Source: Stenomitos rutilans HA7619-LM2 | GTDB taxonomy: Bacteria > Cyanobacteriota > Cyanobacteriia > Leptolyngbyales > Leptolyngbyaceae | Assembly: GCA_019358945.1 (NCBI GenBank) | Contig: JAHHIE010000013.1 | Location: 57,670-121,669 of the forward strand | Direction of reading: 5' to 3' | Length of the DNA: 64,000 nucleotides | In this document: piece by piece, positions 1 through 64,000 of the stretch | How positions within the stretch are numbered: the first letter of the stretch is position 1 | Layout of the letters: each line of letters starts with the position of its first letter | Notes under the pieces: generated by a model | The model's database searches: none | What the model saw: only the letters and a program-made list of their open reading frames with translations | Told to the model about the DNA's origin: nothing | Made by a program: the position numbers and the translations under genes

Positions 1-67
1 AGCTTACTGCCAGGTTTCGCTGCGGCTAATGGTTGATAGAGAAGCGCTTGACAGTGTTCAATCCAAT

Positions 68-196
68 CTATGGCGAGAGGGGCGATCGCGCTGTCCGTTT
101 CACTTGGGTGGCATGACGATGGGGATTTCCTGGTTTCGCGGCTTTGCTCAATAGTGCAACCAGTACACCCGTATCCAACAAAATCTGTGGTTTCAT
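68..196 (-). pseudogene. VapC-like PIN toxin remnant
   Basis: The reading begins at an ATG overlapping the TGA of the upstream fused gene (ATGA at 193-196), the usual coupling of a toxin to its antitoxin. The first residues, MKPQILLDTGVLVALLSK, match the N-terminus of PIN-domain VapC toxins, which are Mg-dependent RNases whose first catalytic Asp lies in this LLDTG segment. After about 25 residues the resemblance stops, and the frame ends at codon 43, whereas family members run to about 130 residues. A second open frame covers the last ~110 bases up to the window edge and could be shifted coding sequence. I infer a truncated or rearranged toxin; sequence beyond the window edge could change this. 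Confidence 0.45.
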
Positions 197-726
197 GACT
201 TGCCAAAGTCTTTCATGTAGCTCTTATTGGTGGATAGGTCAGGCGGTAATCCTTCCAAACAACCAATTAAGTCTCCAGCAACGTTAAGGAACGACATGGA
301 TTCATCTGTCATTTCAGGTTGCTCAGAAGAGAGATCTGAGGTTTCATCAATCACCAACACTACCTTAAACGTTCCAGTAGGTAAATCTTTGGGTAACTGG
401 ATTTTGAGTTCTTTGGTGGATGTAATCGAATCCTGCCCGTTGTGCGGAATCCCATGCCCACTGAAAAAGAACCAGAAGTTGTCGCCATCCTTCATGAATG
501 ATGCTGCAAAGATTTGTCGCAAGACTCGCAGCAGATTCGCTCGAAACGGTTCCGTCGCTTTACCGCCAACGGGGGGCGAATCATCGGTAAACAAAAAGGT
601 GCGATCGAATATGGCTTCTTGCATCAAAAAACTGTGCATCGCTTCTGCATCCCGCTTGGCGTAGTTCAGCGGTTGTAAGAAGCGGTATTGATTAATGCCA
701 ATAACGATCGCCCAATTGCTTGCCAT
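193..726 (-). CDS. Truncated caspase-like (peptidase C14) domain fused to an antitoxin-like tail
   Basis: Residues 1-~98 are the first half of a caspase/metacaspase p20 domain: WAIVIGINQYRF at the start, an Arg-Asp-Ala stretch, and the catalytic-His motif FFFSGHG. The second half of the fold, with the catalytic Cys in a DxC motif, is absent. At about residue 100 the sequence changes to a ~75-residue tail beginning TKELKIQLPKDLPTGTF, rich in Asp/Glu, which looks like the small antitoxin partner of a VapC toxin; the toxin remnant indeed starts inside this gene's stop codon. The protein is therefore probably not a working peptidase. The fusion is seen directly; the antitoxin identity is inferred from length, composition and the ATGA overlap. 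Lineage expansion of caspases is common in filamentous cyanobacteria. Confidence 0.6.
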   Translation of the reverse strand: MASNWAIVIGINQYRFLQPLNYAKRDAEAMHSFLMQEAIFDRTFLFTDDSPPVGGKATEPFRANLLRVLRQIFAASFMKDGDNFWFFFSGHGIPHNGQDSITSTKELKIQLPKDLPTGTFKVVLVIDETSDLSSEQPEMTDESMSFLNVAGDLIGCLEGLPPDLSTNKSYMKDFGKS

Positions 727-779
727 CTCATTCGTTGGAATTGTGAGGAAATAACGTCACGATTGCTTTCGAGGTTTTA

Positions 780-810
780 GACCTCCGAGGTTTCCGAAAC
801 CTCGGAGGTC
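780..810. repeat. Perfect intergenic inverted repeat
   Basis: GACCTCCGAGGTTTC and its reverse complement form a nearly continuous 31-base palindrome between two minus-strand genes. A related, looser copy with the arms CTCGGAGGTTT and AAACCTCCGAG occurs at 26573-26632, so this is a dispersed repeat family. It could act as a hairpin on the transcript; no T-tract follows on either strand. Confidence 0.7.
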
Positions 811-821
811 TTAGTAGCTGA

Positions 822-1220
822 TTAAGTTTTGGCATCTGATCGCTTGAATTTGAGCTTGATCGCTCCTTTCCCAGCCGCTTTGCCGCCTGCCACTAATTTA
901 ACTTCCCCTTCCCCGCTGATTTCTACGGATAGCTCCACCTCATCTAGCTTCATGCCCGATTCTGCATCAATCTGCTGATCGACTTGCTTGAATAAGCGCC
1001 CAACCAGTTGCAAAAACTGATTCATGTTTTGCTCTAGCTGTGAGACAGGCAACCGGACCTCCTTCAGGCTGGCGATGCGTTTACGGACTTCTTCGCTCCA
1101 GCCTCGTTGACCGTCGATCGGTGCAAGAGCTTCCTCGGTTTCATCCGTTACAAGCAGAATATAATCTTCCGGCATAAATTGCGTGAGCTGAGAGATTAAT
1201 CCGATAATAGCCTCCAGCAC
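822..1220 (-). CDS. Small peptidase-co-occurring (Pepco/Trypco-like) protein
   Basis: A 132-residue acidic protein without signal peptide or membrane segment. It has an N-terminal helical half and a C-terminal beta-rich half with alternating charged residues (ELSVEISGEGEVKLVAGG) ending in a basic GAIKLKFKR strand. This layout resembles small domains found beside caspase or trypsin genes in bacterial conflict systems, and here it lies next to a caspase-like fragment on the same strand, 95 bases upstream. Such proteins are thought to act as adaptors in effector systems, but no activity can be assigned from sequence. The family name is inference; that this is a real gene is supported by its composition and context. 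Confidence 0.55.
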   Translation of the reverse strand: MLEAIIGLISQLTQFMPEDYILLVTDETEEALAPIDGQRGWSEEVRKRIASLKEVRLPVSQLEQNMNQFLQLVGRLFKQVDQQIDAESGMKLDEVELSVEISGEGEVKLVAGGKAAGKGAIKLKFKRSDAKT

Positions 1221-1353
1221 GTTAATGCGGTGTCTTACTGTTGCGTTAGCAGTTCTTGTTTCTGCAAACGCTGTACCTACTTCTGCATGAACTGTGGTTA
1301 CTTACGCTCAAGTTGTTCCTACTTCCACTCAAGCAGAAGTAAGGAATGATGAA

Positions 1354-1395
1354 GCTGCAGTGACTAACGCTAAAGCTGTAGTGACTAACGTTAAA
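1354..1395. repeat. 21-base imperfect tandem repeat in a gene-free stretch
   Basis: Two adjacent units start GCTGCAGTGACTAACGC and GCTGTAGTGACTAACGT, differing at two positions. They lie in the 1221-1667 interval, which otherwise holds no convincing gene: an open frame on the minus strand there is short and has repeat-derived, non-protein-like composition. Function unknown. Confidence 0.5.
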
Positions 1396-1667
1396 GCGAT
1401 GATAAAGATCGCTCTTTCGAGCTTTACACCCAGAGCTTTGGATGCGCCCCATGGCCGCTGAGAACGATGACGCGATCGCTGTGCTGCGTATACATCAACC
1501 TGCAAACTTTAGATGAGCAATAATCGGTAACTCCAACAAGTTTGCACTAAACAAACGCTTTGAGAAGAACAAAATTTCTAAATTTTCTACTTCACTCGAA
1601 GTTGGGTTCAATCGTGCGATGACGTCTTCGCCCAGTTCTTCAGACTCTTGCTCACAGGTGTTTAAAA

Positions 1668-3161
1668 TTAGGTACTGACAGAGAGTTCTTGGGGTCGATC
1701 GCCCAGCCGTCCGCCAATCATTTGTCCCAGGCGATCGACGGTCAACTCTGTGGCATCAATGGGTTCGGAAACCGCGTCACCGCTGAAGACGATGATGCGA
1801 TCGCTGTATTGCATAATTTCGTCCAAATCAGACGAGGTGAAGATAATGGCAGTGCCGCCTTCACAACGGGCAATGAGCTGTTGCCAGACCCACAGCACCG
1901 ATTCGATGTCTAACCCGCGAGTGGGATGTTCCATGAGCAGGAGGTTGAGCGGCACGGGGAGGAGGGCAAGCTGGGTGCGCTGTTGATTGCCGCCTGAAAG
2001 CCGTTCGACGTGGGTTTGGGGTTTACCGCGAATGTTGAAGAGGGCGATCGCGCGCAGGGTTTTTTCTAAGGTGCCTTTCCAATCGACAAACCAGCCTCTG
2101 GGCGGGGTACGTAGGGCAACGTGTTCGTGAATAGATAAGCCTCGGATTAACCCATCCCGGAGGCGATCAGCGGGTGAATAGCCAATTCCGGCACGCAAAT
2201 AATCGCGGTAGGGCTTGGCGGTCATATCAACCCTATGAACGTGGAAGCTGCCTGCCGATGCCTTAAGCAGTCCCGCGCAGAACAAGAGCAGAAGCTGCTG
2301 TCCACTGCCTTCCAGCCCTGCCAGTCCAATGACTTCGCCTTGCTGTATGGTGAAATCAGGCATCGTAAGGCTGAGGCGATCGGTCCTGAGGCGAATTTGC
2401 TGAAACTCAACGGCGACGGTCTCATGACGAGTGCTTGGCTTGGCAGGTGGTGCCAGTTCACGCCCAAACATCAGTTCGACCAACGTTTCGTCAGGGCAAG
2501 GAATTTCCAGATCACCAACTACCTGCCCCTGGCGCATGATGGTGACGCGATCGCACAGTTCGTCTACGTCTTCCAGCTTGTGGGAGACAAAAATGACCGA
2601 TTTTCCTTGCGATGCCAGTAGCTTTGCGGCGGCAAACAGTTCATCTTTCTGGGAGGCCGAAATGCCTGTCGTCGGTTCATCTAAAATCAGTGTTTTCACC
2701 CCTAATGACAGCAGGCGCAAGATCTCAAGCTGTTGGCGTTCGCCTACGGTGAGATTGCTAACCTTTTCGTTGGCGTTGAGGGCAAAGTTAAACTGCACTG
2801 CCAGTTGCCGAAACTCTCGAAACGCCTGCCGTCTCCTGGTAAAGAGACTGCCCGACTTGCCCACCAAAAAGTTATCCAGTACCGACAGTGGCGGAAAATC
2901 CAGCGGATCTTGGTGCAACATCCCAATACCAGCGGCGATCGCGTCGGCGGGCGTTTTCACCTCAACGGGCTTGCCGTCGAGTAGAAGCGTGCCGCGATCG
3001 CGGGTAATAAAGCCGCTGAGAACCTTCACCAAAGTGCTTTTTCCGGCCCCATTCTCACCCAGTAGCCCGTGAATGCTGCCTGCTTCTACCGTTAGCGAAA
3101 CAGCATCGTTTGCTTGTACAGGCCCAAACCGTTTGCAGATATTTTTCAGCTCAACTTTCAT
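1668..3161 (-). CDS. Nucleoside/simple-sugar ABC transporter ATPase (double NBD, NupO/MglA type)
   Basis: A 497-residue cytoplasmic ATPase with two ABC cassettes. The first has Walker A GENGAGKST (about 35-43), signature LTVGERQQ and Walker B LILDEPTTG. The second has a degenerate Walker A (GLEGSGQQ, Lys replaced), signature LSGGNQQR and the segment LLLMEHPTRGLD. This pattern is normal for the RbsA/MglA/NupO class that powers uptake of nucleosides or sugars delivered by a BMP-type binding protein. That partner is encoded 90 bases upstream on the same strand. I chose the ATG before KVELKNICKRFG because the 14 codons upstream are not family-like. The two permease genes usually found downstream are missing from the window, so they must lie elsewhere or have been lost. 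Confidence 0.88.
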   Translation of the reverse strand: MKVELKNICKRFGPVQANDAVSLTVEAGSIHGLLGENGAGKSTLVKVLSGFITRDRGTLLLDGKPVEVKTPADAIAAGIGMLHQDPLDFPPLSVLDNFLVGKSGSLFTRRRQAFREFRQLAVQFNFALNANEKVSNLTVGERQQLEILRLLSLGVKTLILDEPTTGISASQKDELFAAAKLLASQGKSVIFVSHKLEDVDELCDRVTIMRQGQVVGDLEIPCPDETLVELMFGRELAPPAKPSTRHETVAVEFQQIRLRTDRLSLTMPDFTIQQGEVIGLAGLEGSGQQLLLLFCAGLLKASAGSFHVHRVDMTAKPYRDYLRAGIGYSPADRLRDGLIRGLSIHEHVALRTPPRGWFVDWKGTLEKTLRAIALFNIRGKPQTHVERLSGGNQQRTQLALLPVPLNLLLMEHPTRGLDIESVLWVWQQLIARCEGGTAIIFTSSDLDEIMQYSDRIIVFSGDAVSEPIDATELTVDRLGQMIGGRLGDRPQELSVST

Positions 3162-3251
3162 GACAGGGAGGGGAATGGGGAACTCGAAACAGATGAGGCT
3201 CAAGGTTCAAAGTACGTCGCTTGAACCTTGAGCTTCCATACTTTAGCCCGT

Positions 3252-4475
3252 CTACTTACTCGATCCCTCCATCCCTGCTAGCAGTTGTGGCATGTACCAG
3301 ATTTGTTGATCGGTTGCGGTTTCCCCAGCTTTGACAAACTCGGTTTTACCATCCTGAAACTTGATTGACCCTTTGTAAAGGTTGATGCTGCCGTCTCCAA
3401 GCCCTTTGATAAAAGTGTCGATGTACTGTTTGTTGTCGCCCAGCGCACTACCAGGCAAAAAGCCAATCATTGACGTTTCAGAACTGTTGATGTCTTTCCA
3501 ATCTGGCCCTAACCAGACAAATTCGCTGCTCAGCTTGCCATCGACAGCCTTTTTGACTGCATCAGTATATGGCAGTCCCCAGTTGTAGTAGGGTACACCC
3601 AGGCACACATCAGGCGCGAGATTACAGCCAGTTTTCAAGTCATAGTGGACATACTTGACTTTTTTGCCAGCCGCTGCCGCTTTTTTGGTTTCAGTCGCCG
3701 CTTCAGGCGTGTCGATACCCGACATCACCACATCATAACCACCGTTAAAGTAGTCATTGACCACTTTAGTGGGATCGAGTGTGACACCAGGAATGTTGAA
3801 CCAGAAGCCGATCCAGGTCACTTTAAACTTCAGATCGGCTGGCTTCTTTTTAAGATAGTTTTCCCAGCAGTACTTTGCGCCTAGATAAGCAGCCGACACA
3901 TAGCGACGGGTCTCATCATTAATCAAAGGCCCCAGGTAGCCAATTTTGCCCGTCTGAGTGCCCAGTGCAGCGGCGCAACCGGCCATCATTTTGCCGTATT
4001 CCATCCGACCCATAATGTTGCTGAGGTTCGGTTGATTTTTGAAGTTCTTGCCTTCTTTCCAGGCGTAGTCTCCAGAGGCGTGAATGACGCTCACATCAGG
4101 ATGCTTTTTGGCGGTTTCGAGTGCATCGTCTTTGAAGTCATCGGAGTTAAAAATGACGAGTTTCGCACCTTTCCCAATGAGTTCATCGGCTACCTGAGTA
4201 CCTTTCACGTTTGGACGATCGGCAGGATTGACCTTATCCACATAGTCAAATTTGACCCCAGATACATTCTTGAGAGCGGTTTGTATCCCTTCATACTGCG
4301 CCTGGTTCCAACCACCGTCATCTTTAGGGCCAACGATGACCATACCAACTGTGTATGCCTTACCGCTTGCCTGCGCTGAAGGTGAACTGGAGGCAGACGG
4401 AGAGGCCGTGGGAGCGGGGCTACTACACGCGCCGACGAGGACACTTAAGGCGGCAACGTGCCAAAAACGGTGCAT
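3252..4475 (-). CDS. BMP-family substrate-binding lipoprotein of an ABC transporter
   Basis: A 407-residue lipoprotein. The signal peptide starts at MHRFWHVAALSVLVGAC with the lipobox Cys at residue 17, followed by a Ser/Ala/Pro linker of about 30 residues. The mature domain begins YTVGMVIVGPKDDGGWNQAQYEG and matches the basic-membrane-protein (Med/BMP) family, which binds nucleosides or purines outside the inner membrane. Motifs seen include DDGGWNQ and VVMSGIDTPEA. An upstream in-frame start (to 4562) would add 29 residues in front of the signal peptide, so I prefer the internal ATG. It heads the operon with the double-NBD ATPase downstream. The exact substrate cannot be read from the sequence. 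Confidence 0.88.
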   Translation of the reverse strand: MHRFWHVAALSVLVGACSSPAPTASPSASSSPSAQASGKAYTVGMVIVGPKDDGGWNQAQYEGIQTALKNVSGVKFDYVDKVNPADRPNVKGTQVADELIGKGAKLVIFNSDDFKDDALETAKKHPDVSVIHASGDYAWKEGKNFKNQPNLSNIMGRMEYGKMMAGCAAALGTQTGKIGYLGPLINDETRRYVSAAYLGAKYCWENYLKKKPADLKFKVTWIGFWFNIPGVTLDPTKVVNDYFNGGYDVVMSGIDTPEAATETKKAAAAGKKVKYVHYDLKTGCNLAPDVCLGVPYYNWGLPYTDAVKKAVDGKLSSEFVWLGPDWKDINSSETSMIGFLPGSALGDNKQYIDTFIKGLGDGSINLYKGSIKFQDGKTEFVKAGETATDQQIWYMPQLLAGMEGSSK

Positions 4476-4562
4476 TACAGTAAGGGTGCGATCGAAAAGG
4501 CTGATGTTACGTGCAATTGGTCGATTCATACGTTTAACGGACTTTAGCTGATCAGGGGTCAT

Positions 4563-4869
4563 GATTTACCGCTCTATGCTTGAGGATTTCGATACACGGC
4601 TAGTTTGACGAGTTAGACTCGCACTTTCGGTGGGAGCGAACCACTAGAGACGTTGACTAAGGCGAAACGCTGACATCTGAATACGGCGGCGGACTGTCTA
4701 CACAGATGCTCAACGATCGCAGCTTCGCTTTCCAATTAAGGCGATCGCTTCTTTCAGAAATGTATAATCGATTACTTTTAGCCGAATGCGCCTTGCAACC
4801 GATCGCGTTGCAGTAGCAAGGTTGCTTTAGCTCACGCTTGTAAGTTTGATGGGTTGCGGTGCTATTGAG
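4563..4869. other. Gene-free interval between transporter and tsaE
   Basis: About 300 bases upstream of the BMP gene and downstream of tsaE. Open frames here are short and unlikely to be coding. It contains a HIP1 palindrome near 4740 and presumably the promoter of the BMP operon; I see no clear operator, RNA or repeat. Confidence 0.5.
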
Positions 4870-5343
4870 TCACAGGGTACGCATGACGTCACGCAGGTTA
4901 TCTTGCCCGATCGCGCGCAAACAGGCTTGACGACTCGCTTGGGCTGTATACGTAAGCTGAATTGCCAAATAGCTAGATGGTTTATAACGCAAACGTTCTG
5001 ACCATTCGATCGCCACAATACCCGGTTTCACTTCAGTTCCGTTCCAGTAGGTCTCCGGGTAAAGCGCGGCGGCGGCTGTTGCGTCCAAACGATACAAATC
5101 AAAGTGGTAAAGCGGTACTCGCCCATCTAAATATTCATTGATTAATGTGAATGTGGGACTGTCGATCGCCTCTTGAATTCCCAGTCCTTCACCAATCCCC
5201 TGCACCAGCGTCGTTTTGCCACTGCCCAGATCCCCTTCTAGCAAAAGCGTACTTTCCGCTGGCAACAAACGACCCAGCCTCACGCCGAGCGATCGTGTGG
5301 CGGCTGCATCCGGCAGAAAAATGGTTTTCGCATGATCACGCAT
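4870..5343 (-). CDS. tsaE: tRNA threonylcarbamoyladenosine biosynthesis ATPase TsaE
   Basis: A 157-residue protein of normal TsaE length. It has Walker A GDLGSGKTT (37-45), the segment SPTFTLINEY, and YHFDLYRLD with the conserved Asp, which together define this family. TsaE binds TsaD-TsaB and drives turnover of the complex that makes the t6A37 modification on ANN-decoding tRNAs in the cytoplasm. It stands alone on the minus strand, with 147 bases separating it from the membrane protein upstream. The other tsa genes are not nearby, which is normal in cyanobacteria. The C-terminal part after the EWSERL motif is somewhat longer than in proteobacterial homologues. Confidence 0.93.
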   Translation of the reverse strand: MRDHAKTIFLPDAAATRSLGVRLGRLLPAESTLLLEGDLGSGKTTLVQGIGEGLGIQEAIDSPTFTLINEYLDGRVPLYHFDLYRLDATAAAALYPETYWNGTEVKPGIVAIEWSERLRYKPSSYLAIQLTYTAQASRQACLRAIGQDNLRDVMRTL

Positions 5344-5490
5344 TGCCTAAGCTCAAGTTGGAAGGTCGTAGAGATAAAAAGGCTCATTGAACAAATGGCT
5401 CGCCTCCATTCACCGCTCAATGCTTCGGGCGTAGGGCCAAAAGCGATCGTGAAGAAAGCTGGCTCAAGATTCAAGGTCCATCGACTTTTT

Positions 5491-7116
5491 TCATGACTTG
5501 CAGCTCATCACGTCAAATTGAGTATCGCCGTTCGCCACTGTAAGTCCCCAATGGGTAAGCGTAGAGCGTCCTGAAACCTGTGGAACATTGGTGCGGAATG
5601 ATTTTGCGACGGTACAGCGCGCAGCGGCGGTTGGATAGTTCTTCTTCAACCGTTCAAATTCTATTGGTCGTAGCACCAGCCACTCTGGTTGCAATCGGTT
5701 AATCATGGCATCCAGAGAACGGTGCTCTGGTGGCAGTTGCTTTAAAGCTTGCAGCGCTGTTGGAGAGGTCAAGCCCGGAAAGTCGTACAGCTTCGCGCGT
5801 GAGTAGTAGCCCACGTAGCCTGCCGATTCGGAAACAACGGCTTCTCCATGCGGCACGACCTGACCCAGATACTCACCCAGCGGTTTCCTAACATGGTTTT
5901 CGATCTGTTGCACCTGCGCTTGAATGGGGAAGGAAAACGGGATGTGGACTGCAAAAAGGATGGCTAGTGTCACCGCTAACAAATTAGACCCTGCCACAGA
6001 GAGCCTTTGTAACCGATGAAGCCCAGCAGCAGCAAACAGAACAACCAACGCCATGAAGGGGATCACATACCAGGAAAAGTAGTCGTTCCCAACCCAGGCA
6101 AAGTAGTAGATGGTAAAAATCACGACATAGGCGATCGCCACCCACAAACCCCTGACCTTACGAGTTGACCATATCCCTAAGAGCGCCAGCGACAGGATCA
6201 GCACGGCAACGGCAGCAAGAATCGGCTGAGGAATGGGGGTACTCAAGACGAAATGAGCATCCACAAAGGGAGCAAAGAATTTCCAGCTTCCCGCATGGAC
6301 AACAGTCAACTGGACACTAAACCATGTGAGCCAGGCATTGATACCAGCCAGCAGAGACGGCGGGGGACTAGACCAGATTAAAGACTTCACCGCGATCGTA
6401 TGGGGAATCGGCGAACCATAGTAAAACGTGGCAAACAAAAACCAGGGACTGGCGACCACAAGCGTCATGAGAGCGGCCTGAAAACCTGTTTTTCGGTTTT
6501 GCCAAACGAAGTAGAGGAGCGCTGGGAGTACCCACAGGCAAAAATCTGGACGCACTAGCAGGCCCAACCCCAGGCAGGCTCCAGCCAGACGAGCTTGCTT
6601 CTCCATGACGAAATACGTACCAGCCAGCAGAATCGCTGTAGCGACCTGAGTTTCCATCCCCGCCATGCCGTAAAAGATTTGATATTGGCTCAGTGCCAGA
6701 TAGGAAACGGCAAAAAAGGTAGCCCATTGATTTAAGTTAAGTTTTTGAGCGATGAGATAGGCATACGTGATTGTGATCACAGTCGCCAGGAGAGACGCAA
6801 GCCGCAGCATCAACAACCCGGCACCCGGCACGATCACTTCTCCAGCTAACGGAATGAGTACGGAGAGGGCTGAGGTGAAGCCATGCACCCGTCCTTCACC
6901 GTAATGATGCGTTAAACCTAAGCCGGAAACAGCGCTGACAGCATGGGTAATTGTGATTAAGGAGTCTTCCCACACCCGATCGGTATAGAGCCAAAAACTA
7001 AGACGTGCAACTAGCCCTGCCACTAACGTAAGCCAAAGCAACGGTAACGTTGGCAAAACATGAAGCACCCAGAATTTGAGCGATCGCAAGGAAACATCTT
7101 CACGTTTGCTTGCCAT
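5491..7116 (-). CDS. Multi-pass GT-C-like glycosyltransferase/mannosyltransferase-type membrane protein
   Basis: A 541-residue integral membrane protein with roughly ten to twelve hydrophobic segments and a soluble C-terminal tail of about 120 residues. Between the first two membrane segments is DRVWEDSLITITHA, whose Glu-Asp pair sits where GT-C enzymes carry the catalytic acidic residues in the first outer loop. Such proteins use lipid-phosphate sugars to glycosylate lipids or polysaccharides at the periplasmic face. The ATG of MASKREDVS is used because the longer frame starts with a TTG five codons earlier. No sugar-pathway genes neighbour it, so donor and acceptor are unknown. Confidence 0.7.
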   Translation of the reverse strand: MASKREDVSLRSLKFWVLHVLPTLPLLWLTLVAGLVARLSFWLYTDRVWEDSLITITHAVSAVSGLGLTHHYGEGRVHGFTSALSVLIPLAGEVIVPGAGLLMLRLASLLATVITITYAYLIAQKLNLNQWATFFAVSYLALSQYQIFYGMAGMETQVATAILLAGTYFVMEKQARLAGACLGLGLLVRPDFCLWVLPALLYFVWQNRKTGFQAALMTLVVASPWFLFATFYYGSPIPHTIAVKSLIWSSPPPSLLAGINAWLTWFSVQLTVVHAGSWKFFAPFVDAHFVLSTPIPQPILAAVAVLILSLALLGIWSTRKVRGLWVAIAYVVIFTIYYFAWVGNDYFSWYVIPFMALVVLFAAAGLHRLQRLSVAGSNLLAVTLAILFAVHIPFSFPIQAQVQQIENHVRKPLGEYLGQVVPHGEAVVSESAGYVGYYSRAKLYDFPGLTSPTALQALKQLPPEHRSLDAMINRLQPEWLVLRPIEFERLKKNYPTAAARCTVAKSFRTNVPQVSGRSTLTHWGLTVANGDTQFDVMSCKS

Positions 7117-7195
7117 TAGCGTGATTACCAAGATTGACTAGTTGAGCATCATACCAGGCTTTGCTGAGAGGGGACGCATCTCATTCTTTCCCACC

Positions 7196-8563
7196 TCACA
7201 ATCCTTGCACCCGACCGTACCAGCGCAGCAGCACGCGTGCGAGTTGTTCAGGGTCGTGGCGAACGAGTCCCGTTTGTTCATCTTCATCCATGACGCTTGC
7301 CAATACAATCCGGCGGCCCAACCGTGCTACGACATCACGATCGAGCGGGACAGGGTTAGAACTTTCCTGGGCATAGCGAATATGTGCTCTCGCTGAAGGC
7401 GTTTTCTTTTGCACCAGCACCGCGCCAAAGAGGGGTTGACCACACGCCTGGTCGATCGCCCGAATGTGATCACCCACACTGTAGCCCACCGTTTCGCCCT
7501 CCTGCGTCATGATGTTGCACACATAGATACGAGGCACGTTGCGCTGGGCGATCGCGGCTGTAATCTCTGGCACGAGTAAATTTGGGATAATACTGGTGTA
7601 GAGACTCCCTGGGCCAATGATGATGTAATCGGCTTCAGAAATGGCTTTGACGGCTTTGGGTAAGGCGGGTGGATTAGCGGGCGTGCAGCCGATTCTGACA
7701 ATGGTGCCGTTGGCTTCAGTAATGCTTGATTCGCCCTCAATGTAGCGACCATCCGCTAACTCTGCCCACAGCCGGACATCGCTCAGGGTGGCAGGCAACA
7801 CCTGCCCACGCACGGCTAAGACACGAGAACTAGCGGCAATCGCCTGCTCTAGGTCACCTGTCACTTCACTCATGGCGGTCAGAAACAGGTTGCCAAAGCT
7901 ATGCCCTGTCAACCCATCGCCTGCTTTAAAGCGGTACTGAAACAGCTCGGTCAACAGCTTCTCTTCGTCTGCCAGTGCGGCCAAGCAGTTGCGGATGTCT
8001 CCAGGAGGCAGCACGCCAATTTCCCGCCGTAGTCGTCCAGATGACCCCCCATCATCCGCTACGGTTACGATCGCGGTGATATTAGCGCTATAGCGTTTCA
8101 GCCCACGTAAAAGGTTGGACAATCCCGTCCCGCCGCCAACCACGACAATGCGAGGCCCTCGATGCAGCCGTCGATGGGTTAGCAGCAGGTCAATCAGTTC
8201 TTCCTCCCCTTCGGGCATCAGCACTTCGGTAATCGACCCCAGCGTGCGCGTTTGCCCCCACCAGACCAGCAAAAACCCAATGAGCATTGCCAACGGGCCG
8301 CTGATGTAGCTGGGAATGATATCGGTAATGCGATCGAGCGTCTGCCGAAGAAACTGAGTCGTATAAAATACGGGTGTCAGCTTGAGCCAGATGGCAAAGC
8401 CAAGGGTCGTTAGCAGCACACCACTCGCGCTTAGTAAGAGCCAACGCTTGACTAGCAGCCCTGGTGCCAGCCACTTAAACCACTGGTTAACTCGGCTGGG
8501 AGTACGATGACGCGACTCTTGTCGCAGCACATGAAGCGCCTGTTTCAGTAACCCGATTGTCAT
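7196..8563 (-). CDS. yvcK: YvcK/CofD-family gluconeogenesis/morphology factor with N-terminal membrane anchor
   Basis: A 455-residue protein. Hydrophobic segments near 41-61 and 87-104 are followed by a YvcK domain starting [19 protein letters not shown] (GGGTG at 143-147). Further family motifs are [37 protein letters not shown] and [17 protein letters not shown]. YvcK proteins bind UDP-sugars and influence cell shape and central carbon metabolism in Bacillus; the family is homologous to CofD, but the cyanobacterial protein with a membrane anchor is of the YvcK type. It is transcribed in the same direction as the membrane protein downstream, about 80 bases apart, so co-transcription is possible. 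Confidence 0.88.
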
Positions 8564-8651
8564 GGCTGGTTACGCACGGAGATTAGAACTATAGAGGGAT
8601 GAAGCAAAATTGGCATCTGTCTAGCAGAAGAATAGCTTAAGTTTTTCACTT

Positions 8652-8870
8652 CTATAGACTGTTCGATAAGTGAAGCGGTTCAATCAAGGGCTGCGAGGCG
8701 CTCGGCGGTTCTGCCATCGATCCCACCGAACTATTTCTATTGACAGAGGTTAACGGCTCACCCGTGGCTCCTTCAAAATGCGCTAGCATGGCATCCAAAA
8801 TGCAGTTGACTCCGTCTAGCAGAGTGTACTGCTCTGGTAAATGCAGGTGGGTAAATGCTGAGAAAGTCAT
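8652..8870 (-). CDS. Possible small hypothetical protein
   Basis: A 72-residue frame beginning MTFSAFTHLHLPEQYTLLDG with balanced composition and no signal peptide or membrane segment. No family is recognised and the ribosome-binding region is weak. It lies in a 477-base gap between yvcK and the MCE ATPase gene and is the only plausible gene there. Low confidence; it could equally be chance. Confidence 0.25.
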   Translation of the reverse strand: MTFSAFTHLHLPEQYTLLDGVNCILDAMLAHFEGATGEPLTSVNRNSSVGSMAEPPSASQPLIEPLHLSNSL

Positions 8871-8968
8871 CTCTAGACGATCTGAATGCCCCGAACCACG
8901 CTAATGTTTGTGAGTTCAGAAGATTTTCTAGGCTGGTTTCATGAAGGTCGGAGCCGCATCCGCAAGCA

Positions 8969-9016
8969 GCAGATTTAGATTGTTGCAAACTTGGACGGGT
9001 GCAGATTTAGATTGTT
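8969..9016. repeat. 16-base direct repeat upstream of the MCE ATPase gene
   Basis: GCAGATTTAGATTGTT occurs at 8969-8984 and again at 9001-9016, a 32-base period or about three helical turns. The second copy ends 24 bases before the ATG at 9041. The spacing would suit a pair of operator sites on one DNA face, but this is inference. Confidence 0.5.
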
Positions 9017-9040
9017 AAGGAGTGTCTGGTTCACATCCTA

Positions 9041-9823
9041 ATGGCTGAAGCGCTGATTGAACTAAAGGGTGTTTCAAAGGCGTTTGGTAAAAATGTCGTA
9101 CTGGATGCGGTCGATTTAACGATCTACCGTGGAGAAGCCCTGGCGATTATCGGCCCTTCGGGGACGGGCAAATCTACTATCCTACGCATTATTGCTGGAC
9201 TGACCGCCCCTGACTCTGGGGAAATTTACATCCAGGGCCAACGACGGAAGGGGCTGATTGAAGATGGTCAAGATCCTATTGGCATTGGCATGGTATTTCA
9301 ACAAGCCGCACTGTTTGATTCACTTACCGTGGATCAAAATGTGGGCTTTTTGCTCTACGAACATTCGCGTTTGTCGCGACGGCGCATTCGAGAATTGGTC
9401 GTGAAACGATTGGAGATGGTGGGTTTGGCTGATGTGAGCGATCGCTATCCTTCTGAGTTGTCTGGCGGAATGCGAAAACGAGTCAGCTTTGCACGGGCCA
9501 TTATGGCAAACCCAGATAACCCCAGAGATACGCCTGAGGTGTTGCTCTATGATGAACCAACGGCTGGTCTTGATCCGGTCGCATCGACTGTGATTGAAGA
9601 CCTGGTGCGTCAGCTTCAGTGTGTTGAAAGTGGCTGTAGCACTTACGTGATGGTGACTCATCAGCAAAGTACAATTCGTCGCACGGCTGATCGGGTTATT
9701 TTTTTGTATCAGGGGCATGTGCAATGGGAAGGCAGTGTACAGGCTGTGGATACAACCGACAACCCTTTGATTCGCCAGTTTTTTAGTGGCAACGTCAATG
9801 GTCCCATGCAAGTCATTGGCTAA
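9041..9823 (+). CDS. MlaF/TGD3-type lipid transport ABC ATPase
   Basis: A 260-residue single-cassette ATPase with Walker A GPSGTGKST (38-46), signature LSGGMRKRVSFARA and Walker B VLLYDEPTAGLDP. The LSGGMRKR form and the short length are typical of ATPases that work with MCE proteins (MlaF, TGD3, Ttg2A). It would energise phospholipid or glycolipid transfer between inner and outer membranes. The next gene, 168 bases downstream on the same strand, encodes the MCE subunit, which supports this role. No MlaE-type permease lies in the window; in cyanobacteria it is often encoded separately. The start ATG is clear, with AAGGAG 24 bases upstream being too far to act as a normal ribosome site. Confidence 0.85.
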   Translation: MAEALIELKGVSKAFGKNVVLDAVDLTIYRGEALAIIGPSGTGKSTILRIIAGLTAPDSGEIYIQGQRRKGLIEDGQDPIGIGMVFQQAALFDSLTVDQNVGFLLYEHSRLSRRRIRELVVKRLEMVGLADVSDRYPSELSGGMRKRVSFARAIMANPDNPRDTPEVLLYDEPTAGLDPVASTVIEDLVRQLQCVESGCSTYVMVTHQQSTIRRTADRVIFLYQGHVQWEGSVQAVDTTDNPLIRQFFSGNVNGPMQVIG

Positions 9824-9991
9824 GACGTAAATGAATGCAAATTAGGTACGGTAGCAGCAGAGAGGTCATCAGGAGCCGGAATCAGGAAAACTGCTACATT
9901 CTGGCTTCTAACTCTTGTATGCTCAGCCTAGATCTGTTCAATACCCACTGTCTCCCTACCTTAATGTCTCCCTACTTAGTGAGGACTCATC

Positions 9992-11221
9992 ATGCGATCG
10001 CGAACTGTTCGGGAAGGCTCTGTTGGCTTGTTGCTTTTGTTAGGGTTGGGTCTTTTTGCGGGACTCATCCTCTGGCTGCGGGGCATCAGTGTTGGCAATC
10101 GTGGTTACAAAGTCATGATTGATTTTGCCAATGTTGCAGGTATGGAGGTGGGCACCGCCGTTCGCTATCGCGGCGTGGTCGTGGGTAAGATTACCAAAAC
10201 GCGGCCAGGCCCAAACGGAGTAGAAGTGGAAGTCGAAATTTCGCCTGCTGATCTGCTGATTCCCAAAGATGTAACGGTGGAGTCCAATCAATCGGGCTTA
10301 TTGGGCAGCACGTCGATCGACATTAATCCCGTCAAGCAACTCACAACCAACATTGACGCAAAGCCCCTGGATGCCAACTGCAACAATGATGTGATTGTCT
10401 GCAACAAAGCAAGACTGGCGGGTCGTGTGGGAGTCAGCGTGGATGAACTGCTGCGATCGTCGATGAATTTTGCCAATGCGTATAGCAATCCGTCCTTTGT
10501 GGCAGACGTGCAAACGGTGACGCGCAACAGCGCTCAGGCCGCTGCCGAAATTGCTGCCCTTAGCCGAGAGTTTAGAGGGGTCGCAAAGACAGTGAATCAG
10601 CAAGTTTCCACGCTTTCTGCCTCTAGCCGCAATGTCGATCGCACCGTGACCAAACTGGGTCTCACCGCCGATCAAGTCAATAGCCTCTTGGCGACCAATC
10701 GCTCAAACCTAGTAGGCACGCTCGGCAACATCAACGTGATTACGACGCAGCTTCGTACAACCGTTGCGAACCTAAACCCTGTTGTTAGCCAGGTGCAGCA
10801 GGGCCAATTGATTCAAAACCTGGAAACGCTCTCTGCCAACGCTGCTCAAGCTTCTGCCAACCTGCGGGATGTCTCCACGGCGCTAAATAGTCCCTCTAAT
10901 CTAATGGTGCTACAGCAAACGCTCGATTCAGCCAGAGCGACGTTTCAAAATGTGCAAAAAATCACGTCTGACCTGGATGAATTAACGGGCGATCCAGCGT
11001 TTCGCGTCAATGTACGTAAGCTCGTCAATGGCCTCAGTGGTTTGGTTTCGTCGTCACAGCAACTCCAGCAGCAGGCACAACTGGCGCAAATTCTCACGCC
11101 GATCGCCGAAACGTCTGCCCATACCCCAACCCCTTTAACCAGCGATCGTCGTTCTACCGTAGAACCGTTACTGAAAACCTTGCCGCAGAAGACGGCGGAA
11201 GGGGTGGAGAGTCGGGAGTAG
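9992..11221 (+). CDS. MlaD/TGD2-like MCE-domain lipid transport protein
   Basis: A 409-residue protein anchored by one N-terminal membrane helix (about 11-33). An MCE domain (about 38-115) follows, containing VAGMEVGTAVRYRGVVVG, then a long alpha-helical region rich in Asn, Gln, Ala and Ser with coiled-coil character. This is the architecture of cyanobacterial and chloroplast TGD2-like proteins, whose helical tails form a tunnel across the periplasm. GAGGACT just before the ATG is a good ribosome site. It follows the MlaF-type ATPase gene and probably shares its transcript. The substrate (phospholipid, galactolipid or other) cannot be told. Confidence 0.85.
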   Translation: MRSRTVREGSVGLLLLLGLGLFAGLILWLRGISVGNRGYKVMIDFANVAGMEVGTAVRYRGVVVGKITKTRPGPNGVEVEVEISPADLLIPKDVTVESNQSGLLGSTSIDINPVKQLTTNIDAKPLDANCNNDVIVCNKARLAGRVGVSVDELLRSSMNFANAYSNPSFVADVQTVTRNSAQAAAEIAALSREFRGVAKTVNQQVSTLSASSRNVDRTVTKLGLTADQVNSLLATNRSNLVGTLGNINVITTQLRTTVANLNPVVSQVQQGQLIQNLETLSANAAQASANLRDVSTALNSPSNLMVLQQTLDSARATFQNVQKITSDLDELTGDPAFRVNVRKLVNGLSGLVSSSQQLQQQAQLAQILTPIAETSAHTPTPLTSDRRSTVEPLLKTLPQKTAEGVESRE

Positions 11222-11235
11222 AGGGAATGGGGGGA

Positions 11236-11261
11236 GAGTTTTGAGTTTTAAGTTTTAAGTT
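11236..11261. repeat. Heptanucleotide short tandem repeat
   Basis: Degenerate 7-base units of the GAGTTTT/AAGTTTT type just after the MCE gene. Related heptads occur at 14671-14695 and 62991-63021. Such strings are common between genes in filamentous cyanobacteria. Confidence 0.5.
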
Positions 11262-11435
11262 CCGGATGAATTCTGCTTCTAACCTTATTCCTTCTGCCTT
11301 TTGTTGTGAGCTATCAGCGGTCAGTATCAGCGCTCAGCTTTCCACGCTCCACTGTCCCGCTTGCTGCTAAAAACCAATCACCCTAGCGAAGCCATGCCGA
11401 AGGCTTTACAACTTCTTTTGCCTTCTGCCTTTTCC

Positions 11436-11723
11436 CTAACTCCAATCGTCCCGCTTACTGCCGCGCCCTTTGTAAACTTGGGCTTCACGATGAAGCTGGC
11501 GTGCTCTGGCGTTTAACGTTTCATCGGTCAGGTTCCACTGCTTCAGTGCTTTATCGAGATCGGCTTGAATATCACGCGCACCCGGAAAGCCCCGGTAGCG
11601 AATCCGAAGACGGGCCAGCTCTGCCAAATTGTAATCGGTTAGGCCTTCAGCCAGTAGCGTGTTTACAATCTGGCGATCGCTACTCCAAAGGGGATGCTGT
11701 TGATCCGTCTGCTTTTCAGCCAT
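11436..11723 (-). CDS. DUF3288 family protein
   Basis: A 95-residue soluble protein with the family hallmark ELARLRIRYRGFPGARDIQ near the middle, an N-terminal QHPLW motif and a C-terminal DDWS. The family is confined mostly to cyanobacteria and has no known biochemical function. No membrane segment or signal peptide is present. It is convergent with the MCE gene and divergent from the ftsL-like/ftsI pair, so it is probably monocistronic. Confidence 0.85.
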   Translation of the reverse strand: MAEKQTDQQHPLWSSDRQIVNTLLAEGLTDYNLAELARLRIRYRGFPGARDIQADLDKALKQWNLTDETLNARARQLHREAQVYKGRGSKRDDWS

Positions 11724-12196
11724 AGGGTTGTGACGATAAGTAGGGATGGGTCGCTACAGTCTAAGAAGTATTACTGAAGCTACAGCGCTGATTGCTGTAG
11801 GGCTATTTTGCGGCACGGCTATTTGCAGCACGGCTGCTACGGGTAGCGCTCTGTTCAACTCAAGGCTGCTGCACTACGGTAGATGAGGGGGAGGCCATTC
11901 GTCAACTCTCATGAACCGAAACTATATTCTTGTCTAACGATCGAACCGCTACTGACTGACTCAAGCAACCTTAAACATGCACGCCATCTTATTTTTGTTT
12001 GAAAACTGAATTGTTGCAGTAGACTGGCTGGTAATCTTGAAGCAAGTGGCTAATCTGAGGCTCGCACACTGGGCTAACGGTGGTTCTGATTCACGGGAAG
12101 AGTTCCTAAGCCTGAGTTTGGGTACGTTGAGTAGTACAGTACGTTCGTGATCGTCAGACACTGCTGTACGTGTGTTAAAGGAGTGATGAGAAGCTG
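11724..12196. other. Gene-free upstream region of the division pair
   Basis: About 470 bases between the DUF3288 gene and the ftsL-like gene. It must hold the two divergent promoters. Local repeats of the GGCACGGCTATTTGC type occur near 11810-11845; no gene or RNA is evident. Confidence 0.4.
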
Positions 12197-12766
12197 ATGT
12201 CCACCGCGTTTCGATCTGCGACCCGTTCCCGGCGACCTTCGTCTGTTGGTCGATCGCCGCTTTACCCTGTACCAGAAAAGCCGCGATCGAGACGAGCTGC
12301 GCCTAAAAGTGCTCCTCCACTAAGAGCCGTTTCCACCTCGACTGCCAGACCAAAAGCAGGTGCAAGAGCTGGTGCACAAACAGTCAGGCAGCTACCGTCA
12401 TCCCGTGCGTTCCCCTTATGGTTAAGGGCTTTAATTCAAGCGCAACGCGGTTCGTTGGTCATCGCCTTTATTTTGGTGATTGCAACCCTCATGGTTTATG
12501 GCAGTACCGTTTATACCCAGCAGCTTTGGAGTAAAGAGTACCGTAAGCTCAAAACACTTCAGCGCAACGAGCGAGAAATGACGGCAACGAGTGCAAGCCT
12601 GGAAAATCAACTGGCACTCCAGGCAGAGCGACCTGGTTCGAGGCTAGTGCCGCAAACGCCAGAGAGTACAATTTTTCTACAGCCCGCTCCGCAGCGCCAG
12701 CCTTTGGAAACCACGCCTAGCGTTCCCAGGGTTGAAGCGGCTCCCAATACGCCGCTGGGTTATTAA
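12197..12766 (+). CDS. FtsL-like bitopic division protein
   Basis: A 189-residue protein with a basic, Ser/Ala/Pro-rich cytoplasmic N-terminus of about 85 residues, one membrane helix (about 86-105), a short coiled coil (about 110-145) and a Pro-rich tail. This is the topology of FtsL, which forms a complex with FtsB and FtsQ and helps activate FtsW-FtsI at the septum. FtsL sequences diverge strongly, so the assignment rests mainly on topology and on the ftsI gene starting 11 bases downstream. AAAGGAG before the ATG is a good ribosome site. The long N-terminal extension is typical of cyanobacterial versions. Confidence 0.7.
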   Translation: MSTAFRSATRSRRPSSVGRSPLYPVPEKPRSRRAAPKSAPPLRAVSTSTARPKAGARAGAQTVRQLPSSRAFPLWLRALIQAQRGSLVIAFILVIATLMVYGSTVYTQQLWSKEYRKLKTLQRNEREMTATSASLENQLALQAERPGSRLVPQTPESTIFLQPAPQRQPLETTPSVPRVEAAPNTPLGY

Positions 12767-12777
12767 GGGATGTCGCT

Positions 12778-14607
12778 ATGAGTAGTCCTCCTCGTTCTTT
12801 GTCGGCACAGCGGTCACGTCGCTTCCCCCTTCGTAGTCAGCCTCGACGCATTGAGCGCGCGGCTTTAGTCGAGCGGCCAACGTTTCGGTTGTTACTGGTG
12901 TGGGCGGCATTGGTTGCTGGCTGTGGGCTGCTCGTGCTCAATCTATTTCGCTTGCAGGTTGTACAAGCAAAGCAACTGCAAGCACGGGCGCAAGACCAAC
13001 AAATGATGTACATGCGACCGTTTATTCCACGTCGGCAGATTATCGATCGACAGGGAACGGTCTTAGCACTCGATCGCCCGGTTTATACTTTATTTGCTCA
13101 CCCCAAGCTGTTTAAGGTACCAAAGCCAGAGATTGCCGAAAAGCTAGCGCCTCTTCTGCGGCGATCAGCGGCTGAGTTGACCAAAAAATTTGATCAGGCC
13201 GAAACAGGGGTTCGCATGGAGTATGCACTCTCTGAAAGCACGGCTGATCAAATCACCAATCTGCAAATTGATGGTTTGGAACTGCTCCAAAGTCAACAGC
13301 GGCTTTACCCACAGCAAGAGATGGCGGCCGATGTGTTGGGTTATGTCAACGATGATCATAAAGGTCAGGCTGGGCTAGAGTTAAGCCAGCAAACGTTACT
13401 AGAGCGGCTATCAAAACCAGTGCGGCTTCGACGGATGGGCGATGGGTCGCTCATGCCCGATCAGGTGCCAGGTGGCTTCCTAAACTTAGATGATTGGCAA
13501 CTGCAACTTACGGTGGATAGCCGCTTACAGCGCGTCGCTATCAACGCCTTACAGCAGCAGGTGAAAAAATTTAACGCCAAACGAGGAACGGTCATCGTCA
13601 TGGATGTCCACGATGGCTCGCTCCTCACACTGGCAAACACTCCGTCCTACGACCCCAATCAGTATTTTAACTACTCCCTCGATCGATTCAAAAACTGGGC
13701 CTTGTCTGATCTTTATGAACCCGGTTCGACGTTTAAGCCCATCAACGTGGCGATCGCTCTAGAAACAGGTTCCATCAAACCAGATAGTGCTTTCTACGAT
13801 GAAGGTCAGATTTATGTCAGCGGTTGGCCCATCCAAAACTTTGACTACTCCACCTCAGGCGGTAGAGGCCGCATCACCCTCACAGAAATTTTGGAATACT
13901 CCAGCAACGTTGGCATGGTGCATGTCGTACAGCAAATCAAGCCCGACGTTTATTACACCTGGCTCAAGCGCATCGGCATGGGTGATCTCGTTGGCATTGA
14001 CTTACCCTCTGAAGCGTCTGGTCAGTTCAAAACCCGCAAGACATTCCTGGAATCACCAATCGAACGTGCAACCACCGCTTTTGGACAAGGCTTCTCGCTC
14101 ACTCCCATTCACCTCGCACAACTCCACGCCGTACTCGCAAACGGCGGCAAGCTAGTAACCCCCCACGTCGTTCGTGGCTTGTTTGACAGCAAAGGACAAC
14201 CCTACTGGCAGCCTAACATCCCCGCTCCTCGCCCTATCTTCTCTAAAGCAACGACGCAAAGTTTGCTTGCCATGATGGAAACAGTGGTCAGTAAAGGAAC
14301 GGGTAAGAGCGCCCAAATTCCCGGCTACAGAATTGCAGGCAAAACGGGCACCGCCCAAAAAGCTAATCCTAACGGTGGCTACTTTGACCACGCGAAGATC
14401 ACCAGTTTTGTCGGGATCTTTCCCGTCGAAGCACCCCGCTACGTGGTGATTGCTGTAGTAGATGAACCCAAAGGCGGCGACGCATTCGGTTCCACCGTTG
14501 CGGCCCCAGTGGTTAAAGCCGTGATGGAAGCCCTCATCAGCCTGGAGAAAATTCCCCCCAGTCCGGTAGAACCAAGTGCAAAAGCTGAGGACGTGATCAG
14601 GAGATAG
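12778..14607 (+). CDS. ftsI: Septal peptidoglycan transpeptidase FtsI (PBP3)
   Basis: A 609-residue class B penicillin-binding protein. It has a basic cytoplasmic tail, one membrane anchor (about 36-56), a dimerisation domain (about 80-230) with the segment RQIIDRQGTVLA, and a transpeptidase domain. The active-site motifs are all present: STFK (317-320, nucleophile Ser317), SSN (375-377) and KTG (522-524). It cross-links septal peptidoglycan in the periplasm together with FtsW. It directly follows the ftsL-like gene, an arrangement conserved across bacteria. No PASTA domains are seen. All key residues are intact. Confidence 0.94.
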   Translation: MSSPPRSLSAQRSRRFPLRSQPRRIERAALVERPTFRLLLVWAALVAGCGLLVLNLFRLQVVQAKQLQARAQDQQMMYMRPFIPRRQIIDRQGTVLALDRPVYTLFAHPKLFKVPKPEIAEKLAPLLRRSAAELTKKFDQAETGVRMEYALSESTADQITNLQIDGLELLQSQQRLYPQQEMAADVLGYVNDDHKGQAGLELSQQTLLERLSKPVRLRRMGDGSLMPDQVPGGFLNLDDWQLQLTVDSRLQRVAINALQQQVKKFNAKRGTVIVMDVHDGSLLTLANTPSYDPNQYFNYSLDRFKNWALSDLYEPGSTFKPINVAIALETGSIKPDSAFYDEGQIYVSGWPIQNFDYSTSGGRGRITLTEILEYSSNVGMVHVVQQIKPDVYYTWLKRIGMGDLVGIDLPSEASGQFKTRKTFLESPIERATTAFGQGFSLTPIHLAQLHAVLANGGKLVTPHVVRGLFDSKGQPYWQPNIPAPRPIFSKATTQSLLAMMETVVSKGTGKSAQIPGYRIAGKTGTAQKANPNGGYFDHAKITSFVGIFPVEAPRYVVIAVVDEPKGGDAFGSTVAAPVVKAVMEALISLEKIPPSPVEPSAKAEDVIRR

Positions 14608-14670
14608 AGCGAAGGATGAAGGATGAGGGATGAGGGCAAGGACTGATAGCTGACCGCTGACCACTAAATC

Positions 14671-14695
14671 AACTCAAAACTCAAAACTCAAAACT
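14671..14695. repeat. Heptanucleotide tandem repeat (AACTCAA units)
   Basis: Three full and one partial copy of AACTCAA lie between the convergent ends of ftsI and the VOC gene. GCTGACC heptads flank it at 14648-14661. Confidence 0.65.
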
Positions 14696-14715
14696 CTCTC
14701 CCTACTCCCCACTCC

Positions 14716-15159
14716 CTATTCCCCACTCTTCATCACCCTTAAAAACTCCAGCGGCAGCCCATCTGTATCAGCAATAAAGGTCACTTCGTAAACCCGATCG
14801 CCAATCATTTGTTGTTCGGGTTGTAGCAGCACGTTGAGCGGTTGTAGTTGATCTGGTTGGGCTTGAGCAGCTTGTGTCATGCGATCGCGCAAGTCGGTTA
14901 ACCAGTGGGTTAAATCATCAGTCACACCTGTCAGGTCAAACGAGAGATGGTAATAGCCCACATAATGCTCGTCGCCAAACGCATCGGGAGCAGGCTTTGG
15001 CTCTGGAATTTGGATCAGTTCAATGCGTCCGCCCAAACCTTCCATCCAACACGCCAGGGTATATCCTGTGGTGAACCGCTCTTGTACTTGAAAGCCAAGC
15101 TGTTCATAGAAAGCGATCGCGCGAAAAATATTTGCCGTCCGAATCGAAGTGTGATGCAT
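14716..15159 (-). CDS. VOC (glyoxalase/bleomycin-resistance) family protein
   Basis: A 147-residue protein with the two beta-alpha-beta-beta-beta modules of the vicinal oxygen chelate fold. It begins MHHTSIRTANIFRAIAFYEQLGF, carries an internal YYHLSFDL strand and ends with DGLPLEFLRVM. Likely metal ligands are the early His, the Glu of RIELIQI, the His of YHLSFD and the Glu near the C-terminus, which is the glyoxalase I pattern. The substrate is not predictable; cyanobacterial relatives are annotated as lactoylglutathione lyase-like. It is convergent with ftsI and monocistronic. Confidence 0.8.
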   Translation of the reverse strand: MHHTSIRTANIFRAIAFYEQLGFQVQERFTTGYTLACWMEGLGGRIELIQIPEPKPAPDAFGDEHYVGYYHLSFDLTGVTDDLTHWLTDLRDRMTQAAQAQPDQLQPLNVLLQPEQQMIGDRVYEVTFIADTDGLPLEFLRVMKSGE

Positions 15160-15472
15160 AATCGAAGCGTGCTGCCTGAAGGTAGGCTGAGTTTAAGATT
15201 GCAGACCTTGTAGAGGGTTTAAGGAAACGGACGCAATGAAACTGAACATGTTGGATGGGCCGACGCTGACCGCTGACCGCTGAAAGCTTTGAGAAAGCAT
15301 CCGTTTCATTAAGGTCTTTTACTGATTAGAGTCTTCTATCTAGTGCGTTTCGAGAACGTTTCGGCACCTCTACTTAGTTTAGAGTCTTTAACCTTCGCCT
15401 AATCAACAGGCGAGCGTCTTCAGCCCACAATTAACCCCATTCGTTTCATAGGATCGGTTCATGCATCGAGTC

Positions 15473-16204
15473 ATGAAGCTGCTATTTATTCGCCACGCTC
15501 AGTCAACAGGCAACAAAGAAAAGCGAATGCAGGGACATGGTGAGTATGCGCTTTCCAACGAAGGCAAGCAGCAAGCCGAAAAGCTGGCACGGAGTTTGTT
15601 GGCAGAAGCATGGCATCCTTCCCATGTGTACAGCAGCCCTCTGAGAAGAACCGCACAGACGACCCAGATCTTGCTTGACCACTTTCAAACGGCACCCCTC
15701 CCAGCAGCCGTCAGCGACTTAATCGATAGCGCTGAAGCGGTGCTTGAGACTCCTGAAAGCGAACCCAAAAGCGTTACAGTCGCTTATGCTGACGAACTCA
15801 AAGAGTTTCAAAATGGCATTTTTCAGGGGCTAACCTGGGCTGAGGCGGTCAGGCGCTATCCGGATCTCTGCCGCCAGTTAGAAGCCTCACCAGACTGGAT
15901 TCAAATCCCTGGTGCCGAAACACCGCAAGCTGCCAGACAACGATCGCACCTCTTTATTCAGTCGCTCTTTGAGCGTCATCAGAACGGGGATCAGATTTGG
16001 ATTGTGACCCATAGCTGGATCTTGCAGCATTTGATCGCTGAACTTATGGGATGCGATCGCTCATGGCGACTAAGAGCAAATAACACCGCACTCTTTGAGT
16101 TTTGGGTTGACCAATCTCGGTGGCATCGCTCGGATCAAAACCGCTTTAATACAGATCTTTGGCAAGTGCGCCGCTTCAACGATTGCCGCCATCTAAAAGC
16201 GTAG
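15473..16204 (+). CDS. Histidine phosphatase (phosphoglycerate mutase-like) family protein
   Basis: A 243-residue cytoplasmic protein. Its catalytic motif is LLFIRHAQSTGNKE near the N-terminus (RHA in place of the common RHG), with SSPLRRTAQT as the second signature and the general His in IVTHSWILQHL. These enzymes transfer phosphate through a phospho-His. The family includes cobalamin-pathway phosphatases and sugar phosphatases, so the substrate is open. I chose the ATG of MKLLFIRH; an ATG four codons earlier is possible. It has no co-directional close neighbour. Confidence 0.82.
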   Translation: MKLLFIRHAQSTGNKEKRMQGHGEYALSNEGKQQAEKLARSLLAEAWHPSHVYSSPLRRTAQTTQILLDHFQTAPLPAAVSDLIDSAEAVLETPESEPKSVTVAYADELKEFQNGIFQGLTWAEAVRRYPDLCRQLEASPDWIQIPGAETPQAARQRSHLFIQSLFERHQNGDQIWIVTHSWILQHLIAELMGCDRSWRLRANNTALFEFWVDQSRWHRSDQNRFNTDLWQVRRFNDCRHLKA

Positions 16205-16490
16205 TGGTCATGCTAACAGACACGTCACATTGATTGGAGATAACCGTTAGGCAAAGACTAAGTAGATTCTTGCTAGATAATGATCCCCACGCGCGATCGC
16301 CTCTTTGTTAAAAGGGCAAAACGGCTTGTTCTCATTAAGTTTCTTATCAAAAAAGAGGCTCTTCAGCAAACAATTTGAGATGACGCTTGTCGGTCGTTTC
16401 GTTCTCCTTTTACAAAATTGGAGTATCTTGAATCAAGGGTTGTCATAGCATCCTCCTTAATGTTTCGTTGTCAATTTATTGCGTTCAATT

Positions 16491-17450
16491 ATGACAAGCA
16501 CAGTGAACGATATCGTTAAACAAGCTACCCAGGGCAGCGTTGCGGCTATTATTCAAGTCCTCAACGAAAAGCTTGCTGACTCCGGTGTTCGAACACGTGC
16601 TATTTTTGCCGATGGTGTACTGCAAATCCTGTGCGAAGCAGCTACAGCAGAACAATTGGAGCCGTCAGAATTGATTGGACAAATCCGGCAAACGCTAGAG
16701 GCGATCGCGCCCCGGAATATTCGCCGTGTCAATATTAACAGCCGTATTGTGCGCGAGCAGCAGTTGCTCTGGTTAGACGAAATTAATCGTGATCCCGAAA
16801 GCCAGCTTCTCTGGTCGCAAGAAATCACGCTAAATAAACCGAATCTTCTGCGGCACATGCTCAACGAGTGGAACCAGCATGCTGCGCTACAGAAGCCGAA
16901 TCTACCCACACGCACTGCGGTGCAGCTACGTGAACGCCATCAATTTTGGCGTGGGCTTGTGGGTGGTGCGAGTGCCAGTCTTTTGCTGCTCTTAGGGGGA
17001 TGGGCGCTGTATAGCTGGTTAGGTGCACCCAAACGTCAGGCACTGACACCTTCACCCGTAAACAGTCCATCCTCAAGCCCAGAACCTGCGCCGATTCAAA
17101 GTCTGCCCACGCCAGCCAGCCCTGTCAGTAAGCAAGATGACTTTGCGATCGCAGTGAGACTGGCACAACAAGCATCTCAGGAAGGGCTGACAGCACAGTC
17201 ACAGGCCCAGTGGTTGGAACTTGCTGCCCGTTGGCAACGAGCCTCAGACTTGATGGCGGGTGTGCCTGCTGAAGACGATCGCTATAAAACCGCTCAAGAT
17301 CGGGTGCTTGCTTACCATAAAAACAAAGAATTGGCGTTGGAAAAGGCAAACCAGCAGCAAACTGCAAATCAGCCAACAGCCTCAGAGTCGTCTCCTACAG
17401 AGACAGCCCCGGACATACTACCTATTGACACGGCAACCCCCAACCCATAA
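16491..17450 (+). CDS. Cyanobacterial single-pass membrane protein of unknown function
   Basis: A 319-residue protein. Residues 1-~135 form a soluble alpha/beta domain starting MTSTVNDIVKQATQGSVAA, containing the conserved-looking NIRRVNINSRI. One membrane helix lies at about 157-176, then a Pro/Ser-rich linker, then a helical region (about 215-285) resembling a TPR-like pair. I do not recognise a named family, although similar proteins occur widely in cyanobacteria. The ATG of MTSTV is chosen over one four codons upstream. It ends 27 bases before the convergent HerA-like gene. Confidence 0.7.
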   Translation: MTSTVNDIVKQATQGSVAAIIQVLNEKLADSGVRTRAIFADGVLQILCEAATAEQLEPSELIGQIRQTLEAIAPRNIRRVNINSRIVREQQLLWLDEINRDPESQLLWSQEITLNKPNLLRHMLNEWNQHAALQKPNLPTRTAVQLRERHQFWRGLVGGASASLLLLLGGWALYSWLGAPKRQALTPSPVNSPSSSPEPAPIQSLPTPASPVSKQDDFAIAVRLAQQASQEGLTAQSQAQWLELAARWQRASDLMAGVPAEDDRYKTAQDRVLAYHKNKELALEKANQQQTANQPTASESSPTETAPDILPIDTATPNP

Positions 17451-17477
17451 GCAATCGCCTCGACAAGCGCCTGCCAA

Positions 17478-19202
17478 CTATTCAATGCTCACTCCGCGTA
17501 CCGTTTGCGATCGCCCACGACCTGCCACTGGAGCCTGCTGAATCTGTCGATCGCGGACATGATGTGCCTGAAAATGCTGTTGCCACATTTCTGGTGCATT
17601 CAGCGTTTCGCCACCATGCTTCGTTAAGCGTTGTCGCACCTTACACAGCACAGGCGTATTTACACAGGCTCCCGCCACAATAATTTGCCCCTTGGTTAAA
17701 GCAGGCAGTTCTTTCAGCAAATCGCGTCCCGCCGCCTCTACACCGTATTTCAGACTTTCTTGATCAACCGGATTGACGATTCGCATGATGAACTGGCTCA
17801 TGCATTGAGACAGCACATCTGAGTCAATCTTGCCGGGACGCTGAGTGATTAAACCCATCCCTAAACCAAACTTGCGTCCTTCACTCAAAATCGTTCGCAG
17901 CACAGCCTTACAGCGCGATGGCTCATGCGCAGGGGCAAAGCGGTGCGCCTCTTCCACAATGATAAAAACAGGGTAGGGTAGGTAGTGTTCATCCTCCGGC
18001 TTAATCAGTTCCCGTTGCGTATTCATCCGCGCCTGGTTGGACTGCCGCAACACCGCCGCGCAGATCACCTGCTGTTCTTCCTGGCTAATTTCATTCATTT
18101 GCAGAACGGTGACTTGCCCTGGCTCAAACAAATCTCGCGGTGCAACAGTATGTTCAAAGGTATGAAAATACTGCGATCGCTCCAGCCGCTCTAGCTTCCA
18201 CTCCAATGCTGGGGCCGAGGAGCCTGATTTCTCGTTGCCTTCTTCATCCACCTGCATATCGGCTTCGCGCACGGCGGCAATCAAGTCCTGAATGCCCCAC
18301 CGATGCTCACCTTGCTTATGACGTTGCAGCAAGCGATAGGCTTTATTGAGAATCGACTGCTGGCGATCGCTCATCTCTGGCAGCAGCGTCAGAATGTCGT
18401 AGTAATCCAGCGAAGATACCCGAATCCGAATATCCTCTGGTGTAAGGATTTTTACTCTGGGCGCATAGCCATCGCTGGCTTGGAAAGCTGGATGGCCTCG
18501 CATATCCGCCAACGTGTGATATTCTCCATGCGGATCAAAAATTAGTACAGCGGCCCGGTTCTGCGGCGATAGCAATTCCTCAATCAACACCCCGGCTGTG
18601 TACGACTTGCCCGATCCGGTGCCCGCCAGGATCGCCATGTGCGTACTGACCAGTTCTTTCACATCTAGCGCTACAGGTACATTTGTCTCCCGTAGCAGCA
18701 GTGATCCAATGTGTGCCGAACCAATCTCACCGGGCTGTTTCTTGTTCAGCACGCGACGCAGCATGGCATCGTCTGCCAGGTAAACCTTTGCACCAGGATT
18801 TGGAGTTCGTCGCGGGTTCATAAACCCCAGATTCAGATCAAAGTAACCAACGACATCCACCGTAATTTCATAAATTTCTGGGTTGTTATACGTGAAACCA
18901 ACGATCGCTGCGATCGCCTCTGGGCTGATTTCTGTGTCTGCAAAAATACGGTCGGGCAGGTGGTCAATCAGACATCGCGCCGAAATCTTTCCTAAGATTT
19001 GTAGCGCCGCTAAGCTCGCTTGATCGTCTGCAACCTCATAAAAAACGAACTCCCCGATCTTGACCGAGCGATTATCTGCCGTAATAAAAACATACTGATT
19101 ACCCGTCTCACCCGGCCCTTTAACCGTACCAATGACGCGCGGCGACGACAACACAGCCTCTACACCCGTAGTATCCACTAGAAGCGAGTTCTTAATGTTC
19201 AT
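17478..19202 (-). CDS. HerA-like DNA-translocase ATPase (DUF87 family)
   Basis: A 574-residue protein with an N-terminal HAS-barrel region (about 1-120) and a RecA-type core. Walker A is GTGSGKSYT (194-202), Walker B is VFIIVEEAHRF, and a later arginine-containing segment GRKFGLGMGLITQRPGK matches the HerA/VirB4 branch. HerA hexamers translocate on DNA, in archaea together with NurA nuclease during end resection. Bacterial copies are often unpaired, and no nuclease gene lies here. The catalytic residues look intact. Start ATG gives MNIKNSLLVD. Its own promoter must lie in the 417-base gap before the next gene. Confidence 0.85.
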   Translation of the reverse strand: MNIKNSLLVDTTGVEAVLSSPRVIGTVKGPGETGNQYVFITADNRSVKIGEFVFYEVADDQASLAALQILGKISARCLIDHLPDRIFADTEISPEAIAAIVGFTYNNPEIYEITVDVVGYFDLNLGFMNPRRTPNPGAKVYLADDAMLRRVLNKKQPGEIGSAHIGSLLLRETNVPVALDVKELVSTHMAILAGTGSGKSYTAGVLIEELLSPQNRAAVLIFDPHGEYHTLADMRGHPAFQASDGYAPRVKILTPEDIRIRVSSLDYYDILTLLPEMSDRQQSILNKAYRLLQRHKQGEHRWGIQDLIAAVREADMQVDEEGNEKSGSSAPALEWKLERLERSQYFHTFEHTVAPRDLFEPGQVTVLQMNEISQEEQQVICAAVLRQSNQARMNTQRELIKPEDEHYLPYPVFIIVEEAHRFAPAHEPSRCKAVLRTILSEGRKFGLGMGLITQRPGKIDSDVLSQCMSQFIMRIVNPVDQESLKYGVEAAGRDLLKELPALTKGQIIVAGACVNTPVLCKVRQRLTKHGGETLNAPEMWQQHFQAHHVRDRQIQQAPVAGRGRSQTVRGVSIE

Positions 19203-19619
19203 TTACTATCATGCAGACCGAGCTAGTACAGTGTATTTTCCCCCGGTTATAGCATCCCTGGTGGCCCACGATCGCCCAATCGCAAAGCGCCTGCCCACTC
19301 ATTCACCTCCCAATGCTAGAAAAGTAGAGGGCGCAACATCATAGAGAATGCAAGCTGTAGCGATCCCATTTAAATTGTAAAACGTGTCCTGGAACTTAGG
19401 GTAGGTGTAAAAGTATCGGCAAGTGCAGAAACCAGGAATTCACGGATACCGTAAACAAGCGGCTCGTTTAGGCTAGAGCCACTTAAGCCATGAAACGAGC
19501 GATCGTCATCATGGTATCCACCACGCTTGAGAACAGCTAGCAACACGTTGATTAATCGGTAACCACTGCTAGAGACTGAGCCAATGTGGGAATCCTAACG
19601 TTATAAAAGTGGTTGAAGC
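19203..19619. other. Divergent intergenic region
   Basis: About 417 bases between the HerA-like gene and the GAF kinase gene. It must carry both promoters. I see no tRNA, operator palindrome or repeat worth naming. Confidence 0.4.
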
Positions 19620-21824
19620 ATGAATCTAGCAGATAACAGCGGGGCAATAACTGATAACGCATACACCACAGAAAGCTGTGCGGCAGGTAGCGATGTCACT
19701 CTTTGCAGCGAAATGCTGTCAACTGTCACCACACGACCATCCTCCTCTCACCTTAGAGTCGTGTTGCCTGAAGAAGCCCGTCGTTCACCCCTGCAGCAGC
19801 ACGCTGCGAGCCTCACAAGTTTGTGGCAGCATATGCTACACAGCGCCTCAACTCAGTCTGACTACAGCCAGCTACTCGCTGATCTTGCGGCTTGCCTCGG
19901 CAAAGCCTGCAATGTTGATGGCTGCGTGATCATACTTCCCAACTCCACCAACACTACAGCTCAGATCGTTTGCTGGTTAGCGGATGCCCAGCCACGGTTC
20001 ATGCAGTCGTTGCAGGTTCCTTCTGGGCTGCTCGAAGGGTGGCAGTTTGAAGGGTGGCAGTCAGGCTCAGTACCCATCCAGATTGAAAATGTTGAGACTG
20101 CGCCATCGCAGTCCACGACCGCATCAGGTGCGAGTAAGTTTCTCGAAATCTGGCAGACAATTCACTCGTTGTGGGCATCATCCCAGGCGATGTCAGTGCT
20201 AGCGGCTGCAACACAATTTCAAGGCAGCGCGAATGGAGTAATCAGTTTTATGCGATCGCGCCCTTGTAACTGGACTCAATCAGAAATCGCAGGCATTCAG
20301 ACAGTGTCTCATCAGGTAGCCAGCACTGTCGAGCAACTTCGGCTTCAGCAACAGCTTAGCAAGCAGGTGCAGTATCAAAGCGTTGTCAACCAACTCACGC
20401 TGGCTATTCACAACGCATCTGATCTCAATGTAGTTCTCAAGCATGCGACGGACGACACGGCAACAGTCTTGCAGGTAAAACGCGGAATGCTTTTGCGCCT
20501 AAAGCACTGGGATTCTCTGTTTCGGAATCGCGTACCCACCCGTCTCCCCAAAATTAGGGTAAATATTGCGTGCGAATGGCTTAGTGATGCGTCTAGTCCA
20601 TACCCAGAACCTTCTGGATCAGTTCAAGCTGAGTTGATCGATACGGGTGGCAGCAGTCAATCGTTTTGGCTCTCAGAATGCACACTTTGCCAACAGGCTT
20701 TTTTGCACCCTGATGAACTGATTCTACTGGCTGGCACACAGCAAGATCAGCCGCTTCTTGGCGTTGGTGCTCCAGATCGTCTGGGTAGTGGTATTGCACC
20801 CACATTTACACTGGAGTCTTTACCAACCCTTCTCTTGGCCCCCCTCGAAAGCCAGGGCACGGTTTTGGGATTTCTGGTGTTTCAGCAAGATCAACCCCGC
20901 GTCTGGCAACCAGAAGAGCTAGAACTGGTGCAATTAGTTAGCGCTCAAGTCAGCACAGCCATTATTCAAACTGAGACGCTTCGTCAGGTACAGTCGCTTG
21001 TTGAAAAGCGCACGGCAGAGCTTCGTGAGAGCCTCTCTGTTCAGGCAAAGCTTTACGATCGCACACGCTATCAGCTCGATCAGCTACGTCATCTCAACCA
21101 GGCGAAGGACGAATTTTTGAGCACGGTGAGCCACGAACTGCGCACCCCCCTCACCAGTATGACGATGGCAATCCGCATGTTGCGCCAGGTGGGGTTAGAT
21201 AATGAGCGCAGTACATGCTATTTAGATATTCTGGAGCAGCAGTGCGCACAAGAAACTAGCCTCGTTAATGACCTGTTAGGGCTTCAGGAACTGGAATCAA
21301 ATCAGGTTGCCATGAATCTGCAAGAAATTGATCTAAAAGCGTTAATGCAAGATCTGATCAGGCTCTTTCAGCAAAAGTGGTCTGCAAAAGGGTTGACCTT
21401 GAAAACAAAGCTGCCGAAGCGATCGCTCCGCCTGTTAAGTGATCGGGATAGCCTGCACCGCATTCTGTTTGAACTCCTTACCAATGCAGGTAAGTATTCC
21501 GACCCAAACGGTTGCGTTCAGCTCAACGTCGCTGAAAAAAAGGAGCCGTCAGGCAACCAGATTGTTGTGACCCTGAACAACACTGGACAGGGTATTACGC
21601 CTGATGACTTGCCGCTGATTTTTGAAAAATTTAAACGCAGTCAGGGTGCTACTCAAAACGCTGTTCAAGGGACAGGCTTAGGTTTAGCGCTTGTAAAATC
21701 GTTAGTGCAGCACTTAAACGGTGATATTACCGCCTCCAGCTGGACGACTGACGATGCCCACACCTACGAAACATGCTTTACACTGACCCTGCCGCAACTC
21801 TTTATTCGCACCGAATTGCCCTAA
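19620..21824 (+). CDS. GAF-domain sensor histidine kinase
   Basis: A 734-residue soluble kinase with two GAF-like regions (about 65-215 and 255-460), a coiled-coil linker, a HisKA domain and a HATPase_c domain. The phosphorylated His is His505 in STVSHELRTPLTSM. ATP-binding boxes are LLTNAGKYS (N), a G1 segment with a divergent LNNTGQGI sequence in place of DTGxGI, and GTGLGLALVKSLV (G2). No Cys-His chromophore motif of a phytochrome is obvious, so the ligand of the GAF domains is unknown. No response regulator gene is adjacent. The N-terminal 50 residues are low-complexity and the start could be later. Confidence 0.85.
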   Translation: MNLADNSGAITDNAYTTESCAAGSDVTLCSEMLSTVTTRPSSSHLRVVLPEEARRSPLQQHAASLTSLWQHMLHSASTQSDYSQLLADLAACLGKACNVDGCVIILPNSTNTTAQIVCWLADAQPRFMQSLQVPSGLLEGWQFEGWQSGSVPIQIENVETAPSQSTTASGASKFLEIWQTIHSLWASSQAMSVLAAATQFQGSANGVISFMRSRPCNWTQSEIAGIQTVSHQVASTVEQLRLQQQLSKQVQYQSVVNQLTLAIHNASDLNVVLKHATDDTATVLQVKRGMLLRLKHWDSLFRNRVPTRLPKIRVNIACEWLSDASSPYPEPSGSVQAELIDTGGSSQSFWLSECTLCQQAFLHPDELILLAGTQQDQPLLGVGAPDRLGSGIAPTFTLESLPTLLLAPLESQGTVLGFLVFQQDQPRVWQPEELELVQLVSAQVSTAIIQTETLRQVQSLVEKRTAELRESLSVQAKLYDRTRYQLDQLRHLNQAKDEFLSTVSHELRTPLTSMTMAIRMLRQVGLDNERSTCYLDILEQQCAQETSLVNDLLGLQELESNQVAMNLQEIDLKALMQDLIRLFQQKWSAKGLTLKTKLPKRSLRLLSDRDSLHRILFELLTNAGKYSDPNGCVQLNVAEKKEPSGNQIVVTLNNTGQGITPDDLPLIFEKFKRSQGATQNAVQGTGLGLALVKSLVQHLNGDITASSWTTDDAHTYETCFTLTLPQLFIRTELP

Positions 21825-22022
21825 CGAAGTAGCCCGCATCGTTTCAGCAGCCGTTAAGCAAGGCAGTAAGCTTAGAACCGCAATGAACCATTGTGATTGC
21901 CTCGTGCCCGATGGAGTAAGAGAGTTGCCGACTTCAACCCTTCTTTAGCACGTCTAGCGTCCATCCAGTTCACCCTTTCATCCTCACAGAACGGTTAGGC
22001 TAAATGGAATATAGTCAATAGT

Positions 22023-23699
22023 ATGCTCAAGTCTGCCGCGCCTAAATCACTCCGTTGGCAACGTGCTAAGCAATCGCTGCTAGCACGGCAGACAGACATT
22101 TTCTTGTCGGCAGCACGATTGTTGGGCTATTTGTGGTGGGATGACACGATCGCCCGACGGTTTCCTCAACATCGCAATCGTCGTGCGCAGTGGCTAGTCG
22201 GCACACTGCTTGATTTGGGCCCGACATTCATTAAGATTGGGCAGGCACTTTCAACACGAGGCGACTTGTTACCGCCAGAATACATTCAAGCGCTCTGCCA
22301 ACTTCAAGATCGAGTGCCTCCGTTTGGTGCAGATGACGCGATCGCCATTATTGAATCTGAGCTAGGTAGCCCACTTTACACGCTCTATCAAGCATTTGAC
22401 CGTGTACCAATCGCGGCAGCTAGCCTGGGGCAAGTACACAAAGCACGGCTGTATACGGGCGAGGAAGTCGTCATTAAAGTGCAGCGCCCAGGGCTAGACA
22501 CCCTATTTGATCTGGATTTTAGAGTGCTGCGGCGGTTGCTCCGGTTCTGTAAACGCTATCTGCCTGGGGCAAAAGAGTACGACCTGGATGCTATTTACGA
22601 AGAGTTTGCGCAGGTGCTTTACCAGGAAATTGACTACGTGCAAGAAGCGATTAATGCCGATCGCTTCCGTCACAATTTCCGCGACCATACCCGCATTGTT
22701 GCTCCTAAGGTGTATCCCAAATACACCACTAAAAAAGTCTTGACGATGGACTATGTGCCGGGCATTAAGATTAACGATCGTCAAAGCCTGGAGGCGATCG
22801 GCATCAACGTCAAAGAAGTTAACCAGTTGGGTATTTGCTCGTATTTAAAGCAGCTACTACAGGATGGCTTTTTTCAGGCCGATCCTCATCCTGGCAACAT
22901 GGCGGTCAGCCCCGATGGCTGCCTCATCTTCTATGATTTCGGCATGATGGCAGAAGTGAAATCCATCGACAAAGACCAGATGGTGCGTACCTTTTTCGCC
23001 GTTTTGCGGAAAGACACCGACCAGGTCATCCATACTTTGACGACAATGGGGTTAATTGAACCCGTTTCAGATATGACCCCGATTCGTCGTGTAATGGGGT
23101 TTGTGCTAGAACGGTTCACCGAAAAACCGATCGCGCTGCAAGAATTTAGCCAGGTACGGCAGGAGGTCTCGGCTCTCTTTGCACAGCAACCCTTTCGCTT
23201 ACCAGCCAAGATGACGTTTATCCTCAAGGCACTCACAACACTGGATGGAGTTGCCCGCGATCTCGACCCTCAGTACAGCCTGATGGAGTCTGCCAAGCCT
23301 TTTGTCAAAAGCATTACGCTTGCTAAAGGGCCCAGTAATGGCATCGGTGAATTGACCCGGCAGGCACGAGAGTACATTACGTACAAGCTCCGTCAACCCA
23401 GTGCGACTGAGCGACTGATTCAGCGGTTAGAAGAGCGCGTTGAACAGGGAGAGCTAGAAATTCGTGCCCGATCGCTAGAGACCGATCAAGCAATTAGAAG
23501 CCTCAATCTTGCGCTCAAAAGCTTAATCTATGCTTGTTTGACTGGATTCTTATTACTTTCTGGGGCAGTCTTACTGGTAGGAGCGTACAAAATTTGGGCT
23601 TTTGTCGCGTTTGGACTGGCAGGTCTTAGCTCACTTGTCTTAATCCGGTTTCTCATTGATCTAGCCATTCGAGAACGCATCGGGCGTCTCACCAAGTAA
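22023..23699 (+). CDS. UbiB/ABC1 (AarF) family atypical kinase
   Basis: A 558-residue protein with the family's KxGQ motif (FIKIGQALSTRGDLLPPEYI), an Ala-rich loop in place of the glycine-rich loop (AAASLGQVHKARL), catalytic-loop residues in FQADPHPGN and the metal-binding DFGMM. Two membrane helices lie at about 500-550. UbiB-family proteins have ATPase activity and support the synthesis or movement of prenylquinones and other lipids; in cyanobacteria several paralogues occur. It ends about 390 bases before the left end of the integrated element, so in the ancestral chromosome it lay beside tRNA-Glu. Confidence 0.88.
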   Translation: MLKSAAPKSLRWQRAKQSLLARQTDIFLSAARLLGYLWWDDTIARRFPQHRNRRAQWLVGTLLDLGPTFIKIGQALSTRGDLLPPEYIQALCQLQDRVPPFGADDAIAIIESELGSPLYTLYQAFDRVPIAAASLGQVHKARLYTGEEVVIKVQRPGLDTLFDLDFRVLRRLLRFCKRYLPGAKEYDLDAIYEEFAQVLYQEIDYVQEAINADRFRHNFRDHTRIVAPKVYPKYTTKKVLTMDYVPGIKINDRQSLEAIGINVKEVNQLGICSYLKQLLQDGFFQADPHPGNMAVSPDGCLIFYDFGMMAEVKSIDKDQMVRTFFAVLRKDTDQVIHTLTTMGLIEPVSDMTPIRRVMGFVLERFTEKPIALQEFSQVRQEVSALFAQQPFRLPAKMTFILKALTTLDGVARDLDPQYSLMESAKPFVKSITLAKGPSNGIGELTRQAREYITYKLRQPSATERLIQRLEERVEQGELEIRARSLETDQAIRSLNLALKSLIYACLTGFLLLSGAVLLVGAYKIWAFVAFGLAGLSSLVLIRFLIDLAIRERIGRLTK

Positions 23700-24090
23700 A
23701 ACGCTTTCGCTACACCATTTGAGTAGTATGCCGAACGGTTTGCGCGTTAGCCATGACAACCAAGGGGTAGTTAGCTTGCACAGGATGGAGCCTAGAGACG
23801 ATTTAAACTCAGCCTAGTAGATTGTCAGCTTTAAGTTAACAGGTCAGTCAGTGCTTGTGCCTAACGACTCGTTGATACATCCACTCCCTATCTGTCAGTT
23901 TGATTTTGACAGTTCATTACTCTGTGCTGAAAGGCGCTGAGACTGGTTCATTACTGCTATTTCACCAATTTTAAAGAGTCTTTTTAACCTTCAACAGCCA
24001 CTAACGGCAAGACAGATCTACTGAAATAAAAGTTTAATTTAAGCTAAAAATCTGCCGCAGCATGGCACCACAGCAGACTTTAAAATTGAT
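23700..24090. other. Gene-free interval next to the element's left end
   Basis: About 390 bases of chromosomal flank. GTTCATTACT occurs twice near 23913 and 23945. No gene is seen. In the ancestral state this sequence would have followed the 3' end of tRNA-Glu. Confidence 0.45.
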
Positions 24091-24111
24091 ATACCCCCAG
24101 GGGAATTCGAA
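24091..24111. repeat. attL: left 21-bp direct repeat of the integrated element
   Basis: Twenty-one bases starting ATACCCCCAGGGG and ending ATTCGAA are identical, in the same orientation, to 38596-38616, which is the T-loop-to-3'-end part of tRNA-Glu. The match stops exactly at both ends. This is the expected product of tyrosine-recombinase integration at a tRNA 3' end. Confidence 0.88.
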
Positions 24112-24316
24112 GTTGGTCAGAGAATAAGTATTTATGCTTATGAAAATAGGGGTCTATGCCCCTCTGACACGAGGATTTTCAGACATAACGACTAAGATAA
24201 GCGGCGATAGACCACCTCGGCATCATCACCCTGATCTATCGCCCGCCCGCTTCATCAACTTGCTATGCCGCGATCGCAGCCCCAAATCAGGGTGTAAAGA
24301 GATAGGGTAAGCAGAG

Positions 24317-25273
24317 TCATTGTCTCTTCGAGTCGGTTGGTGAACTGGTGGTGAATTGTGGAAACAGACCCTCAGCGTTCTGACGATTAATAGCTGAACG
24401 TAGCCCAGGGTCAAGCGGGTAAGCATCCAGCCCATTGGTGAAGTGATTGACCGCTTCTACAGGCGCGAACGGCCAGTCGCTACCAAAAAGAATGTGACTG
24501 GAATCAGCGAACGCCAGCAGGCTGGGCAATGCGGTCGGGCTACCAGACAGAGCGGTGTCGAAGTAAAACTGACGGAGATTGTTCAGTCCAGTTTCGTAGG
24601 TGCCATCGGTGGAACAAATGAGTGCCATCCGATGGGCAGCGTAAGGGATAAAGCCGCCAGCATGGGACAGAATCACTTTCAGATTGGGGTGGCGGGTCAT
24701 TGACCCAGAGGTGATCAAATTAATCGCCGCGCGAGTGGTATCGAGCAAGAAGTCAGCGGCGAAGGGTGGTACACCAGGCAAACTGGCTCCCGGTAAATCC
24801 GACGGATGGACAAAGACGATCGCATGACGACGGTTCAGCTCCTCCATGAGTGGGTCAAAAGCCTTCTCGCCCAGGTAGTGACCGTGAGTATTGGCGAGCA
24901 GAATCACCCCAGCAGCCTGCAATTTGTCTAAAGCGTAGACTGCTTCGGCTATAGCGCCATCAACATCCGGTAAGGGCAGGGTCGCAAAGAAGCTAAAGCG
25001 ATCAGGGCGATCGATCGCAACTTGAGCCGCAAACTCGTTCACTTCACGCGCCATGTCCCGTGCTTCAGCCCCACTTCCCAGGCTCACACCCGGCGTGGAC
25101 ACGGAGACAATGCCAGTGGCAATGCCATGCTTATCCATGAGGTCGATCGTTTCTTGTAAATCCCATTGGGGAATGGGTATGCTGCCAAAACTAAATCCTT
25201 TCGCGTTCACCCAGTCTCTATAAGCAGGTGGAACGATATGTTGGTGTACATCAATCCGGTTAGCACTAGACAT
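24317..25273 (-). CDS. ACMSD-like amidohydrolase/decarboxylase
   Basis: A 318-residue metal-dependent TIM-barrel enzyme. Metal-ligand motifs are visible in order: RIDVHQH near residue 10, IVFVHPSD, LSHAGGF, and FGSDWPF with the C-terminal Asp. This set matches the amidohydrolase-2 family around aminocarboxymuconate-semialdehyde decarboxylase and 6-methylsalicylate or gamma-resorcylate decarboxylases, which remove carboxyl groups from aromatic or related acids. I chose the ATG of MSSANRIDVHQH because GGAG lies eight bases upstream. An FAD ring hydroxylase gene lies just upstream on the same strand and a LysR regulator diverges, so a short aromatic-acid pathway is likely. The exact substrate is unknown. 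Confidence 0.83.
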   Translation of the reverse strand: MSSANRIDVHQHIVPPAYRDWVNAKGFSFGSIPIPQWDLQETIDLMDKHGIATGIVSVSTPGVSLGSGAEARDMAREVNEFAAQVAIDRPDRFSFFATLPLPDVDGAIAEAVYALDKLQAAGVILLANTHGHYLGEKAFDPLMEELNRRHAIVFVHPSDLPGASLPGVPPFAADFLLDTTRAAINLITSGSMTRHPNLKVILSHAGGFIPYAAHRMALICSTDGTYETGLNNLRQFYFDTALSGSPTALPSLLAFADSSHILFGSDWPFAPVEAVNHFTNGLDAYPLDPGLRSAINRQNAEGLFPQFTTSSPTDSKRQ

Positions 25274-25311
25274 TGTTTCTCCGTTACGTGACATCTGCAA
25301 ACTGTTGTCAA

Positions 25312-25423
25312 TAGGACTTATGCAAAAGCGGTCATCTTTCGCCCCCAAACCTCCAGGATTAGGGGTTTAATTGGCTTGATTCCCCCCAAAATTGGGGGCT
25401 AGGGGGCAAATGCGTAAGTCCTA
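25312..25423. mobile_element. 112-bp miniature inverted-repeat element
   Basis: The terminal repeats are TAGGACTTATGCA and TGCGTAAGTCCTA, inverted with one mismatch. The flanking pentamer GTCAA occurs at 25307-25311 and 25424-25428 and may be a target duplication. The interior is C/A- and G/T-rich with a CCCCCAAAATTGGGGG palindrome. It separates the two cargo genes and ends seven bases from the monooxygenase stop codon. No coding capacity; a transposase would have to be supplied in trans. Confidence 0.72.
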
Positions 25424-25429
25424 GTCAAA

Positions 25430-26533
25430 TTACTTACCTACAGGCAGCGGCTTGATTGCGGGCGAGGATCGTGAGGCGAGCTGCATTTTTTTGGTAAGTG
25501 GTGCCCGTTCCTCGTGGTAGCGGCGCAGTGCGTCGGGAATGTTTGTCATGCCGTCCCCGCTCAATGCCCGCGCCAACGCACCAGCATCCTGAATTGCCTG
25601 GTTCGCCCCCTGACCTGCGCGAGGAGCCATCGGGTGCGCCGCGTCGCCTAGCAGGGTGATGTGTGCGGTACTCCAGATCGCAATGGGTTCGCGTTCGTAG
25701 ACCGGGTTTGCCCGCACTGGAACGGTTCCAGCTTCGATTAGCTTAATCATGTCAGGATCAAAGCCCTGGAAGTAATCAAGGAGTTCTGAGGTTGGCACCT
25801 CGCTCGTCCACAAATCCTGCGGTGGGGTGTCCCGTACCATAATGGTGTCCATCGCCACCTCGTTCCCCCCGCGCAGCGGCAGCAACAGCATCTGCCGGGA
25901 GTCTTTTTCCCAGGAGTACAACCGATCGTTTGGCATATCTTCAGGCATCGCGGCACTGGGCGCAAGTCCCCGCAGGACGACCAGCTTTGAGAAGATTAGC
26001 GCGTCGTTATCAATAGACTTGCGAACCACGGACTTGATGCCGTCGGCTCCAATCACGACCTTAGCGCGCACCTGCCGCCCGTCGGCAAACCGGACGACAC
26101 CGCGATCGCCGTCTTCAAATGCCTCAACGCTTGTCATGCCGAGATGAACACACTGCTGATCGACACCCGACAGCAACAGAGCGTGGACATCGGCGCGATG
26201 CACAGAGTAGGCATTGCCTTCGCCAGTTAGGTCAGCAGCGATCGTCCCAATCGGGGTGCCTTCGCTGTCGCGCACATCGATTCCCTGGAGTTGTACCGCC
26301 TCAGCATAGAAGCGATCGGCGACACCCCATTGCTCGAACAATCGCACGCTGGGTTCACGGATGACGACCGCTCCGCCAATGGCTTGAAGGGCTTTGGTGC
26401 GTTCATAGACATGGGCAGTGATGCCAACCTGCCGCAGGGCAACGGCAGCCGCCAGTCCGCCGATACCCGCTCCGACGATCGCCACATCCACTTCGAGCGG
26501 CACGCTGATTTCCGTAATGTTGGATTCAGACAT
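25430..26533 (-). CDS. FAD-dependent aromatic-ring monooxygenase (salicylate hydroxylase-like)
   Basis: A 367-residue class A flavoprotein. It has the GAGIGG dinucleotide fold (21-26), an Arg-containing second strand, the GADG motif in VVIGADGIKSVVRKSI and the FAD-ribose motif GDAAHPMAPRAGQGANQAIQDAGAL. This places it among salicylate, 6-hydroxynicotinate and related NAD(P)H-dependent hydroxylases. The C-terminus is short for the family and ends seven bases from a mini-element, so a few tens of residues may have been lost or replaced. It lies upstream of the ACMSD-like gene and divergent from a LysR gene; together they look like a small aromatic-catabolism operon carried by the element. Confidence 0.83.
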   Translation of the reverse strand: MSESNITEISVPLEVDVAIVGAGIGGLAAAVALRQVGITAHVYERTKALQAIGGAVVIREPSVRLFEQWGVADRFYAEAVQLQGIDVRDSEGTPIGTIAADLTGEGNAYSVHRADVHALLLSGVDQQCVHLGMTSVEAFEDGDRGVVRFADGRQVRAKVVIGADGIKSVVRKSIDNDALIFSKLVVLRGLAPSAAMPEDMPNDRLYSWEKDSRQMLLLPLRGGNEVAMDTIMVRDTPPQDLWTSEVPTSELLDYFQGFDPDMIKLIEAGTVPVRANPVYEREPIAIWSTAHITLLGDAAHPMAPRAGQGANQAIQDAGALARALSGDGMTNIPDALRRYHEERAPLTKKMQLASRSSPAIKPLPVGK

Positions 26534-26572
26534 AATTCGATCTCCCGTTGAGTGCTACATTTCGACTAAAAT

Positions 26573-26632
26573 CTCGGAGGTTTAAGCCACTCTGTTGAGT
26601 CACGCTGCTTGAGCCTGGTTAAAACCTCCGAG
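26573..26632. repeat. Dispersed inverted repeat in the divergent promoter region
   Basis: Arms CTCGGAGGTTT and AAACCTCCGAG flank about 38 bases. It belongs to the same family as the tight palindrome at 780-810. Here it sits between the monooxygenase and LysR genes, where it might affect the shared promoter region. Confidence 0.6.
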
Positions 26633-26731
26633 GGTTGCGTCAGTCCTGATTCCATTAGACTCATTGCCAATCAATTGATCAACGGGCAAAATATTGATGT
26701 ATCATTTCCTTTTAGTTGATGATGAGCCGCG

Positions 26732-27625
26732 ATGGATACCCTCGTGAGTATGCGCGTCTTTCGCTGGGTTGTGGAGCTAGAGAGCTTTGTGGCGGCGGCA
26801 GACCGGATGGAGATGTCGGCGGCAATGGTGAGTAAACACGTCATGCATTTGGAGCGACATTTGGGCGGACGCTTGCTGAATCGCACCAGTCGGCATCTGA
26901 GTTTGACAGAAAGCGGCACCATCTACTTTGAGCAATGCTGTGAAATGCTCGATCGCCTCAATGAAGTCGAAGCCACAGTCAGCCGAGCCGCCGTGGTTCC
27001 TAACGGTGTCCTGAAAATGAGCGCCCCAGACTGGTTTGCGAACCGGATTTTTACCCAGGCGATCGCCGACTATCGCACCCAATTTCCCGAAGTCACCCTG
27101 GAGATTGACCTGAGTGGGCGGATAGTGAATCTGGTCGAGGAAGGCTTTGATCTGGCGTTGCGAGCAACGCATCGGGAACCCAGTCGCACTCTGATTTATC
27201 GGGCGATAGCTCCCATTCAACTACGCATCGTTGCGGCACCGGCTTACCTGCACAGAGCGGGAAAGCCCACCCAGCCCGAAGCGTTAGCGCAACACGCCAT
27301 GATGACCTACTCGGTGATGCCAGAGAGTAAAGTGCCTCTGATCGGCTCGACGGGAAAAATTAGCGCAAAGTTCAGCTCCGTGCCTGTGCTGCGAACGAAT
27401 AACGTCAATTTGATCCACGAAGCGACAGTGAACGGCATGGGGATTAGTTTATTACCCACCTGGCTGATTGACAATGATCTTGCAACTGGAGCTTTAGAGG
27501 AAGTGCTGCCGGAGTATCACTTGCCCCCTAGCACCTTGTATGCGGTCTATCCCAGCCGCAAGTATCTCTCGTCGAAGGTGCGAACGTTTGTCGAGTTTAT
27601 GATTGATCGCTTCACAATAAACTAA
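26732..27625 (+). CDS. LysR-family transcriptional regulator
   Basis: A 297-residue regulator. The winged helix-turn-helix occupies about 1-60 (MRVFRWVVELESFVAAADRM, then AMVSKHVMHLERHLGGRLL). A LysR substrate-binding domain fills about 90-295. LysR proteins usually control a divergently transcribed operon in response to a pathway substrate, and here the FAD monooxygenase starts 198 bases away in the opposite direction. AT-rich dyads such as TTGATCAA near 26676 could be its binding site. The ATG of MDTLVSMRVF is the only good start. Closest-looking subgroups are the CrgA/DmlR type. Confidence 0.88.
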   Translation: MDTLVSMRVFRWVVELESFVAAADRMEMSAAMVSKHVMHLERHLGGRLLNRTSRHLSLTESGTIYFEQCCEMLDRLNEVEATVSRAAVVPNGVLKMSAPDWFANRIFTQAIADYRTQFPEVTLEIDLSGRIVNLVEEGFDLALRATHREPSRTLIYRAIAPIQLRIVAAPAYLHRAGKPTQPEALAQHAMMTYSVMPESKVPLIGSTGKISAKFSSVPVLRTNNVNLIHEATVNGMGISLLPTWLIDNDLATGALEEVLPEYHLPPSTLYAVYPSRKYLSSKVRTFVEFMIDRFTIN

Positions 27626-27745
27626 TGTCTTCACTAGTTATTCTAAAATTGCTATCGCCAAATTGCTCTATTGAGAACCGTGAAAAGAGCATTTTCAAAC
27701 TGCTGTCAATACAACTAAACGAAGCGGTATAACTATTAATAGATG

Positions 27746-27800
27746 GAAACTTTCCGCCTAAGATCCCAAATTGGATGGATAGGCAGAAACTTTCCGCCTA
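27746..27800. promoter_or_regulatory. Paired 15-base direct repeat upstream of the surface/virion-like operon
   Basis: GAAACTTTCCGCCTA is found at 27746-27760 and 27786-27800, 40 bases apart. The second copy also closes a hairpin with ATAGGC upstream of it. It is the only repeat in the 360-base interval 27626-27986, which precedes the seven-gene cluster and should contain its promoter. A regulator-binding role is inferred. Confidence 0.5.
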
Positions 27801-27986
27801 TCTCTCCTAGCTTACTGGACTAGAACTGGCATAAATCACCGTTCAGTTATAGTCTGCAACCCCGATGCTCTCGTTTCTGTTAGCTCCTACGCATAGGCTG
27901 AAAAGCCGATTCTTGCGTTGTACTTCTGCGGGATGCAGCAGAGAACCCACCAAAGGGCACACTGAGGCTAGTTTTGAGGAAAATTC

Positions 27987-28286
27987 ATGTCTGCATACCC
28001 GACTAAACCCTCGCAGGTTGCCACGTTAGAGCAGGAATTGGTGAGGCTCATTCTTGCCTATCAAGATTGCAACCCTAGAACCGCCATGCTTGAGGATCTG
28101 AACAATAATCAACTCTCCGCACAGTGGCAAATTAAGCAAACACCCGCAGGAGACACGATTTTTGTAGGCAGATGCACGATCGTTTTAGACCGAACGAACC
28201 TGACTGACACGTCCTCTAAGCCGTGGATTAAAGCGCTAGAAACACCGGGCGGCGCTGTGGTTCCCTCTGGCTACCTCTCAAACTAA
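27987..28286 (+). CDS. Element hypothetical protein, first gene of the seven-gene cluster
   Basis: A 99-residue soluble protein starting MSAYPTKPSQVATLEQELVR. It has an N-terminal helix and a C-terminal beta-rich part (TIFVGRCTIVLDRTN). GAGGAAAATTC before the ATG is a good ribosome site. No signal peptide or membrane segment is visible and I do not recognise a family. It ends 13 bases before the large proline-rich gene and is probably co-transcribed with it. Confidence 0.65.
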   Translation: MSAYPTKPSQVATLEQELVRLILAYQDCNPRTAMLEDLNNNQLSAQWQIKQTPAGDTIFVGRCTIVLDRTNLTDTSSKPWIKALETPGGAVVPSGYLSN

Positions 28287-28299
28287 GGGGAAGCAATTA

Positions 28300-30477
28300 A
28301 TGGTTACTGCTGCCTATCAAACTGGCACTGTTCCCGGTGTGGGCTTCTCTGCTCCGGCTGGTCTATCGGGTGGCCCTGCCCCTGTGAATGCGATCGCACC
28401 GTTCAGCCGATCGGGTGGCAACCCCTCCACGGCTCCCACACCGAACTTCACCCCGGCAAACAATGCCGTCCCCTTCACCCGTTCCGGCTCTGTACCAAGT
28501 GCGAGTCCATCGCCTGCTAACAATGTCGTGCCCTTTAGCCGTCCTAGCGGCTCTAGCACGTCAGGGCCAACCCCGGCAAACAACATCGCCCCTTTCAGCC
28601 GTGCCTCTCCCCCCTCGCCTGGCCCCGCAGCCAGCAACCCCTCATTAGGTGGCTCAATTCCCAATAATGGGCGGTTGCCGTCATCTGGTCGTGGACTGTC
28701 ACCGCTTGGAGCAGTACCCCTTAACATCGACATCAACCGGGCATCACAGAAAACCGCCCAAGAGATAGCCAACCAGACCGCCGCGAATGACCGGGAATTT
28801 GGCAGGGGCTACAACGGCGATTTTGTCGATCGCTATGACCCTACCAACCTGCAATTCGGGCAGGATGCACGCGCGTTTGAGCGGATGGGGTACAACAACT
28901 ACGGCGATGTTTGGCAGGATGCGTTTAACAACCTGAAAGACGCAGGGCAAAACGCTTTAAGGAATATCGGGAACTGGTTCAACCCGAATCGCTATCGCCC
29001 TCCAAAAGTGGGCAACCCAACCTCAAACCCAGGGACACCGATGGGTAAAGCAGGGGTGCTTTATCACGTTACTGGCAGCTACCAAAATAAGCAGGGGCAA
29101 ACAATTCCCGCTATCGATGCCACAGTGCTTGCTCCATTCAGCATTACTGAGCGAGCAGGGCAAGGGGATGTAAAACTGTTTTTTCTCAAGGATGCCAATG
29201 GTGAGAGGGGCTTTCTTGACATTGGGAAAGACAATATTCAAGGCTCTCCCAAAATCGATAATGCAACCCGGCTGGATGGGATTCAGGACTTAGAGCCGAA
29301 TCGCACCAGCGAACCGGGAACCATCCCCGCCTACGATCCATCCTCTGCCCCTTCGCTCGCGCCACTGACGCAGGCACCACCCACTACCGCGCCACAGCCA
29401 CTATCACCAGGAACCCCTACCCCATACCCGTTTCCTGACTATCCGGGACTCCCTAGACGGATGGGTGATCCAACTCCAACGCAAAACCCGGCTACCAGTC
29501 CAGCTAACTCCCCTGCCCCTGCTCCTACCAGTACACCCGGTCAACAGCCATCTTCCCCCGGTGGTTCGTTGCAGGCTCCTAGCCTCAATCCTGTCACCCC
29601 TACCACGCTCGATCCAGTTACCAAGCAATTCCCCAATCCTTCCCCACAACCAAACACGCTCAAACCACCCACACCACCCAACTGCAAAGATCCGTGTGTC
29701 CAAAAACTGAATGATAAGCAGGATGAACAAAAGCCCGTAACCATTAAGGTGAAGGTGTTTAAGGCGTGCAAAACAGACGATAGCGGCGCTGGCACTGGCA
29801 GCGCTGCCAGCGCTGCCAGCTCGTCATCCAGCGCTGCCAGCTCGTCATCCAGCAGTGGCAGCACTGGCAGCACACCATCTACTGATACCAGCCTCCCAGG
29901 TAATGCTATTTACGAGGAGAAAAGCATTCAAGTACCAAAAGCTGAAGCGGATAGCTATAAGCTTCTGTACGCTCGATTAGCTCGATTAGAGGCCGCACAA
30001 TGTAACAAACCAACGGACGCGATCGCATCTGTTCCCGAATGGTGGCAACTTCGGGCAGAGGCACAAAGACCACAGTTTGTAGTGATTTTTGCTGAGGTTT
30101 TAGGCACTGGGAAGCTAACAGATTCCCGGTGGTCTTTAACTATCCCTCACTACAATCGACCGAAAGGTTTCAAGCCTCGTATTCCTGACTACAACAAAGG
30201 CAATTTCGAGGGTATTTTGACCCTCACTGATAACTCAAAGATTATTGTGAACGCTAGCTCTGAAATGGAATGCAAACGAGTCATTAATGCGTTGAAAATT
30301 CTCGTAGATGCAAAATATCGCACTCAGAACGGCAAAGCAATTAAGGCCAAAGTAGGGGAAAGGCTGAACTCAGACTTCAAGAAGTGCAAAGTCACACCGA
30401 CCAGGGGAGATTTTTACAGCACTGGAGCCAGAAACATGCAGCCGACCTTTTCGGTTAATTTCCGGGCTAAGAAGTAG
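28300..30477 (+). CDS. Large modular proline/serine-rich element protein
   Basis: A 725-residue protein with no signal peptide or membrane helix. Residues 1-~140 are disordered and contain four repeats around the core PANN-(A/V/I)-VPFSR-S. About 140-230 is a helical Asn/Asp-rich region, and about 235-330 is a possible beta domain (GVLYHVTGSYQN to GFLDIGKDNI). About 340-470 is a proline linker, followed by a Cys-containing segment (NCKDPCVQKL), a Ser/Ala/Gly tract (about 495-530) encoded by 21-base DNA repeats at 29809-29850, and a globular C-terminal domain of about 180 residues. GGGGAAGC upstream supports the ATG. Function unknown; the domain-linker-domain plan recalls minor coat or tail-fibre-like proteins. 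Confidence 0.75.
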   Translation: MVTAAYQTGTVPGVGFSAPAGLSGGPAPVNAIAPFSRSGGNPSTAPTPNFTPANNAVPFTRSGSVPSASPSPANNVVPFSRPSGSSTSGPTPANNIAPFSRASPPSPGPAASNPSLGGSIPNNGRLPSSGRGLSPLGAVPLNIDINRASQKTAQEIANQTAANDREFGRGYNGDFVDRYDPTNLQFGQDARAFERMGYNNYGDVWQDAFNNLKDAGQNALRNIGNWFNPNRYRPPKVGNPTSNPGTPMGKAGVLYHVTGSYQNKQGQTIPAIDATVLAPFSITERAGQGDVKLFFLKDANGERGFLDIGKDNIQGSPKIDNATRLDGIQDLEPNRTSEPGTIPAYDPSSAPSLAPLTQAPPTTAPQPLSPGTPTPYPFPDYPGLPRRMGDPTPTQNPATSPANSPAPAPTSTPGQQPSSPGGSLQAPSLNPVTPTTLDPVTKQFPNPSPQPNTLKPPTPPNCKDPCVQKLNDKQDEQKPVTIKVKVFKACKTDDSGAGTGSAASAASSSSSAASSSSSSGSTGSTPSTDTSLPGNAIYEEKSIQVPKAEADSYKLLYARLARLEAAQCNKPTDAIASVPEWWQLRAEAQRPQFVVIFAEVLGTGKLTDSRWSLTIPHYNRPKGFKPRIPDYNKGNFEGILTLTDNSKIIVNASSEMECKRVINALKILVDAKYRTQNGKAIKAKVGERLNSDFKKCKVTPTRGDFYSTGARNMQPTFSVNFRAKK

Positions 30478-30499
30478 CCTTCGGGCTTAAGGCCGAAGG
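30478..30499 (+). other. Intra-operon hairpin after the proline-rich gene
   Basis: CCTTCGG and CCGAAGG form a strong stem with an eight-base loop starting one base after the stop codon. No T-tract follows, so it is more likely an RNA-processing or stabilising hairpin than a terminator. Confidence 0.5.
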
Positions 30500-30586
30500 T
30501 ATTCGGGTTGAATGCAAAGTTAGGCGCTGTGGGATGTGTGGGCAATTTAGGGTTACTACTCTCATCTCCCTTGAAGAGCCTCAACC

Positions 30587-31090
30587 ATGTCGTCTATTAC
30601 CACCACCGGATCAAGCCTGAAATCGACTCATCTCCCTTCTGCGTTGCTCGAAACCGCTTTACTACTGGATGCAGCAGAGAAGGGGCGTAACGGTGCAAAT
30701 CCTGGCATTGCACCCAAGAACAACATCACCATCACTTTCAATGCGGATGATGGCACCTGTGCAATTGCGGCTGCTATTCCCGTTGATGTGACGGTGGGGT
30801 CAGGTGGGGCGTTGACCTACGCCGCTAAGGACTATCTAGGTTCTAGCTATACGACCTTCACGGCTGGCGGCGATGTGACGGCAAGCAATGTGATTGCAGC
30901 CTTCGTCCAGGTCGCTCAAATCTTGAGTGCAGCAGAGAAGGCCATCAGCCCCATTGAAGACCAGCCCAATAACATCACGGTTGATTCTTCCAGCGAAACT
31001 CAAACCATCACGATCGCTGCGAATCTGCCTGTCGTTAGTTCCATCAACAGCAGCGGTAACGTGCTTTTCAGCGCTACTGATTATCTCTAA
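30587..31090 (+). CDS. Element protein with a duplicated beta-repeat; candidate major surface/coat subunit
   Basis: A 167-residue acidic protein. Two copies of a ~40-residue unit can be aligned: one starting NNITITFNADDGTCAIAA and ending KDYL, the other starting NNITVDSSSETQTITIAA and ending TDYL. Each has alternating hydrophobic residues typical of beta strands. A helical DAAEKG/SAAEKA segment precedes each copy, so the whole unit is duplicated. There is no signal peptide. Such small repetitive beta proteins are common among virion coat or decoration proteins, but this is inference. Spacing to the next gene is 57 bases. Confidence 0.7.
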   Translation: MSSITTTGSSLKSTHLPSALLETALLLDAAEKGRNGANPGIAPKNNITITFNADDGTCAIAAAIPVDVTVGSGGALTYAAKDYLGSSYTTFTAGGDVTASNVIAAFVQVAQILSAAEKAISPIEDQPNNITVDSSSETQTITIAANLPVVSSINSSGNVLFSATDYL

Positions 31091-31147
31091 CTCCCTGAGT
31101 GCTTGAGTGTTCAATTTAACGACGACAACTTAGGAGTTTAGAGAGCA

Positions 31148-31573
31148 ATGGCTAACAAAAAGTACGCGGCAAAAGGGCCACGGAAGTACGTTGATTGGGG
31201 TACGGTTAAACGCAAAGTAAACGGCAAATCGACATCGGTTAAAGTCTACTCGCGTGTGATTTCAAGCGTTTCAACAGCGCTAGGAATCACAGTCATAGAA
31301 CCTGCCAAGCTTCCCGGTGCCACAGTCAAAACCAAGAAAAACAAGGCTCAATATCTGGGAGGGCCTTCAATCACAAAATCAGGGTCTAAATACCTGCTTT
31401 GTTCCACTGGTGAAACTAGAAAGAACAAATCAGGCACCTACACGGTATTCCATCGTGTTCCCGTTCCCCCTGAAATTTCAGCGGCGAAGGCTGTAGCCGT
31501 GTTGAAAAAGTCAAAAGTGAAGCTGATTAAGTTTCCGAATGGGACAGAATACGCAATTGGCACGGGCAAATAA
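31148..31573 (+). CDS. Small basic element protein
   Basis: A 141-residue, strongly Lys-rich protein starting MANKKYAAKGPRKYVDWGTVKR. Repeated short basic patches alternate with predicted beta strands. AGGAGTTTAGAG lies before the ATG. The charge would suit DNA binding or packing inside a particle, or electrostatic contact with the acidic neighbour encoded just upstream. No known motif is visible, and no signal peptide. Confidence 0.65.
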   Translation: MANKKYAAKGPRKYVDWGTVKRKVNGKSTSVKVYSRVISSVSTALGITVIEPAKLPGATVKTKKNKAQYLGGPSITKSGSKYLLCSTGETRKNKSGTYTVFHRVPVPPEISAAKAVAVLKKSKVKLIKFPNGTEYAIGTGK

Positions 31574-31603
31574 TTAAGTTTCAATCGCTCAGAGCGGGGG
31601 GAT

Positions 31604-32212
31604 ATGGCGCAACTGCTCCTAAAAACAACACTGGATTTTTCTAGTGTTCGAGCAAGGGATATCCCCCTTTTCTTTTTGCCTACAGCGTTAATTATCGGGA
31701 TTGAAGATGGGAACGTAGCTGAGATTTTAGATGCTGCCTACCTCATTCAATACCCCTTTGTTAATAGCTTTGGCTTTGTTAAAGGGGATTACTTTCGGCT
31801 CTCTAGCGGTTTCAATTTGATTCGGTTTGATGTCAGGTTGCAATCTAAATTCCGCTTGTTGCCACTGCGAAAGCAATCACAAATCACTCTTTCTATTTGG
31901 GATGTTGCTATGCCCTTCTCATCCGATCCAAACGCACAGAGTTCTACAAGTGGCACTACAACCACGTTTGCAGCCTCGATTACATCGGCTGCCATACTTC
32001 CTGCAAACCCAAACCGGAAAGGGTTGCTTGTCGTGAACAATGCAGCCGCCGCCATTTTGTATATCGGTTACGGTGCCACAGTGACCCCTACAACCTTTGC
32101 AGTTAAAGTTAGCCCTGGTCAGTCATGGGAGAGTCAACAGGACTACGACGGACCGCTTTCAGGGGTGTGGAGTGCTGCTCTAGGAAGCGCACAAGTGACG
32201 GAGTACGTTTAA
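31604..32212 (+). CDS. Element hypothetical protein with C-terminal beta domain
   Basis: A 202-residue protein. About 1-95 is mixed and hydrophobic in patches (IPLFFLPTALIIGIED), and about 100-202 is a Thr/Ser/Ala-rich beta domain ending AQVTEYV. The C-terminal domain (NRKGLLVVNNAAAAILYIGYG) resembles small jelly-roll or fibre-tip domains seen in phage structural proteins. GGGGGGAT precedes the ATG. It ends three bases before the next ATG, which suggests translational coupling with the discoidin-like gene. Family not recognised. Confidence 0.65.
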   Translation: MAQLLLKTTLDFSSVRARDIPLFFLPTALIIGIEDGNVAEILDAAYLIQYPFVNSFGFVKGDYFRLSSGFNLIRFDVRLQSKFRLLPLRKQSQITLSIWDVAMPFSSDPNAQSSTSGTTTTFAASITSAAILPANPNRKGLLVVNNAAAAILYIGYGATVTPTTFAVKVSPGQSWESQQDYDGPLSGVWSAALGSAQVTEYV

Positions 32213-32215
32213 GCA

Positions 32216-33196
32216 ATGAGTTGGTTGTTTGTTTTTCGCAAAATCTATCAGCTCAATGCTAAGACCGACCCTATACGCTTGCCCATCTTGTTTCAGCCAT
32301 ATCACCGACTGATTGTGCAGGCACGTCCGGTCGCAGGTGTGGGTGAGGCTGAACCGTCATTGGGCACGTTAACCCAAATGCTATCGATTGACGGCTTTGG
32401 AGATGTGCATGGTGAGATGGTCACGCTTCCCGCTGGCTACTTGCTCTTTGTGCCCTCATCCGAGATTGAGTACAGGCTGCTGCTACAGCCAACGGGCCGT
32501 GAATACTCATTTGAGCTGGCAATCTGGGCAGATAGTGAAGCCCTGGCGGTAGGCACTTCTGCCCCAACTCCCACCGTTGACCTGTCACCAGTGGAGACAG
32601 CGATCGCTGCACTTTCGGAGAATCAGCAAACGATTCTCACGGAGTTGGTAGCACTGTCTAACGGCCTCACAGCCCTCTTGCTGAGTGATAGTCAGATCGT
32701 CACGTCGATTAATCAGCTTACTACTGCTATCCAGTCGCAGCAGCAACCAACCCCAACCCCGGCCCCAAACCCTAGCGCGTCAGGGGTTGCTTACACGGCT
32801 TCTCAATCGTCACTGAGAAGCGGCAATACGTTCTTTAAGGCCACGTATGCCAACCTGACAGATGGCGATCAAACATCCGGGGGAGTTACAGACGGCACCT
32901 ATGGCGCGTGGATTATGGCTACCTTCCCCTACAAAGTGAAGGTGACTCAAATCGCTCTCAGCGGTGGCACTCTGGACGGTTACGGGGATTCTTCCGGTTC
33001 GCAGAATGGCGCGACGCTGCAAGGCTCGGTGGATGGGTCAACCTGGGCAAATCTAGCAACGGTTTCGGGCATCCCTAACTACACTGCTTCAGGGGCAAAA
33101 ATCGTTAATTTCGCGCTCAATAGTCCGGTTGATGTCACTGCTATCAGGGTGTTTAAGGATGGTGAGATAGCCATGCCTCGCTTTGAGTTCCAATAA
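32216..33196 (+). CDS. Discoidin-like (F5/8 type C-like) element surface protein
   Basis: A 326-residue protein. About 1-110 is a beta-rich domain, about 115-175 is a helical stalk region (SPVETAIAALSENQQTIL to LTTAIQSQQQ), then a Pro/Thr linker, and about 185-326 is a galactose-binding-like domain. The last part shows typical discoidin features: ASQSS early, NLTDGDQTSGGV, WIMATFPYKVKVTQIAL and a final IRVFKDGEIAMPRFEF. Such domains bind glycans and are used in phage receptor-binding proteins and bacterial adhesins. No signal peptide is seen, which favours a particle-borne over a Sec-exported protein. It is the best candidate receptor binder of the cluster. Confidence 0.72.
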   Translation: MSWLFVFRKIYQLNAKTDPIRLPILFQPYHRLIVQARPVAGVGEAEPSLGTLTQMLSIDGFGDVHGEMVTLPAGYLLFVPSSEIEYRLLLQPTGREYSFELAIWADSEALAVGTSAPTPTVDLSPVETAIAALSENQQTILTELVALSNGLTALLLSDSQIVTSINQLTTAIQSQQQPTPTPAPNPSASGVAYTASQSSLRSGNTFFKATYANLTDGDQTSGGVTDGTYGAWIMATFPYKVKVTQIALSGGTLDGYGDSSGSQNGATLQGSVDGSTWANLATVSGIPNYTASGAKIVNFALNSPVDVTAIRVFKDGEIAMPRFEFQ

Positions 33197-33219
33197 TTCC
33201 TGAATCACAGTGCAAACCT

Positions 33220-33642
33220 ATGCCGATAGATGCCAGCTTCATAACTGCGGTGGGTGGATTGGCTTCTGGGGCTTTCGCTGCCTACTGGACAGTGAAAACC
33301 TACTATCAGAAGCGACAGGACGAGCAACGCGACAGGCAGAGACAGGAACTAGCCCAGGCTCAGGCAGAGATCGAGCGTCAAAAGGCTAAACGGCAGTCAG
33401 AGCTTGATCGCTATGCTGAAGGAAAAACGAAGGCATACGCGGCTGAGAGGGACTTTCAACACTTGATGAGGCAATACGACGCACTCAACATTAACCTCAC
33501 CACGTTGCACGAATTTCAAGAGAAACGGGTGCAAGACATTGAGGACGACCTACGCACCATCAAAGGACTGCTGCAAGCCCTATTGATTGCTTCTGGTCAA
33601 ACGGAAACGGGCATTATGCGCTATTTGAAGCGTGAAGAGTAG
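33220..33642 (+). CDS. Membrane-anchored coiled-coil element protein
   Basis: A 140-residue protein with one short N-terminal hydrophobic stretch (FITAVGGLASGAFAAYW, about 7-23), then a long charged coiled coil (about 30-125) rich in Arg, Gln and Glu. It is the last gene of the rightward cluster. Size and topology resemble small phage proteins that sit in the inner membrane, such as spanins or holin-associated proteins, but a holin or endolysin is not seen nearby. Function unknown. Confidence 0.62.
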   Translation: MPIDASFITAVGGLASGAFAAYWTVKTYYQKRQDEQRDRQRQELAQAQAEIERQKAKRQSELDRYAEGKTKAYAAERDFQHLMRQYDALNINLTTLHEFQEKRVQDIEDDLRTIKGLLQALLIASGQTETGIMRYLKREE

Positions 33643-33652
33643 TTGAGTGGGC

Positions 33653-34108
33653 CTAGCGTCGATCGCGCTCCAAGTCAAAAATGACCTTTTCCCAAACCCA
33701 TTGCTCGGTTTGCATTGGATTGACTTGCCGAGTGTGTTCAAGTAAGCGCTTCGCTGTTTCCATCTCACCGTTGACTAGCGTGAAAAGTTGGCTCTGCACC
33801 TTGCTGGAAACGGGCTGCGTTGGTTTGGCTTTAGCCACTGTAGAGGTTTTATGCAGGCGTTGTTTTAGCTGTTGCTCTGCTTGGCTCCAATTCACTTGTG
33901 AACTAGTTGTTTGAGGTGGTTGAGCAGTTGGCAAGCGGCGTTTGCGATAATACTCAGCCTGTTGTTGCTCTAACTCTGAAATTACTTTCTGTAAGTACCA
34001 CAGTGCAATGTTTCCAGGGTGTTTGGCTTGTGCCGTTTCGATGAGGTGGTTGGCTTTTTTCTTATCTCCCTTGCACAGTTGCACAATCCGATTAAGTAAA
34101 GCATCCAT
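33653..34108 (-). CDS. Element protein with two related helical repeats
   Basis: A 151-residue soluble protein. The N-terminal unit (IVQLCKGDKKKANHLIETAQ to WYLQKVISELE) and the C-terminal unit (LFTLVNGEMETAKRLLEHTR to WVWEKVIFDLE) are clearly the same ~40-residue module, joined by a basic Gln/Pro-rich linker. The module looks like a two-helix TPR-like or DNA-binding unit. I chose the ATG of MDALLNRI because AGGATT lies upstream and the longer frame runs through a hairpin. It is convergent with the rightward cluster, 10 bases apart. Confidence 0.65.
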   Translation of the reverse strand: MDALLNRIVQLCKGDKKKANHLIETAQAKHPGNIALWYLQKVISELEQQQAEYYRKRRLPTAQPPQTTSSQVNWSQAEQQLKQRLHKTSTVAKAKPTQPVSSKVQSQLFTLVNGEMETAKRLLEHTRQVNPMQTEQWVWEKVIFDLERDRR

Positions 34109-34135
34109 TTGGGGAATCCTGAAGGTAATTGCAAC

Positions 34136-34165
34136 AAAGTCCCTTTTCAACTGAAGAGGGACTTT
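34136..34165. other. Hairpin between two minus-strand element genes
   Basis: AAAGTCCCTTTT and AAGAGGGACTTT pair with one wobble around a six-base loop. T-rich sequence follows only on the plus side. It lies just upstream of the two-repeat gene and might act as a weak plus-strand terminator for the rightward cluster or as a leader hairpin. Confidence 0.45.
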
Positions 34166-34183
34166 TATTAAGATTCCCTGCAA

Positions 34184-34209
34184 CAAAAAAACCCTACCGG
34201 AGTAGGGTT
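34184..34209 (-). terminator. Rho-independent terminator of the exported-protein operon
   Basis: On the minus strand AACCCTAC, a four-base loop and GTAGGGTT form an eight-bp stem followed directly by a run of seven T. It lies about 50 bases after the stop of the minus-strand gene ending at 34258. Confidence 0.82.
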
Positions 34210-34257
34210 AAAGTGTTTGCAAAGAAGCTTTGACTAGAGGATAAAAATCGTCAAACG

Positions 34258-34695
34258 CTAATCTTTGTACTCGTCCGGTCGTTTGTCTTTGGGATAGTTG
34301 CGACGGGAATCAGAGGAGCCTCTATCAGTCTCTTCAGCCCTTGTGTAACACCCGTCTTCATCCCACGATCCACGCTTCCCATAGTCTCTAACAGCTTCAT
34401 TCCCTACTCTTTCCTCATCATCGGTATAGATGACTCTACGGCCTCCCCTACCATCATTCGATGATAACTTCCACCACGATTGAAAGTAGTTCGTGATGCC
34501 TTCCAGCGGGATATGGACGATGCCACCACTGACGAGTAGCCCGCGCATGATGCCGCTACCGTCAAAGGTCTCTTCCAGGATGACCCCGTTCCCAGCATCG
34601 ATAGGCTTGAGAACAGCCGTATGCTGTTTGCCTGCAACGGTGTACTCATAGATGTGGACGAGGGTAAGCTGCAAGTCTTTAAGGTTCCACTTCAT
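34258..34695 (-). CDS. Element hypothetical protein coupled to the exported protein
   Basis: A 145-residue protein. The N-terminal half is beta-rich (MKWNLKDLQLTLVHIYEYTV, then GIMRGLLVSGGIVHIPLEGI), and the C-terminal half is very hydrophilic with many Asp, Glu, Arg and Gly, probably disordered. The ATG of MKWNL overlaps the TAA stop of the upstream gene in a TAATG arrangement, which implies translational coupling. A strong terminator follows the gene. No family is recognised. Confidence 0.6.
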   Translation of the reverse strand: MKWNLKDLQLTLVHIYEYTVAGKQHTAVLKPIDAGNGVILEETFDGSGIMRGLLVSGGIVHIPLEGITNYFQSWWKLSSNDGRGGRRVIYTDDEERVGNEAVRDYGKRGSWDEDGCYTRAEETDRGSSDSRRNYPKDKRPDEYKD

Positions 34696-35006
34696 TAGTT
34701 GGCCCCCCATGACTCTGCGCTTGCTGCATATCCATCAGCGCTATACGCACCATACGCAGCCTCACCAACAGTTGCAGTTGCAGCACTATCAGCTTGAGAA
34801 CTGGCCTGTCGATAGTTGGTGCCATAGCCATGCAGGTCACGGTAGACAGAAGCACCAGCCTGCTCTGCGGCGCGGTTGAGGTCTCCCCAGCGGTAGACGC
34901 AGTTGCCTTCACTGAGGGCAGGAGGAGGGGACGTGATTAAACCGGGCAATTGTGCCCCTAAAATGGCGGCGATCGTGGCGATCACCAAGCGTTGAAAAAC
35001 TGACAT
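34695..35006 (-). CDS. Small exported element protein
   Basis: A 103-residue protein with a Sec-type signal sequence (FQRLVIATIAAILGAQLPGL), a short mature part with one Cys, and an Ala/Ser/Gly/Tyr-rich C-terminus with repeats of the AAYGAYSADGYAASAE kind. It could be periplasmic or surface exposed. Its stop codon overlaps the ATG of the next gene. Position between the repressor and the coupled gene suggests expression from the integrated state, as with lysogenic-conversion or superinfection-exclusion genes, but that is inference. Confidence 0.62.
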   Translation of the reverse strand: MSVFQRLVIATIAAILGAQLPGLITSPPPALSEGNCVYRWGDLNRAAEQAGASVYRDLHGYGTNYRQASSQADSAATATVGEAAYGAYSADGYAASAESWGAN

Positions 35007-35106
35007 AGTTTAAATGCTCCTAGTTTGGGTAGATCGAACTGGGGGAAGTCGTCTCGGTGTTGTGTGTCACCACTACATCGAGGCGCACTGCTTTAGTTGT
35101 CAGTTG

Positions 35107-35388
35107 TCAGTGATTAGTCACCTCCTCTTTTTCTTCTCTTAGCAACTCCTCTCTGGTAGGAAGCTCGAACCCAATCATTTGAATGGTTTCGTCTATGGAT
35201 TTTCCAGCAAGGACAGCAATTCTGAGAACGATGTCTAACTTTTCAGGTAAACGTCCTTCGTTCTCGTAGCGCTGCCACATTCTAGGAGCTACACCCACAG
35301 CCCTAGCCATCTGTTGCCTATTGAGTCCTGCCATCTCCCTTAAAGCTTTCAAGCCGGGATTCCCTCTCACTGAGTCACGTGTAGTCAT
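35107..35388 (-). CDS. XRE-family (Cro/CI-like) helix-turn-helix repressor of the element
   Basis: A 93-residue DNA-binding protein. The helix-turn-helix is clear: LREMAGLNRQQMARAVGVAP then RMWQRYENEGRLPEKLDIVL, with the typical Gln at the recognition turn. The acidic C-terminus may dimerise. I prefer the ATG of MTTRDSVRGNPG; longer versions starting at 35400 or 35430 would translate the operator palindrome itself. The gene faces away from the rep-int genes, and the region between holds three TCAGACAT half-sites, so it most likely controls both itself and the early rightward genes. Confidence 0.78.
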   Translation of the reverse strand: MTTRDSVRGNPGLKALREMAGLNRQQMARAVGVAPRMWQRYENEGRLPEKLDIVLRIAVLAGKSIDETIQMIGFELPTREELLREEKEEVTNH

Positions 35389-35393
35389 AGTAT

Positions 35394-35452
35394 CAGACAT
35401 CCATGTCCGGCGGACACCGATGTCTGACATAGTTGGTCAGACATCGGTGTCC
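35394..35452. promoter_or_regulatory. Operator region of the element's genetic switch
   Basis: GGACACCGATGTCTGA at 35412-35427 and its perfect reverse complement at 35437-35452 flank a nine-base spacer. The half-site TCAGACAT(C) also occurs at 35394-35402, so there are three half-sites in 59 bases. A second small palindrome, GTCCGGCGGAC, covers 35405-35415. The layout beside a divergent XRE gene is what is expected of a repressor-operator switch. Confidence 0.75.
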
Positions 35453-35577
35453 GATGTGCAAATCAGCGCGGGTAAGAATTCCAGCCCTTCCCGTGCTGAT
35501 TCTCCTAATCATCCATCCATCCGGGTGATTGACCAAACAGCCATCACACTCAACTCACCAGGAGGAAATTTAGGCAC

Positions 35578-35610
35578 AAAAAAAAGGCACCCCTCTACAC
35601 CAGGGATGCC
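35578..35610 (-). terminator. Minus-strand terminator in the control region
   Basis: Read on the minus strand, GGCATCCCT and AGGGGTGCC form a stem with one bulge or mismatch pair, followed by eight T. No minus-strand gene lies upstream of it before the rep region, so it may end a small antisense RNA or block readthrough towards the repressor. Confidence 0.65.
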
Positions 35611-35659
35611 ATCCGTCATTGGTAAAAACTTTTGTACTAACAGGAGAATTCTAACTTGG

Positions 35660-35860
35660 ATGAGCAAGATCACAGACCAAACAATCACCAATCTGACCTA
35701 TGAAGTCTCCCAGTTAGCGGCTGACTACTTGGCTCTCGCCACCCGCTTGAATGAACTCAATCACAACTTGGTGAGTGACCGCGATGTGAAGGGAGCCAAG
35801 CAACGGCTCGACCGACTGCGATCGCTCTTCAAAGGTCTTCAGCAGCAAAAAGACGACTGA
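35660..35860 (+). CDS. Small early protein of the element
   Basis: A 66-residue helical, coiled-coil-prone protein starting MSKITDQTITNLTYEVSQLA. I chose this ATG because AGGAGA lies 13 bases upstream and the longer frame to the left runs through the operator and a terminator with no protein-like composition. It is the first rightward gene after the switch region and is followed by a strong terminator. It could be a Cro-like, excision or accessory factor, but no motif is clear. Confidence 0.6.
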   Translation: MSKITDQTITNLTYEVSQLAADYLALATRLNELNHNLVSDRDVKGAKQRLDRLRSLFKGLQQQKDD

Positions 35861-35876
35861 AGCCACTCAAACAGAA

Positions 35877-35914
35877 GGGCTGACCAACTTTGCCGAGTTA
35901 GTCAGCCCCTTTTT
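35877..35914 (+). terminator. Rho-independent terminator before the rep gene
   Basis: GGGCTGAC and GTCAGCCC form an eight-bp perfect stem with a 16-base loop, followed by CTTTTT. It separates the 66-residue gene from the RepA-like gene, so rep and int need readthrough, antitermination or their own promoter. Confidence 0.8.
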
Positions 35915-35965
35915 ATGTCACGGGTTTGGAAACCCCGTTTAGTTATGCCCTTTAGGAACAAACAA

Positions 35966-37726
35966 ATGACTACCGACCTCAGACGCAATGCCCTGAACGA
36001 ATTGTTGCAGGAAATCTATGATGCCACTGTAACAGGCACACCAGAGCTAGAGCTACCCCAAATCGCCCGTTGGTCTGGCGTGCCCCTGGAAACGCTCGAA
36101 GACATTGGTAAACGGCTGGTCGAGAAGAAACTGAACCATGACATTGATGCTGATCAGTTCAACGAGATGCTCAGTCGCTACCGCAAAATCGACCAGATCG
36201 AAGACGCAGGACTGCGGGCCTGGAAGCTGCAAGGGTTAGCTCGTCGCTACAAACGCCCTGTGCAACATCTCACTGAAGCCTACAGCAAAGCACTAGTGAA
36301 TCAGTGTGCCGTCAAACCACTGACACCGAAAGAGTTTCGGGCACTGCATGAGGCCGAAGTGGACTGGCTGGTCAAAGGTTGGATACCCACTGGCACCATG
36401 CTCTTACTGCACGCCGACGGTGGCGTTGGTAAAACCCTGTTCAGCTACGAATTGATGGAATGCGTCCTCACTGGCAAACCCTGGAACGGCTACCCCGTGA
36501 AGCAGGGCAAAGTCTTACTCGTCCAAACGGATGAACCCACCCTCGTTACCCATGAACGGATTGACATTCGCGGCATTGACGACGAGGCCCCGTTATCTCT
36601 CCTCACCGATTGGCAAATTGAGGCGATGGCCCGCCTGGAGACCTTCGTGAAAGAGACCCGCCCGGAGTTACTCATCGTGGACTCCCTCACCAGCATCAAC
36701 CGTTCGTGTGTGTTCAGCGAGAACGATACCGAATATGCCCGTCCGCTGTTGGAGTTAGCGCGCCTGGGCAACACCTACGGCTGCACGGTCATCATTATTC
36801 ACCACAGCAACGCTGAGGGTAACAGTCGCGGGACGAGAGCCATCTACAACTCGGTCTCGGAAGTATGGGGCCTGAGCAAGGGCGAACAACTCAACGATCG
36901 CTTGCTGCGGGTGCAAAAAACGCGGCTCGGTCGTCCGCCTGGTCGCTATCGGTTCCGCTTTGATGATGAAGACTTCACCTTTGCCTACCAAGGCGAGGAC
37001 TATGGCCCTGATCACGCCGACCAAAGCGACACCGAAGCCACCAACGAAAAACGCATTCAACTCTGGCTCAACGAGGGCGATCGCCCTGGTACCCCCTTCA
37101 CCGCTCAAGAAGTGTCTGAGTTTTTGGGGTTAGCCTACGACACCACACGCCGCTCACTCTATGAACTGTGGGCTAAAGGGCTAGTAAAACGCTCACGACT
37201 CCAGGGGCAGAAGCAATACACGTACTTCACCAGTGGCTTGTTAAGGGATGTAACAACTGATCAACTGATCGCTCCCTCCAAACCGAGTGATCAGTTGTGT
37301 AAGCCCGATGCCATCACGGTTTCACCCCCAACTGATCAACTGATCACTCAAAACACGGTTTTTGAAACCGAAAAAAATTTGAAAACCAAGCGATCAGTTG
37401 ATCAGTACGAAGCTTTCGTTACATTTGAGGCCGTCACCACCCCTCAAATTGGTGACATCATCGTCGCTAAAGCGCATGCCAGATGGATTCGTAGCGGTTC
37501 GGATAAACTGCCTTGGCGCGAGGTTCGACCGAGTGACAAGCAAGCCGCCGAGATTCCGATCGACCTGCTCACGGCCACACTGTTCGAGGAACTCATCCAG
37601 CCGTCCAAAGTGTTGGAGCTTACTAGGGATAGTCAGAAGGTGAAAGTACGACAGCAGACGACGGGACGCACCAGTGTTTTCCCTATCAGTGATGTTTGCG
37701 TACTGAAGAAAGTTGGCAACGGCTGA
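35966..37726 (+). CDS. RepA-like RecA-fold replicative ATPase of the element
   Basis: A 586-residue protein. About 1-115 is an N-terminal helical domain, about 120-345 is a RecA-type ATPase with Walker A GGVGKT ending near residue 157, Walker B ELLIVDSLTSI and a sensor strand VIIIHHSN. About 365-420 is a winged-helix domain (AQEVSEFLGLAYDTTRRSL), about 425-480 a low-complexity linker with repeated TDQLI, and the rest a beta-rich tail. This matches RepA-type hexameric helicases of plasmids and integrative elements. The ATG of MTTDLRR is chosen because AGGAAC lies just upstream, while earlier starts sit against a terminator. The integrase starts seven bases after the stop. Confidence 0.82.
   Translation: MTTDLRRNALNELLQEIYDATVTGTPELELPQIARWSGVPLETLEDIGKRLVEKKLNHDIDADQFNEMLSRYRKIDQIEDAGLRAWKLQGLARRYKRPVQHLTEAYSKALVNQCAVKPLTPKEFRALHEAEVDWLVKGWIPTGTMLLLHADGGVGKTLFSYELMECVLTGKPWNGYPVKQGKVLLVQTDEPTLVTHERIDIRGIDDEAPLSLLTDWQIEAMARLETFVKETRPELLIVDSLTSINRSCVFSENDTEYARPLLELARLGNTYGCTVIIIHHSNAEGNSRGTRAIYNSVSEVWGLSKGEQLNDRLLRVQKTRLGRPPGRYRFRFDDEDFTFAYQGEDYGPDHADQSDTEATNEKRIQLWLNEGDRPGTPFTAQEVSEFLGLAYDTTRRSLYELWAKGLVKRSRLQGQKQYTYFTSGLLRDVTTDQLIAPSKPSDQLCKPDAITVSPPTDQLITQNTVFETEKNLKTKRSVDQYEAFVTFEAVTTPQIGDIIVAKAHARWIRSGSDKLPWREVRPSDKQAAEIPIDLLTATLFEELIQPSKVLELTRDSQKVKVRQQTTGRTSVFPISDVCVLKKVGNG
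37255..37407. repeat. Iteron-like 8-mers and AT tract inside the rep gene; candidate replication origin
   Basis: AACTGATC occurs as tandem pairs at 37255-37270 and 37330-37345, and inverted as GATCAGTT at 37289-37296 and 37392-37399, with a 7/8 copy at 37400-37407. An A/T-rich stretch (about 37357-37388) lies between the last two groups. The repeats fall in the protein's low-complexity linker, where they encode TDQLI and similar. Iterons plus an AT region inside the initiator gene is the plan of the lambda origin within gene O. Confidence 0.6.
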
Positions 37727-37732
37727 GCGCTC

Positions 37733-38548
37733 ATGCCACATAGCTGCCAGTTCTGGATCAATCGTTTTAGGGAAGACTTTCTACAGCGCGGAAGGTCGGA
37801 AACCTCATGGCTGACGGACTATCAAAAAATCTTGAAGCTCCTTCCTCCAAACGCTACCCTGACGGCCAACGTTCTGCATGAAGTTGTGGTAGGTACACCC
37901 GTGAACAGCAAAACTCGTAAACGAGCCTGCATGGTGACTGGGGCGATCGCGCGGTTCGCGGGGGTGAAATATGACCCCTCACCCTACGCTGGCAACTACT
38001 CACCAGCCGCAGTTAACCCGCGCAACATCCCTTCTGACCGGTTGATCTGTGAATGGTACGACCGACTCACCAATCCCGGTTGGAAGTGGATTTTTGCCGT
38101 CATTGCAACCTATGGCTTAAGACCACATGAAGCCTTCAGGCTTGACTTTGAGCGTTTTCGGGAACGCAACCCAATTGTGTTTGTGGAACGCAATACCAAA
38201 ACAGGTAGCCGCTTGGTGTGGGCGTTCCATCCCGAATGGATTGAGCGGTTCAGCTTGTTCTCGGTGACATTGCCGCCGATCGACTTAACCCGCCCAAACG
38301 TGAAAGTGGACGAGTCAGCCAGTCACTACTTCAAGGATGTGAAGCTGCCCTTTCATCTGTACGACATGCGCCACAGTTGGGCCATTCGCACCCTCGAATA
38401 CGGGTTAGACCCTAGTTTGGCAGCGAAGCAAATGGGTCACAGCCGTGAAGTGCACGACCGCATCTACCACCGCTGGGTTGAAGAATCAGTCCAACAGAGA
38501 GCTTACGAAGCACTATTACTGAAGACTGATCGACCAAAGCCGCCTTAA
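37733..38548 (+). CDS. int: Tyrosine-type site-specific integrase of the element
   Basis: A 271-residue recombinase. The N-terminal DNA-binding part covers about 1-85 and the catalytic domain follows. Catalytic residues seen are Arg130 (YGLRPHEAF), Arg213 in LYDMRHSW, His in KQMGHSREV, and the nucleophile Tyr245 in DRIYHRW. The box II His is replaced by Tyr210, a change tolerated in some integrases. It lies 48 bases from the tRNA-Glu 3' end and just after rep, the usual place for an integrase that uses the tRNA as attB. It would integrate and, with a helper, excise the element. Confidence 0.9.
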   Translation: MPHSCQFWINRFREDFLQRGRSETSWLTDYQKILKLLPPNATLTANVLHEVVVGTPVNSKTRKRACMVTGAIARFAGVKYDPSPYAGNYSPAAVNPRNIPSDRLICEWYDRLTNPGWKWIFAVIATYGLRPHEAFRLDFERFRERNPIVFVERNTKTGSRLVWAFHPEWIERFSLFSVTLPPIDLTRPNVKVDESASHYFKDVKLPFHLYDMRHSWAIRTLEYGLDPSLAAKQMGHSREVHDRIYHRWVEESVQQRAYEALLLKTDRPKPP

Positions 38549-38595
38549 TTCTTTCGCTGTATAATTCTGAAACCCGCTCTGAGAGCGCATTCCAA

Positions 38596-38616
38596 ATACC
38601 CCCAGGGGAATTCGAA
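38596..38616. repeat. attR: right 21-bp direct repeat, inside tRNA-Glu
   Basis: Identical to 24091-24111. It covers the tRNA-Glu 3' end through the T-loop plus one base beyond, so integration leaves the tRNA gene intact on this side. Confidence 0.88.
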
Positions 38617-38669
38617 TCCCCGTCGCCTCCGTGAAAGGGAGGTGTCCTGGGCCTCTAGACGATGGGGGC
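38597..38669 (-). tRNA. trnE-TTC: tRNA-Glu (anticodon TTC)
   Basis: A 73-base cloverleaf starting GCCCCCATCGTCTAGAGG, with anticodon arm CTCCCTTTCACGGAG (anticodon TTC), T-loop GATTCGAATT and acceptor closing with GGGGGTA. CCA is not encoded. In cyanobacteria this tRNA also supplies glutamate for tetrapyrrole synthesis. Its 3' end is the attachment site of the adjacent element. Confidence 0.96.
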
Positions 38670-38763
38670 TTGCTTCTCGAACCTTCATAAGGTTAACCAA
38701 TGCTGCACTATCTGTCAACCTGAAATAAACTCTCGAATTTTGTAGCGCGACTTTTTTGCTGCC

Positions 38764-39042
38764 TCAAGCAAGATCCTTGGAGTTTCGTAACCGAATGAGC
38801 CGCCGCCGCATTTGAGGTGATGCCTGCGTCTCAGGAAGCTCCTGTGCTTCGACCTCGATTTGAAGTGGCTCCAGATACTCGTCTGTACCACAGGTAAAGG
38901 CATCAATCAAAAGCTCCAAGAGGCGCTCGCGATCGTTCAAGGCTCCTTTTTCCTCAATGAGTCGAAACTTGAGATGGATTTCGCATTCGTAGACACCCAC
39001 CTCAGGTACTGTGGGCTGCTGATACTCTAAATCGTGGTTCAT
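38764..39042 (-). CDS. Small conserved cyanobacterial protein (possibly Npun_R1517-like)
   Basis: A 92-residue soluble protein starting MNHDLEYQQPTVPEVGVYEC, with a conserved-looking ECEIHLKFRLIEEK strand pair, a helical LLELLIDAF segment and a basic end MRRRLIRLRN. It resembles a cyanobacterial family annotated as Npun_R1517-type heterocyst-related regulators; I am not certain of this. It lies just outside the element, upstream of tRNA-Glu and on the same strand, so it marks the chromosomal flank. A GTG start seven codons earlier is possible. Confidence 0.65.
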   Translation of the reverse strand: MNHDLEYQQPTVPEVGVYECEIHLKFRLIEEKGALNDRERLLELLIDAFTCGTDEYLEPLQIEVEAQELPETQASPQMRRRLIRLRNSKDLA

Positions 39043-39063
39043 GTTGAGGTGACTCTCTAGCAC

Positions 39064-39959
39064 AGCGAAGAAAACTTAGGTTACTTAGCTAACTTTTGCC
39101 AAAGCTTTTGAATAGTTTGCCAAATCATGTTAGGTAGAAACCTTCTACTACATTGACAACCTAACATTCCCATAAATTGATTCCAATCCGCTAAATAGCT
39201 GAACCTAAAATAGCTTGATTCTAAGAACTAACATTATCTTTAACCTGGCTTCGTCAATTCTTCACAACAACAGTTTGCAAAGCTTTTCTAAATGTGCTTT
39301 ATCTCATTAACTGAACCTTCTCTAAGCATGTAAGTGTGAATATTATGGCGGACTTTATAAGGTCTCGTTAAGTTGATCTAGAACGCTCAAGGCAAGGATC
39401 TTTACCTTAAAAGGAGAGCCTTTACAGGGGCGGCAGAGAGCCAGGCGATATAAAAAATCACATCAACTGTATACGTGCTAACTCCTCCTGAAGCTTTAAT
39501 TACTGATTAATAGAAAAATGAGCCTTTCGAGGAAAGAGATACCTGCTGTTCCTCATCGTAATTTTGAAGGCAAAGCCTTTGTCATTGTATAACCATGTTC
39601 TTTTCTAATGTTTTTTTGTACTTAAACTGTACCCAGCTCTCTTCTGGAAAGATCTTAGAGAATATACGGAGGTAGTGCCAAAATTATTGATTCAGAATGT
39701 CAGAGCTTCTACGTACTAAGTTTAGAGAGAATGTTGTCATCAAGATGCTTTTTTAACACTTATTGTACGGAGGTGCGATCGTCTTGATTAGGGTTGACGA
39801 GTGCACGTATCGCGAGATGCTGGCTTTGCTCAGAAGTAAGACGGCACATGATCCTGATACAGGACAACGTTGAGCAAAGGATCGATTCTTGTGTAGCTGC
39901 CTAAAAGCAACAAAGTGAAAAAGGTGTAGATTAAAGGAAACGTTGAGGTTGAGGGTGTT
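39064..39959. other. Long gene-free interval with a nested inverted repeat
   Basis: About 900 bases without a convincing gene on either strand. Near its right end CTTTGCTCA (39824-39832) and TGAGCAAAG (39871-39879) pair around an inner palindrome TCCTGATACAGGA (39852-39864). This lies some 80 bases before the next ATG and could be a structured leader or an operator. The rest shows no repeat, tRNA or strong promoter that I can support. Confidence 0.5.
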
Positions 39960-40565
39960 ATGGAACGTAGCCAGCTATCTCAAGTTGCAGCAGCAAATGA
40001 TTCTTCGCAGGTTGCTTCTGCTGAGCCTTCCGTGTCGATCTTCAAGTTGTCACCGCTAATTCGGTTGACGCTGCTGTTGCTATACGTGGCGCTAACCATA
40101 CCGCTGCCTTTTTTGGCAGGTATGACAGCGGCAAACATGCCATCGTCTTTGTTGTGGGTAGGCATTGGCTTGGGTGGGTGGCTATTGTATGCGGCTTTGA
40201 GTGAGCGGGTGGTACTGGATAGTGACGGAATTAAGGTGCAGTACCCTCGTTGGGTACCACGGGTTTTTCGTCATGGGTGGGAGCTATCGTGGTCAGAGGT
40301 CGCAGCATTAAAACCTCGATCGACTGGACAAGGTGGCCTTGTTTACTATTTTCTCAGTCAAACTGGGCAGGCGTACCTTTTACCTATGCGAGTAGCTGGC
40401 TTTAACCGCATGGTTAAGCGTGTACAGGCAGAAACTACGATTGATATGACTGATGTGCGCCCGCTGTCGCAGCCGTGGATGTATTTTATTTTGCTTGGCT
40501 GTACGTTGTTGCTGTTGGCGATCGATGCTTGGACGATTTGGGCTGTGCTCAATCGAGCGGTATGA
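39960..40565 (+). CDS. Membrane protein with a bacterial PH-like domain
   Basis: A 201-residue integral protein with membrane helices near 33-53, 62-80 and 174-194. Between them is a cytosolic domain (about 83-155) with RVVLDSDGIKVQYP and WELSWSEVAALK, which has the strand pattern of bacterial PH (DUF304-like) domains. Function unknown. It is followed after 76 bases by an ABC ATPase gene on the same strand; they may form an operon, but this protein does not look like an ABC permease. Confidence 0.7.
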   Translation: MERSQLSQVAAANDSSQVASAEPSVSIFKLSPLIRLTLLLLYVALTIPLPFLAGMTAANMPSSLLWVGIGLGGWLLYAALSERVVLDSDGIKVQYPRWVPRVFRHGWELSWSEVAALKPRSTGQGGLVYYFLSQTGQAYLLPMRVAGFNRMVKRVQAETTIDMTDVRPLSQPWMYFILLGCTLLLLAIDAWTIWAVLNRAV

Positions 40566-40641
40566 AGCTTAGCAGATGTAAACCAGCTAGCAATGCCAAA
40601 CCTGTAGACTGAACAAGACATTCGCACCCAGAACACTGACT

Positions 40642-41439
40642 TTGCATACGCTCAAATCTGCTCAAATTCGTGCTGAACAGGTTAGCCTCGCGCCTAAAAT
40701 TTTTACTGTTGGTAAACCGCATGCAGACCAGCTCTCAGTTCCAAGTAGCCAGTATCTACTTAGAGAGATTTCGTTTGAAGTGTTTCAGGGCGATCGTATA
40801 GCCCTTGTTGGCGCGTCAGGCGCTGGCAAAACGTCCTTGCTGCGGCTATTGAACCGCTTAAGCGAGCCAAGCAGCGGCATGATTTACTTAGATAACCGGG
40901 CACTGAACCAGATACCAGCCGTGCAGTTACGGCAACAGATTGTTTTAGTATTACAAGAGTCAAAGCTGCTGGGTATGACCGTACAGCAGGCGCTGGAATA
41001 TCCTTTGACCTTACGGCGCATCGACAAACAGAGGCTTCAAGAGCGCTTGCGATATTGGATCGATCGATTACGGATACCATCAGAGTGGTTGAACCGCACG
41101 GAACTACAGCTTTCTGTGGGACAACGCCAGTGGGTTGCGATCGCTCGTGCCCTTGTTGCTGAACCAAACGTGCTGCTTTTGGATGAACCCACAGCTTCTT
41201 TGGATCTGGGTCGCAGTGAATTATTGTTGGGCGCGTTGGCTGAACTGAAGCAGACAAAGGGCACAGCGATTTTGATGGCAAACCATCAATTAGAACTTGC
41301 ACAGCAATTTTGCGATCGAGTGCTACACCTTGACCAGGGACGGTTACGTCAAGATCTTGCAGCTCAACATGTGGATTGGCAAACGCTAAGGCAAATGATC
41401 CTACAAGCGGAAGCGCATGAGGCTGAAGAGTGGGATTAA
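40642..41439 (+). CDS. Orphan ABC transporter ATPase
   Basis: A 265-residue single-cassette ATPase with Walker A GASGAGKTS (about 57-65), an unusual signature LSVGQRQW in place of LSGGQ, and Walker B VLLLDEPTASLDL. An N-terminal extension of about 30 residues precedes the cassette. The frame begins with TTG at 40642; no ATG precedes the Walker A, so the start is uncertain. The closest type seems to be FetA/YbbL-like or phosphate/metal ATPases. No permease gene lies next to it. The signature change Gly to Val is notable but not necessarily inactivating. Confidence 0.8.
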   Translation: MHTLKSAQIRAEQVSLAPKIFTVGKPHADQLSVPSSQYLLREISFEVFQGDRIALVGASGAGKTSLLRLLNRLSEPSSGMIYLDNRALNQIPAVQLRQQIVLVLQESKLLGMTVQQALEYPLTLRRIDKQRLQERLRYWIDRLRIPSEWLNRTELQLSVGQRQWVAIARALVAEPNVLLLDEPTASLDLGRSELLLGALAELKQTKGTAILMANHQLELAQQFCDRVLHLDQGRLRQDLAAQHVDWQTLRQMILQAEAHEAEEWD

Positions 41440-41729
41440 ACCGCTGAAACCACTGCTGAGTAGGATCTGGATCGGGTAAACAGTGCCTTGCTTCTGGCAC
41501 ACTTCAAAACGTGGGTTATGCAAACCGTCAAGCTATCTAAGGTAGGCTTAGGACCAAAATTCCTATGTCTTTAGATAGAAAAAGAGTTGAAATGCTGATT
41601 TCGTTTGCGTCTTTGAGTACGAGGCTGATAAATTTCGTTTATGAGCCTTCATCACGAGTTGGAGGGCATTTGTTAAGGAGGATTACGACGTCAGTGCTAT
41701 CTTTTACCACACAGAGGCATGACACGTAA

Positions 41730-44700
41730 ATGAGAGTAGACGGTTCCCTAAGGCGCTTCATCAGTCGTTCTCAGATGTTTCCCTATGGGGTAGCGATTCT
41801 AGCGGCGACGCTCGCCCTGTTAGTAACGCAACTTCTTTGGTCACTGCTCGACCCGCTCGTCTTTATACTCTTCTATGCCGCTATTGCAGTGAGTGCCTGG
41901 TATGGGGGCATGAGAGGTGGCCTGCTAGCAATTATCCTCTCTGCGACTTATGGGCTTTACTTTCTCTTTGAGCCGCTCCACTCCTTGAAGATTGTCAATG
42001 CCAAGCAACTGGTGCAACTGGTCGCGTTCGTGCTCGTCTCGTCCCTCATTTCAGTGTTGTGTTCACAGTTGCAAACCGCTAAACACAAAGCGGAAACGAG
42101 CCTGAAGCGGCTACGTGAGAGCGAACGGCGCTTTAGTCGGCTATCTGAAACAAACCTCTTGGGTATTGTGACAACGGATTTGAGCGGCACGATTATAGAG
42201 GCCAATGATGCTTTCCTGTCGCTGCTTGGCTATACGCAAGAGGATCTGCGTGCTGGCCGCCTCCACTGGCGGACGATTACTCCACCTGGCTATTTAGGCG
42301 CGTATGAGCGATCGGTGGATGCGTTGAACACCACTGGGTCGGGCACACCCTTTGAAACGGTCTGTAGCCGCAAAGATAGTACCTGTGTGCCCATTTTGAT
42401 TGGTTCTGCCTTGGTGAGCGAAACGACAACGATCAGCTTTGTCTTCGACATTAGCGATCGCAAGCAGGCAGAGGCAGCTTGGCTTGAAGTAAACGTCCGC
42501 TTAGAGCAGCACAGCACTGAGTTAGCAGTCACCAATGAAGAACTAGAAACAACCCTGGAAGAATTGAGAATTGCGGAAGAAGAACTGTTGCGGCAGAACG
42601 AGCAGTTAAAAACGGAGCAGCAACGGTATCAGGACTTATTTCATTTTGCACCTGATGGTTATTTAGTGACCGATACAGCAGGCATTATTCAGGAAGCGAA
42701 TCAAGCCGTTGCAGCACAACTCTTACTTGACGCCTCTAACTTGCTTGGGCAGCCTCTGTTTAATATGATCGCTGGTCAAGATCTGAAGGGGTTTCGTGAG
42801 CGGCTAAATCAACTGATAGAGCAGCCATTGGAGCAACAAACTGTATGCACCTGGGAGATGCATTTACAAACCCAGCAAAATCACGTTTTTCCGGCTGAAC
42901 TAACGGTTGGCTGTGTTTATGACTCCACGGGCAGCGTTTCTAATGTACGCTGGCTCATTCGAGATATCACAGAGCGTCAACAGGCAGAAGCGAGACGGCG
43001 TGAAAGTGAAAAGTTGTATCGGGCGATCGGCGAAGCGCTTGATTACGGCATCTGGATTTGTGATCCCGACGGGCGGAATCTCTATGCCAGTGAGTCTTTC
43101 TTACAATTAGTGGGCATTAGTCAAGCAGAATGTTCGGAGTTTGGTTGGGGCAACGTGCTGCATCCCGATGATGCAGAGCGCACGATTGCGGCGTGGCAAG
43201 AATGTGTGCGGACAGAGGGCAACTGGGATATTGAGCACCGCTTCCGAGGGGTGGATGGCAATTGGCACCCACTGCTGGCACGAGGCATACCCGTCCGAGA
43301 CGAAGATGGAACCATTACTGCCTGGGCAGGCATCAACCTCGATATCAGCCGACAAAAGCAGATAGAAGCGGACTTGCGCCAGAGCGAAGAACGCTATCGC
43401 TACCTGGTAGAAGCGATTCCACAACTCGTTTGGACAGCCAGCCGCGAAGGCGCACTACTGGATGTGAACCAACGGTGGCTTGACTTTACAGGGTTGACAT
43501 GCGCCCAAGCTCAAAGTGAGGGTTGGCAGGCCATTGTTCACCCTCATGATGTACCTGTTTTGAGTGAGCGCTGGCTCGCAGCTCAGGAAAGTGGTGGTCA
43601 TTATCACGCTGAAGGGCGCATGCGGCGACATGATGGGGCGTATCGCTGGCATTTACATCAGGCGATTCCGTTCAGGAATGAGCAGGGAGAGATTGTGAAA
43701 TGGTTTGGTACAGCCACCGAAATTGACGATCAAAAGCGGTTAGAGCAGCAACGCGATCGCATTCTCCAGCAGGAACAAACTGCCCGCGAAGCGGCTGAAA
43801 ATGCCAATCGTATTAAGGACGAGTTTTTGGCTGTCCTCTCCCACGAATTGCGATCGCCGCTCAACCCCATTTTAGGCTGGGCAAGATTACTCCAAACGCG
43901 ATCGCTGGATGAGGCTCAAACCGCAGAAGCCTTAAAAGTCATTGAGCGTAACGCTAAGCTGCAAGCCGAACTCATTGAAGATCTGCTGGATGTCTCTCGG
44001 ATTTTGCGAGGCAAACTGAGCCTCAAGGTTGCGCCTGTTAATTTAGTCACCACCATTCAAGCGGCAATCGAAACCGTGAGGCTGGCGGCAGAAGCGAAAG
44101 CCATTGCAATACAATCAAGTCTTGAGCCACATATTGGGTATGTTGCTGGTGATGCAAATCGCTTACAGCAGATCGTTTGGAACCTGCTTTCCAACGCCGT
44201 AAAATTCACGCCAACCCAGGGTCGAGTCGATATCTGTCTGAAGACGGTAAAAGCTCAAGCTCAGATTACCGTCACCGATACCGGGAAAGGCATTTCTCCT
44301 GACTTTCTACCCTATGTCTTTGATTATTTTCGTCAGGCAGAAGCGGCCACAACCCGAGCATTTGGTGGCTTGGGTTTGGGGTTGGCTATCGTTCGACAGC
44401 TAGTTGAACTACACGGCGGGACTATCTGGGCCGATAGTCCCGGTGAAGGACTGGGGGCAACGTTTGTCGTCAGGCTCCCGCTCACGTCAACGCAGCTACC
44501 CGCCCATGCTCTAAACAACGCTTCTGAGCGGCCGTTAAATCTTAGTGGCATCAACATTTTGGTGGTGGATGACGATGACGATGCACGAACCTTTTGTACC
44601 TTTTTGCTAGAGCAGTATGGAGCCACTGTCACAACCGCTGCTTCAGCAGAAGAAGCGCTTTCTATTTTGACTCAAGCCAAGCCAGATGTGCTTTTGAGCG

Positions 44701-44927
44701 ACATCGGCATGCCCAGCACCGATGGCTACATGCTCATGCAGCAGGTGAGAGCGCTAAACCTGGCACAAGGGGGAACGATTCCTGCGATCGCGCTGACAGC
44801 CTATGCGGGAGAAATTGATTATCAACGGGCGATCGCGGCAGGCTTTCAGCAACATCTGGCAAAACCAATCGAGCCAACCGTGCTGATGACGACGATTCTC
44901 AACTTGCTCAGACGTGATGAGAAGTAA
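41730..44927 (+). CDS. Hybrid sensor histidine kinase with multiple PAS domains
   Basis: A 1065-residue membrane kinase. About 15-115 is a DUF4118-like four-helix sensor region, then PAS domains at about 135-250, 295-415, 425-550 and 555-675 (the last two with PAC-type FRxxDGxYRWH segments), then HisKA with His705 in LAVLSHELRSPLNPIL, HATPase_c (VWNLLSNAVKFTP, DTGKGI, GLGLGLAIV) and a receiver domain with Asp991 in LLSDIGMP. It can pass phosphate internally and probably on to a further partner. Ligand of the PAS domains is unknown. No partner gene is adjacent. Confidence 0.88.
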   Translation: MRVDGSLRRFISRSQMFPYGVAILAATLALLVTQLLWSLLDPLVFILFYAAIAVSAWYGGMRGGLLAIILSATYGLYFLFEPLHSLKIVNAKQLVQLVAFVLVSSLISVLCSQLQTAKHKAETSLKRLRESERRFSRLSETNLLGIVTTDLSGTIIEANDAFLSLLGYTQEDLRAGRLHWRTITPPGYLGAYERSVDALNTTGSGTPFETVCSRKDSTCVPILIGSALVSETTTISFVFDISDRKQAEAAWLEVNVRLEQHSTELAVTNEELETTLEELRIAEEELLRQNEQLKTEQQRYQDLFHFAPDGYLVTDTAGIIQEANQAVAAQLLLDASNLLGQPLFNMIAGQDLKGFRERLNQLIEQPLEQQTVCTWEMHLQTQQNHVFPAELTVGCVYDSTGSVSNVRWLIRDITERQQAEARRRESEKLYRAIGEALDYGIWICDPDGRNLYASESFLQLVGISQAECSEFGWGNVLHPDDAERTIAAWQECVRTEGNWDIEHRFRGVDGNWHPLLARGIPVRDEDGTITAWAGINLDISRQKQIEADLRQSEERYRYLVEAIPQLVWTASREGALLDVNQRWLDFTGLTCAQAQSEGWQAIVHPHDVPVLSERWLAAQESGGHYHAEGRMRRHDGAYRWHLHQAIPFRNEQGEIVKWFGTATEIDDQKRLEQQRDRILQQEQTAREAAENANRIKDEFLAVLSHELRSPLNPILGWARLLQTRSLDEAQTAEALKVIERNAKLQAELIEDLLDVSRILRGKLSLKVAPVNLVTTIQAAIETVRLAAEAKAIAIQSSLEPHIGYVAGDANRLQQIVWNLLSNAVKFTPTQGRVDICLKTVKAQAQITVTDTGKGISPDFLPYVFDYFRQAEAATTRAFGGLGLGLAIVRQLVELHGGTIWADSPGEGLGATFVVRLPLTSTQLPAHALNNASERPLNLSGINILVVDDDDDARTFCTFLLEQYGATVTTAASAEEALSILTQAKPDVLLSDIGMPSTDGYMLMQQVRALNLAQGGTIPAIALTAYAGEIDYQRAIAAGFQQHLAKPIEPTVLMTTILNLLRRDEK

Positions 44928-44973
44928 TGTCTGGGCGATCGTCGTTTCTACTCACACAGCCTTCACCGCTCTC

Positions 44974-45678
44974 CTAGCTACGAAAGAGACGGCTGTATTG
45001 AGTTTCGTGCCTCATGCTGGCAAGAGACAGCCCCCAAGTACAGCTATGCAAATCCTGATCGGGTAGGGTTAAGGCCACTGCAACCGTTTGCTGGATCACT
45101 GGCTGAAGATGCAACAATAACTGTTGCCCTGCCGTTTGCCCTAGTGGAATCAGCTTGATACCCGCATTGACCAGATTTGTTGCCCAACCGTGTAGATAGC
45201 CCAACACCGCTGGGTGCAAGCCGATCTGCCAACGGACAGCGGCAAGAGCAAAGGCGATCGCAAAATGACACCCATCTCCTTGTGAAAAGGTTGCTTGTGG
45301 CTCTAGCACCTGTAAATCGTGCAGCAACCGCAGCAGCGATCGTCCCATTTGCAAACTTTGTAACCGTAACTCCTCGGTTTCTCGCGCGGCTGACAGCCAC
45401 CGATTCCAGTGGGTTACGGCATCCCAATCACCAGTCTGGCAGGCTTTATACGCTCTCACCATGATGGCTGATTCCACTCGAATGGTCCCAACACGTAATT
45501 CCTGTACTAGCCAGTTTTCCAGCGCACTGCGATCGCTCAGCCTATCGGCTTCAACCAGCGCCTCAATACCCTCTGAGTAGCTATAAGCACCCACTGGCAA
45601 CGCCGAACTCGCTAACTGTAGCAGGCGCAGTAACGCCAACGAATCAACGTCATCTCTTAGGTGCCCTTGCAAAGCCAT
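44974..45678 (-). CDS. ureF: Urease accessory protein UreF
   Basis: A 234-residue all-helical protein of usual UreF length. It has [21 protein letters not shown] near the N-terminus, the most conserved UreF segment, and a later [23 protein letters not shown] region. UreF forms a complex with UreH/UreD and UreG on apo-urease and helps load nickel. UreE is encoded upstream on the same strand, with 44 bases between them. ureG, which usually follows ureF, is not in the window; the next gene downstream is convergent. Confidence 0.92.
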
Positions 45679-45697
45679 TTATTCTTTACCCCTTTTC

Positions 45698-45723
45698 CCT
45701 TCTGCCTTCTGCCTTCTGCCTTC
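45698..45723. repeat. Heptanucleotide tandem repeat (CCTTCTG units)
   Basis: Three and a half copies of CCTTCTG lie between ureE and ureF. Single units also occur near 11293 and 11419. Such strings are typical between cyanobacterial genes. Confidence 0.65.
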
Positions 45724-46159
45724 AATGACCATGTCCATACGCTCCCGTTTCTGGTTGAAAGGGCCGCACCTCTTCAACGAGATGTAATCCTCGATGTTCC
45801 AGCATGCTGCGTAGTACAGGGTCGGGCGACAGCCGCAGGTAAGTAGGTGTAATCTCTAGCGGCACGTGACGGTTGCCCAAGTGATAAGCCGCTTGCAGGA
45901 GGTGCAGTGAATCTTGTGCCCGTGCTGTCAAAACAGGCTCTGGTTTGGCGATGACTCGTACAACTAAGCCATCCTCAGATTGCAACCAGTCACCATCGCG
46001 CAAAACAGTGCCTCTGGGTAATTGGAGGTACACCGACTCACCTTCCAACGTCTCATAGCGATGGCGCGATCGGGTGCGATCGTCGGCCGTCAGCGCCAGG
46101 GTCAGGGTTGCGCCTGTCTTTGGTGGTACTGCCAAGCGTTGAGTAAGCGTTGTCATCAC
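45722..46159 (-). CDS. ureE: Urease nickel metallochaperone UreE
   Basis: A 145-residue protein with the UreE N-terminal beta domain ([20 protein letters not shown]) and the metal-binding C-terminal domain containing [13 protein letters not shown] and LEHRGL. The tail ends GAYGHGH, a short His motif for nickel. It delivers Ni2+ through UreG to urease. It precedes ureF on the same strand. Structural urease genes are not in the window, a scattered arrangement common in cyanobacteria. No NtcA box is evident upstream. Confidence 0.92.
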
Positions 46160-46246
46160 GGCTCAAGCTGATCTTATGAGAGAGGGCATATCAGCAGAAG
46201 TGTAGTGTATTCAAGCGTTTTTGGTAAGACAGTAGTGGATGCAGTG

Positions 46247-48592
46247 TTAGCGACGTTGCAAGACTAGCGATACGTTCATCAGGCGGCTGAAGAACTGCCT
46301 CCAAGGGGCGCGGGGTGTTTGCTGCCGTTTCAAGTCGCGTAGTCGCTGCTTCACCTGAGTGAGATCAGGTGCTTGACCACCATAACGCCAACCAACGTAA
46401 GCTTGAGCAATCTCATTAATCGCTGCCGCTTGAGGCGCAGATTGCACCTCGCAAGACTGACGTGCATACTCTAAAGGCGTCTGGGCAGAATGCTTGCGAA
46501 ATCCTTGTAGTGCCAGCCAATTTAGCATCTGTTGGTATAAGCTTTCCATCGGTGGCAGTTTTGCTAACCAGCGACGGTAGCGCCAACTACGCCAACTACG
46601 CCAAAGAAGCCAGCCCGCAAACGCAAGGACGATCGCCAGCAGCAGCCCAGTGAAAAGACCCACCCAACCTTGGGAGAATAAGCTCATACACCAAGTAACT
46701 ATCGCTGCTATCCAGCCAGCCACAAAGCCGAAGGTTCGATTGAGCCAACTAGTCATGGGAGAGGGCAACCAGCCTGCAACCCAGCGCCAAAAAGCGCGCA
46801 GTACGCTAAACGTCTGCTCTTCCTCAATGGATGGTGGGATGAGTTCATGACCCGGAATGGGATCAAACGCAAACCAGCCAAATTGAGGGAAAAACACTTC
46901 TGTAATCGCGTAAGCATCGGTGTTTCGCACAACATACAGGCCCGTAAATGGATTAAACTCACCGGGTCCAAAACCAGCCACAAGCCGCGCGGGAATGTTA
47001 ATTGATCGCAGCATGACAGTGAGCGCAGTCGAAAAGTGATCGGGGTAACCACCCTGGTACTTAAAAAGAAACGCTTCTACCAGATCTTCATCAGGTGCTA
47101 GAAACGGCAGATCAGGCTGAATGGTGTAGCGTTGCTTGACGATCTGAGCCAGGTACAGCACTTTTTCATAGGTAGCTGTCAACGGCTTTGGAGAAGTTGA
47201 CAGCAGGGCTTGGGTGCGATTACGGATCCGTTCTAAAATTTTGGGGGGAACGTTGAGATAGTCCTCGGTAATCTTGGACGGGTAGCCTTGAGGTGCGCCT
47301 CGAAGTCTTATGCGATCGCGGTAGGGCACTTCCGAAACAACGGTATAGGTCAGCCCTTCTCGCAGCTCTAGCGGCGATCGCAGGTTGCCATTGGGATCGA
47401 TCGCGATCTGTCGCGTGGGGAAATAAAGTTCTTTTGCCTGAGCCAGTGCTGGCAGTAGGTTCGGCAGGTCTGATACAGCCGTGTAGGTTTGGATAATCTC
47501 TTTTGTTTTATTAAGCGAGATCGGCCGCGGCAAAAAGAATTGGTAGGACCAATTTGGTCGAGTGACTGTGATCGCTTTGTCATTCCGCGATATCTCCCAT
47601 CCCTGCCCCAAGTAGCGATCAAACGCCAGTACGCGCCAAAAGCCTTCTGCCTGAGAGCGAATGCGTAAAACGACTCGTGGCTTTAGCGATCCCCGGAGGT
47701 TCTGGTTGATGCGGCTATTAAAGCCATAGTAGAAGTTCTCATCTAACTTCCCTGGACCGAAGCCTTCACCTTGTTTGGACCCAATACCAGTACCGTCTCC
47801 AGTACCCGATCGCACATATCCTGGATTGATAATGCGGCTGTTATCCTCAAAATCCTTCTGAATTTGAGGACTAACGGGAAACGATCGTAATTGGTAACCA
47901 GGAAAGCGAGGCAAACAGGCAAAAATCAGCAGCCCTGCCACCAGAATGACAACCAAAAAGCTCAACCACCGTTTGGGTGATAACCCTGTGCCCTGTAAGG
48001 GAGATTGATAAAGTTGACTTGTAAGACCAAGTCGCGATCGATAGTCCAGTGTCAAAACTGGCAGCGCGATCGCCAGAAAAACTAGTAACAGCAACCCAAA
48101 CGTCATCGTCTGACTCAAGGTGCAGGCAACGCTAATTAAGATCAGCCCAATCACCATTGAGTAGCCCAGATCTTTCCGACGCGGGAGATCAAAGCTGTGC
48201 AACACCTGAAGCTGTACTAACAGCTCTGCTAGTACCAGGCGGGTGTCATTCAGATCGGCTCTCAGTCCCACAAAAAATGCTGCTAAGGCCAGCAGCATCC
48301 CGATCGCAATACAAAATTTTGTGGCAATGTTGCGTTTGTAGCGCCGCTGCCAGCTCCAGAACGCACCCATCACGCTCAGCGGCACAGCCCAAACGCTCAT
48401 ACTAGTCGATGCGGCTACATCCGTTGCAGCGATGCCAGCTAGCACCATTGCTTGCACCAACACTCTGAGCAGAAGCGACTCTTCGATTGCAGGTGCTGGC
48501 AAATTCTCTAAGCGCTGCCGGAAGTGATCCGCGATCGCATGCACCCGTCGTTGTGAATTTCCAGAAACACCAGCCCTAAAATTACCAAACAT
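46247..48592 (-). CDS. Transglutaminase-like DUF3488 membrane protein with altered catalytic triad
   Basis: A 781-residue membrane protein. About six membrane helices cover 45-240, an extracytoplasmic transglutaminase-core domain covers about 470-590, another helix pair lies near 625-665, and a DUF4129-like helical tail covers about 680-770. In active members Cys, His and Asp form the triad within GYC.HF, DAHAW and DP segments. Here the first position is Pro517 (GYPDHFSTAL) and the second is Tyr561 (NTDAYAITEV); Asp577 is kept. It should therefore lack protease or transglutaminase activity and may act as a binding protein. Start ATG gives MFGNFRAGVSG. Confidence 0.85.
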   Translation of the reverse strand: MFGNFRAGVSGNSQRRVHAIADHFRQRLENLPAPAIEESLLLRVLVQAMVLAGIAATDVAASTSMSVWAVPLSVMGAFWSWQRRYKRNIATKFCIAIGMLLALAAFFVGLRADLNDTRLVLAELLVQLQVLHSFDLPRRKDLGYSMVIGLILISVACTLSQTMTFGLLLLVFLAIALPVLTLDYRSRLGLTSQLYQSPLQGTGLSPKRWLSFLVVILVAGLLIFACLPRFPGYQLRSFPVSPQIQKDFEDNSRIINPGYVRSGTGDGTGIGSKQGEGFGPGKLDENFYYGFNSRINQNLRGSLKPRVVLRIRSQAEGFWRVLAFDRYLGQGWEISRNDKAITVTRPNWSYQFFLPRPISLNKTKEIIQTYTAVSDLPNLLPALAQAKELYFPTRQIAIDPNGNLRSPLELREGLTYTVVSEVPYRDRIRLRGAPQGYPSKITEDYLNVPPKILERIRNRTQALLSTSPKPLTATYEKVLYLAQIVKQRYTIQPDLPFLAPDEDLVEAFLFKYQGGYPDHFSTALTVMLRSINIPARLVAGFGPGEFNPFTGLYVVRNTDAYAITEVFFPQFGWFAFDPIPGHELIPPSIEEEQTFSVLRAFWRWVAGWLPSPMTSWLNRTFGFVAGWIAAIVTWCMSLFSQGWVGLFTGLLLAIVLAFAGWLLWRSWRSWRYRRWLAKLPPMESLYQQMLNWLALQGFRKHSAQTPLEYARQSCEVQSAPQAAAINEIAQAYVGWRYGGQAPDLTQVKQRLRDLKRQQTPRAPWRQFFSRLMNVSLVLQRR

Positions 48593-48852
48593 TAGCAGGC
48601 GACAATTCGATTGGCTGGCCGCATGTCAGATTGAGGAACAATAAACCCTACCCTGAATCTAAAGCTTTTGAAGCACATCATTCTTTATAACAAGAATTGC
48701 GCCCCGAACCACTACGCCACGATCGCACATGGGTTCAAATTGTTGCAAGTGTTCAATCTCAAATCTGAATGCAGCCAGATCCATCATACCCGTTGCCTGT
48801 CGAGACTAACGGCTAGGCGAACACTTCTACACGGATGCTCGCCAACGATTAA

Positions 48853-49923
48853 TTAGTCGGTGATGCGAATAGCAAACATTAGCGGTTCTTGACCGTCAAA
48901 GCAAACTTCTAACATATGAGACTCATGCGGCTGGAAGTCAAATAGCTCCACACTTAAATTGCCAGCCGTAGAACGCTGAGCACTTGCCTGCACATGTTCA
49001 CCCTGAAGTGTGAATCTGCCACCGCACGGCAGGGTTGCCTGAATCCGTAGTCTAGCGGATGCCGCTTCTGCCGCATAGTCTGCCTCCAGGCTCAGAGCAC
49101 CTAGATCTGTGAGCCATTGACGCTCCAGTTTTGGTTGGCTTAAAGAAATGGTTAACGTTAAGGCCGCAATAATTTCGCGTGCAGCCAAGAGTGAGAGCAC
49201 CATTTGCTGAGCCGGAACCGCTGACTCATAGTTCGGCGGATAGTTGGTGCCAGGCGGTGGCGATGCAACAGCCCCAGATCGGGCAGGCGATGTCATCACC
49301 ATTCCTGCCAGTTGGTTCAGTGCTTGAGCTTGTCCAGGGAATAGATCCTCGACAGCCTTTACAAGCTTCGCACCCTCTAACAACGACGATTGAACCGCTT
49401 CCTGGCAGCGTTCCAAGAGCTGACCCAACAGGTTTTCGGGTAAGGGAATGGGTAAATTCAGCGTTTTAAGCTGATTCAGCCAAACCTGAGCTGGTACTCT
49501 TTGGGCTTCAAGCGTATCGCTAGCAGCAGTTACAGCGGCGCTAGCGATGCCGTAAGCACCTTCGGTTTCGTAATCGTGAATTTCTGATTCCCAGGGGAAT
49601 AGAGGAGGATTACGTTGGATTTCAGTCTGTAACCGATGCTTCAACAGGGCATGAAAACGGTCTTGCACAGCAGGTATCTCTCCAAGTTTTAATAGGGTCT
49701 CCCCTTTGAAGGAGGGAGTGTTGAGTTTAAGATGACCGGCATTCGCAGAGGGAGCATCCTGAAGAATAGATAGATCTAACGCATTCGATCGAGCGTCATG
49801 TGGCTCATCGTTCCACTCAGTAACTGGACGAACCACCCCAGAGTCATCTGAAGTGGTAAAGGCAACCAGATCTTGCAGTAGTTCGAGGAGATTTCTCTGG
49901 AGCGTGTCCGAGTCATCGTTCAT
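48853..49923 (-). CDS. patU: PatU-like protein
   Basis: A 356-residue soluble protein starting MNDDSDTLQRNLLELLQDLV. It has a helical central region (about 90-215) and a C-terminal beta domain (about 240-356) with LEADYAAEAASARLRIQATL and an ending ELFDFQPHESHMLEVCFDGQ. The identification rests mainly on position: it lies 11 bases downstream of a HetZ-like gene, and a hetZ-patU pair is conserved in filamentous cyanobacteria. PatU affects heterocyst pattern in Anabaena; in non-heterocystous filaments its role is unclear. Confidence 0.6.
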   Translation of the reverse strand: MNDDSDTLQRNLLELLQDLVAFTTSDDSGVVRPVTEWNDEPHDARSNALDLSILQDAPSANAGHLKLNTPSFKGETLLKLGEIPAVQDRFHALLKHRLQTEIQRNPPLFPWESEIHDYETEGAYGIASAAVTAASDTLEAQRVPAQVWLNQLKTLNLPIPLPENLLGQLLERCQEAVQSSLLEGAKLVKAVEDLFPGQAQALNQLAGMVMTSPARSGAVASPPPGTNYPPNYESAVPAQQMVLSLLAAREIIAALTLTISLSQPKLERQWLTDLGALSLEADYAAEAASARLRIQATLPCGGRFTLQGEHVQASAQRSTAGNLSVELFDFQPHESHMLEVCFDGQEPLMFAIRITD

Positions 49924-49934
49924 GGTATAAGTCC

Positions 49935-51113
49935 CTATTCATCAGAAGATGCCCCTTGTCCGGATACTAAATAATTGCGAATTTCCCACGCTTGCTCAAG
50001 TAGCTTAAACCACTGCTTCCGCACTTGCGTCACCGTACAGCTGAGGGATTGCGCGATCGCAGCATCTGACAGCCGTTTTCGCTTCAGTTCCAGTAGTTCT
50101 GCTTGCTGATGATCAAGCTGCTCCTGGAAAGCTTGCCACTGCTGTAATGTCAAGCCGAGGTTTCGCTCTAGGTCGGCCTCCAGCCACTGATGCACCAACT
50201 CCCAGCGATGGGAAAGCGCAAAGCGAATAAGATGATACCGAAAGCGCTGCTGCAGATAGTCTCGTTGGCGCGGCGTTAAACCTAAAATCACCTCGATTTC
50301 ATTCGCAGGCAAGTCCTGTAAGCGCAGAGCAAAGTAGTCAGCACAGTCTGTTTGCTTGCGCTCTTCTAGATAAGCCATTAGCTCCGCAACCACCGCTTGC
50401 CGCAGACTATCTTCCGGTTGTTCTGGCTCCTGGGCCACCATCTGCTCCCGTACCTGTTGCATCGAAGCGGCATTCCACGGATTGTCTCCATCACCAACGC
50501 CGCCATCCGCTGCACGCTCAATATCAACGGGCGTTTCGATTGGCTGCTGCTGCGAAAACGTCTGAGCGCGTAAGATGATAAGCTGCTGATTGCGTCGTCC
50601 CGGCAATGGAATGCGCCGCTTACCATACCGTTCACTAAACGCCATGTACTCCGCAAGCTGTAGTAACGTGCGCGGTTGATACGTCGCAGGCAACTGGGTC
50701 TCGCGGCGAAACGCGTTGAGCGCTTCCATGTAAAAGCTTTGTAGAAAATCTTCAATTAATGTTAAGCGTGCTTGATAGCTCGCTTGGGTCTGCGGTGGGG
50801 TAATGTAGCGGTACACGATCGCGCTTAGCGTGCTGTGTAACTCGACCCGCCCACGTTTGGAACCGAGCTTGTAGTAGTGCAAGCACTGCTGGAGCCGATG
50901 CCTTGCCAACGCGGTTGCCCAGGTATCGACCTCTCCAGAGGCTTGAATCCGTTTGCTTTCAACGCAAATCCGTGCGACCTCTTTCGATAGTCGATCGGCC
51001 ACATCCAAGCAATTTTGCTCAGAAGCGTTCGTTGACAGCTTTAACTCGTTCAGCAGCAGTTGAAAAATTGCCTCCACGCTCTGGCAGATATCCCCCACGG
51101 TATTAACGCCCAA
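49935..51113 (-). CDS. hetZ: HetZ-like transcriptional regulator
   Basis: A 392-residue protein with many helices and segments that recall HetZ: LQQCLHYYKLGSKRGRVELH, YQARLTLIEDFLQSFYMEAL and RTLLQLAEYMAFSERYGKRR. A C-terminal helix-turn-helix-like part (RKRLSDAAIAQSLSCTVTQV, about 345-375) suggests DNA binding. HetZ controls early heterocyst differentiation in Anabaena and is kept in most filamentous cyanobacteria. The frame opens with TTG at 51113; a GTG five codons later is an alternative. The patU-like gene follows after 11 bases, which implies an operon. Confidence 0.68.
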   Translation of the reverse strand: MGVNTVGDICQSVEAIFQLLLNELKLSTNASEQNCLDVADRLSKEVARICVESKRIQASGEVDTWATALARHRLQQCLHYYKLGSKRGRVELHSTLSAIVYRYITPPQTQASYQARLTLIEDFLQSFYMEALNAFRRETQLPATYQPRTLLQLAEYMAFSERYGKRRIPLPGRRNQQLIILRAQTFSQQQPIETPVDIERAADGGVGDGDNPWNAASMQQVREQMVAQEPEQPEDSLRQAVVAELMAYLEERKQTDCADYFALRLQDLPANEIEVILGLTPRQRDYLQQRFRYHLIRFALSHRWELVHQWLEADLERNLGLTLQQWQAFQEQLDHQQAELLELKRKRLSDAAIAQSLSCTVTQVRKQWFKLLEQAWEIRNYLVSGQGASSDE

Positions 51114-51232
51114 CGATTAACAAAAACTGAAGTCAGTTTAACCAATTGTGACAACAAGACGACAAACCCGTCTAGGTCAAACTACAGAAGCTTCACACCC
51201 CGTTCATCAAAATTAGGAGCTTGCTTCCAGTC

Positions 51233-51712
51233 ATGAACATCGACCAACAAATTCAGCAACTCATTGATGACGCTCCTCAGGACGGTAATACACCAGCCCT
51301 CGTTGCTACGATCGCCCCTGTGCTGAAATTTTTAGCGTCACAATTGCGCTCTACACAGTATTACATTGTGCAGACCCTCGACCAGAGCTGGGCTATGACA
51401 ACCCTGGAAAATCAAACGCAACCAGGGCTAGAGAAAAACGTTATCTATGCCTTTTCCAGCTTGAAAGATGTATCATCTGGCCCCTACCCAATGCACGATC
51501 CGCAAATGATTGCGTTGCCTTTACCCGTAACTCATATTCTGTTTCAAATGCTCGCAACAGACATGATTCATAGCATCATTTTCTTTGATGCTCCTGGCAA
51601 CACAGCTGCTGGCACCGAAATTCAGCGTGAACAGCTTACCGAGCTGATTGAGTCTCACTTGCAGCAAAGCCAAACGATGCCGGGAGCAGGACTGCCTCCC
51701 AACATTGCCTGA
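51233..51712 (+). CDS. Conserved cyanobacterial hypothetical protein
   Basis: A 159-residue soluble protein starting MNIDQQIQQLIDDAPQDGNT. Helical N-terminus, then a mixed alpha/beta core with QYYIVQTLDQSWAMTTLEN and VTHILFQMLATDMIHSIIFF. It diverges from hetZ. No named family is recognised, but it looks like a genuine, well-composed gene. The ATG of MNIDQQ is chosen over one four codons upstream on composition. Confidence 0.7.
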   Translation: MNIDQQIQQLIDDAPQDGNTPALVATIAPVLKFLASQLRSTQYYIVQTLDQSWAMTTLENQTQPGLEKNVIYAFSSLKDVSSGPYPMHDPQMIALPLPVTHILFQMLATDMIHSIIFFDAPGNTAAGTEIQREQLTELIESHLQQSQTMPGAGLPPNIA

Positions 51713-51931
51713 GCAGCGCTAGCAGTCAATCGGTTGGGCCGTACCACTTCGTCGCGCCGCTTTAGAGGTAAAAGGGCTCGGTGCTTAATACCGCTTACTA
51801 TCTGTAGAGTCTTTGTATCGCCGATATAAACAAATGTAACGATTTTGCTGTCATGGCGGGTTGGAGTCTTGACAGCAATCCGTCCAGTCGATATTCTTGC
51901 TTTCATACCCGGGTACACAACTGAGAGTTCT

Positions 51932-52294
51932 ATGCAAGACAAGCAGAAGGTTACGCTATATCTCCCGCCAGAGTTGCACCGTCAACTGAAGATTCGAGCG
52001 GCACTAGACTCTGAAACGATGACGGATATTGCTCAAAGGGCAATTGTGTTTTACCTCTCTCACTCAGAGTTGGTCGATGGATATGAAGAGTCAAAGCACG
52101 GTCAAGCTCACAGAGTTTACACCTGTCCAGACTGCTCGTCTCCTTCTGTCTTGAAGGGCGATGACATGATTTCACTCCGCTCCCAGTCAGGTGTTTTGCT
52201 TGAGGAGAGGGTGTCAGCCAGCAAAGTACAGGTAGCCAATGCAGCTTCTGCAAAGGTTGCTTCTCAAGGTGAGGGTGAGTTGGTTCCCTGCTAG
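51932..52294 (+). CDS. Ribbon-helix-helix protein with a CPxC motif
   Basis: A 120-residue protein. Residues about 5-45 are a ribbon-helix-helix domain (QKVTLYLPPELHRQLKIRAA, then TMTDIAQRAIVFYL), the fold of CopG/Arc-type regulators and many antitoxins. The second half has a YTCPDCSSPSVL motif, half of a zinc knuckle that could pair in a dimer. No toxin gene is adjacent, so it may be a stand-alone regulator. It precedes the ycf46-like gene by 135 bases on the same strand. The ATG of MQDKQKVTLYL is preferred because upstream codons are not protein-like. Confidence 0.7.
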   Translation: MQDKQKVTLYLPPELHRQLKIRAALDSETMTDIAQRAIVFYLSHSELVDGYEESKHGQAHRVYTCPDCSSPSVLKGDDMISLRSQSGVLLEERVSASKVQVANAASAKVASQGEGELVPC

Positions 52295-52429
52295 GTCGTA
52301 GTCGTTTTTGATTTGACTGCTCTAGTGATGCATTCTTGCTCAGTGGCTAGTTGACATCTGCCATTAGGTTTAAGCAAGCTAAGGATTCTAGGTTTTCAAT
52401 GTTTGCACTGTCTCTCGTGGGTTGATGTT

Positions 52430-53935
52430 ATGCAGGAAGAACTTAGTATTCTGATACAGGCCCAGTACCCCCTTATTTACATGGTGACATCTGAGGAAGA
52501 GCGGGCTGAGCAGACTATTGCAGCCATTTCTCAGGCAAAACCTCAGCGCCGTGTATACGTTTGGACAGTGACTCACGGCATTGTTGAGTACGGCCAGCCT
52601 CGCAACGTAACCCAGCACAACACCGTTTCGCCGGAGGCCGCGATTGAGTGGGTCATTCGTCACAAAGAGCCTGGGATATTTGTCTTTAAGGATCTTCACC
52701 CGTTCTATTCAGCTCCAGTGATTCGCTGGTTGCGAGATGCGATTGCAAGCTTCAAAGGCAGTCAGAAGGCCATTATTCTGATGTCTCCTGTGCAGGAGAT
52801 TCCGATTGAGCTAGAGAAGGAAATAGCGGTGCTGGATTACCCCATGCCAGATATGGGCGAACTCAACCATGTGCTTTCACAACAGCTTGAGCAGGTTCGT
52901 ACTCGACGCATTACGACAGAGGCAAGAGAGAAGCTGCTGAAGGCAGCGTTGGGTTTAACAAAAGATGAAGCCGAGAAAGTTTACCGCAAAGCCCAGGTTA
53001 CGGCTGGGCGTTTAACAGAAGAAGAAGTCGATATCGTTCTGTCTGAGAAGAAGCAACTGATTCGTCGCAACGGCATCTTGGAATACGTTGAAGAAGACGA
53101 AACGATCGATTCGGTTGGTGGCTTAGAGGAACTGAAGCGCTGGCTCAAGCAACGGTCTAATGCCTTTACTGAGCGTGCCAGAGAGTATGGCTTGCCTCAG
53201 CCAAAAGGCATGTTGATTTTAGGGGTTCCTGGATGCGGCAAATCACTCATTGCAAAAACAACGTCCCGTTTGTGGGGGCTACCGCTGCTGCGTTTAGATA
53301 TGGGACGGGTCTATGACGGTTCAATGGTGGGGCGATCGGAAGCGAACTTGCGTGGTGCTTTGAAGACAGCAGAGTCGATCTCGCCAGCAATTCTGTTCAT
53401 TGATGAAATGGACAAGGCGTTCGCGGGTAGCACGGGCTCAGCCGATTCTGACGGTGGTACCTCTAGCCGCATTTTCGGCTCCTTTCTCACCTGGATGCAA
53501 GAGAAAACGTCTCCTGTGTTTGTGATGGCAACGGCGAACCGAGTCGAGCGGTTGCCTGGAGAGTTTCTACGCAAGGGACGGTTTGACGAAATCTTTTTTG
53601 TCGATCTGCCTAATAGTGAAGAGCGCAAAGAGATTTTCAAAATTCATCTTTCCAAGCGTCGCCGCGAGATTGCACGCTTTGATTTAGACCAGTTGGCGAA
53701 TGTTTGCGAGGGTTTCTCAGGCGCTGAGATTGAGCAAGCTCTGGTAGCCGCAATGTACGAGGCGTTTGCCCAGGATCGAGAGTTTACTCAACTGGACATT
53801 ATTGCGGCGATTAAGTCAACGCTACCGCTTTCTAAGACGATGACTGAGCAGGTAACTGCCCTTAGGGACTGGGCAAGGCAGCGCGCGCGACCTGCTGCAT
53901 CCTCAGTGGCTGAATATCAGCGACTTGAGTTCTAA
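52430..53935 (+). CDS. ycf46: Ycf46-like AAA ATPase
   Basis: A 501-residue AAA protein. The N-terminal domain (about 1-185) begins MQEELSILIQAQYPLIYMVT, and the AAA core has Walker A GVPGCGKS (265-272), Walker B ILFIDEMDK, sensor and arginine-finger segments (MATANRVERLPGEFLRKGRFDE). It matches Ycf46, conserved in cyanobacteria and red-algal plastids and linked to photosynthesis or inorganic-carbon responses. A Ycf35/DUF1257 gene follows after 131 bases, a conserved neighbourhood. All catalytic motifs are intact. Start ATG of MQEELS used; a TTG nine codons earlier is unlikely. Confidence 0.88.
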   Translation: MQEELSILIQAQYPLIYMVTSEEERAEQTIAAISQAKPQRRVYVWTVTHGIVEYGQPRNVTQHNTVSPEAAIEWVIRHKEPGIFVFKDLHPFYSAPVIRWLRDAIASFKGSQKAIILMSPVQEIPIELEKEIAVLDYPMPDMGELNHVLSQQLEQVRTRRITTEAREKLLKAALGLTKDEAEKVYRKAQVTAGRLTEEEVDIVLSEKKQLIRRNGILEYVEEDETIDSVGGLEELKRWLKQRSNAFTERAREYGLPQPKGMLILGVPGCGKSLIAKTTSRLWGLPLLRLDMGRVYDGSMVGRSEANLRGALKTAESISPAILFIDEMDKAFAGSTGSADSDGGTSSRIFGSFLTWMQEKTSPVFVMATANRVERLPGEFLRKGRFDEIFFVDLPNSEERKEIFKIHLSKRRREIARFDLDQLANVCEGFSGAEIEQALVAAMYEAFAQDREFTQLDIIAAIKSTLPLSKTMTEQVTALRDWARQRARPAASSVAEYQRLEF

Positions 53936-54066
53936 AAGCTTTCTCCTGCTCCCAACAGGAGGAAAGGCTAGCATTTGCTAGCAGCCAACCCAAAAAGCTA
54001 ATAGCGATCGTTGTTAGCTCCTGACCACCAAACGTTGTTCTCAAATCTCCACAGGAGGAAACTCAA

Positions 54067-54420
54067 ATGTCTCACTTTAGCACTCTGCGTACCAAGATCA
54101 CCGATGCCGAAATCCTGAAGGCTTCTCTCCGTGATCTAGGGATCTCGGTGAAGACGGATGCCGATGTTCGTGGCTACAACGGTCAACGTGTTCGTTCGGA
54201 CATCGTTGCTGTTCTAGAAGGCGAATATGATCTGGGCTGGTCTCGCAATACCGATGGTTCTTTTGACCTGATTGCTGACCTCTGGGGCGTGGCTAAAAAG
54301 CACAACCAGACCGAGCTAATCAACTCGATTAACCAGAAGTACGCCGTGAACAAGACTTTGTCTGAAGTCAAGCGTCCTGGTCTGCAAAATGCAAACGTCA
54401 AACTGGTACTACAAAAGTAG
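54067..54420 (+). CDS. ycf35: Ycf35 / DUF1257 protein
   Basis: A 117-residue soluble protein starting MSHFSTLRTKITDAEILKAS with the family's typical SHFS start and GYNGQRVRSDIVA segment. DUF1257 (Ycf35) is found in cyanobacteria and algal plastids and its function is not known. CAGGAGGAAACTCAA before the ATG is a strong ribosome site. It follows the ycf46-like gene and is closed by a clear terminator, so the two are likely co-transcribed or at least functionally linked. Confidence 0.9.
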   Translation: MSHFSTLRTKITDAEILKASLRDLGISVKTDADVRGYNGQRVRSDIVAVLEGEYDLGWSRNTDGSFDLIADLWGVAKKHNQTELINSINQKYAVNKTLSEVKRPGLQNANVKLVLQK

Positions 54421-54444
54421 TTTCCTTACGCGTTCCCAAACTAG

Positions 54445-54477
54445 CGGGTTAACCCTTCCCCGGTTAGCCCGTTTTTT
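54445..54477 (+). terminator. Rho-independent terminator after ycf35
   Basis: CGGGTTAACC and GGTTAGCCCG form a ten-bp stem with one mismatch and a seven-base loop, followed by six T. Confidence 0.85.
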
Positions 54478-54576
54478 GTTTGGGCTTCAGGGTTTGGGCG
54501 TAAGATGAATGGCAAGCGCCTCATTCGACCGTTGATCAGCCGTCTAAACGTCCTGTTTAATTGCCATGCTTTTGCT

Positions 54577-55452
54577 ATGAATCCGATTTCTCTGGAGCTT
54601 GATCAACAGATCAGACAATTGCTACGTGGCTGTGGTCAGTATGCCGAGCAAATGGCAGCCAGCCAGTTTGAGGTGTTTGAGAAAGGGCCGGATGATTACG
54701 TCACCACTATCGACTCGCTTCTGGATCAAAAGCTGTCAGCCGCATTTAAACTCATGTTTCCTGACGATGGAGTGATCACAGAAGAGGATGCACAGTCGAG
54801 AGCGAAATTTCACGATCGCTACGGTCGTCTCTGGTGTATTGACCCCATTGACGGTACTGAAGATTTTATTCACCGCAAGCGCGATTACGCTGTTATGGTG
54901 GGCTTGCTGCAAGACTATCAGCCGATCGCAGGATGGCTATATGCCCCTGCCTATGACCAACTTTACTACGGCGGTTCACATTGGGGGGTGTTTCAAACCA
55001 CGGCAGAGGAGGTACCAGCGCCCTTATTGAGCATTGAACCCGCGTCTCCAACCGCCAGCTTTTGCCCAGTTCTCATTGGGCATCGTGATCAGTCCCGATT
55101 TGGTAACGCGATCGCCCAGCTCATTCCAGAGGCACAGTTCTATTCACTGGGCAGTTTTGGGCTTAAGGTCGTTGATGTTATTTTGGGGCGAGCAGGGCTT
55201 TACCTCTATTTCAACGGTCGAGTCAAACTGTGGGATACCGTCGGGCCGCTAGCATTGGCAAGAGCGGCTGGGTTAGTGTGCTGCGATTTAGAGGGGCGAT
55301 CGATCAGTTTCTCGCCTCATGATATAGATGCTGAGACGCTGGCACACAAACAACCAATCTTAGTGGGCTGGGCAAATTATGTTGAATTGTTACGTCCCAA
55401 GCTGAAAGCAGCCGTTGAAGCGGTGATGCAGAATTTGGAATCCTCAGTTTAG
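54577..55452 (+). CDS. Inositol monophosphatase-family (CysQ-like) phosphatase
   Basis: A 291-residue enzyme. Mg-binding motifs are present: the Glu pair in GVITEEDA, DPIDGTEDF (the main signature), and the C-terminal KLWDTVGPLALARAAG with its Asp. Family members dephosphorylate inositol phosphates, fructose-1,6-bisphosphate or 3'-phosphoadenosine 5'-phosphate; CysQ-type activity is likely but not proven here. I use the ATG of MNPISLELDQQ because the 24 codons upstream have a different composition. Cytoplasmic, no signal peptide. Confidence 0.82.
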   Translation: MNPISLELDQQIRQLLRGCGQYAEQMAASQFEVFEKGPDDYVTTIDSLLDQKLSAAFKLMFPDDGVITEEDAQSRAKFHDRYGRLWCIDPIDGTEDFIHRKRDYAVMVGLLQDYQPIAGWLYAPAYDQLYYGGSHWGVFQTTAEEVPAPLLSIEPASPTASFCPVLIGHRDQSRFGNAIAQLIPEAQFYSLGSFGLKVVDVILGRAGLYLYFNGRVKLWDTVGPLALARAAGLVCCDLEGRSISFSPHDIDAETLAHKQPILVGWANYVELLRPKLKAAVEAVMQNLESSV

Positions 55453-55503
55453 AGAAGACTGCTTATACTAGGAATCTGCGTCTTTTCTCGCAACGTATCA
55501 GTC

Positions 55504-55658
55504 ATGCAGATCTTAGAGGCTGAAGATTTGAGTTGGGGCACGATCGAGGTTTGCCAGATATTGCATACCGCTTTGAAGACACCTTACAAGTGCGGTTCAA
55601 AGCTTGCTACTATTTTCCACATCAGGTGGAATTTACCGTTGATGCTAAGGATCCGTAA
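55504..55658 (+). pseudogene. Frameshifted gene fragment
   Basis: A frame starting MQILEAEDLSWGTIE loses protein-like character at about codon 16, while the +3 frame then reads on as LPDIAYRFEDTLQVRFKACY to a TAA at 55656-55658. Joining the two gives a plausible ~50-residue protein, so a one- or two-base shift near 55548 is likely. No family recognised; could also be chance. Confidence 0.35.
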
Positions 55659-55773
55659 ATTCTCCCTCAAAGAAGCCGTGATGATCCTGCCATGATAATA
55701 CATAGGCAGTGATGCTGCCTTTTTTGCCCCTTACCGTTGTTTCTGTTCAGCCTCCTTATTTCATAGACTTTTC

Positions 55774-56463
55774 ATGCAGATCGAAGCGTTTAGTGAACTC
55801 TTCCCCCTCTTAACGGCAGCCAGTCCAGAAACGTTGGAGTGGCTACTGTCAGTTGCCGTTGAACATGAGTACCCTGCTAATCGGGCCGTGTTGATGGAAG
55901 ATGCGTGGGGAAACGCCGTTTATTTCGTCGCCTCTGGGTGGGTCAAGGTGCGGCGGCTATCTGGTTCGGGTGAAGATGTTGTCACCTTAGCGGTGCTGGG
56001 ACGGGGTGACTTTTTTGGCGAAATGGCGATTTTGGATGAATCGCCGCGATCGACGGATGTCATTGCCCTTTCTGCGGTAAAGCTCATCAGCATTTCGGCG
56101 CAGCGGTTTATTCAAACCTTATTCAAAGATCCGCAATTGCACCATCGCATGCTGCAATTGATGGTGCGACGGTTGCGACAAACAAACATCCGCTTTCAGC
56201 TAAGGCATCAACCGCCTGCCGTGAAGCTGGCAAATACGCTGGTTTCACTAGGCGAAAACTATGGTCAGGAAACGCCATATGGGGTAGAAATCTTCAACAT
56301 TCCCTTCAAAGATCTGGCAGACGTGACGGATATTGGCGTTGAGGAAACCGCCAAAATTATGGAAAAGCTCGATAGCAAAGGTTGGATTAAAATTGACACG
56401 GCTAGTCATACCGTCTGTCTAACAAACCTGAAACAGCTGATGCACCTTGCTGGTAAAGTTTAG
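55774..56463 (+). CDS. Crp/Fnr-family transcriptional regulator
   Basis: A 229-residue regulator with a cyclic-nucleotide-binding-type domain (about 10-130; GRGDFFGEMAILDESPRSTD marks the phosphate-binding cassette, here with Glu, Asp and Ser-Pro-Arg-Ser) and a winged helix-turn-helix (about 165-225; FKDLADVTDIGVEETAKIME). The cassette Arg-Ser pair is close to that of cAMP binders, so a nucleotide ligand is possible. It does not match NtcA closely. No iron-sulfur Cys cluster of Fnr type is seen. Stand-alone gene on the plus strand. Confidence 0.85.
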   Translation: MQIEAFSELFPLLTAASPETLEWLLSVAVEHEYPANRAVLMEDAWGNAVYFVASGWVKVRRLSGSGEDVVTLAVLGRGDFFGEMAILDESPRSTDVIALSAVKLISISAQRFIQTLFKDPQLHHRMLQLMVRRLRQTNIRFQLRHQPPAVKLANTLVSLGENYGQETPYGVEIFNIPFKDLADVTDIGVEETAKIMEKLDSKGWIKIDTASHTVCLTNLKQLMHLAGKV

Positions 56464-56507
56464 CGTTCAGCTTGACACAGTCAGTGCCGCGATCGACTGT
56501 TATGCTA

Positions 56508-56613
56508 GGGGCTGTCATCAGTGACTCATACACATGACTGTTAGCAAGGGTTACAGCCCCCAGTCTGGTTTGTGAGGACGGGTGCGGTAAGGCTGAGACC
56601 GCAAGTCGGCACC
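56508..56613 (+). ncRNA. Candidate structured RNA or leader upstream of the M61 peptidase
   Basis: Between the Crp-type gene and the M61 gene, GGGGCTGT (56508-56515) pairs with ACAGCCCC (56553-56560), and GGTGC (56581-56585) with GCACC (56609-56613), the second enclosing the small hairpin GCGGT/ACCGC. A TATGCT box lies just upstream at 56501-56506 and a TTGACA at 56472-56477, though their spacing is long. It does not match a riboswitch class I know. Confidence 0.4.
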
Positions 56614-56734
56614 TAGTTGATGACGCGCCCTGGCGAACAATCAGCAGTATGGAAATCACGCGGTAATCTTTCTTTAAAGGCAGTCTCAGCTTGTTTACCG
56701 TAATTTGAACAAGTAAAACAGAGCAGCATTAAGC

Positions 56735-58597
56735 ATGAATCGAGAAGACCTGGATCAAAGTAGTCAGATCGAACCATCTCAATCAATCGACCTTGAGACA
56801 GGGCGAAAAACCGCTTCGCAACCCTTGCCCAACTCGCTGCCGTTGCAACTGCATTACAAAGTAGCGATGCCAGAGCCAGAGACACACTTGTTTGAGGTGT
56901 GCTTGCACGTTACAGGCTGGCACCACGATCAGGGGACGTTGCTCGACCTGAAGATGCCAGTCTGGACTCCAGGATCTTATTTGGTGCGAGAGTACGCCAG
57001 ACATTTGCAGGACTTTGGTGCTGCGAGCGATCGCACAAACGCCTCCTTACCCTGGCGTAAGCTCAGCAAAAATCACTGGCAGATCGAAACCCAGGGGCAC
57101 TCAGATTTGACCGTGCGCTACCGGATCTACGCCGATGAGCTGTCCGTGCGAACCAATCACTTAGACGGCACGCATGGTTACTTTAATGGAGCCGCGCTGT
57201 TCTTCTACATTCCAGGGTACGAGCACTGCCCTTTGCAGCTTACGATCGTCCCTCCTCCTGACTGGCATGTATCCACTCCACTTCCGGCCTTGAATACACC
57301 GCATACCTTTGAAGCTCCCGATTTTGACACACTGGTCGATAGCCCGTTTGAAATTGGTCGCCATGCAGTGTACGAGTTTGAAGCGCTGGGTAAACCGCAT
57401 CAACTAGCCGTGTGTGGCGACGGCAATCTGGAGCCAGAGCGGTTGATTCCAGACATTCAAAAGCTGATTCAGGTCGAAGCGGATCTGTTTGGCGGGTTGC
57501 CCTACGATCGCTACCTCTTTTTGCTGCACCTGTCGTCACAAGGGTTTGGCGGACTGGAGCACAAGTCTTCTTGTTCGCTGATCTATCAGCGCTTTGGGTT
57601 TCGGAGCAAGGATAAGTACGATCGCTTCATTCAGCTTGTGGCGCACGAATTTTTTCACCTCTGGAACGTGAAGCGGATTCGGCCCAAAGCGTTGGAGGTC
57701 TTTGATTATGAGCAAGAAAACTACACGCCATCGCTCTGGTTTAGCGAGGGTACAACCAGCTTCTACGATCTAGTCATTCCCTATCGGGCGGGAATTTATG
57801 ATCTGCGTACCTACCTGATCGCGCTTAACCGTGAGATTACTCGCTTTCAGATGACACCGGGGCGCAAAGTACAGCCCTTAAGTGAGTCCAGTTTTGATGC
57901 CTGGATTAAGCTGTATCGCGCCGATGCGAATAGTCCTAACTCCCAAATGTCTTACTATTTGAAGGGAGAAATGGTGTCGCTGTTGCTTGATCTGCTGATC
58001 CGCGAACGGCATGGCAATCGGCGATCGATGGATGATGTCATGCGACACCTGTGGGAGCAGTTTGGTAAACCCGAAGTGGGTTTTACACCCACACAACTCC
58101 AGCAGGTCATTGAGGGAGTTGCCGACACTGATTTAACAGACTTTTTTGAGCGATACATGCACAGAACAGATGATTTGCCGTTTGATGAGTATCTCAACCC
58201 GTTTGGATTGCGCTTACTGGGAGACAGTGGTGCAGAAGATGGAGTTCCGTACCTGGGTCTAACGGCAAAAACGGAATCTGGGCGTGAGGTGGTGAAATTT
58301 GTCGAGTCAGGGTCCCCTGCCCGCAAAGCTGGGATCGATGCTGGCGATGAGCTTCTTGCCATGAATGGTCTGCGGGTAACGGCGGATCAGTTGGCTGAGC
58401 GGCTACGAGATTTTCGATCGGGCGATCGTCTCCAACTTTCCTTTTTCCATCAGGATGAGTTGCGTTCCAGTACGGTCACCCTTGCAGAGCCGCGAGCAAC
58501 TCGCTTTCAGGTCGTTCCAGTTGAGCAACCGTCCCATAAGCAGGCGCAAAACTTTTTGGGTTGGCTCGGTGTACCGTTGGAAAGCATTAGAGGGTAG
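56735..58597 (+). CDS. M61-family metallopeptidase with PDZ domain
   Basis: A 620-residue zinc peptidase of the glycyl-aminopeptidase group. The N-terminal beta domain covers about 30-200, the catalytic domain has HEFFH (His304, Glu305, His308) and the third ligand Glu338 in WFSEGTTSFYD, and a PDZ domain lies at about 500-580 (VKFVESGSPARKAGIDAGDE). Family members cleave N-terminal Gly or Ala. No signal peptide is seen, so it is probably cytoplasmic. All catalytic residues are intact. A structured leader may precede it. Confidence 0.88.
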   Translation: MNREDLDQSSQIEPSQSIDLETGRKTASQPLPNSLPLQLHYKVAMPEPETHLFEVCLHVTGWHHDQGTLLDLKMPVWTPGSYLVREYARHLQDFGAASDRTNASLPWRKLSKNHWQIETQGHSDLTVRYRIYADELSVRTNHLDGTHGYFNGAALFFYIPGYEHCPLQLTIVPPPDWHVSTPLPALNTPHTFEAPDFDTLVDSPFEIGRHAVYEFEALGKPHQLAVCGDGNLEPERLIPDIQKLIQVEADLFGGLPYDRYLFLLHLSSQGFGGLEHKSSCSLIYQRFGFRSKDKYDRFIQLVAHEFFHLWNVKRIRPKALEVFDYEQENYTPSLWFSEGTTSFYDLVIPYRAGIYDLRTYLIALNREITRFQMTPGRKVQPLSESSFDAWIKLYRADANSPNSQMSYYLKGEMVSLLLDLLIRERHGNRRSMDDVMRHLWEQFGKPEVGFTPTQLQQVIEGVADTDLTDFFERYMHRTDDLPFDEYLNPFGLRLLGDSGAEDGVPYLGLTAKTESGREVVKFVESGSPARKAGIDAGDELLAMNGLRVTADQLAERLRDFRSGDRLQLSFFHQDELRSSTVTLAEPRATRFQVVPVEQPSHKQAQNFLGWLGVPLESIRG

Positions 58598-58787
58598 GAC
58601 TTTCAGCTATCCGCGTTCAGCTTTGTGAACTATGTTTGAGATTGAACGTTGACAGCAGATTTGCATACTTCGAGCCCTACTTTAGATCTTGCACCATTCT
58701 CAAGAAGGCATTTTCAAAGCTTCTTAGTGATTGCATTAGCCTGCAATTGATTGCAGGGCGGTTGCTGCAAGTGGTGCAAGATGTCAG

Positions 58788-59567
58788 TTACCCTAGACGG
58801 TAGCCAAAGCCTCGCACCGTAATGATGTACTGTGGGTTGCTCGGATCTAGCTCTAATTTTTCTCTTAGCCAGCGGATGTGGACATCCACTGTTTTAGAGT
58901 CACCCATGAAATCAATCCCCCAAACCTTTTCTAAAAGTTGATCGCGGGAGAAAACACGGCGCGGATTGTTCATAAACAATTCCAGCAGGGTAAATTCTTT
59001 CGGTGACAAGTTGACAGTCTCGTTACGTACAGTCACCCGGCACTCTTGAGGGTAGAGGGCAATTTCTTGAAACTGAAGCACAAGCTGTTCTTGAAGCTGA
59101 GGTTGGCGGCTAGCTCGACGCAGTAGCGATCGACAGCGTGCAATTAACTCCCGCATCCCAAACGGTTTGGCTAGGTAATCATCGGCTCCAATCTCTAGCC
59201 CGACCACAACATCTGTTTCAGTACCCTTAGCGCTGAGCATGAGAATTGGTGTAATCATGCCGTCTTGCCGCATGAGACGACATAAATCCAATCCACTAAT
59301 GTAGGGCAACATAAGGTCAAGGATCAGCAGATCGATCGCAGGTATCTCTGCCTCTTCACTGGCCTGAGAGGCTCGCATCACGTCTAACGCCTGACGACCA
59401 TCCTCTACTGCCAACACCTGATAGCCTTCATCGGTCAACGCCATTGTGATCGTCTCGCGGATCAGTGCTTCATCCTCAACAATGAGAATGAAGGGCTGAG
59501 CATTTTCAGGCGATTTAGCAACTCCAGGCGATCGCATCATGGTATTAAATTTTGCAGCTTCAGACAT
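58788..59567 (-). CDS. OmpR/PhoB-family response regulator, SphR-like
   Basis: A 259-residue regulator. The receiver domain (about 26-150) has the acidic pair EDE near 31-33, phospho-acceptor Asp84 in LLILDLMLP, and Lys in YLAKPFGM. The winged-helix effector domain (about 160-259) has LSPKEFTLLELFMNNP and GDSKTVDVHIRWLREKLELD. The effector sequence resembles PhoB and cyanobacterial SphR, not RpaA or RpaB. A Pho-box-like triplet about 210 bases upstream fits autoregulation by phosphate, but the assignment stays tentative. No histidine kinase gene is adjacent. Confidence 0.8.
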   Translation of the reverse strand: MSEAAKFNTMMRSPGVAKSPENAQPFILIVEDEALIRETITMALTDEGYQVLAVEDGRQALDVMRASQASEEAEIPAIDLLILDLMLPYISGLDLCRLMRQDGMITPILMLSAKGTETDVVVGLEIGADDYLAKPFGMRELIARCRSLLRRASRQPQLQEQLVLQFQEIALYPQECRVTVRNETVNLSPKEFTLLELFMNNPRRVFSRDQLLEKVWGIDFMGDSKTVDVHIRWLREKLELDPSNPQYIITVRGFGYRLG

Positions 59568-59775
59568 TTAAGTGCCGTGGGTGAGAGTCAATCTTTATTT
59601 GCGAGCCTAGAACTGAGTAGCCAATCATTTGCAGCCTTATGCTTTGCTACCGTCTTTAAAGAAGAGAAAACAACACACGGCTGAGAATTCATTTATGAAT
59701 CGGTCGTGAAAGTAAAACGAATAAACACAAATCTAGATGCAGCAAACTGATGTCAGTAAATTTGCTGGCTAAATT

Positions 59776-59805
59776 AGGTTAAGCTTTGGTAAATTTCAGA
59801 TTAAG
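59776..59805 (-). promoter_or_regulatory. Pho-box-like triple repeat
   Basis: Three 8-mers spaced by exactly three bases: on the minus strand CTTAATCT, ATTTACCA and CTTAACCT. The cyanobacterial Pho box is three such repeats near CTTAACCT at an 11-base period, so the first and third match well and the middle is weak. It lies between the SphR-like gene and the divergent broken lipoprotein gene and could serve either. Confidence 0.55.
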
Positions 59806-60071
59806 CCTGAAATAATGGTTTCTTTAGGGCAGTTTAAAGGCTTTAAAGAGGCAGGCAGTAACCATCAGCATCATACAGATTTTTTCAAATATGGCAATCA
59901 GAGAGGCGGTACACTCAAAGCGCCAAAAAAATGGGCGAGTCGTGCCTTAGCCAGCTTAAGTTATGGCGCTAATTCGCTCATGGTATACAAGCACGGTTCT
60001 AACCACTAAAAAGCTCAGGAGGGTTGATCACACGGCGCATAATAGCAGGGTCGCTGATTCATGAGGCATCT

Positions 60072-61062
60072 ATGCAAAAACACATTCTTCTACTCATCGC
60101 TTCACTACCACTGCTCGTAAGCTGCATTAAAGAGCTACCTCATACCAATTTGAATTGAAAATGCGACACATCCTGTAGGGGCAAGGCATTGCCTTGCCCC
60201 TACCCACCGATTGATCTGTAGCCGTCATTCTTTAAATCGGTATCAGGTTCAAAGTAAGCCATCGCAAGCTTGTGCCACGTCCGTTAGCCAGAACGGGGAG
60301 CAAGGCATTCGGAAGATCGCACGCGCTCATTTAAGCGTTAGCCCGGATGCAACCACTGCGGTCATATCGAATGCTCAAAAATTTATCGTTCCTGTGCCGA
60401 TGTTGAGTAACGGTGGAGAGCCTTTAGTGTATCCACAAGACGCTGAAAAGGCAGGGCAACCCATTTTAGACTACACAGACAAACCGATCGGCGGTAACGC
60501 AGGCGCGACAGAAGTCGCTCGTGGGCTAGTTTTCTTCAATGGCAAAGATAAGTCATGGCAAGCGGTTTTAGGCGATGGCAACGGCGTCATTATTATTAAT
60601 GAAGTGACTCAAGACCGGGCAAAAAAGCTAGATCAAAAAATTCGTGGCTTGCAGCCAAACCTAAATAATTTGACGCTAAACGACCTGAAGCAAGTGATTC
60701 GATTTGCACAACAGCTTGGGTTAGTTGATATGTATAACTCTACTCGTGTATTTATTCAAGAGAATATGACCCCTGTAATCGCAGGTGATGACTCTACACT
60801 GAATAGCAAAGAAGTGGACGCATCTGGGTTTAAGAAAAGAGACGATCGCGACATCAATCAAGCGATTTATATTCCTGGTACCTTTGTCTTTGAAGGGCCT
60901 GCTGCCAGCCCACAGGAGTTTAAAAATGGTGGTGTGATTGTCGTACAGAGCGGCAAGATGCGCGGAGTGCAACCAGATATCTTTGTGCGGACGTATAAGC
61001 TGAGTAATGGACGCGCGATCGAGTCTGTGACGGCAGATTTAAAGAGCCAGTGTGTGGTTTAG
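60072..61062 (+). pseudogene. Lipoprotein gene interrupted by a 100-bp mini-element
   Basis: The gene opens with MQKHILLLIASLPLLVSC, a signal peptide with a lipobox Cys, and runs into a stop at 60156-60158 inside an inserted sequence. Removing 60143-60242 restores one continuous frame of 296 codons: the lipobox part reads on through HQVQSKPSQACATS into a long alpha/beta domain (IPGTFVFEGPAASP and SGKMRGVQPDIFVRTYKL near the end). The downstream part is open but has no good start outside the insert. The mature domain is not recognised. It could still be expressed as a non-exported fragment from within the insert. Confidence 0.7.
60143..60242. mobile_element. 100-bp miniature element in the lipoprotein gene
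   Basis: Ends TACCAATTT and AAATCGGTA are inverted repeats with one mismatch. The centre is a long palindrome, GTAGGGGCAAGGCA and its complement around 60175-60203. Removing exactly these 100 bases rejoins the host gene's frame, which shows it is an insertion. No coding capacity; probably mobilised by a transposase encoded elsewhere. Confidence 0.75.
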
Positions 61063-61155
61063 TTGATGAGGATGGGACGCACATCGGAAAAGCATTCAGG
61101 AGCCAGAAGGGAGAGTGCTTGCTGACTCCTGCCCGTCGACTCCTAGCTTCCATTG

Positions 61156-62520
61156 CTAAACCTTGACGGGTGCTCGATCGTTCAATGGCGCTTCATACAA
61201 ACTTTCGTCGTTAAGCAGCCCTTCACCCGTAATGATACGAGCGCCACGTTTGCGGGTGAAATAGTTCCATCCCCACTGCAACAGCACAATCAACTTATTG
61301 TCAAACTCAATTAAGAAATAGATGTGCGCGAAAACCCACAAGAACCAGGCCAGTAAGCCATCAAACCGCACAAAGCCAAGATCCACCACTGCTTCGTTTT
61401 GTCCAATGACGGCTAAGCTGCCAAAGTCTTGGTACACAAAAGGCGCTAATGTTTGCCCCACCAGGCGTTGCTTGATCAGTTTGGCAACGTATTCGCCTTC
61501 TTGCATGGCAACGGGCGCAACTCCGGGTAGGGGACGATCGCCTTGGTGCGGAAAGTTCGCCAAGTCGCCAATGATAAAAATGTTGGGATGAGTGGCAAGA
61601 CTTAGATCAGGCTCAACCATGACTCGCCCGACTCGATCAAGGGTTGCCCCTGTCCGTTCTGCAAGCACCTGCCCCATTGCAGATGCTTTCACACCAGCGG
61701 CCCATAAAACGGTATGTGCTGGAATGTATTCTTCCTGACCATCCCGCTTCACCGTGACGATGTTGCCATCGATGTTTGTTACCAAAACACTCGTTTCAAC
61801 AGTGACCCCCAGCCTGGTGAGAGAGGCTTCTGCTTTCGCTGATAGCTCTGGTGGGTAGGGGGGCAAGATTCGATCTAACCCTTCCAGTAGCAGCACTTGA
61901 GCTTCGGTGGTGTCGATATTGCGGAAGTCGCTTTTGAGCGTTTTGAAGGCAAGCTCGGCGATCGCGCCTGCCAACTCTACCCCGGTTGGCCCGCCGCCGA
62001 CCACCACAAACGTCAACCAGGCACGACGTTTCTCCAGGTCAGATTCTTTTTCAGCGGCTTCAAAGGCCATGAAAATACGGCGACGCATCTCCAACGCATC
62101 CTCGATCGTCTTCAGACCGGGTGCCGTCTGCTTCCAATGATCGTTGCCAAAGTAGTGATGGCTTACCCCAGTGGCAACAACCAGCGTGTCGTAAGCAAGT
62201 TCCTCGCCTTTCAACGTCACGGTTTGCTTCTGGGTATCCAGGTTAGTCACCTCGTCCATAAGCACCTGAGTATTTTTGCTGCTGTTCAAAATGCCTCGCA
62301 GCGGTGATGAAATATCGGCTGGAGAGAGCGTTCCTGTTGCCACCTGGTATAGCAACGGCTGAAACAAGTGAAAATTTCGTTTGTCAATCAGCGTGACATC
62401 TACTGGTGCGCGACCTAGTGCTTTAGCGGTATACAGCCCGCCGAATCCTCCTCCAACAATGACCACTCGATGCATTGGTTGGCTCTCAGTCGCGTCTACC
62501 ATTCCTTGTTGCTCCCTCAT
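61156..62520 (-). CDS. ndh: Type II NADH dehydrogenase (NDH-2)
   Basis: A 454-residue flavoprotein. It has the FAD-binding GGGFGGLYTAKALG (23-36), the second nucleotide-binding motif VVVGGGPTGVELAGA, and FIIGDLAN near the FAD-contacting end, which together mark the NDH-2 family. A C-terminal hydrophobic region (AWFLWVFAHIYFLIEFDNKL) can tether it to the membrane, where it oxidises NAD(P)H and reduces plastoquinone without pumping protons. An internal ATG six codons in has a slightly better ribosome site (GGGAG). Stand-alone gene. Confidence 0.9.
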   Translation of the reverse strand: MREQQGMVDATESQPMHRVVIVGGGFGGLYTAKALGRAPVDVTLIDKRNFHLFQPLLYQVATGTLSPADISSPLRGILNSSKNTQVLMDEVTNLDTQKQTVTLKGEELAYDTLVVATGVSHHYFGNDHWKQTAPGLKTIEDALEMRRRIFMAFEAAEKESDLEKRRAWLTFVVVGGGPTGVELAGAIAELAFKTLKSDFRNIDTTEAQVLLLEGLDRILPPYPPELSAKAEASLTRLGVTVETSVLVTNIDGNIVTVKRDGQEEYIPAHTVLWAAGVKASAMGQVLAERTGATLDRVGRVMVEPDLSLATHPNIFIIGDLANFPHQGDRPLPGVAPVAMQEGEYVAKLIKQRLVGQTLAPFVYQDFGSLAVIGQNEAVVDLGFVRFDGLLAWFLWVFAHIYFLIEFDNKLIVLLQWGWNYFTRKRGARIITGEGLLNDESLYEAPLNDRAPVKV

Positions 62521-63006
62521 TTGCTATGGAAGTAAGCCGTCTCTAGATTTACTGCACGTCTGCCAAGAACCGTTTGGGTTGGTTGCCTGATCTCACTCAA
62601 TTAATCACTTATTGCTGAAACTCAATCTTGATCGATAGAACAGCGAACGGTTATCTAGCTGCGGAAGTCTAGCGCCGATCGACCAGCAGGTAGTCAGTAA
62701 CGACGATTACCAGGCCTATCTTTACAAATCGCAGTGTAGTTCTGTCGATACTTTTAGCGCTCCCAACGAAATCTTTACGAAATGTTAACAGCTTCTAGCT
62801 TAGCCCATGTCACTCAGCACTTGAGTAACAACCGTTACGCGAGCTAGTGGTATGTCAAGGCTGTTTTAAGGGGTTGAAAACCTTCAAACTACCTGTAAAA
62901 GGGGTTTATAGCTTTGAAGCGTTATACCATTTCCCTTTCATTGAGCTACAGCTAAGGCACTCCAACCAGCTATGCTGCACAGGTTCGATCACTCAAAACT
63001 CAGAAC
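62521..63006. other. Gene-free interval with a heptanucleotide repeat
   Basis: About 486 bases upstream of the NDH-2 gene. Its right end (62991-63021) is a string of ACTCAAA/ACTCAGA heptads that runs up to the stop of the next minus-strand frame. No gene, tRNA or operator is evident elsewhere in it. Confidence 0.5.
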
Positions 63007-63471
63007 TCAAAACTCAGAACTGATATTCTCCCTTAAGCGCTGCAGATATTCCCAGCCGCGCTGCGACCACACTTTTTTACCCGTTTTGGCTGCGATCCAC
63101 CGGGCGACTTTAGAACCTGTCCAGTGTCCGCCTTCAGACGGGGGCTTTTGGAGTTCTTGCTGGAGTTCTTGCTGCTGTACCAGGGTGAGGAGCGATCGCG
63201 GTGAAAGTTGTCCGCGTTGGCTCCGATTTTTCACTCCGATTGGGCCTTCCTGGTTGTAGCGGCGGATGATTTCTTTGGCGTAGTCGTAGTTAAACCCAAC
63301 TCTTTGGGCCGCCTGCTTAATCGTGCACTGCTGATCCACCAAATGCAACAGATGCCAGCGTCGTGCTTCAATGCGGTCTTGGGCTTGCTGGTAATGGGTT
63401 TTCAGTTCTTTAGCCGTTAGATGCGGCTTCAATTGGACTCTGGGTGGCACGATCGGGTCAAGCGGAGGCAT
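63007..63471 (-). CDS. IS630-type N-terminal helix-turn-helix protein, likely transposase fragment
   Basis: A 154-residue protein starting MPPLDPIVPPRVQLKPHLTA. The middle holds a helix-turn-helix (LLHLVDQQCTIKQAAQRVGF, then DYAKEIIRRYNQEG) followed by GVKNRSQRGQ, the layout of the DNA-binding part of IS630-family transposases. The second domain with the DDE residues is missing, so it is either a truncated transposase or a domesticated DNA-binding protein. A GTG start 12 codons earlier is possible. Its 3' end falls in a heptad repeat string. Confidence 0.6.
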   Translation of the reverse strand: MPPLDPIVPPRVQLKPHLTAKELKTHYQQAQDRIEARRWHLLHLVDQQCTIKQAAQRVGFNYDYAKEIIRRYNQEGPIGVKNRSQRGQLSPRSLLTLVQQQELQQELQKPPSEGGHWTGSKVARWIAAKTGKKVWSQRGWEYLQRLRENISSEF

Positions 63472-63684
63472 TCGGTACAGTTCATTGATCAACGCTTTTT
63501 GGATCACTCCGGATAAATAGCAGGGGTGGGTTGGGAATACTGAAGTGAGCGTAGAAAATGTCGCTCAGACTCCATGTGAAGTTCATACTGATCGATGAGA
63601 CTGAGCAACAAGCGCTGTTCAACCCAATTAGACAGCACAGTTTTCAGATGAATTAACCAATCGTTCAATAGGAGTCTTAGCAGT

Positions 63685-63885
63685 ATGGTGTTTCGTTTAG
63701 CTAGGCGAGTGTCTCTCGCTACGGGCGCATTTGCCTTTGCAGTGGTGCTTCCTGGTGTAGCGTTGGCAGGCCAACCTGTTTTTGGCATCGCATCACAGGG
63801 GTTTGTTGTAGCGGCTCAGTCTACGGTACCGTCATCTGTAGAGCAACTGCAATTGACGGATCAACAAAGGCAGAAGGCTCAATAG
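63685..63885 (+). pseudogene. Spy/CpxP-like periplasmic protein broken by a stop codon
   Basis: The frame encodes a signal peptide (LATGAFAFAVVLPGVALAG) and the start of a Spy/CpxP-type helical domain with the LTDQQRQKAQ motif. It then meets TAG, after which the same frame continues VIQGVKGE before being lost. Full-length relatives have about 100 more residues with a second LTxxQ motif. I infer a nonsense mutation plus loss of the 3' end, perhaps by an insertion whose coding sequence comes in from the right edge. The gene that remains would export only a short peptide. Confidence 0.55.
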
Positions 63886-63898
63886 GTAATTCAGGGAG

Positions 63899-64000
63899 TT
63901 AAGGGAGAAGAGTGTCCAATAAAGCACTGAGCAAGGCTTTGCCTCGTTTTTTGGTATTGTGGACAAACTCAAAGAAAGCTAAATATAGCGGCAACTTTTC
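63899..64000 (-). CDS. C-terminal end of a gene entering from the right edge, perhaps a transposase
   Basis: On the minus strand the frame from the window edge reads EKLPLYLAFFEFVHNTKKRG and on to a TAA at 63899-63901, with good composition throughout its 33 codons. It overlaps the lost 3' part of the Spy-like gene, which suggests that it belongs to an inserted element. The family cannot be told from this piece. Confidence 0.4.
   Translation of the reverse strand, partial: EKLPLYLAFFEFVHNTKKRGKALLSALLDTLLP

Follow-up and report, generated by a model that had tools for sequence, protein, structure and literature searches.

A 14.5-kb element integrated at a tRNA-Glu gene of Stenomitos rutilans, and related elements in cyanobacteria

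Results

Boundaries of the element and its insertion site

The analysed window is a 64,000-nucleotide stretch of contig C3 (JAHHIE010000013.1, positions 57,670 to 121,669) of the 7.28-Mb genome of Stenomitos rutilans HA7619-LM2. An integrated element occupies positions 24091-38616 of this window, with the 3' end of a tRNA-Glu gene duplicated over 21 bp at its two borders (Table 1). The repeat (ATACCCCCAGGGGAATTCGAA) is present in two exact copies (24091-24111 and 38596-38616), as stated in the initial annotation; the chance expectation of such a 21-mer in 64 kb is about 1.5e-6. The right copy consists of the last 20 nt of the tRNA-Glu gene and one flanking base, so the view that it forms the 3' end of an intact tRNA-Glu (tRNA-Glu(ttc), 38597-38669, minus strand) proved correct, as did the presence nearby of a tyrosine integrase, whose ORF ends at 38548, 48 bases short of the tRNA. 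An 18-bp core of the repeat, with one mismatch allowed, was detected at three sites of the whole genome, i.e. the two element ends and an orphan site (C4:55183).

The Npun_R1517 gene, which follows the tRNA, is present in 41 of 42 genomes of the host family. An empty junction of the UbiB gene, tRNA-Glu and this gene (at 38764 in the window), for which the initial annotation had suggested a search in relatives, was found at 6 of the 30 site loci examined (L024, L026, L030, L031, L033 and L044); two of these, from genomes of the same genus, were re-confirmed on longer stretches (L089 and L090). In genome G038 the end of the UbiB gene is separated from tRNA-Glu by 124 bp and the Npun_R1517 gene comes next; the order is identical in G036. 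The left flank of the element (24041-24111) matches the tRNA-joined sequence of an empty site (L024, 1213-1283) at 79%. Three further genomes (G034, G037, G039) contain the tRNA and the Npun_R1517 gene, but neither UbiB nor element genes within the 11-17 kb covered to the left of the tRNA. The locus thus displays the features of a tRNA-targeting integrative element: a tRNA 3'-end repeat with an intact tRNA, an adjacent recombinase and an empty site in relatives.

Table 1. Features of the integrated element and its target gene (window coordinates)
Feature	Position	Strand	Evidence
Left attachment repeat, 21 bp	24091..24111	.	exact match to 38596-38616
Left-end sequence common to two other places of the genome (C4, C54)	24112..24265	.	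85% to C4 over 24094-24217; 78% to C54 over 24157-24265
Amidohydrolase (Amidohydro_2), probable cargo	24317..25348	-	Pfam 4.6e-30
FAD-dependent aromatic-type monooxygenase, probable cargo	25430..26533	-	Pfam FAD_binding_3 3.5e-32
LysR-family regulator, divergent to the enzymes, probable cargo	26732..27625	+	Pfam
Dispersed intergenic repeat, not element-specific	27693..27940	.	part or whole matched in 29/42 family genomes
p99, block gene g1	27987..28286	+	family of 13 members, 13 loci
p725, Pro/Ser-rich large protein in g2 position, distinct C-terminal domain	28300..30477	+	14 homologues of C-terminal part, itself included
p167, g4-type protein	30587..31090	+	family link to L057 only
p141, strongly basic (+24), g5 position	31148..31573	+	charge; no detectable similarity to g5
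p202, C-terminal phage-type beta domain (g9/g10 family)	31604..32212	+	phrog_30212 2e-4, function unknown; family of 13 members, 11 loci
p326, C-terminal discoidin (F5/8C) domain	32216..33196	+	Pfam 1.8e-4 (below cut-off); PHROG tail protein 3e-5
p140 (g13), coiled coil, possible N-terminal membrane segment	33220..33642	+	26 homologues, itself included
p177, conserved element protein	33653..34186	-	gene-family clustering
p150, conserved element protein	34258..34710	-	95% identical in C54, 82% in C99
p103, conserved protein, N-terminal hydrophobic segment	34695..35006	-	99% identical in C54, 80% in C99
XRE-type repressor	35107..35430	-	Pfam HTH_31 4.9e-8
Small conserved ORF, 66 aa, before the replication gene	35660..35860	+	conserved C-terminal part of ORF 35321-35860 in C54, C99; start inferred
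AAA_25 (RepA/RadA-type) ATPase	35915..37726	+	Pfam 1.2e-28; PHROG primase/helicase 3.6e-17
Compact tyrosine integrase, 271 aa, no arm-binding region	37733..38548	+	PHROG integrase 1.1e-13; alignment
Right attachment repeat = 3' end of tRNA-Glu	38596..38616	.	exact repeat
tRNA-Glu(ttc), intact target gene	38597..38669	-	minus-strand tRNA

Gene content of the element

The reading frames in the window are open, and a structural-type block (27987-33642) takes up approximately 5.7 kb of the element. The replication, switch, integration and surface-protein modules described in the initial annotation are supported by the AAA_25 protein, the XRE repressor, the integrase and the discoidin-type protein p326, respectively; the “surface” genes belong to a conserved block with the appearance of a particle or late operon. 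The same annotation had recognised no portal, terminase or conjugation gene, which agrees with our searches: neither Pfam (all 17 ORFs) nor PHROGs (10 of the 17) identified a portal, terminase, HK97-type capsid or conjugation gene, and Pfam (17 ORFs) revealed no relaxase or type IV secretion gene, and no Zot family that would indicate an inovirus pI/Zot-type morphogenesis ATPase. The proposal that the element fits no standard class therefore holds as regards recognisable marker genes, while dependence on a helper phage is conceivable.

AAA_25/KaiC was the only ATPase family found by Pfam (17 ORFs), in a single ORF, which also contains the sole canonical Walker-A motif among the ORFs of the window element. 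No second ATPase that might serve in packaging was detected by Pfam (17 ORFs) or by the Walker-A pattern, a weak scan that failed to pick up two known ATPases (the AAA_25 relative of L056 and the ParA of L081) and produced apparent chance matches in other ORFs of L079, L062, C54 and C99. The distant relatives of the AAA_25 protein are phage and plasmid helicases or ATPases, and it is likely to be a replication helicase. Gene-family clustering found no AAA_25 protein in the element of Phormidesmis priestleyi Ana, whose 477-aa protein clusters with a protein of L069 that matches Prim-Pol weakly (below cut-off), and the plasmid pHT582-1 encodes a clear Prim-Pol protein. The XRE repressor matched the RstR family weakly (30.5 bits; cut-off 80). 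In the alignment, the integrase has kept the pattern of arginine, lysine, arginine-histidine, histidine and tyrosine, which we take to be the catalytic residues, and it is devoid of the N-terminal region seen in the tRNA-Met, tRNA-Phe and P. priestleyi Ana integrases.

Within the block, p326 is likely, judging by its domain matches, to be a receptor-binding part. The large protein p725 is weakly similar to large proteins of two related elements of the same genome (C54 and C99); its C-terminal domain resembles g3 in a collinear but not significant manner. A first alignment had equated p141 with g5, and this assignment was dropped, as profile comparison gave it no support. A simple hydropathy threshold for the membrane segment of p140 was passed by 3 of 11 family members, the window copy not among them.

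The segment at 24.3-27.6 kb is probably cargo, because it differs between copies: C54 carries an NmrA-like reductase and a TetR regulator, and C4 a glyoxalase-family gene with an AraC-type regulator. C4 is an orphan left end, where a search for element proteins found none. An exchangeable cargo site is suggested by three cases only, in which different sets of enzyme and regulator lie between similar flanks, the right flank being the dispersed repeat. When the monooxygenase was compared with NCBIfam, all 25 models among the matches listed were below cut-off. A stretch of 230 bp ahead of p99 (27693-27940), near-identical in three copies, was considered as a cis-acting origin or late promoter common to them, an idea abandoned because the repeat is dispersed across the family genomes (29 of 42).

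A family of related elements in cyanobacteria

By its predicted proteins, the window element is a member of a widespread family and not a singleton. The family layout comprises a long one-strand block, encoding small, large Pro-rich, beta-rich, discoidin and coiled-coil proteins, together with repressor, replication and integrase genes. A profile of g3 matched 55 of 388 Cyanobacteriia genomes (31 of 160 genera) and 21 loci in named cyanobacterial records, four of which (L060, L062, L073, L080) duplicate DNA of other loci in the set. It had no match in the window genome, and the g3-like 522-aa proteins of C54 and C99 are tied to the family by a blastp cluster only. A p140 profile matched 6 of the 42 genomes of the host family.

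Gene families were gathered over 29 loci, two of which (L061 and L081) represent the same plasmid in two forms. They comprise 24 members for g3, 22 for g2, 21 for g5, 19 for g6, 18 for g7, 13 each for g1 and g9/g10, and 11 for g13. The order g3-g5-g6-g7 is constant where these genes are present, and g2 lies ahead of g3 in 20 of 22 cases. L067 and L075 carry g2 on the opposite strand. The integrase family occurs in 9 of the 29 loci and a second integrase-type cluster (one member checked in Pfam) in 6. The window copy has no recognisable g3, g5, g6 or g7, and versions of its own occupy the places of g2 and g5; for this reason the family argument reaches the window through g1, g4, g9/g10, g13, p177, p150, p103, AAA_25 and the integrase, all of which it shares with the family.

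Carriers of core genes include Leptolyngbya PCC 7375, Calothrix PCC 7507 and Leptolyngbya NIES-3755. In Nostocales cyanobacterium HT-58-2 such genes are located on the chromosome and on two circular plasmids, pHT582-2 (CP019638.1; 15,633 bp; annotated ParA/ParB), where only g2 and g3 were found, and pHT582-1 (CP019637.1; 37,028 bp; annotated ParB), with g2, g3 and g5-g8. An Amidase_3 gene adjoins the block of L065; a lysis-type gene was noticed beside this one block only, in the course of non-systematic inspection. Among the matches listed (120 of 151), inspection by eye showed no clear peak in the size of metagenomic contigs near 14-15 kb.

Mobility of relatives

Repeats of a tRNA gene were identified at both ends of several relatives. 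Those of tRNA-Glu bound elements of about 13.9 kb in P. priestleyi ULC007 (L056; at least 62 bp, the far copy being followed by a second integrase fragment) and P. priestleyi Ana (L079; 24 bp), and those of tRNA-Lys (48 bp) bound an element of about 17.2 kb in genome G015 (L058). Element size is thus 13.9-17.2 kb where both ends were found. Among the seven tRNA-linked copies examined, the window included, both repeats were found in four and not in L053, L076 and C99, the last of which is cut by a contig end. L053 (G035), a relative inserted at the tRNA that the window element uses, has an integrase split into two pieces and showed no second repeat within the 20 kb covered.

A further relative (L054/L062) is a contig of 14,716 bp with an exact 141-bp terminal overlap, which gives a circle of 14,575 bp; the overlap and the contig name (k141) are what a circular contig assembled by MEGAHIT should show. 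The family's integrase was not detected in this circular relative.

Copies in the same genome and selection

Two related elements, C54 and C99, reside in the same genome as the window element. Identity to the window copy is 90% for AAA_25 (C99), 76% for p140 (both C54 and C99) and, for p326, 42% (C54) and 50% (C99). Mosaic exchange has taken place among the copies of this one genome; dS values against C54 form a mosaic among nearby genes (0.01 for p103, 0.40 for p150, 1.78 for p140).

The shared genes were shown by codon comparison to be under purifying selection, with dN/dS of 0.03-0.20 in 10 of 13 gene comparisons, these ratios being rough as several dS values exceed 1. Of the remaining three, one gave 0.33 with almost no changes, and two were not computable since synonymous sites were saturated. 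The lowest ratios were obtained for g5, p140 and the 522-aa g3-type protein, and higher ones for the discoidin protein. Between C99 and C54, identity is 61% for the discoidin protein, 84% for g7, 91% for p140, 92% for the 522-aa protein and 95% for g5; the stronger divergence of the discoidin protein would fit a receptor-binding part.

Block proteins in databases and structure searches

Searches of INPHARED gave no match for g2, g3 or g5, those of the PDB none for g3, g5 or g7, and scans of IMG/VR found no relative. None of the g3 (0 of 20) or g7 (0 of 13) proteins matched PHROGs; g5 weakly matched three families, with at most two members each among 99. Pfam detected nothing in the g3-type, g5 and g7 proteins of C54. 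AlphaFold2 models of relatives' proteins were confident for g5 (pLDDT 89.5; 99 sequences) and moderate for g3 (pLDDT 80.0, pTM 0.59; 20 sequences). Neither model had a usable PDB match, neither matched a capsid fold, double-jelly-roll included, and the g5 model had no match in BFVD.

The median net charge in the family is +9 for g5, a basic protein, and -13 for the strongly acidic g6. Membrane-like segments were predicted in 13 of 22 g2 proteins, and in 0/13 g1, 2/24 g3, 0/21 g5, 0/19 g6, 1/18 g7, 1/13 g9 and 3/11 g13 proteins. One g2, that of pHT582-1, contains collagen-type repeats (Pfam).

Discussion

We propose, with confidence only slightly above an even chance, that the element is a temperate provirus or virus-like element of a cyanobacterial virus family not yet described, for which we infer a particle, its packaging and its release. 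In such a life cycle, recombination between the two repeats by the compact tyrosine integrase would free a circle of about 14.5 kb, and tRNA-Glu would stay intact. Silencing of the element would be the likely role of the XRE repressor, and the AAA_25 protein would act as the replicative helicase. Genes of the block (27987-33642) might be expressed as late genes to yield a particle of whatever type, p326 binding the receptor and p140 serving in assembly or release, and the left-end segment would probably carry the exchangeable genes, i.e. enzymes with a divergent regulator. Several results weigh against this proposal: the window element has no recognisable capsid protein, portal, terminase or packaging ATPase, the g3 and g5 models matched no capsid fold, g3, g5, g6 and g7 were not recognised in the window copy, g2 is on the opposite strand in L067 and L075, and IMG/VR, a source of virus-enriched sequence, yielded no relative. 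More tentatively, and with a probability that we place below one half, these might be proviruses of a new lineage with a particle architecture of their own (coat-type proteins without known folds and no recognisable packaging motor), widespread and missed as their core proteins are absent from viral catalogues.

The size of 13.9-17.2 kb, the tRNA site, the replication gene, the cargo and the lack of a recognised packaging ATPase would also suit a helper-dependent satellite or a tycheposon-like element, which integrates and replicates by itself and is packaged in the capsid of a helper cyanophage, the block supplying adaptors, for example for receptor binding or capsid modification; a review gives 6-18 kb as typical of phage satellites (PMC11389934). 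However, the window element devotes about 5.7 kb to a block with many structural-type genes, and no PHROG packaging family was found in the proteins scanned, and we regard such an origin as rather unlikely. The occurrence of block genes on plasmids with ParA/ParB (pHT582-2) or ParB (pHT582-1) directs attention to an integrative plasmid whose surface or adhesion apparatus serves the host or cell-to-cell transfer and is not a virion, to which the adhesion-type discoidin domain, the collagen-type repeats of one g2 and the membrane-like segment of 13 of 22 g2 proteins could be added. This explanation appears improbable to us: relaxase and type IV secretion genes were not found by Pfam, few proteins of the block families other than g2 have membrane-like segments, and integrases of the family (9 of 29 loci) or of the second cluster (6) recur.

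Decay might be suspected from the phage-like beta domains, the tail-protein match of p326 and the state of L053, with its disrupted integrase and no second repeat within 20 kb, all of which could mark the remnant of a tailed prophage that has lost its capsid and packaging genes. But the same block recurs in many genera, the frames of the window element are open, 10 of 13 comparisons point to strong purifying selection, and integrated copies of similar size exist elsewhere, which makes a remnant very improbable.

If the proposed temperate virus-like nature is correct, about one in seven of the cyanobacterial genomes surveyed (55 of 388) would contain a core gene of mobile elements that possess a large structural-type block and form a family absent from the phage and virus collections searched. 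It might constitute a new gene-transfer vehicle for cyanobacteria, with an exchangeable cargo site. The conserved families g3 and g5, for which no fold match was detected, offer entry points for work on structure and function, and the presence of carriers in culture collections makes the virus question directly testable.

Temperate phages of the Caudoviricetes that integrate at tRNA genes possess an att repeat, an integrase, a repressor, a replication helicase and a fibre-like protein. The window element is similar in each of these respects, the discoidin protein being the fibre-like one, but it is shorter and has no recognisable terminase, portal or capsid protein. Phage satellites integrate at tRNA genes and have a replication gene of their own; the window element resembles them in both features and in size range, but differs in having a long structural-type block of its own, and no known packaging gene was recognised in it. 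PICI, cfPICI, P4-like elements and PICMI are named as phage satellites in the review (PMC11389934). Tycheposons of Prochlorococcus (PMC10872708, PMC10187409) likewise come from cyanobacteria and combine a tyrosine recombinase beside a tRNA with exchangeable cargo. A tRNA-adjacent tyrosine recombinase and variable cargo were found here as well (the latter in three cases), whereas the present elements of 13.9-17.2 kb are distinguished by the recurrence of a conserved structural-type block. The plasmids pHT582-2 and pHT582-1 have core families in common with the element family (g2 and g3, in pHT582-1 also g5-g8), annotated as hypothetical, and differ from it in their annotated ParA/ParB or ParB proteins and, in the case of pHT582-2, in having part of the block only.

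Repeats within the element

The sequence at 27693-27940 of the window is a dispersed intergenic repeat of the taxonomic family of the host, with matches in 29 of 42 genomes of that family, and it contains two direct repeats. In the genome of the window, long forms of this repeat are confined to three contigs, namely C3 (the window's own), C54 (which carries a related element) and C4. Long forms are also present in another genome, G037, in which no match to the core family g3 or to the coiled-coil protein p140 was found. A shorter repeat, found in many copies on both strands throughout the host genome, also occurs in the cargo segment, at about the point where the amidohydrolase gene begins.

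Related and partial elements

After the orphan copy of the left end on C4 come a gene of the glyoxalase family and a regulator of the AraC type; neither a tRNA nor the element block is present there. In Phormidesmis priestleyi ULC007, the second integrase fragment located immediately past the far repeat suggests that a tandem insertion was formerly present at this site. For the Tildeniella element, no second repeat was found within 20 kb. The three long proteins that cluster with g3 apparently represent g3 fused to an N-terminal region which is separate in other elements. Plasmid pHT582-2, which encodes a large MACPF-domain protein, carries both g2 (another core family) and g3.

Coordinates of the features in the window and in the fetched loci (L)
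Location	Position	Feature
Window	6001-7000	AT skew 0.31, strong compared with rest of window
Window	25311-25423	113-bp repeat
Window	27693-27940	Dispersed repeat
C4 (= L012 7184-7306)	55183-55305	Attachment core and left end, orphan copy
L056 (P. priestleyi)	14107-14433	Second integrase fragment
L053 (Tildeniella)	18745-19553	Element at same site as in window, integrase disrupted
L009	10909-12477	g3-type protein, 522-524 aa
L011	10840-12408	g3-type protein, 522-524 aa
L078	1736-3310	g3-type protein, 522-524 aa
L081 (pHT582-2)	9827-14821	MACPF-domain protein, 1664 aa
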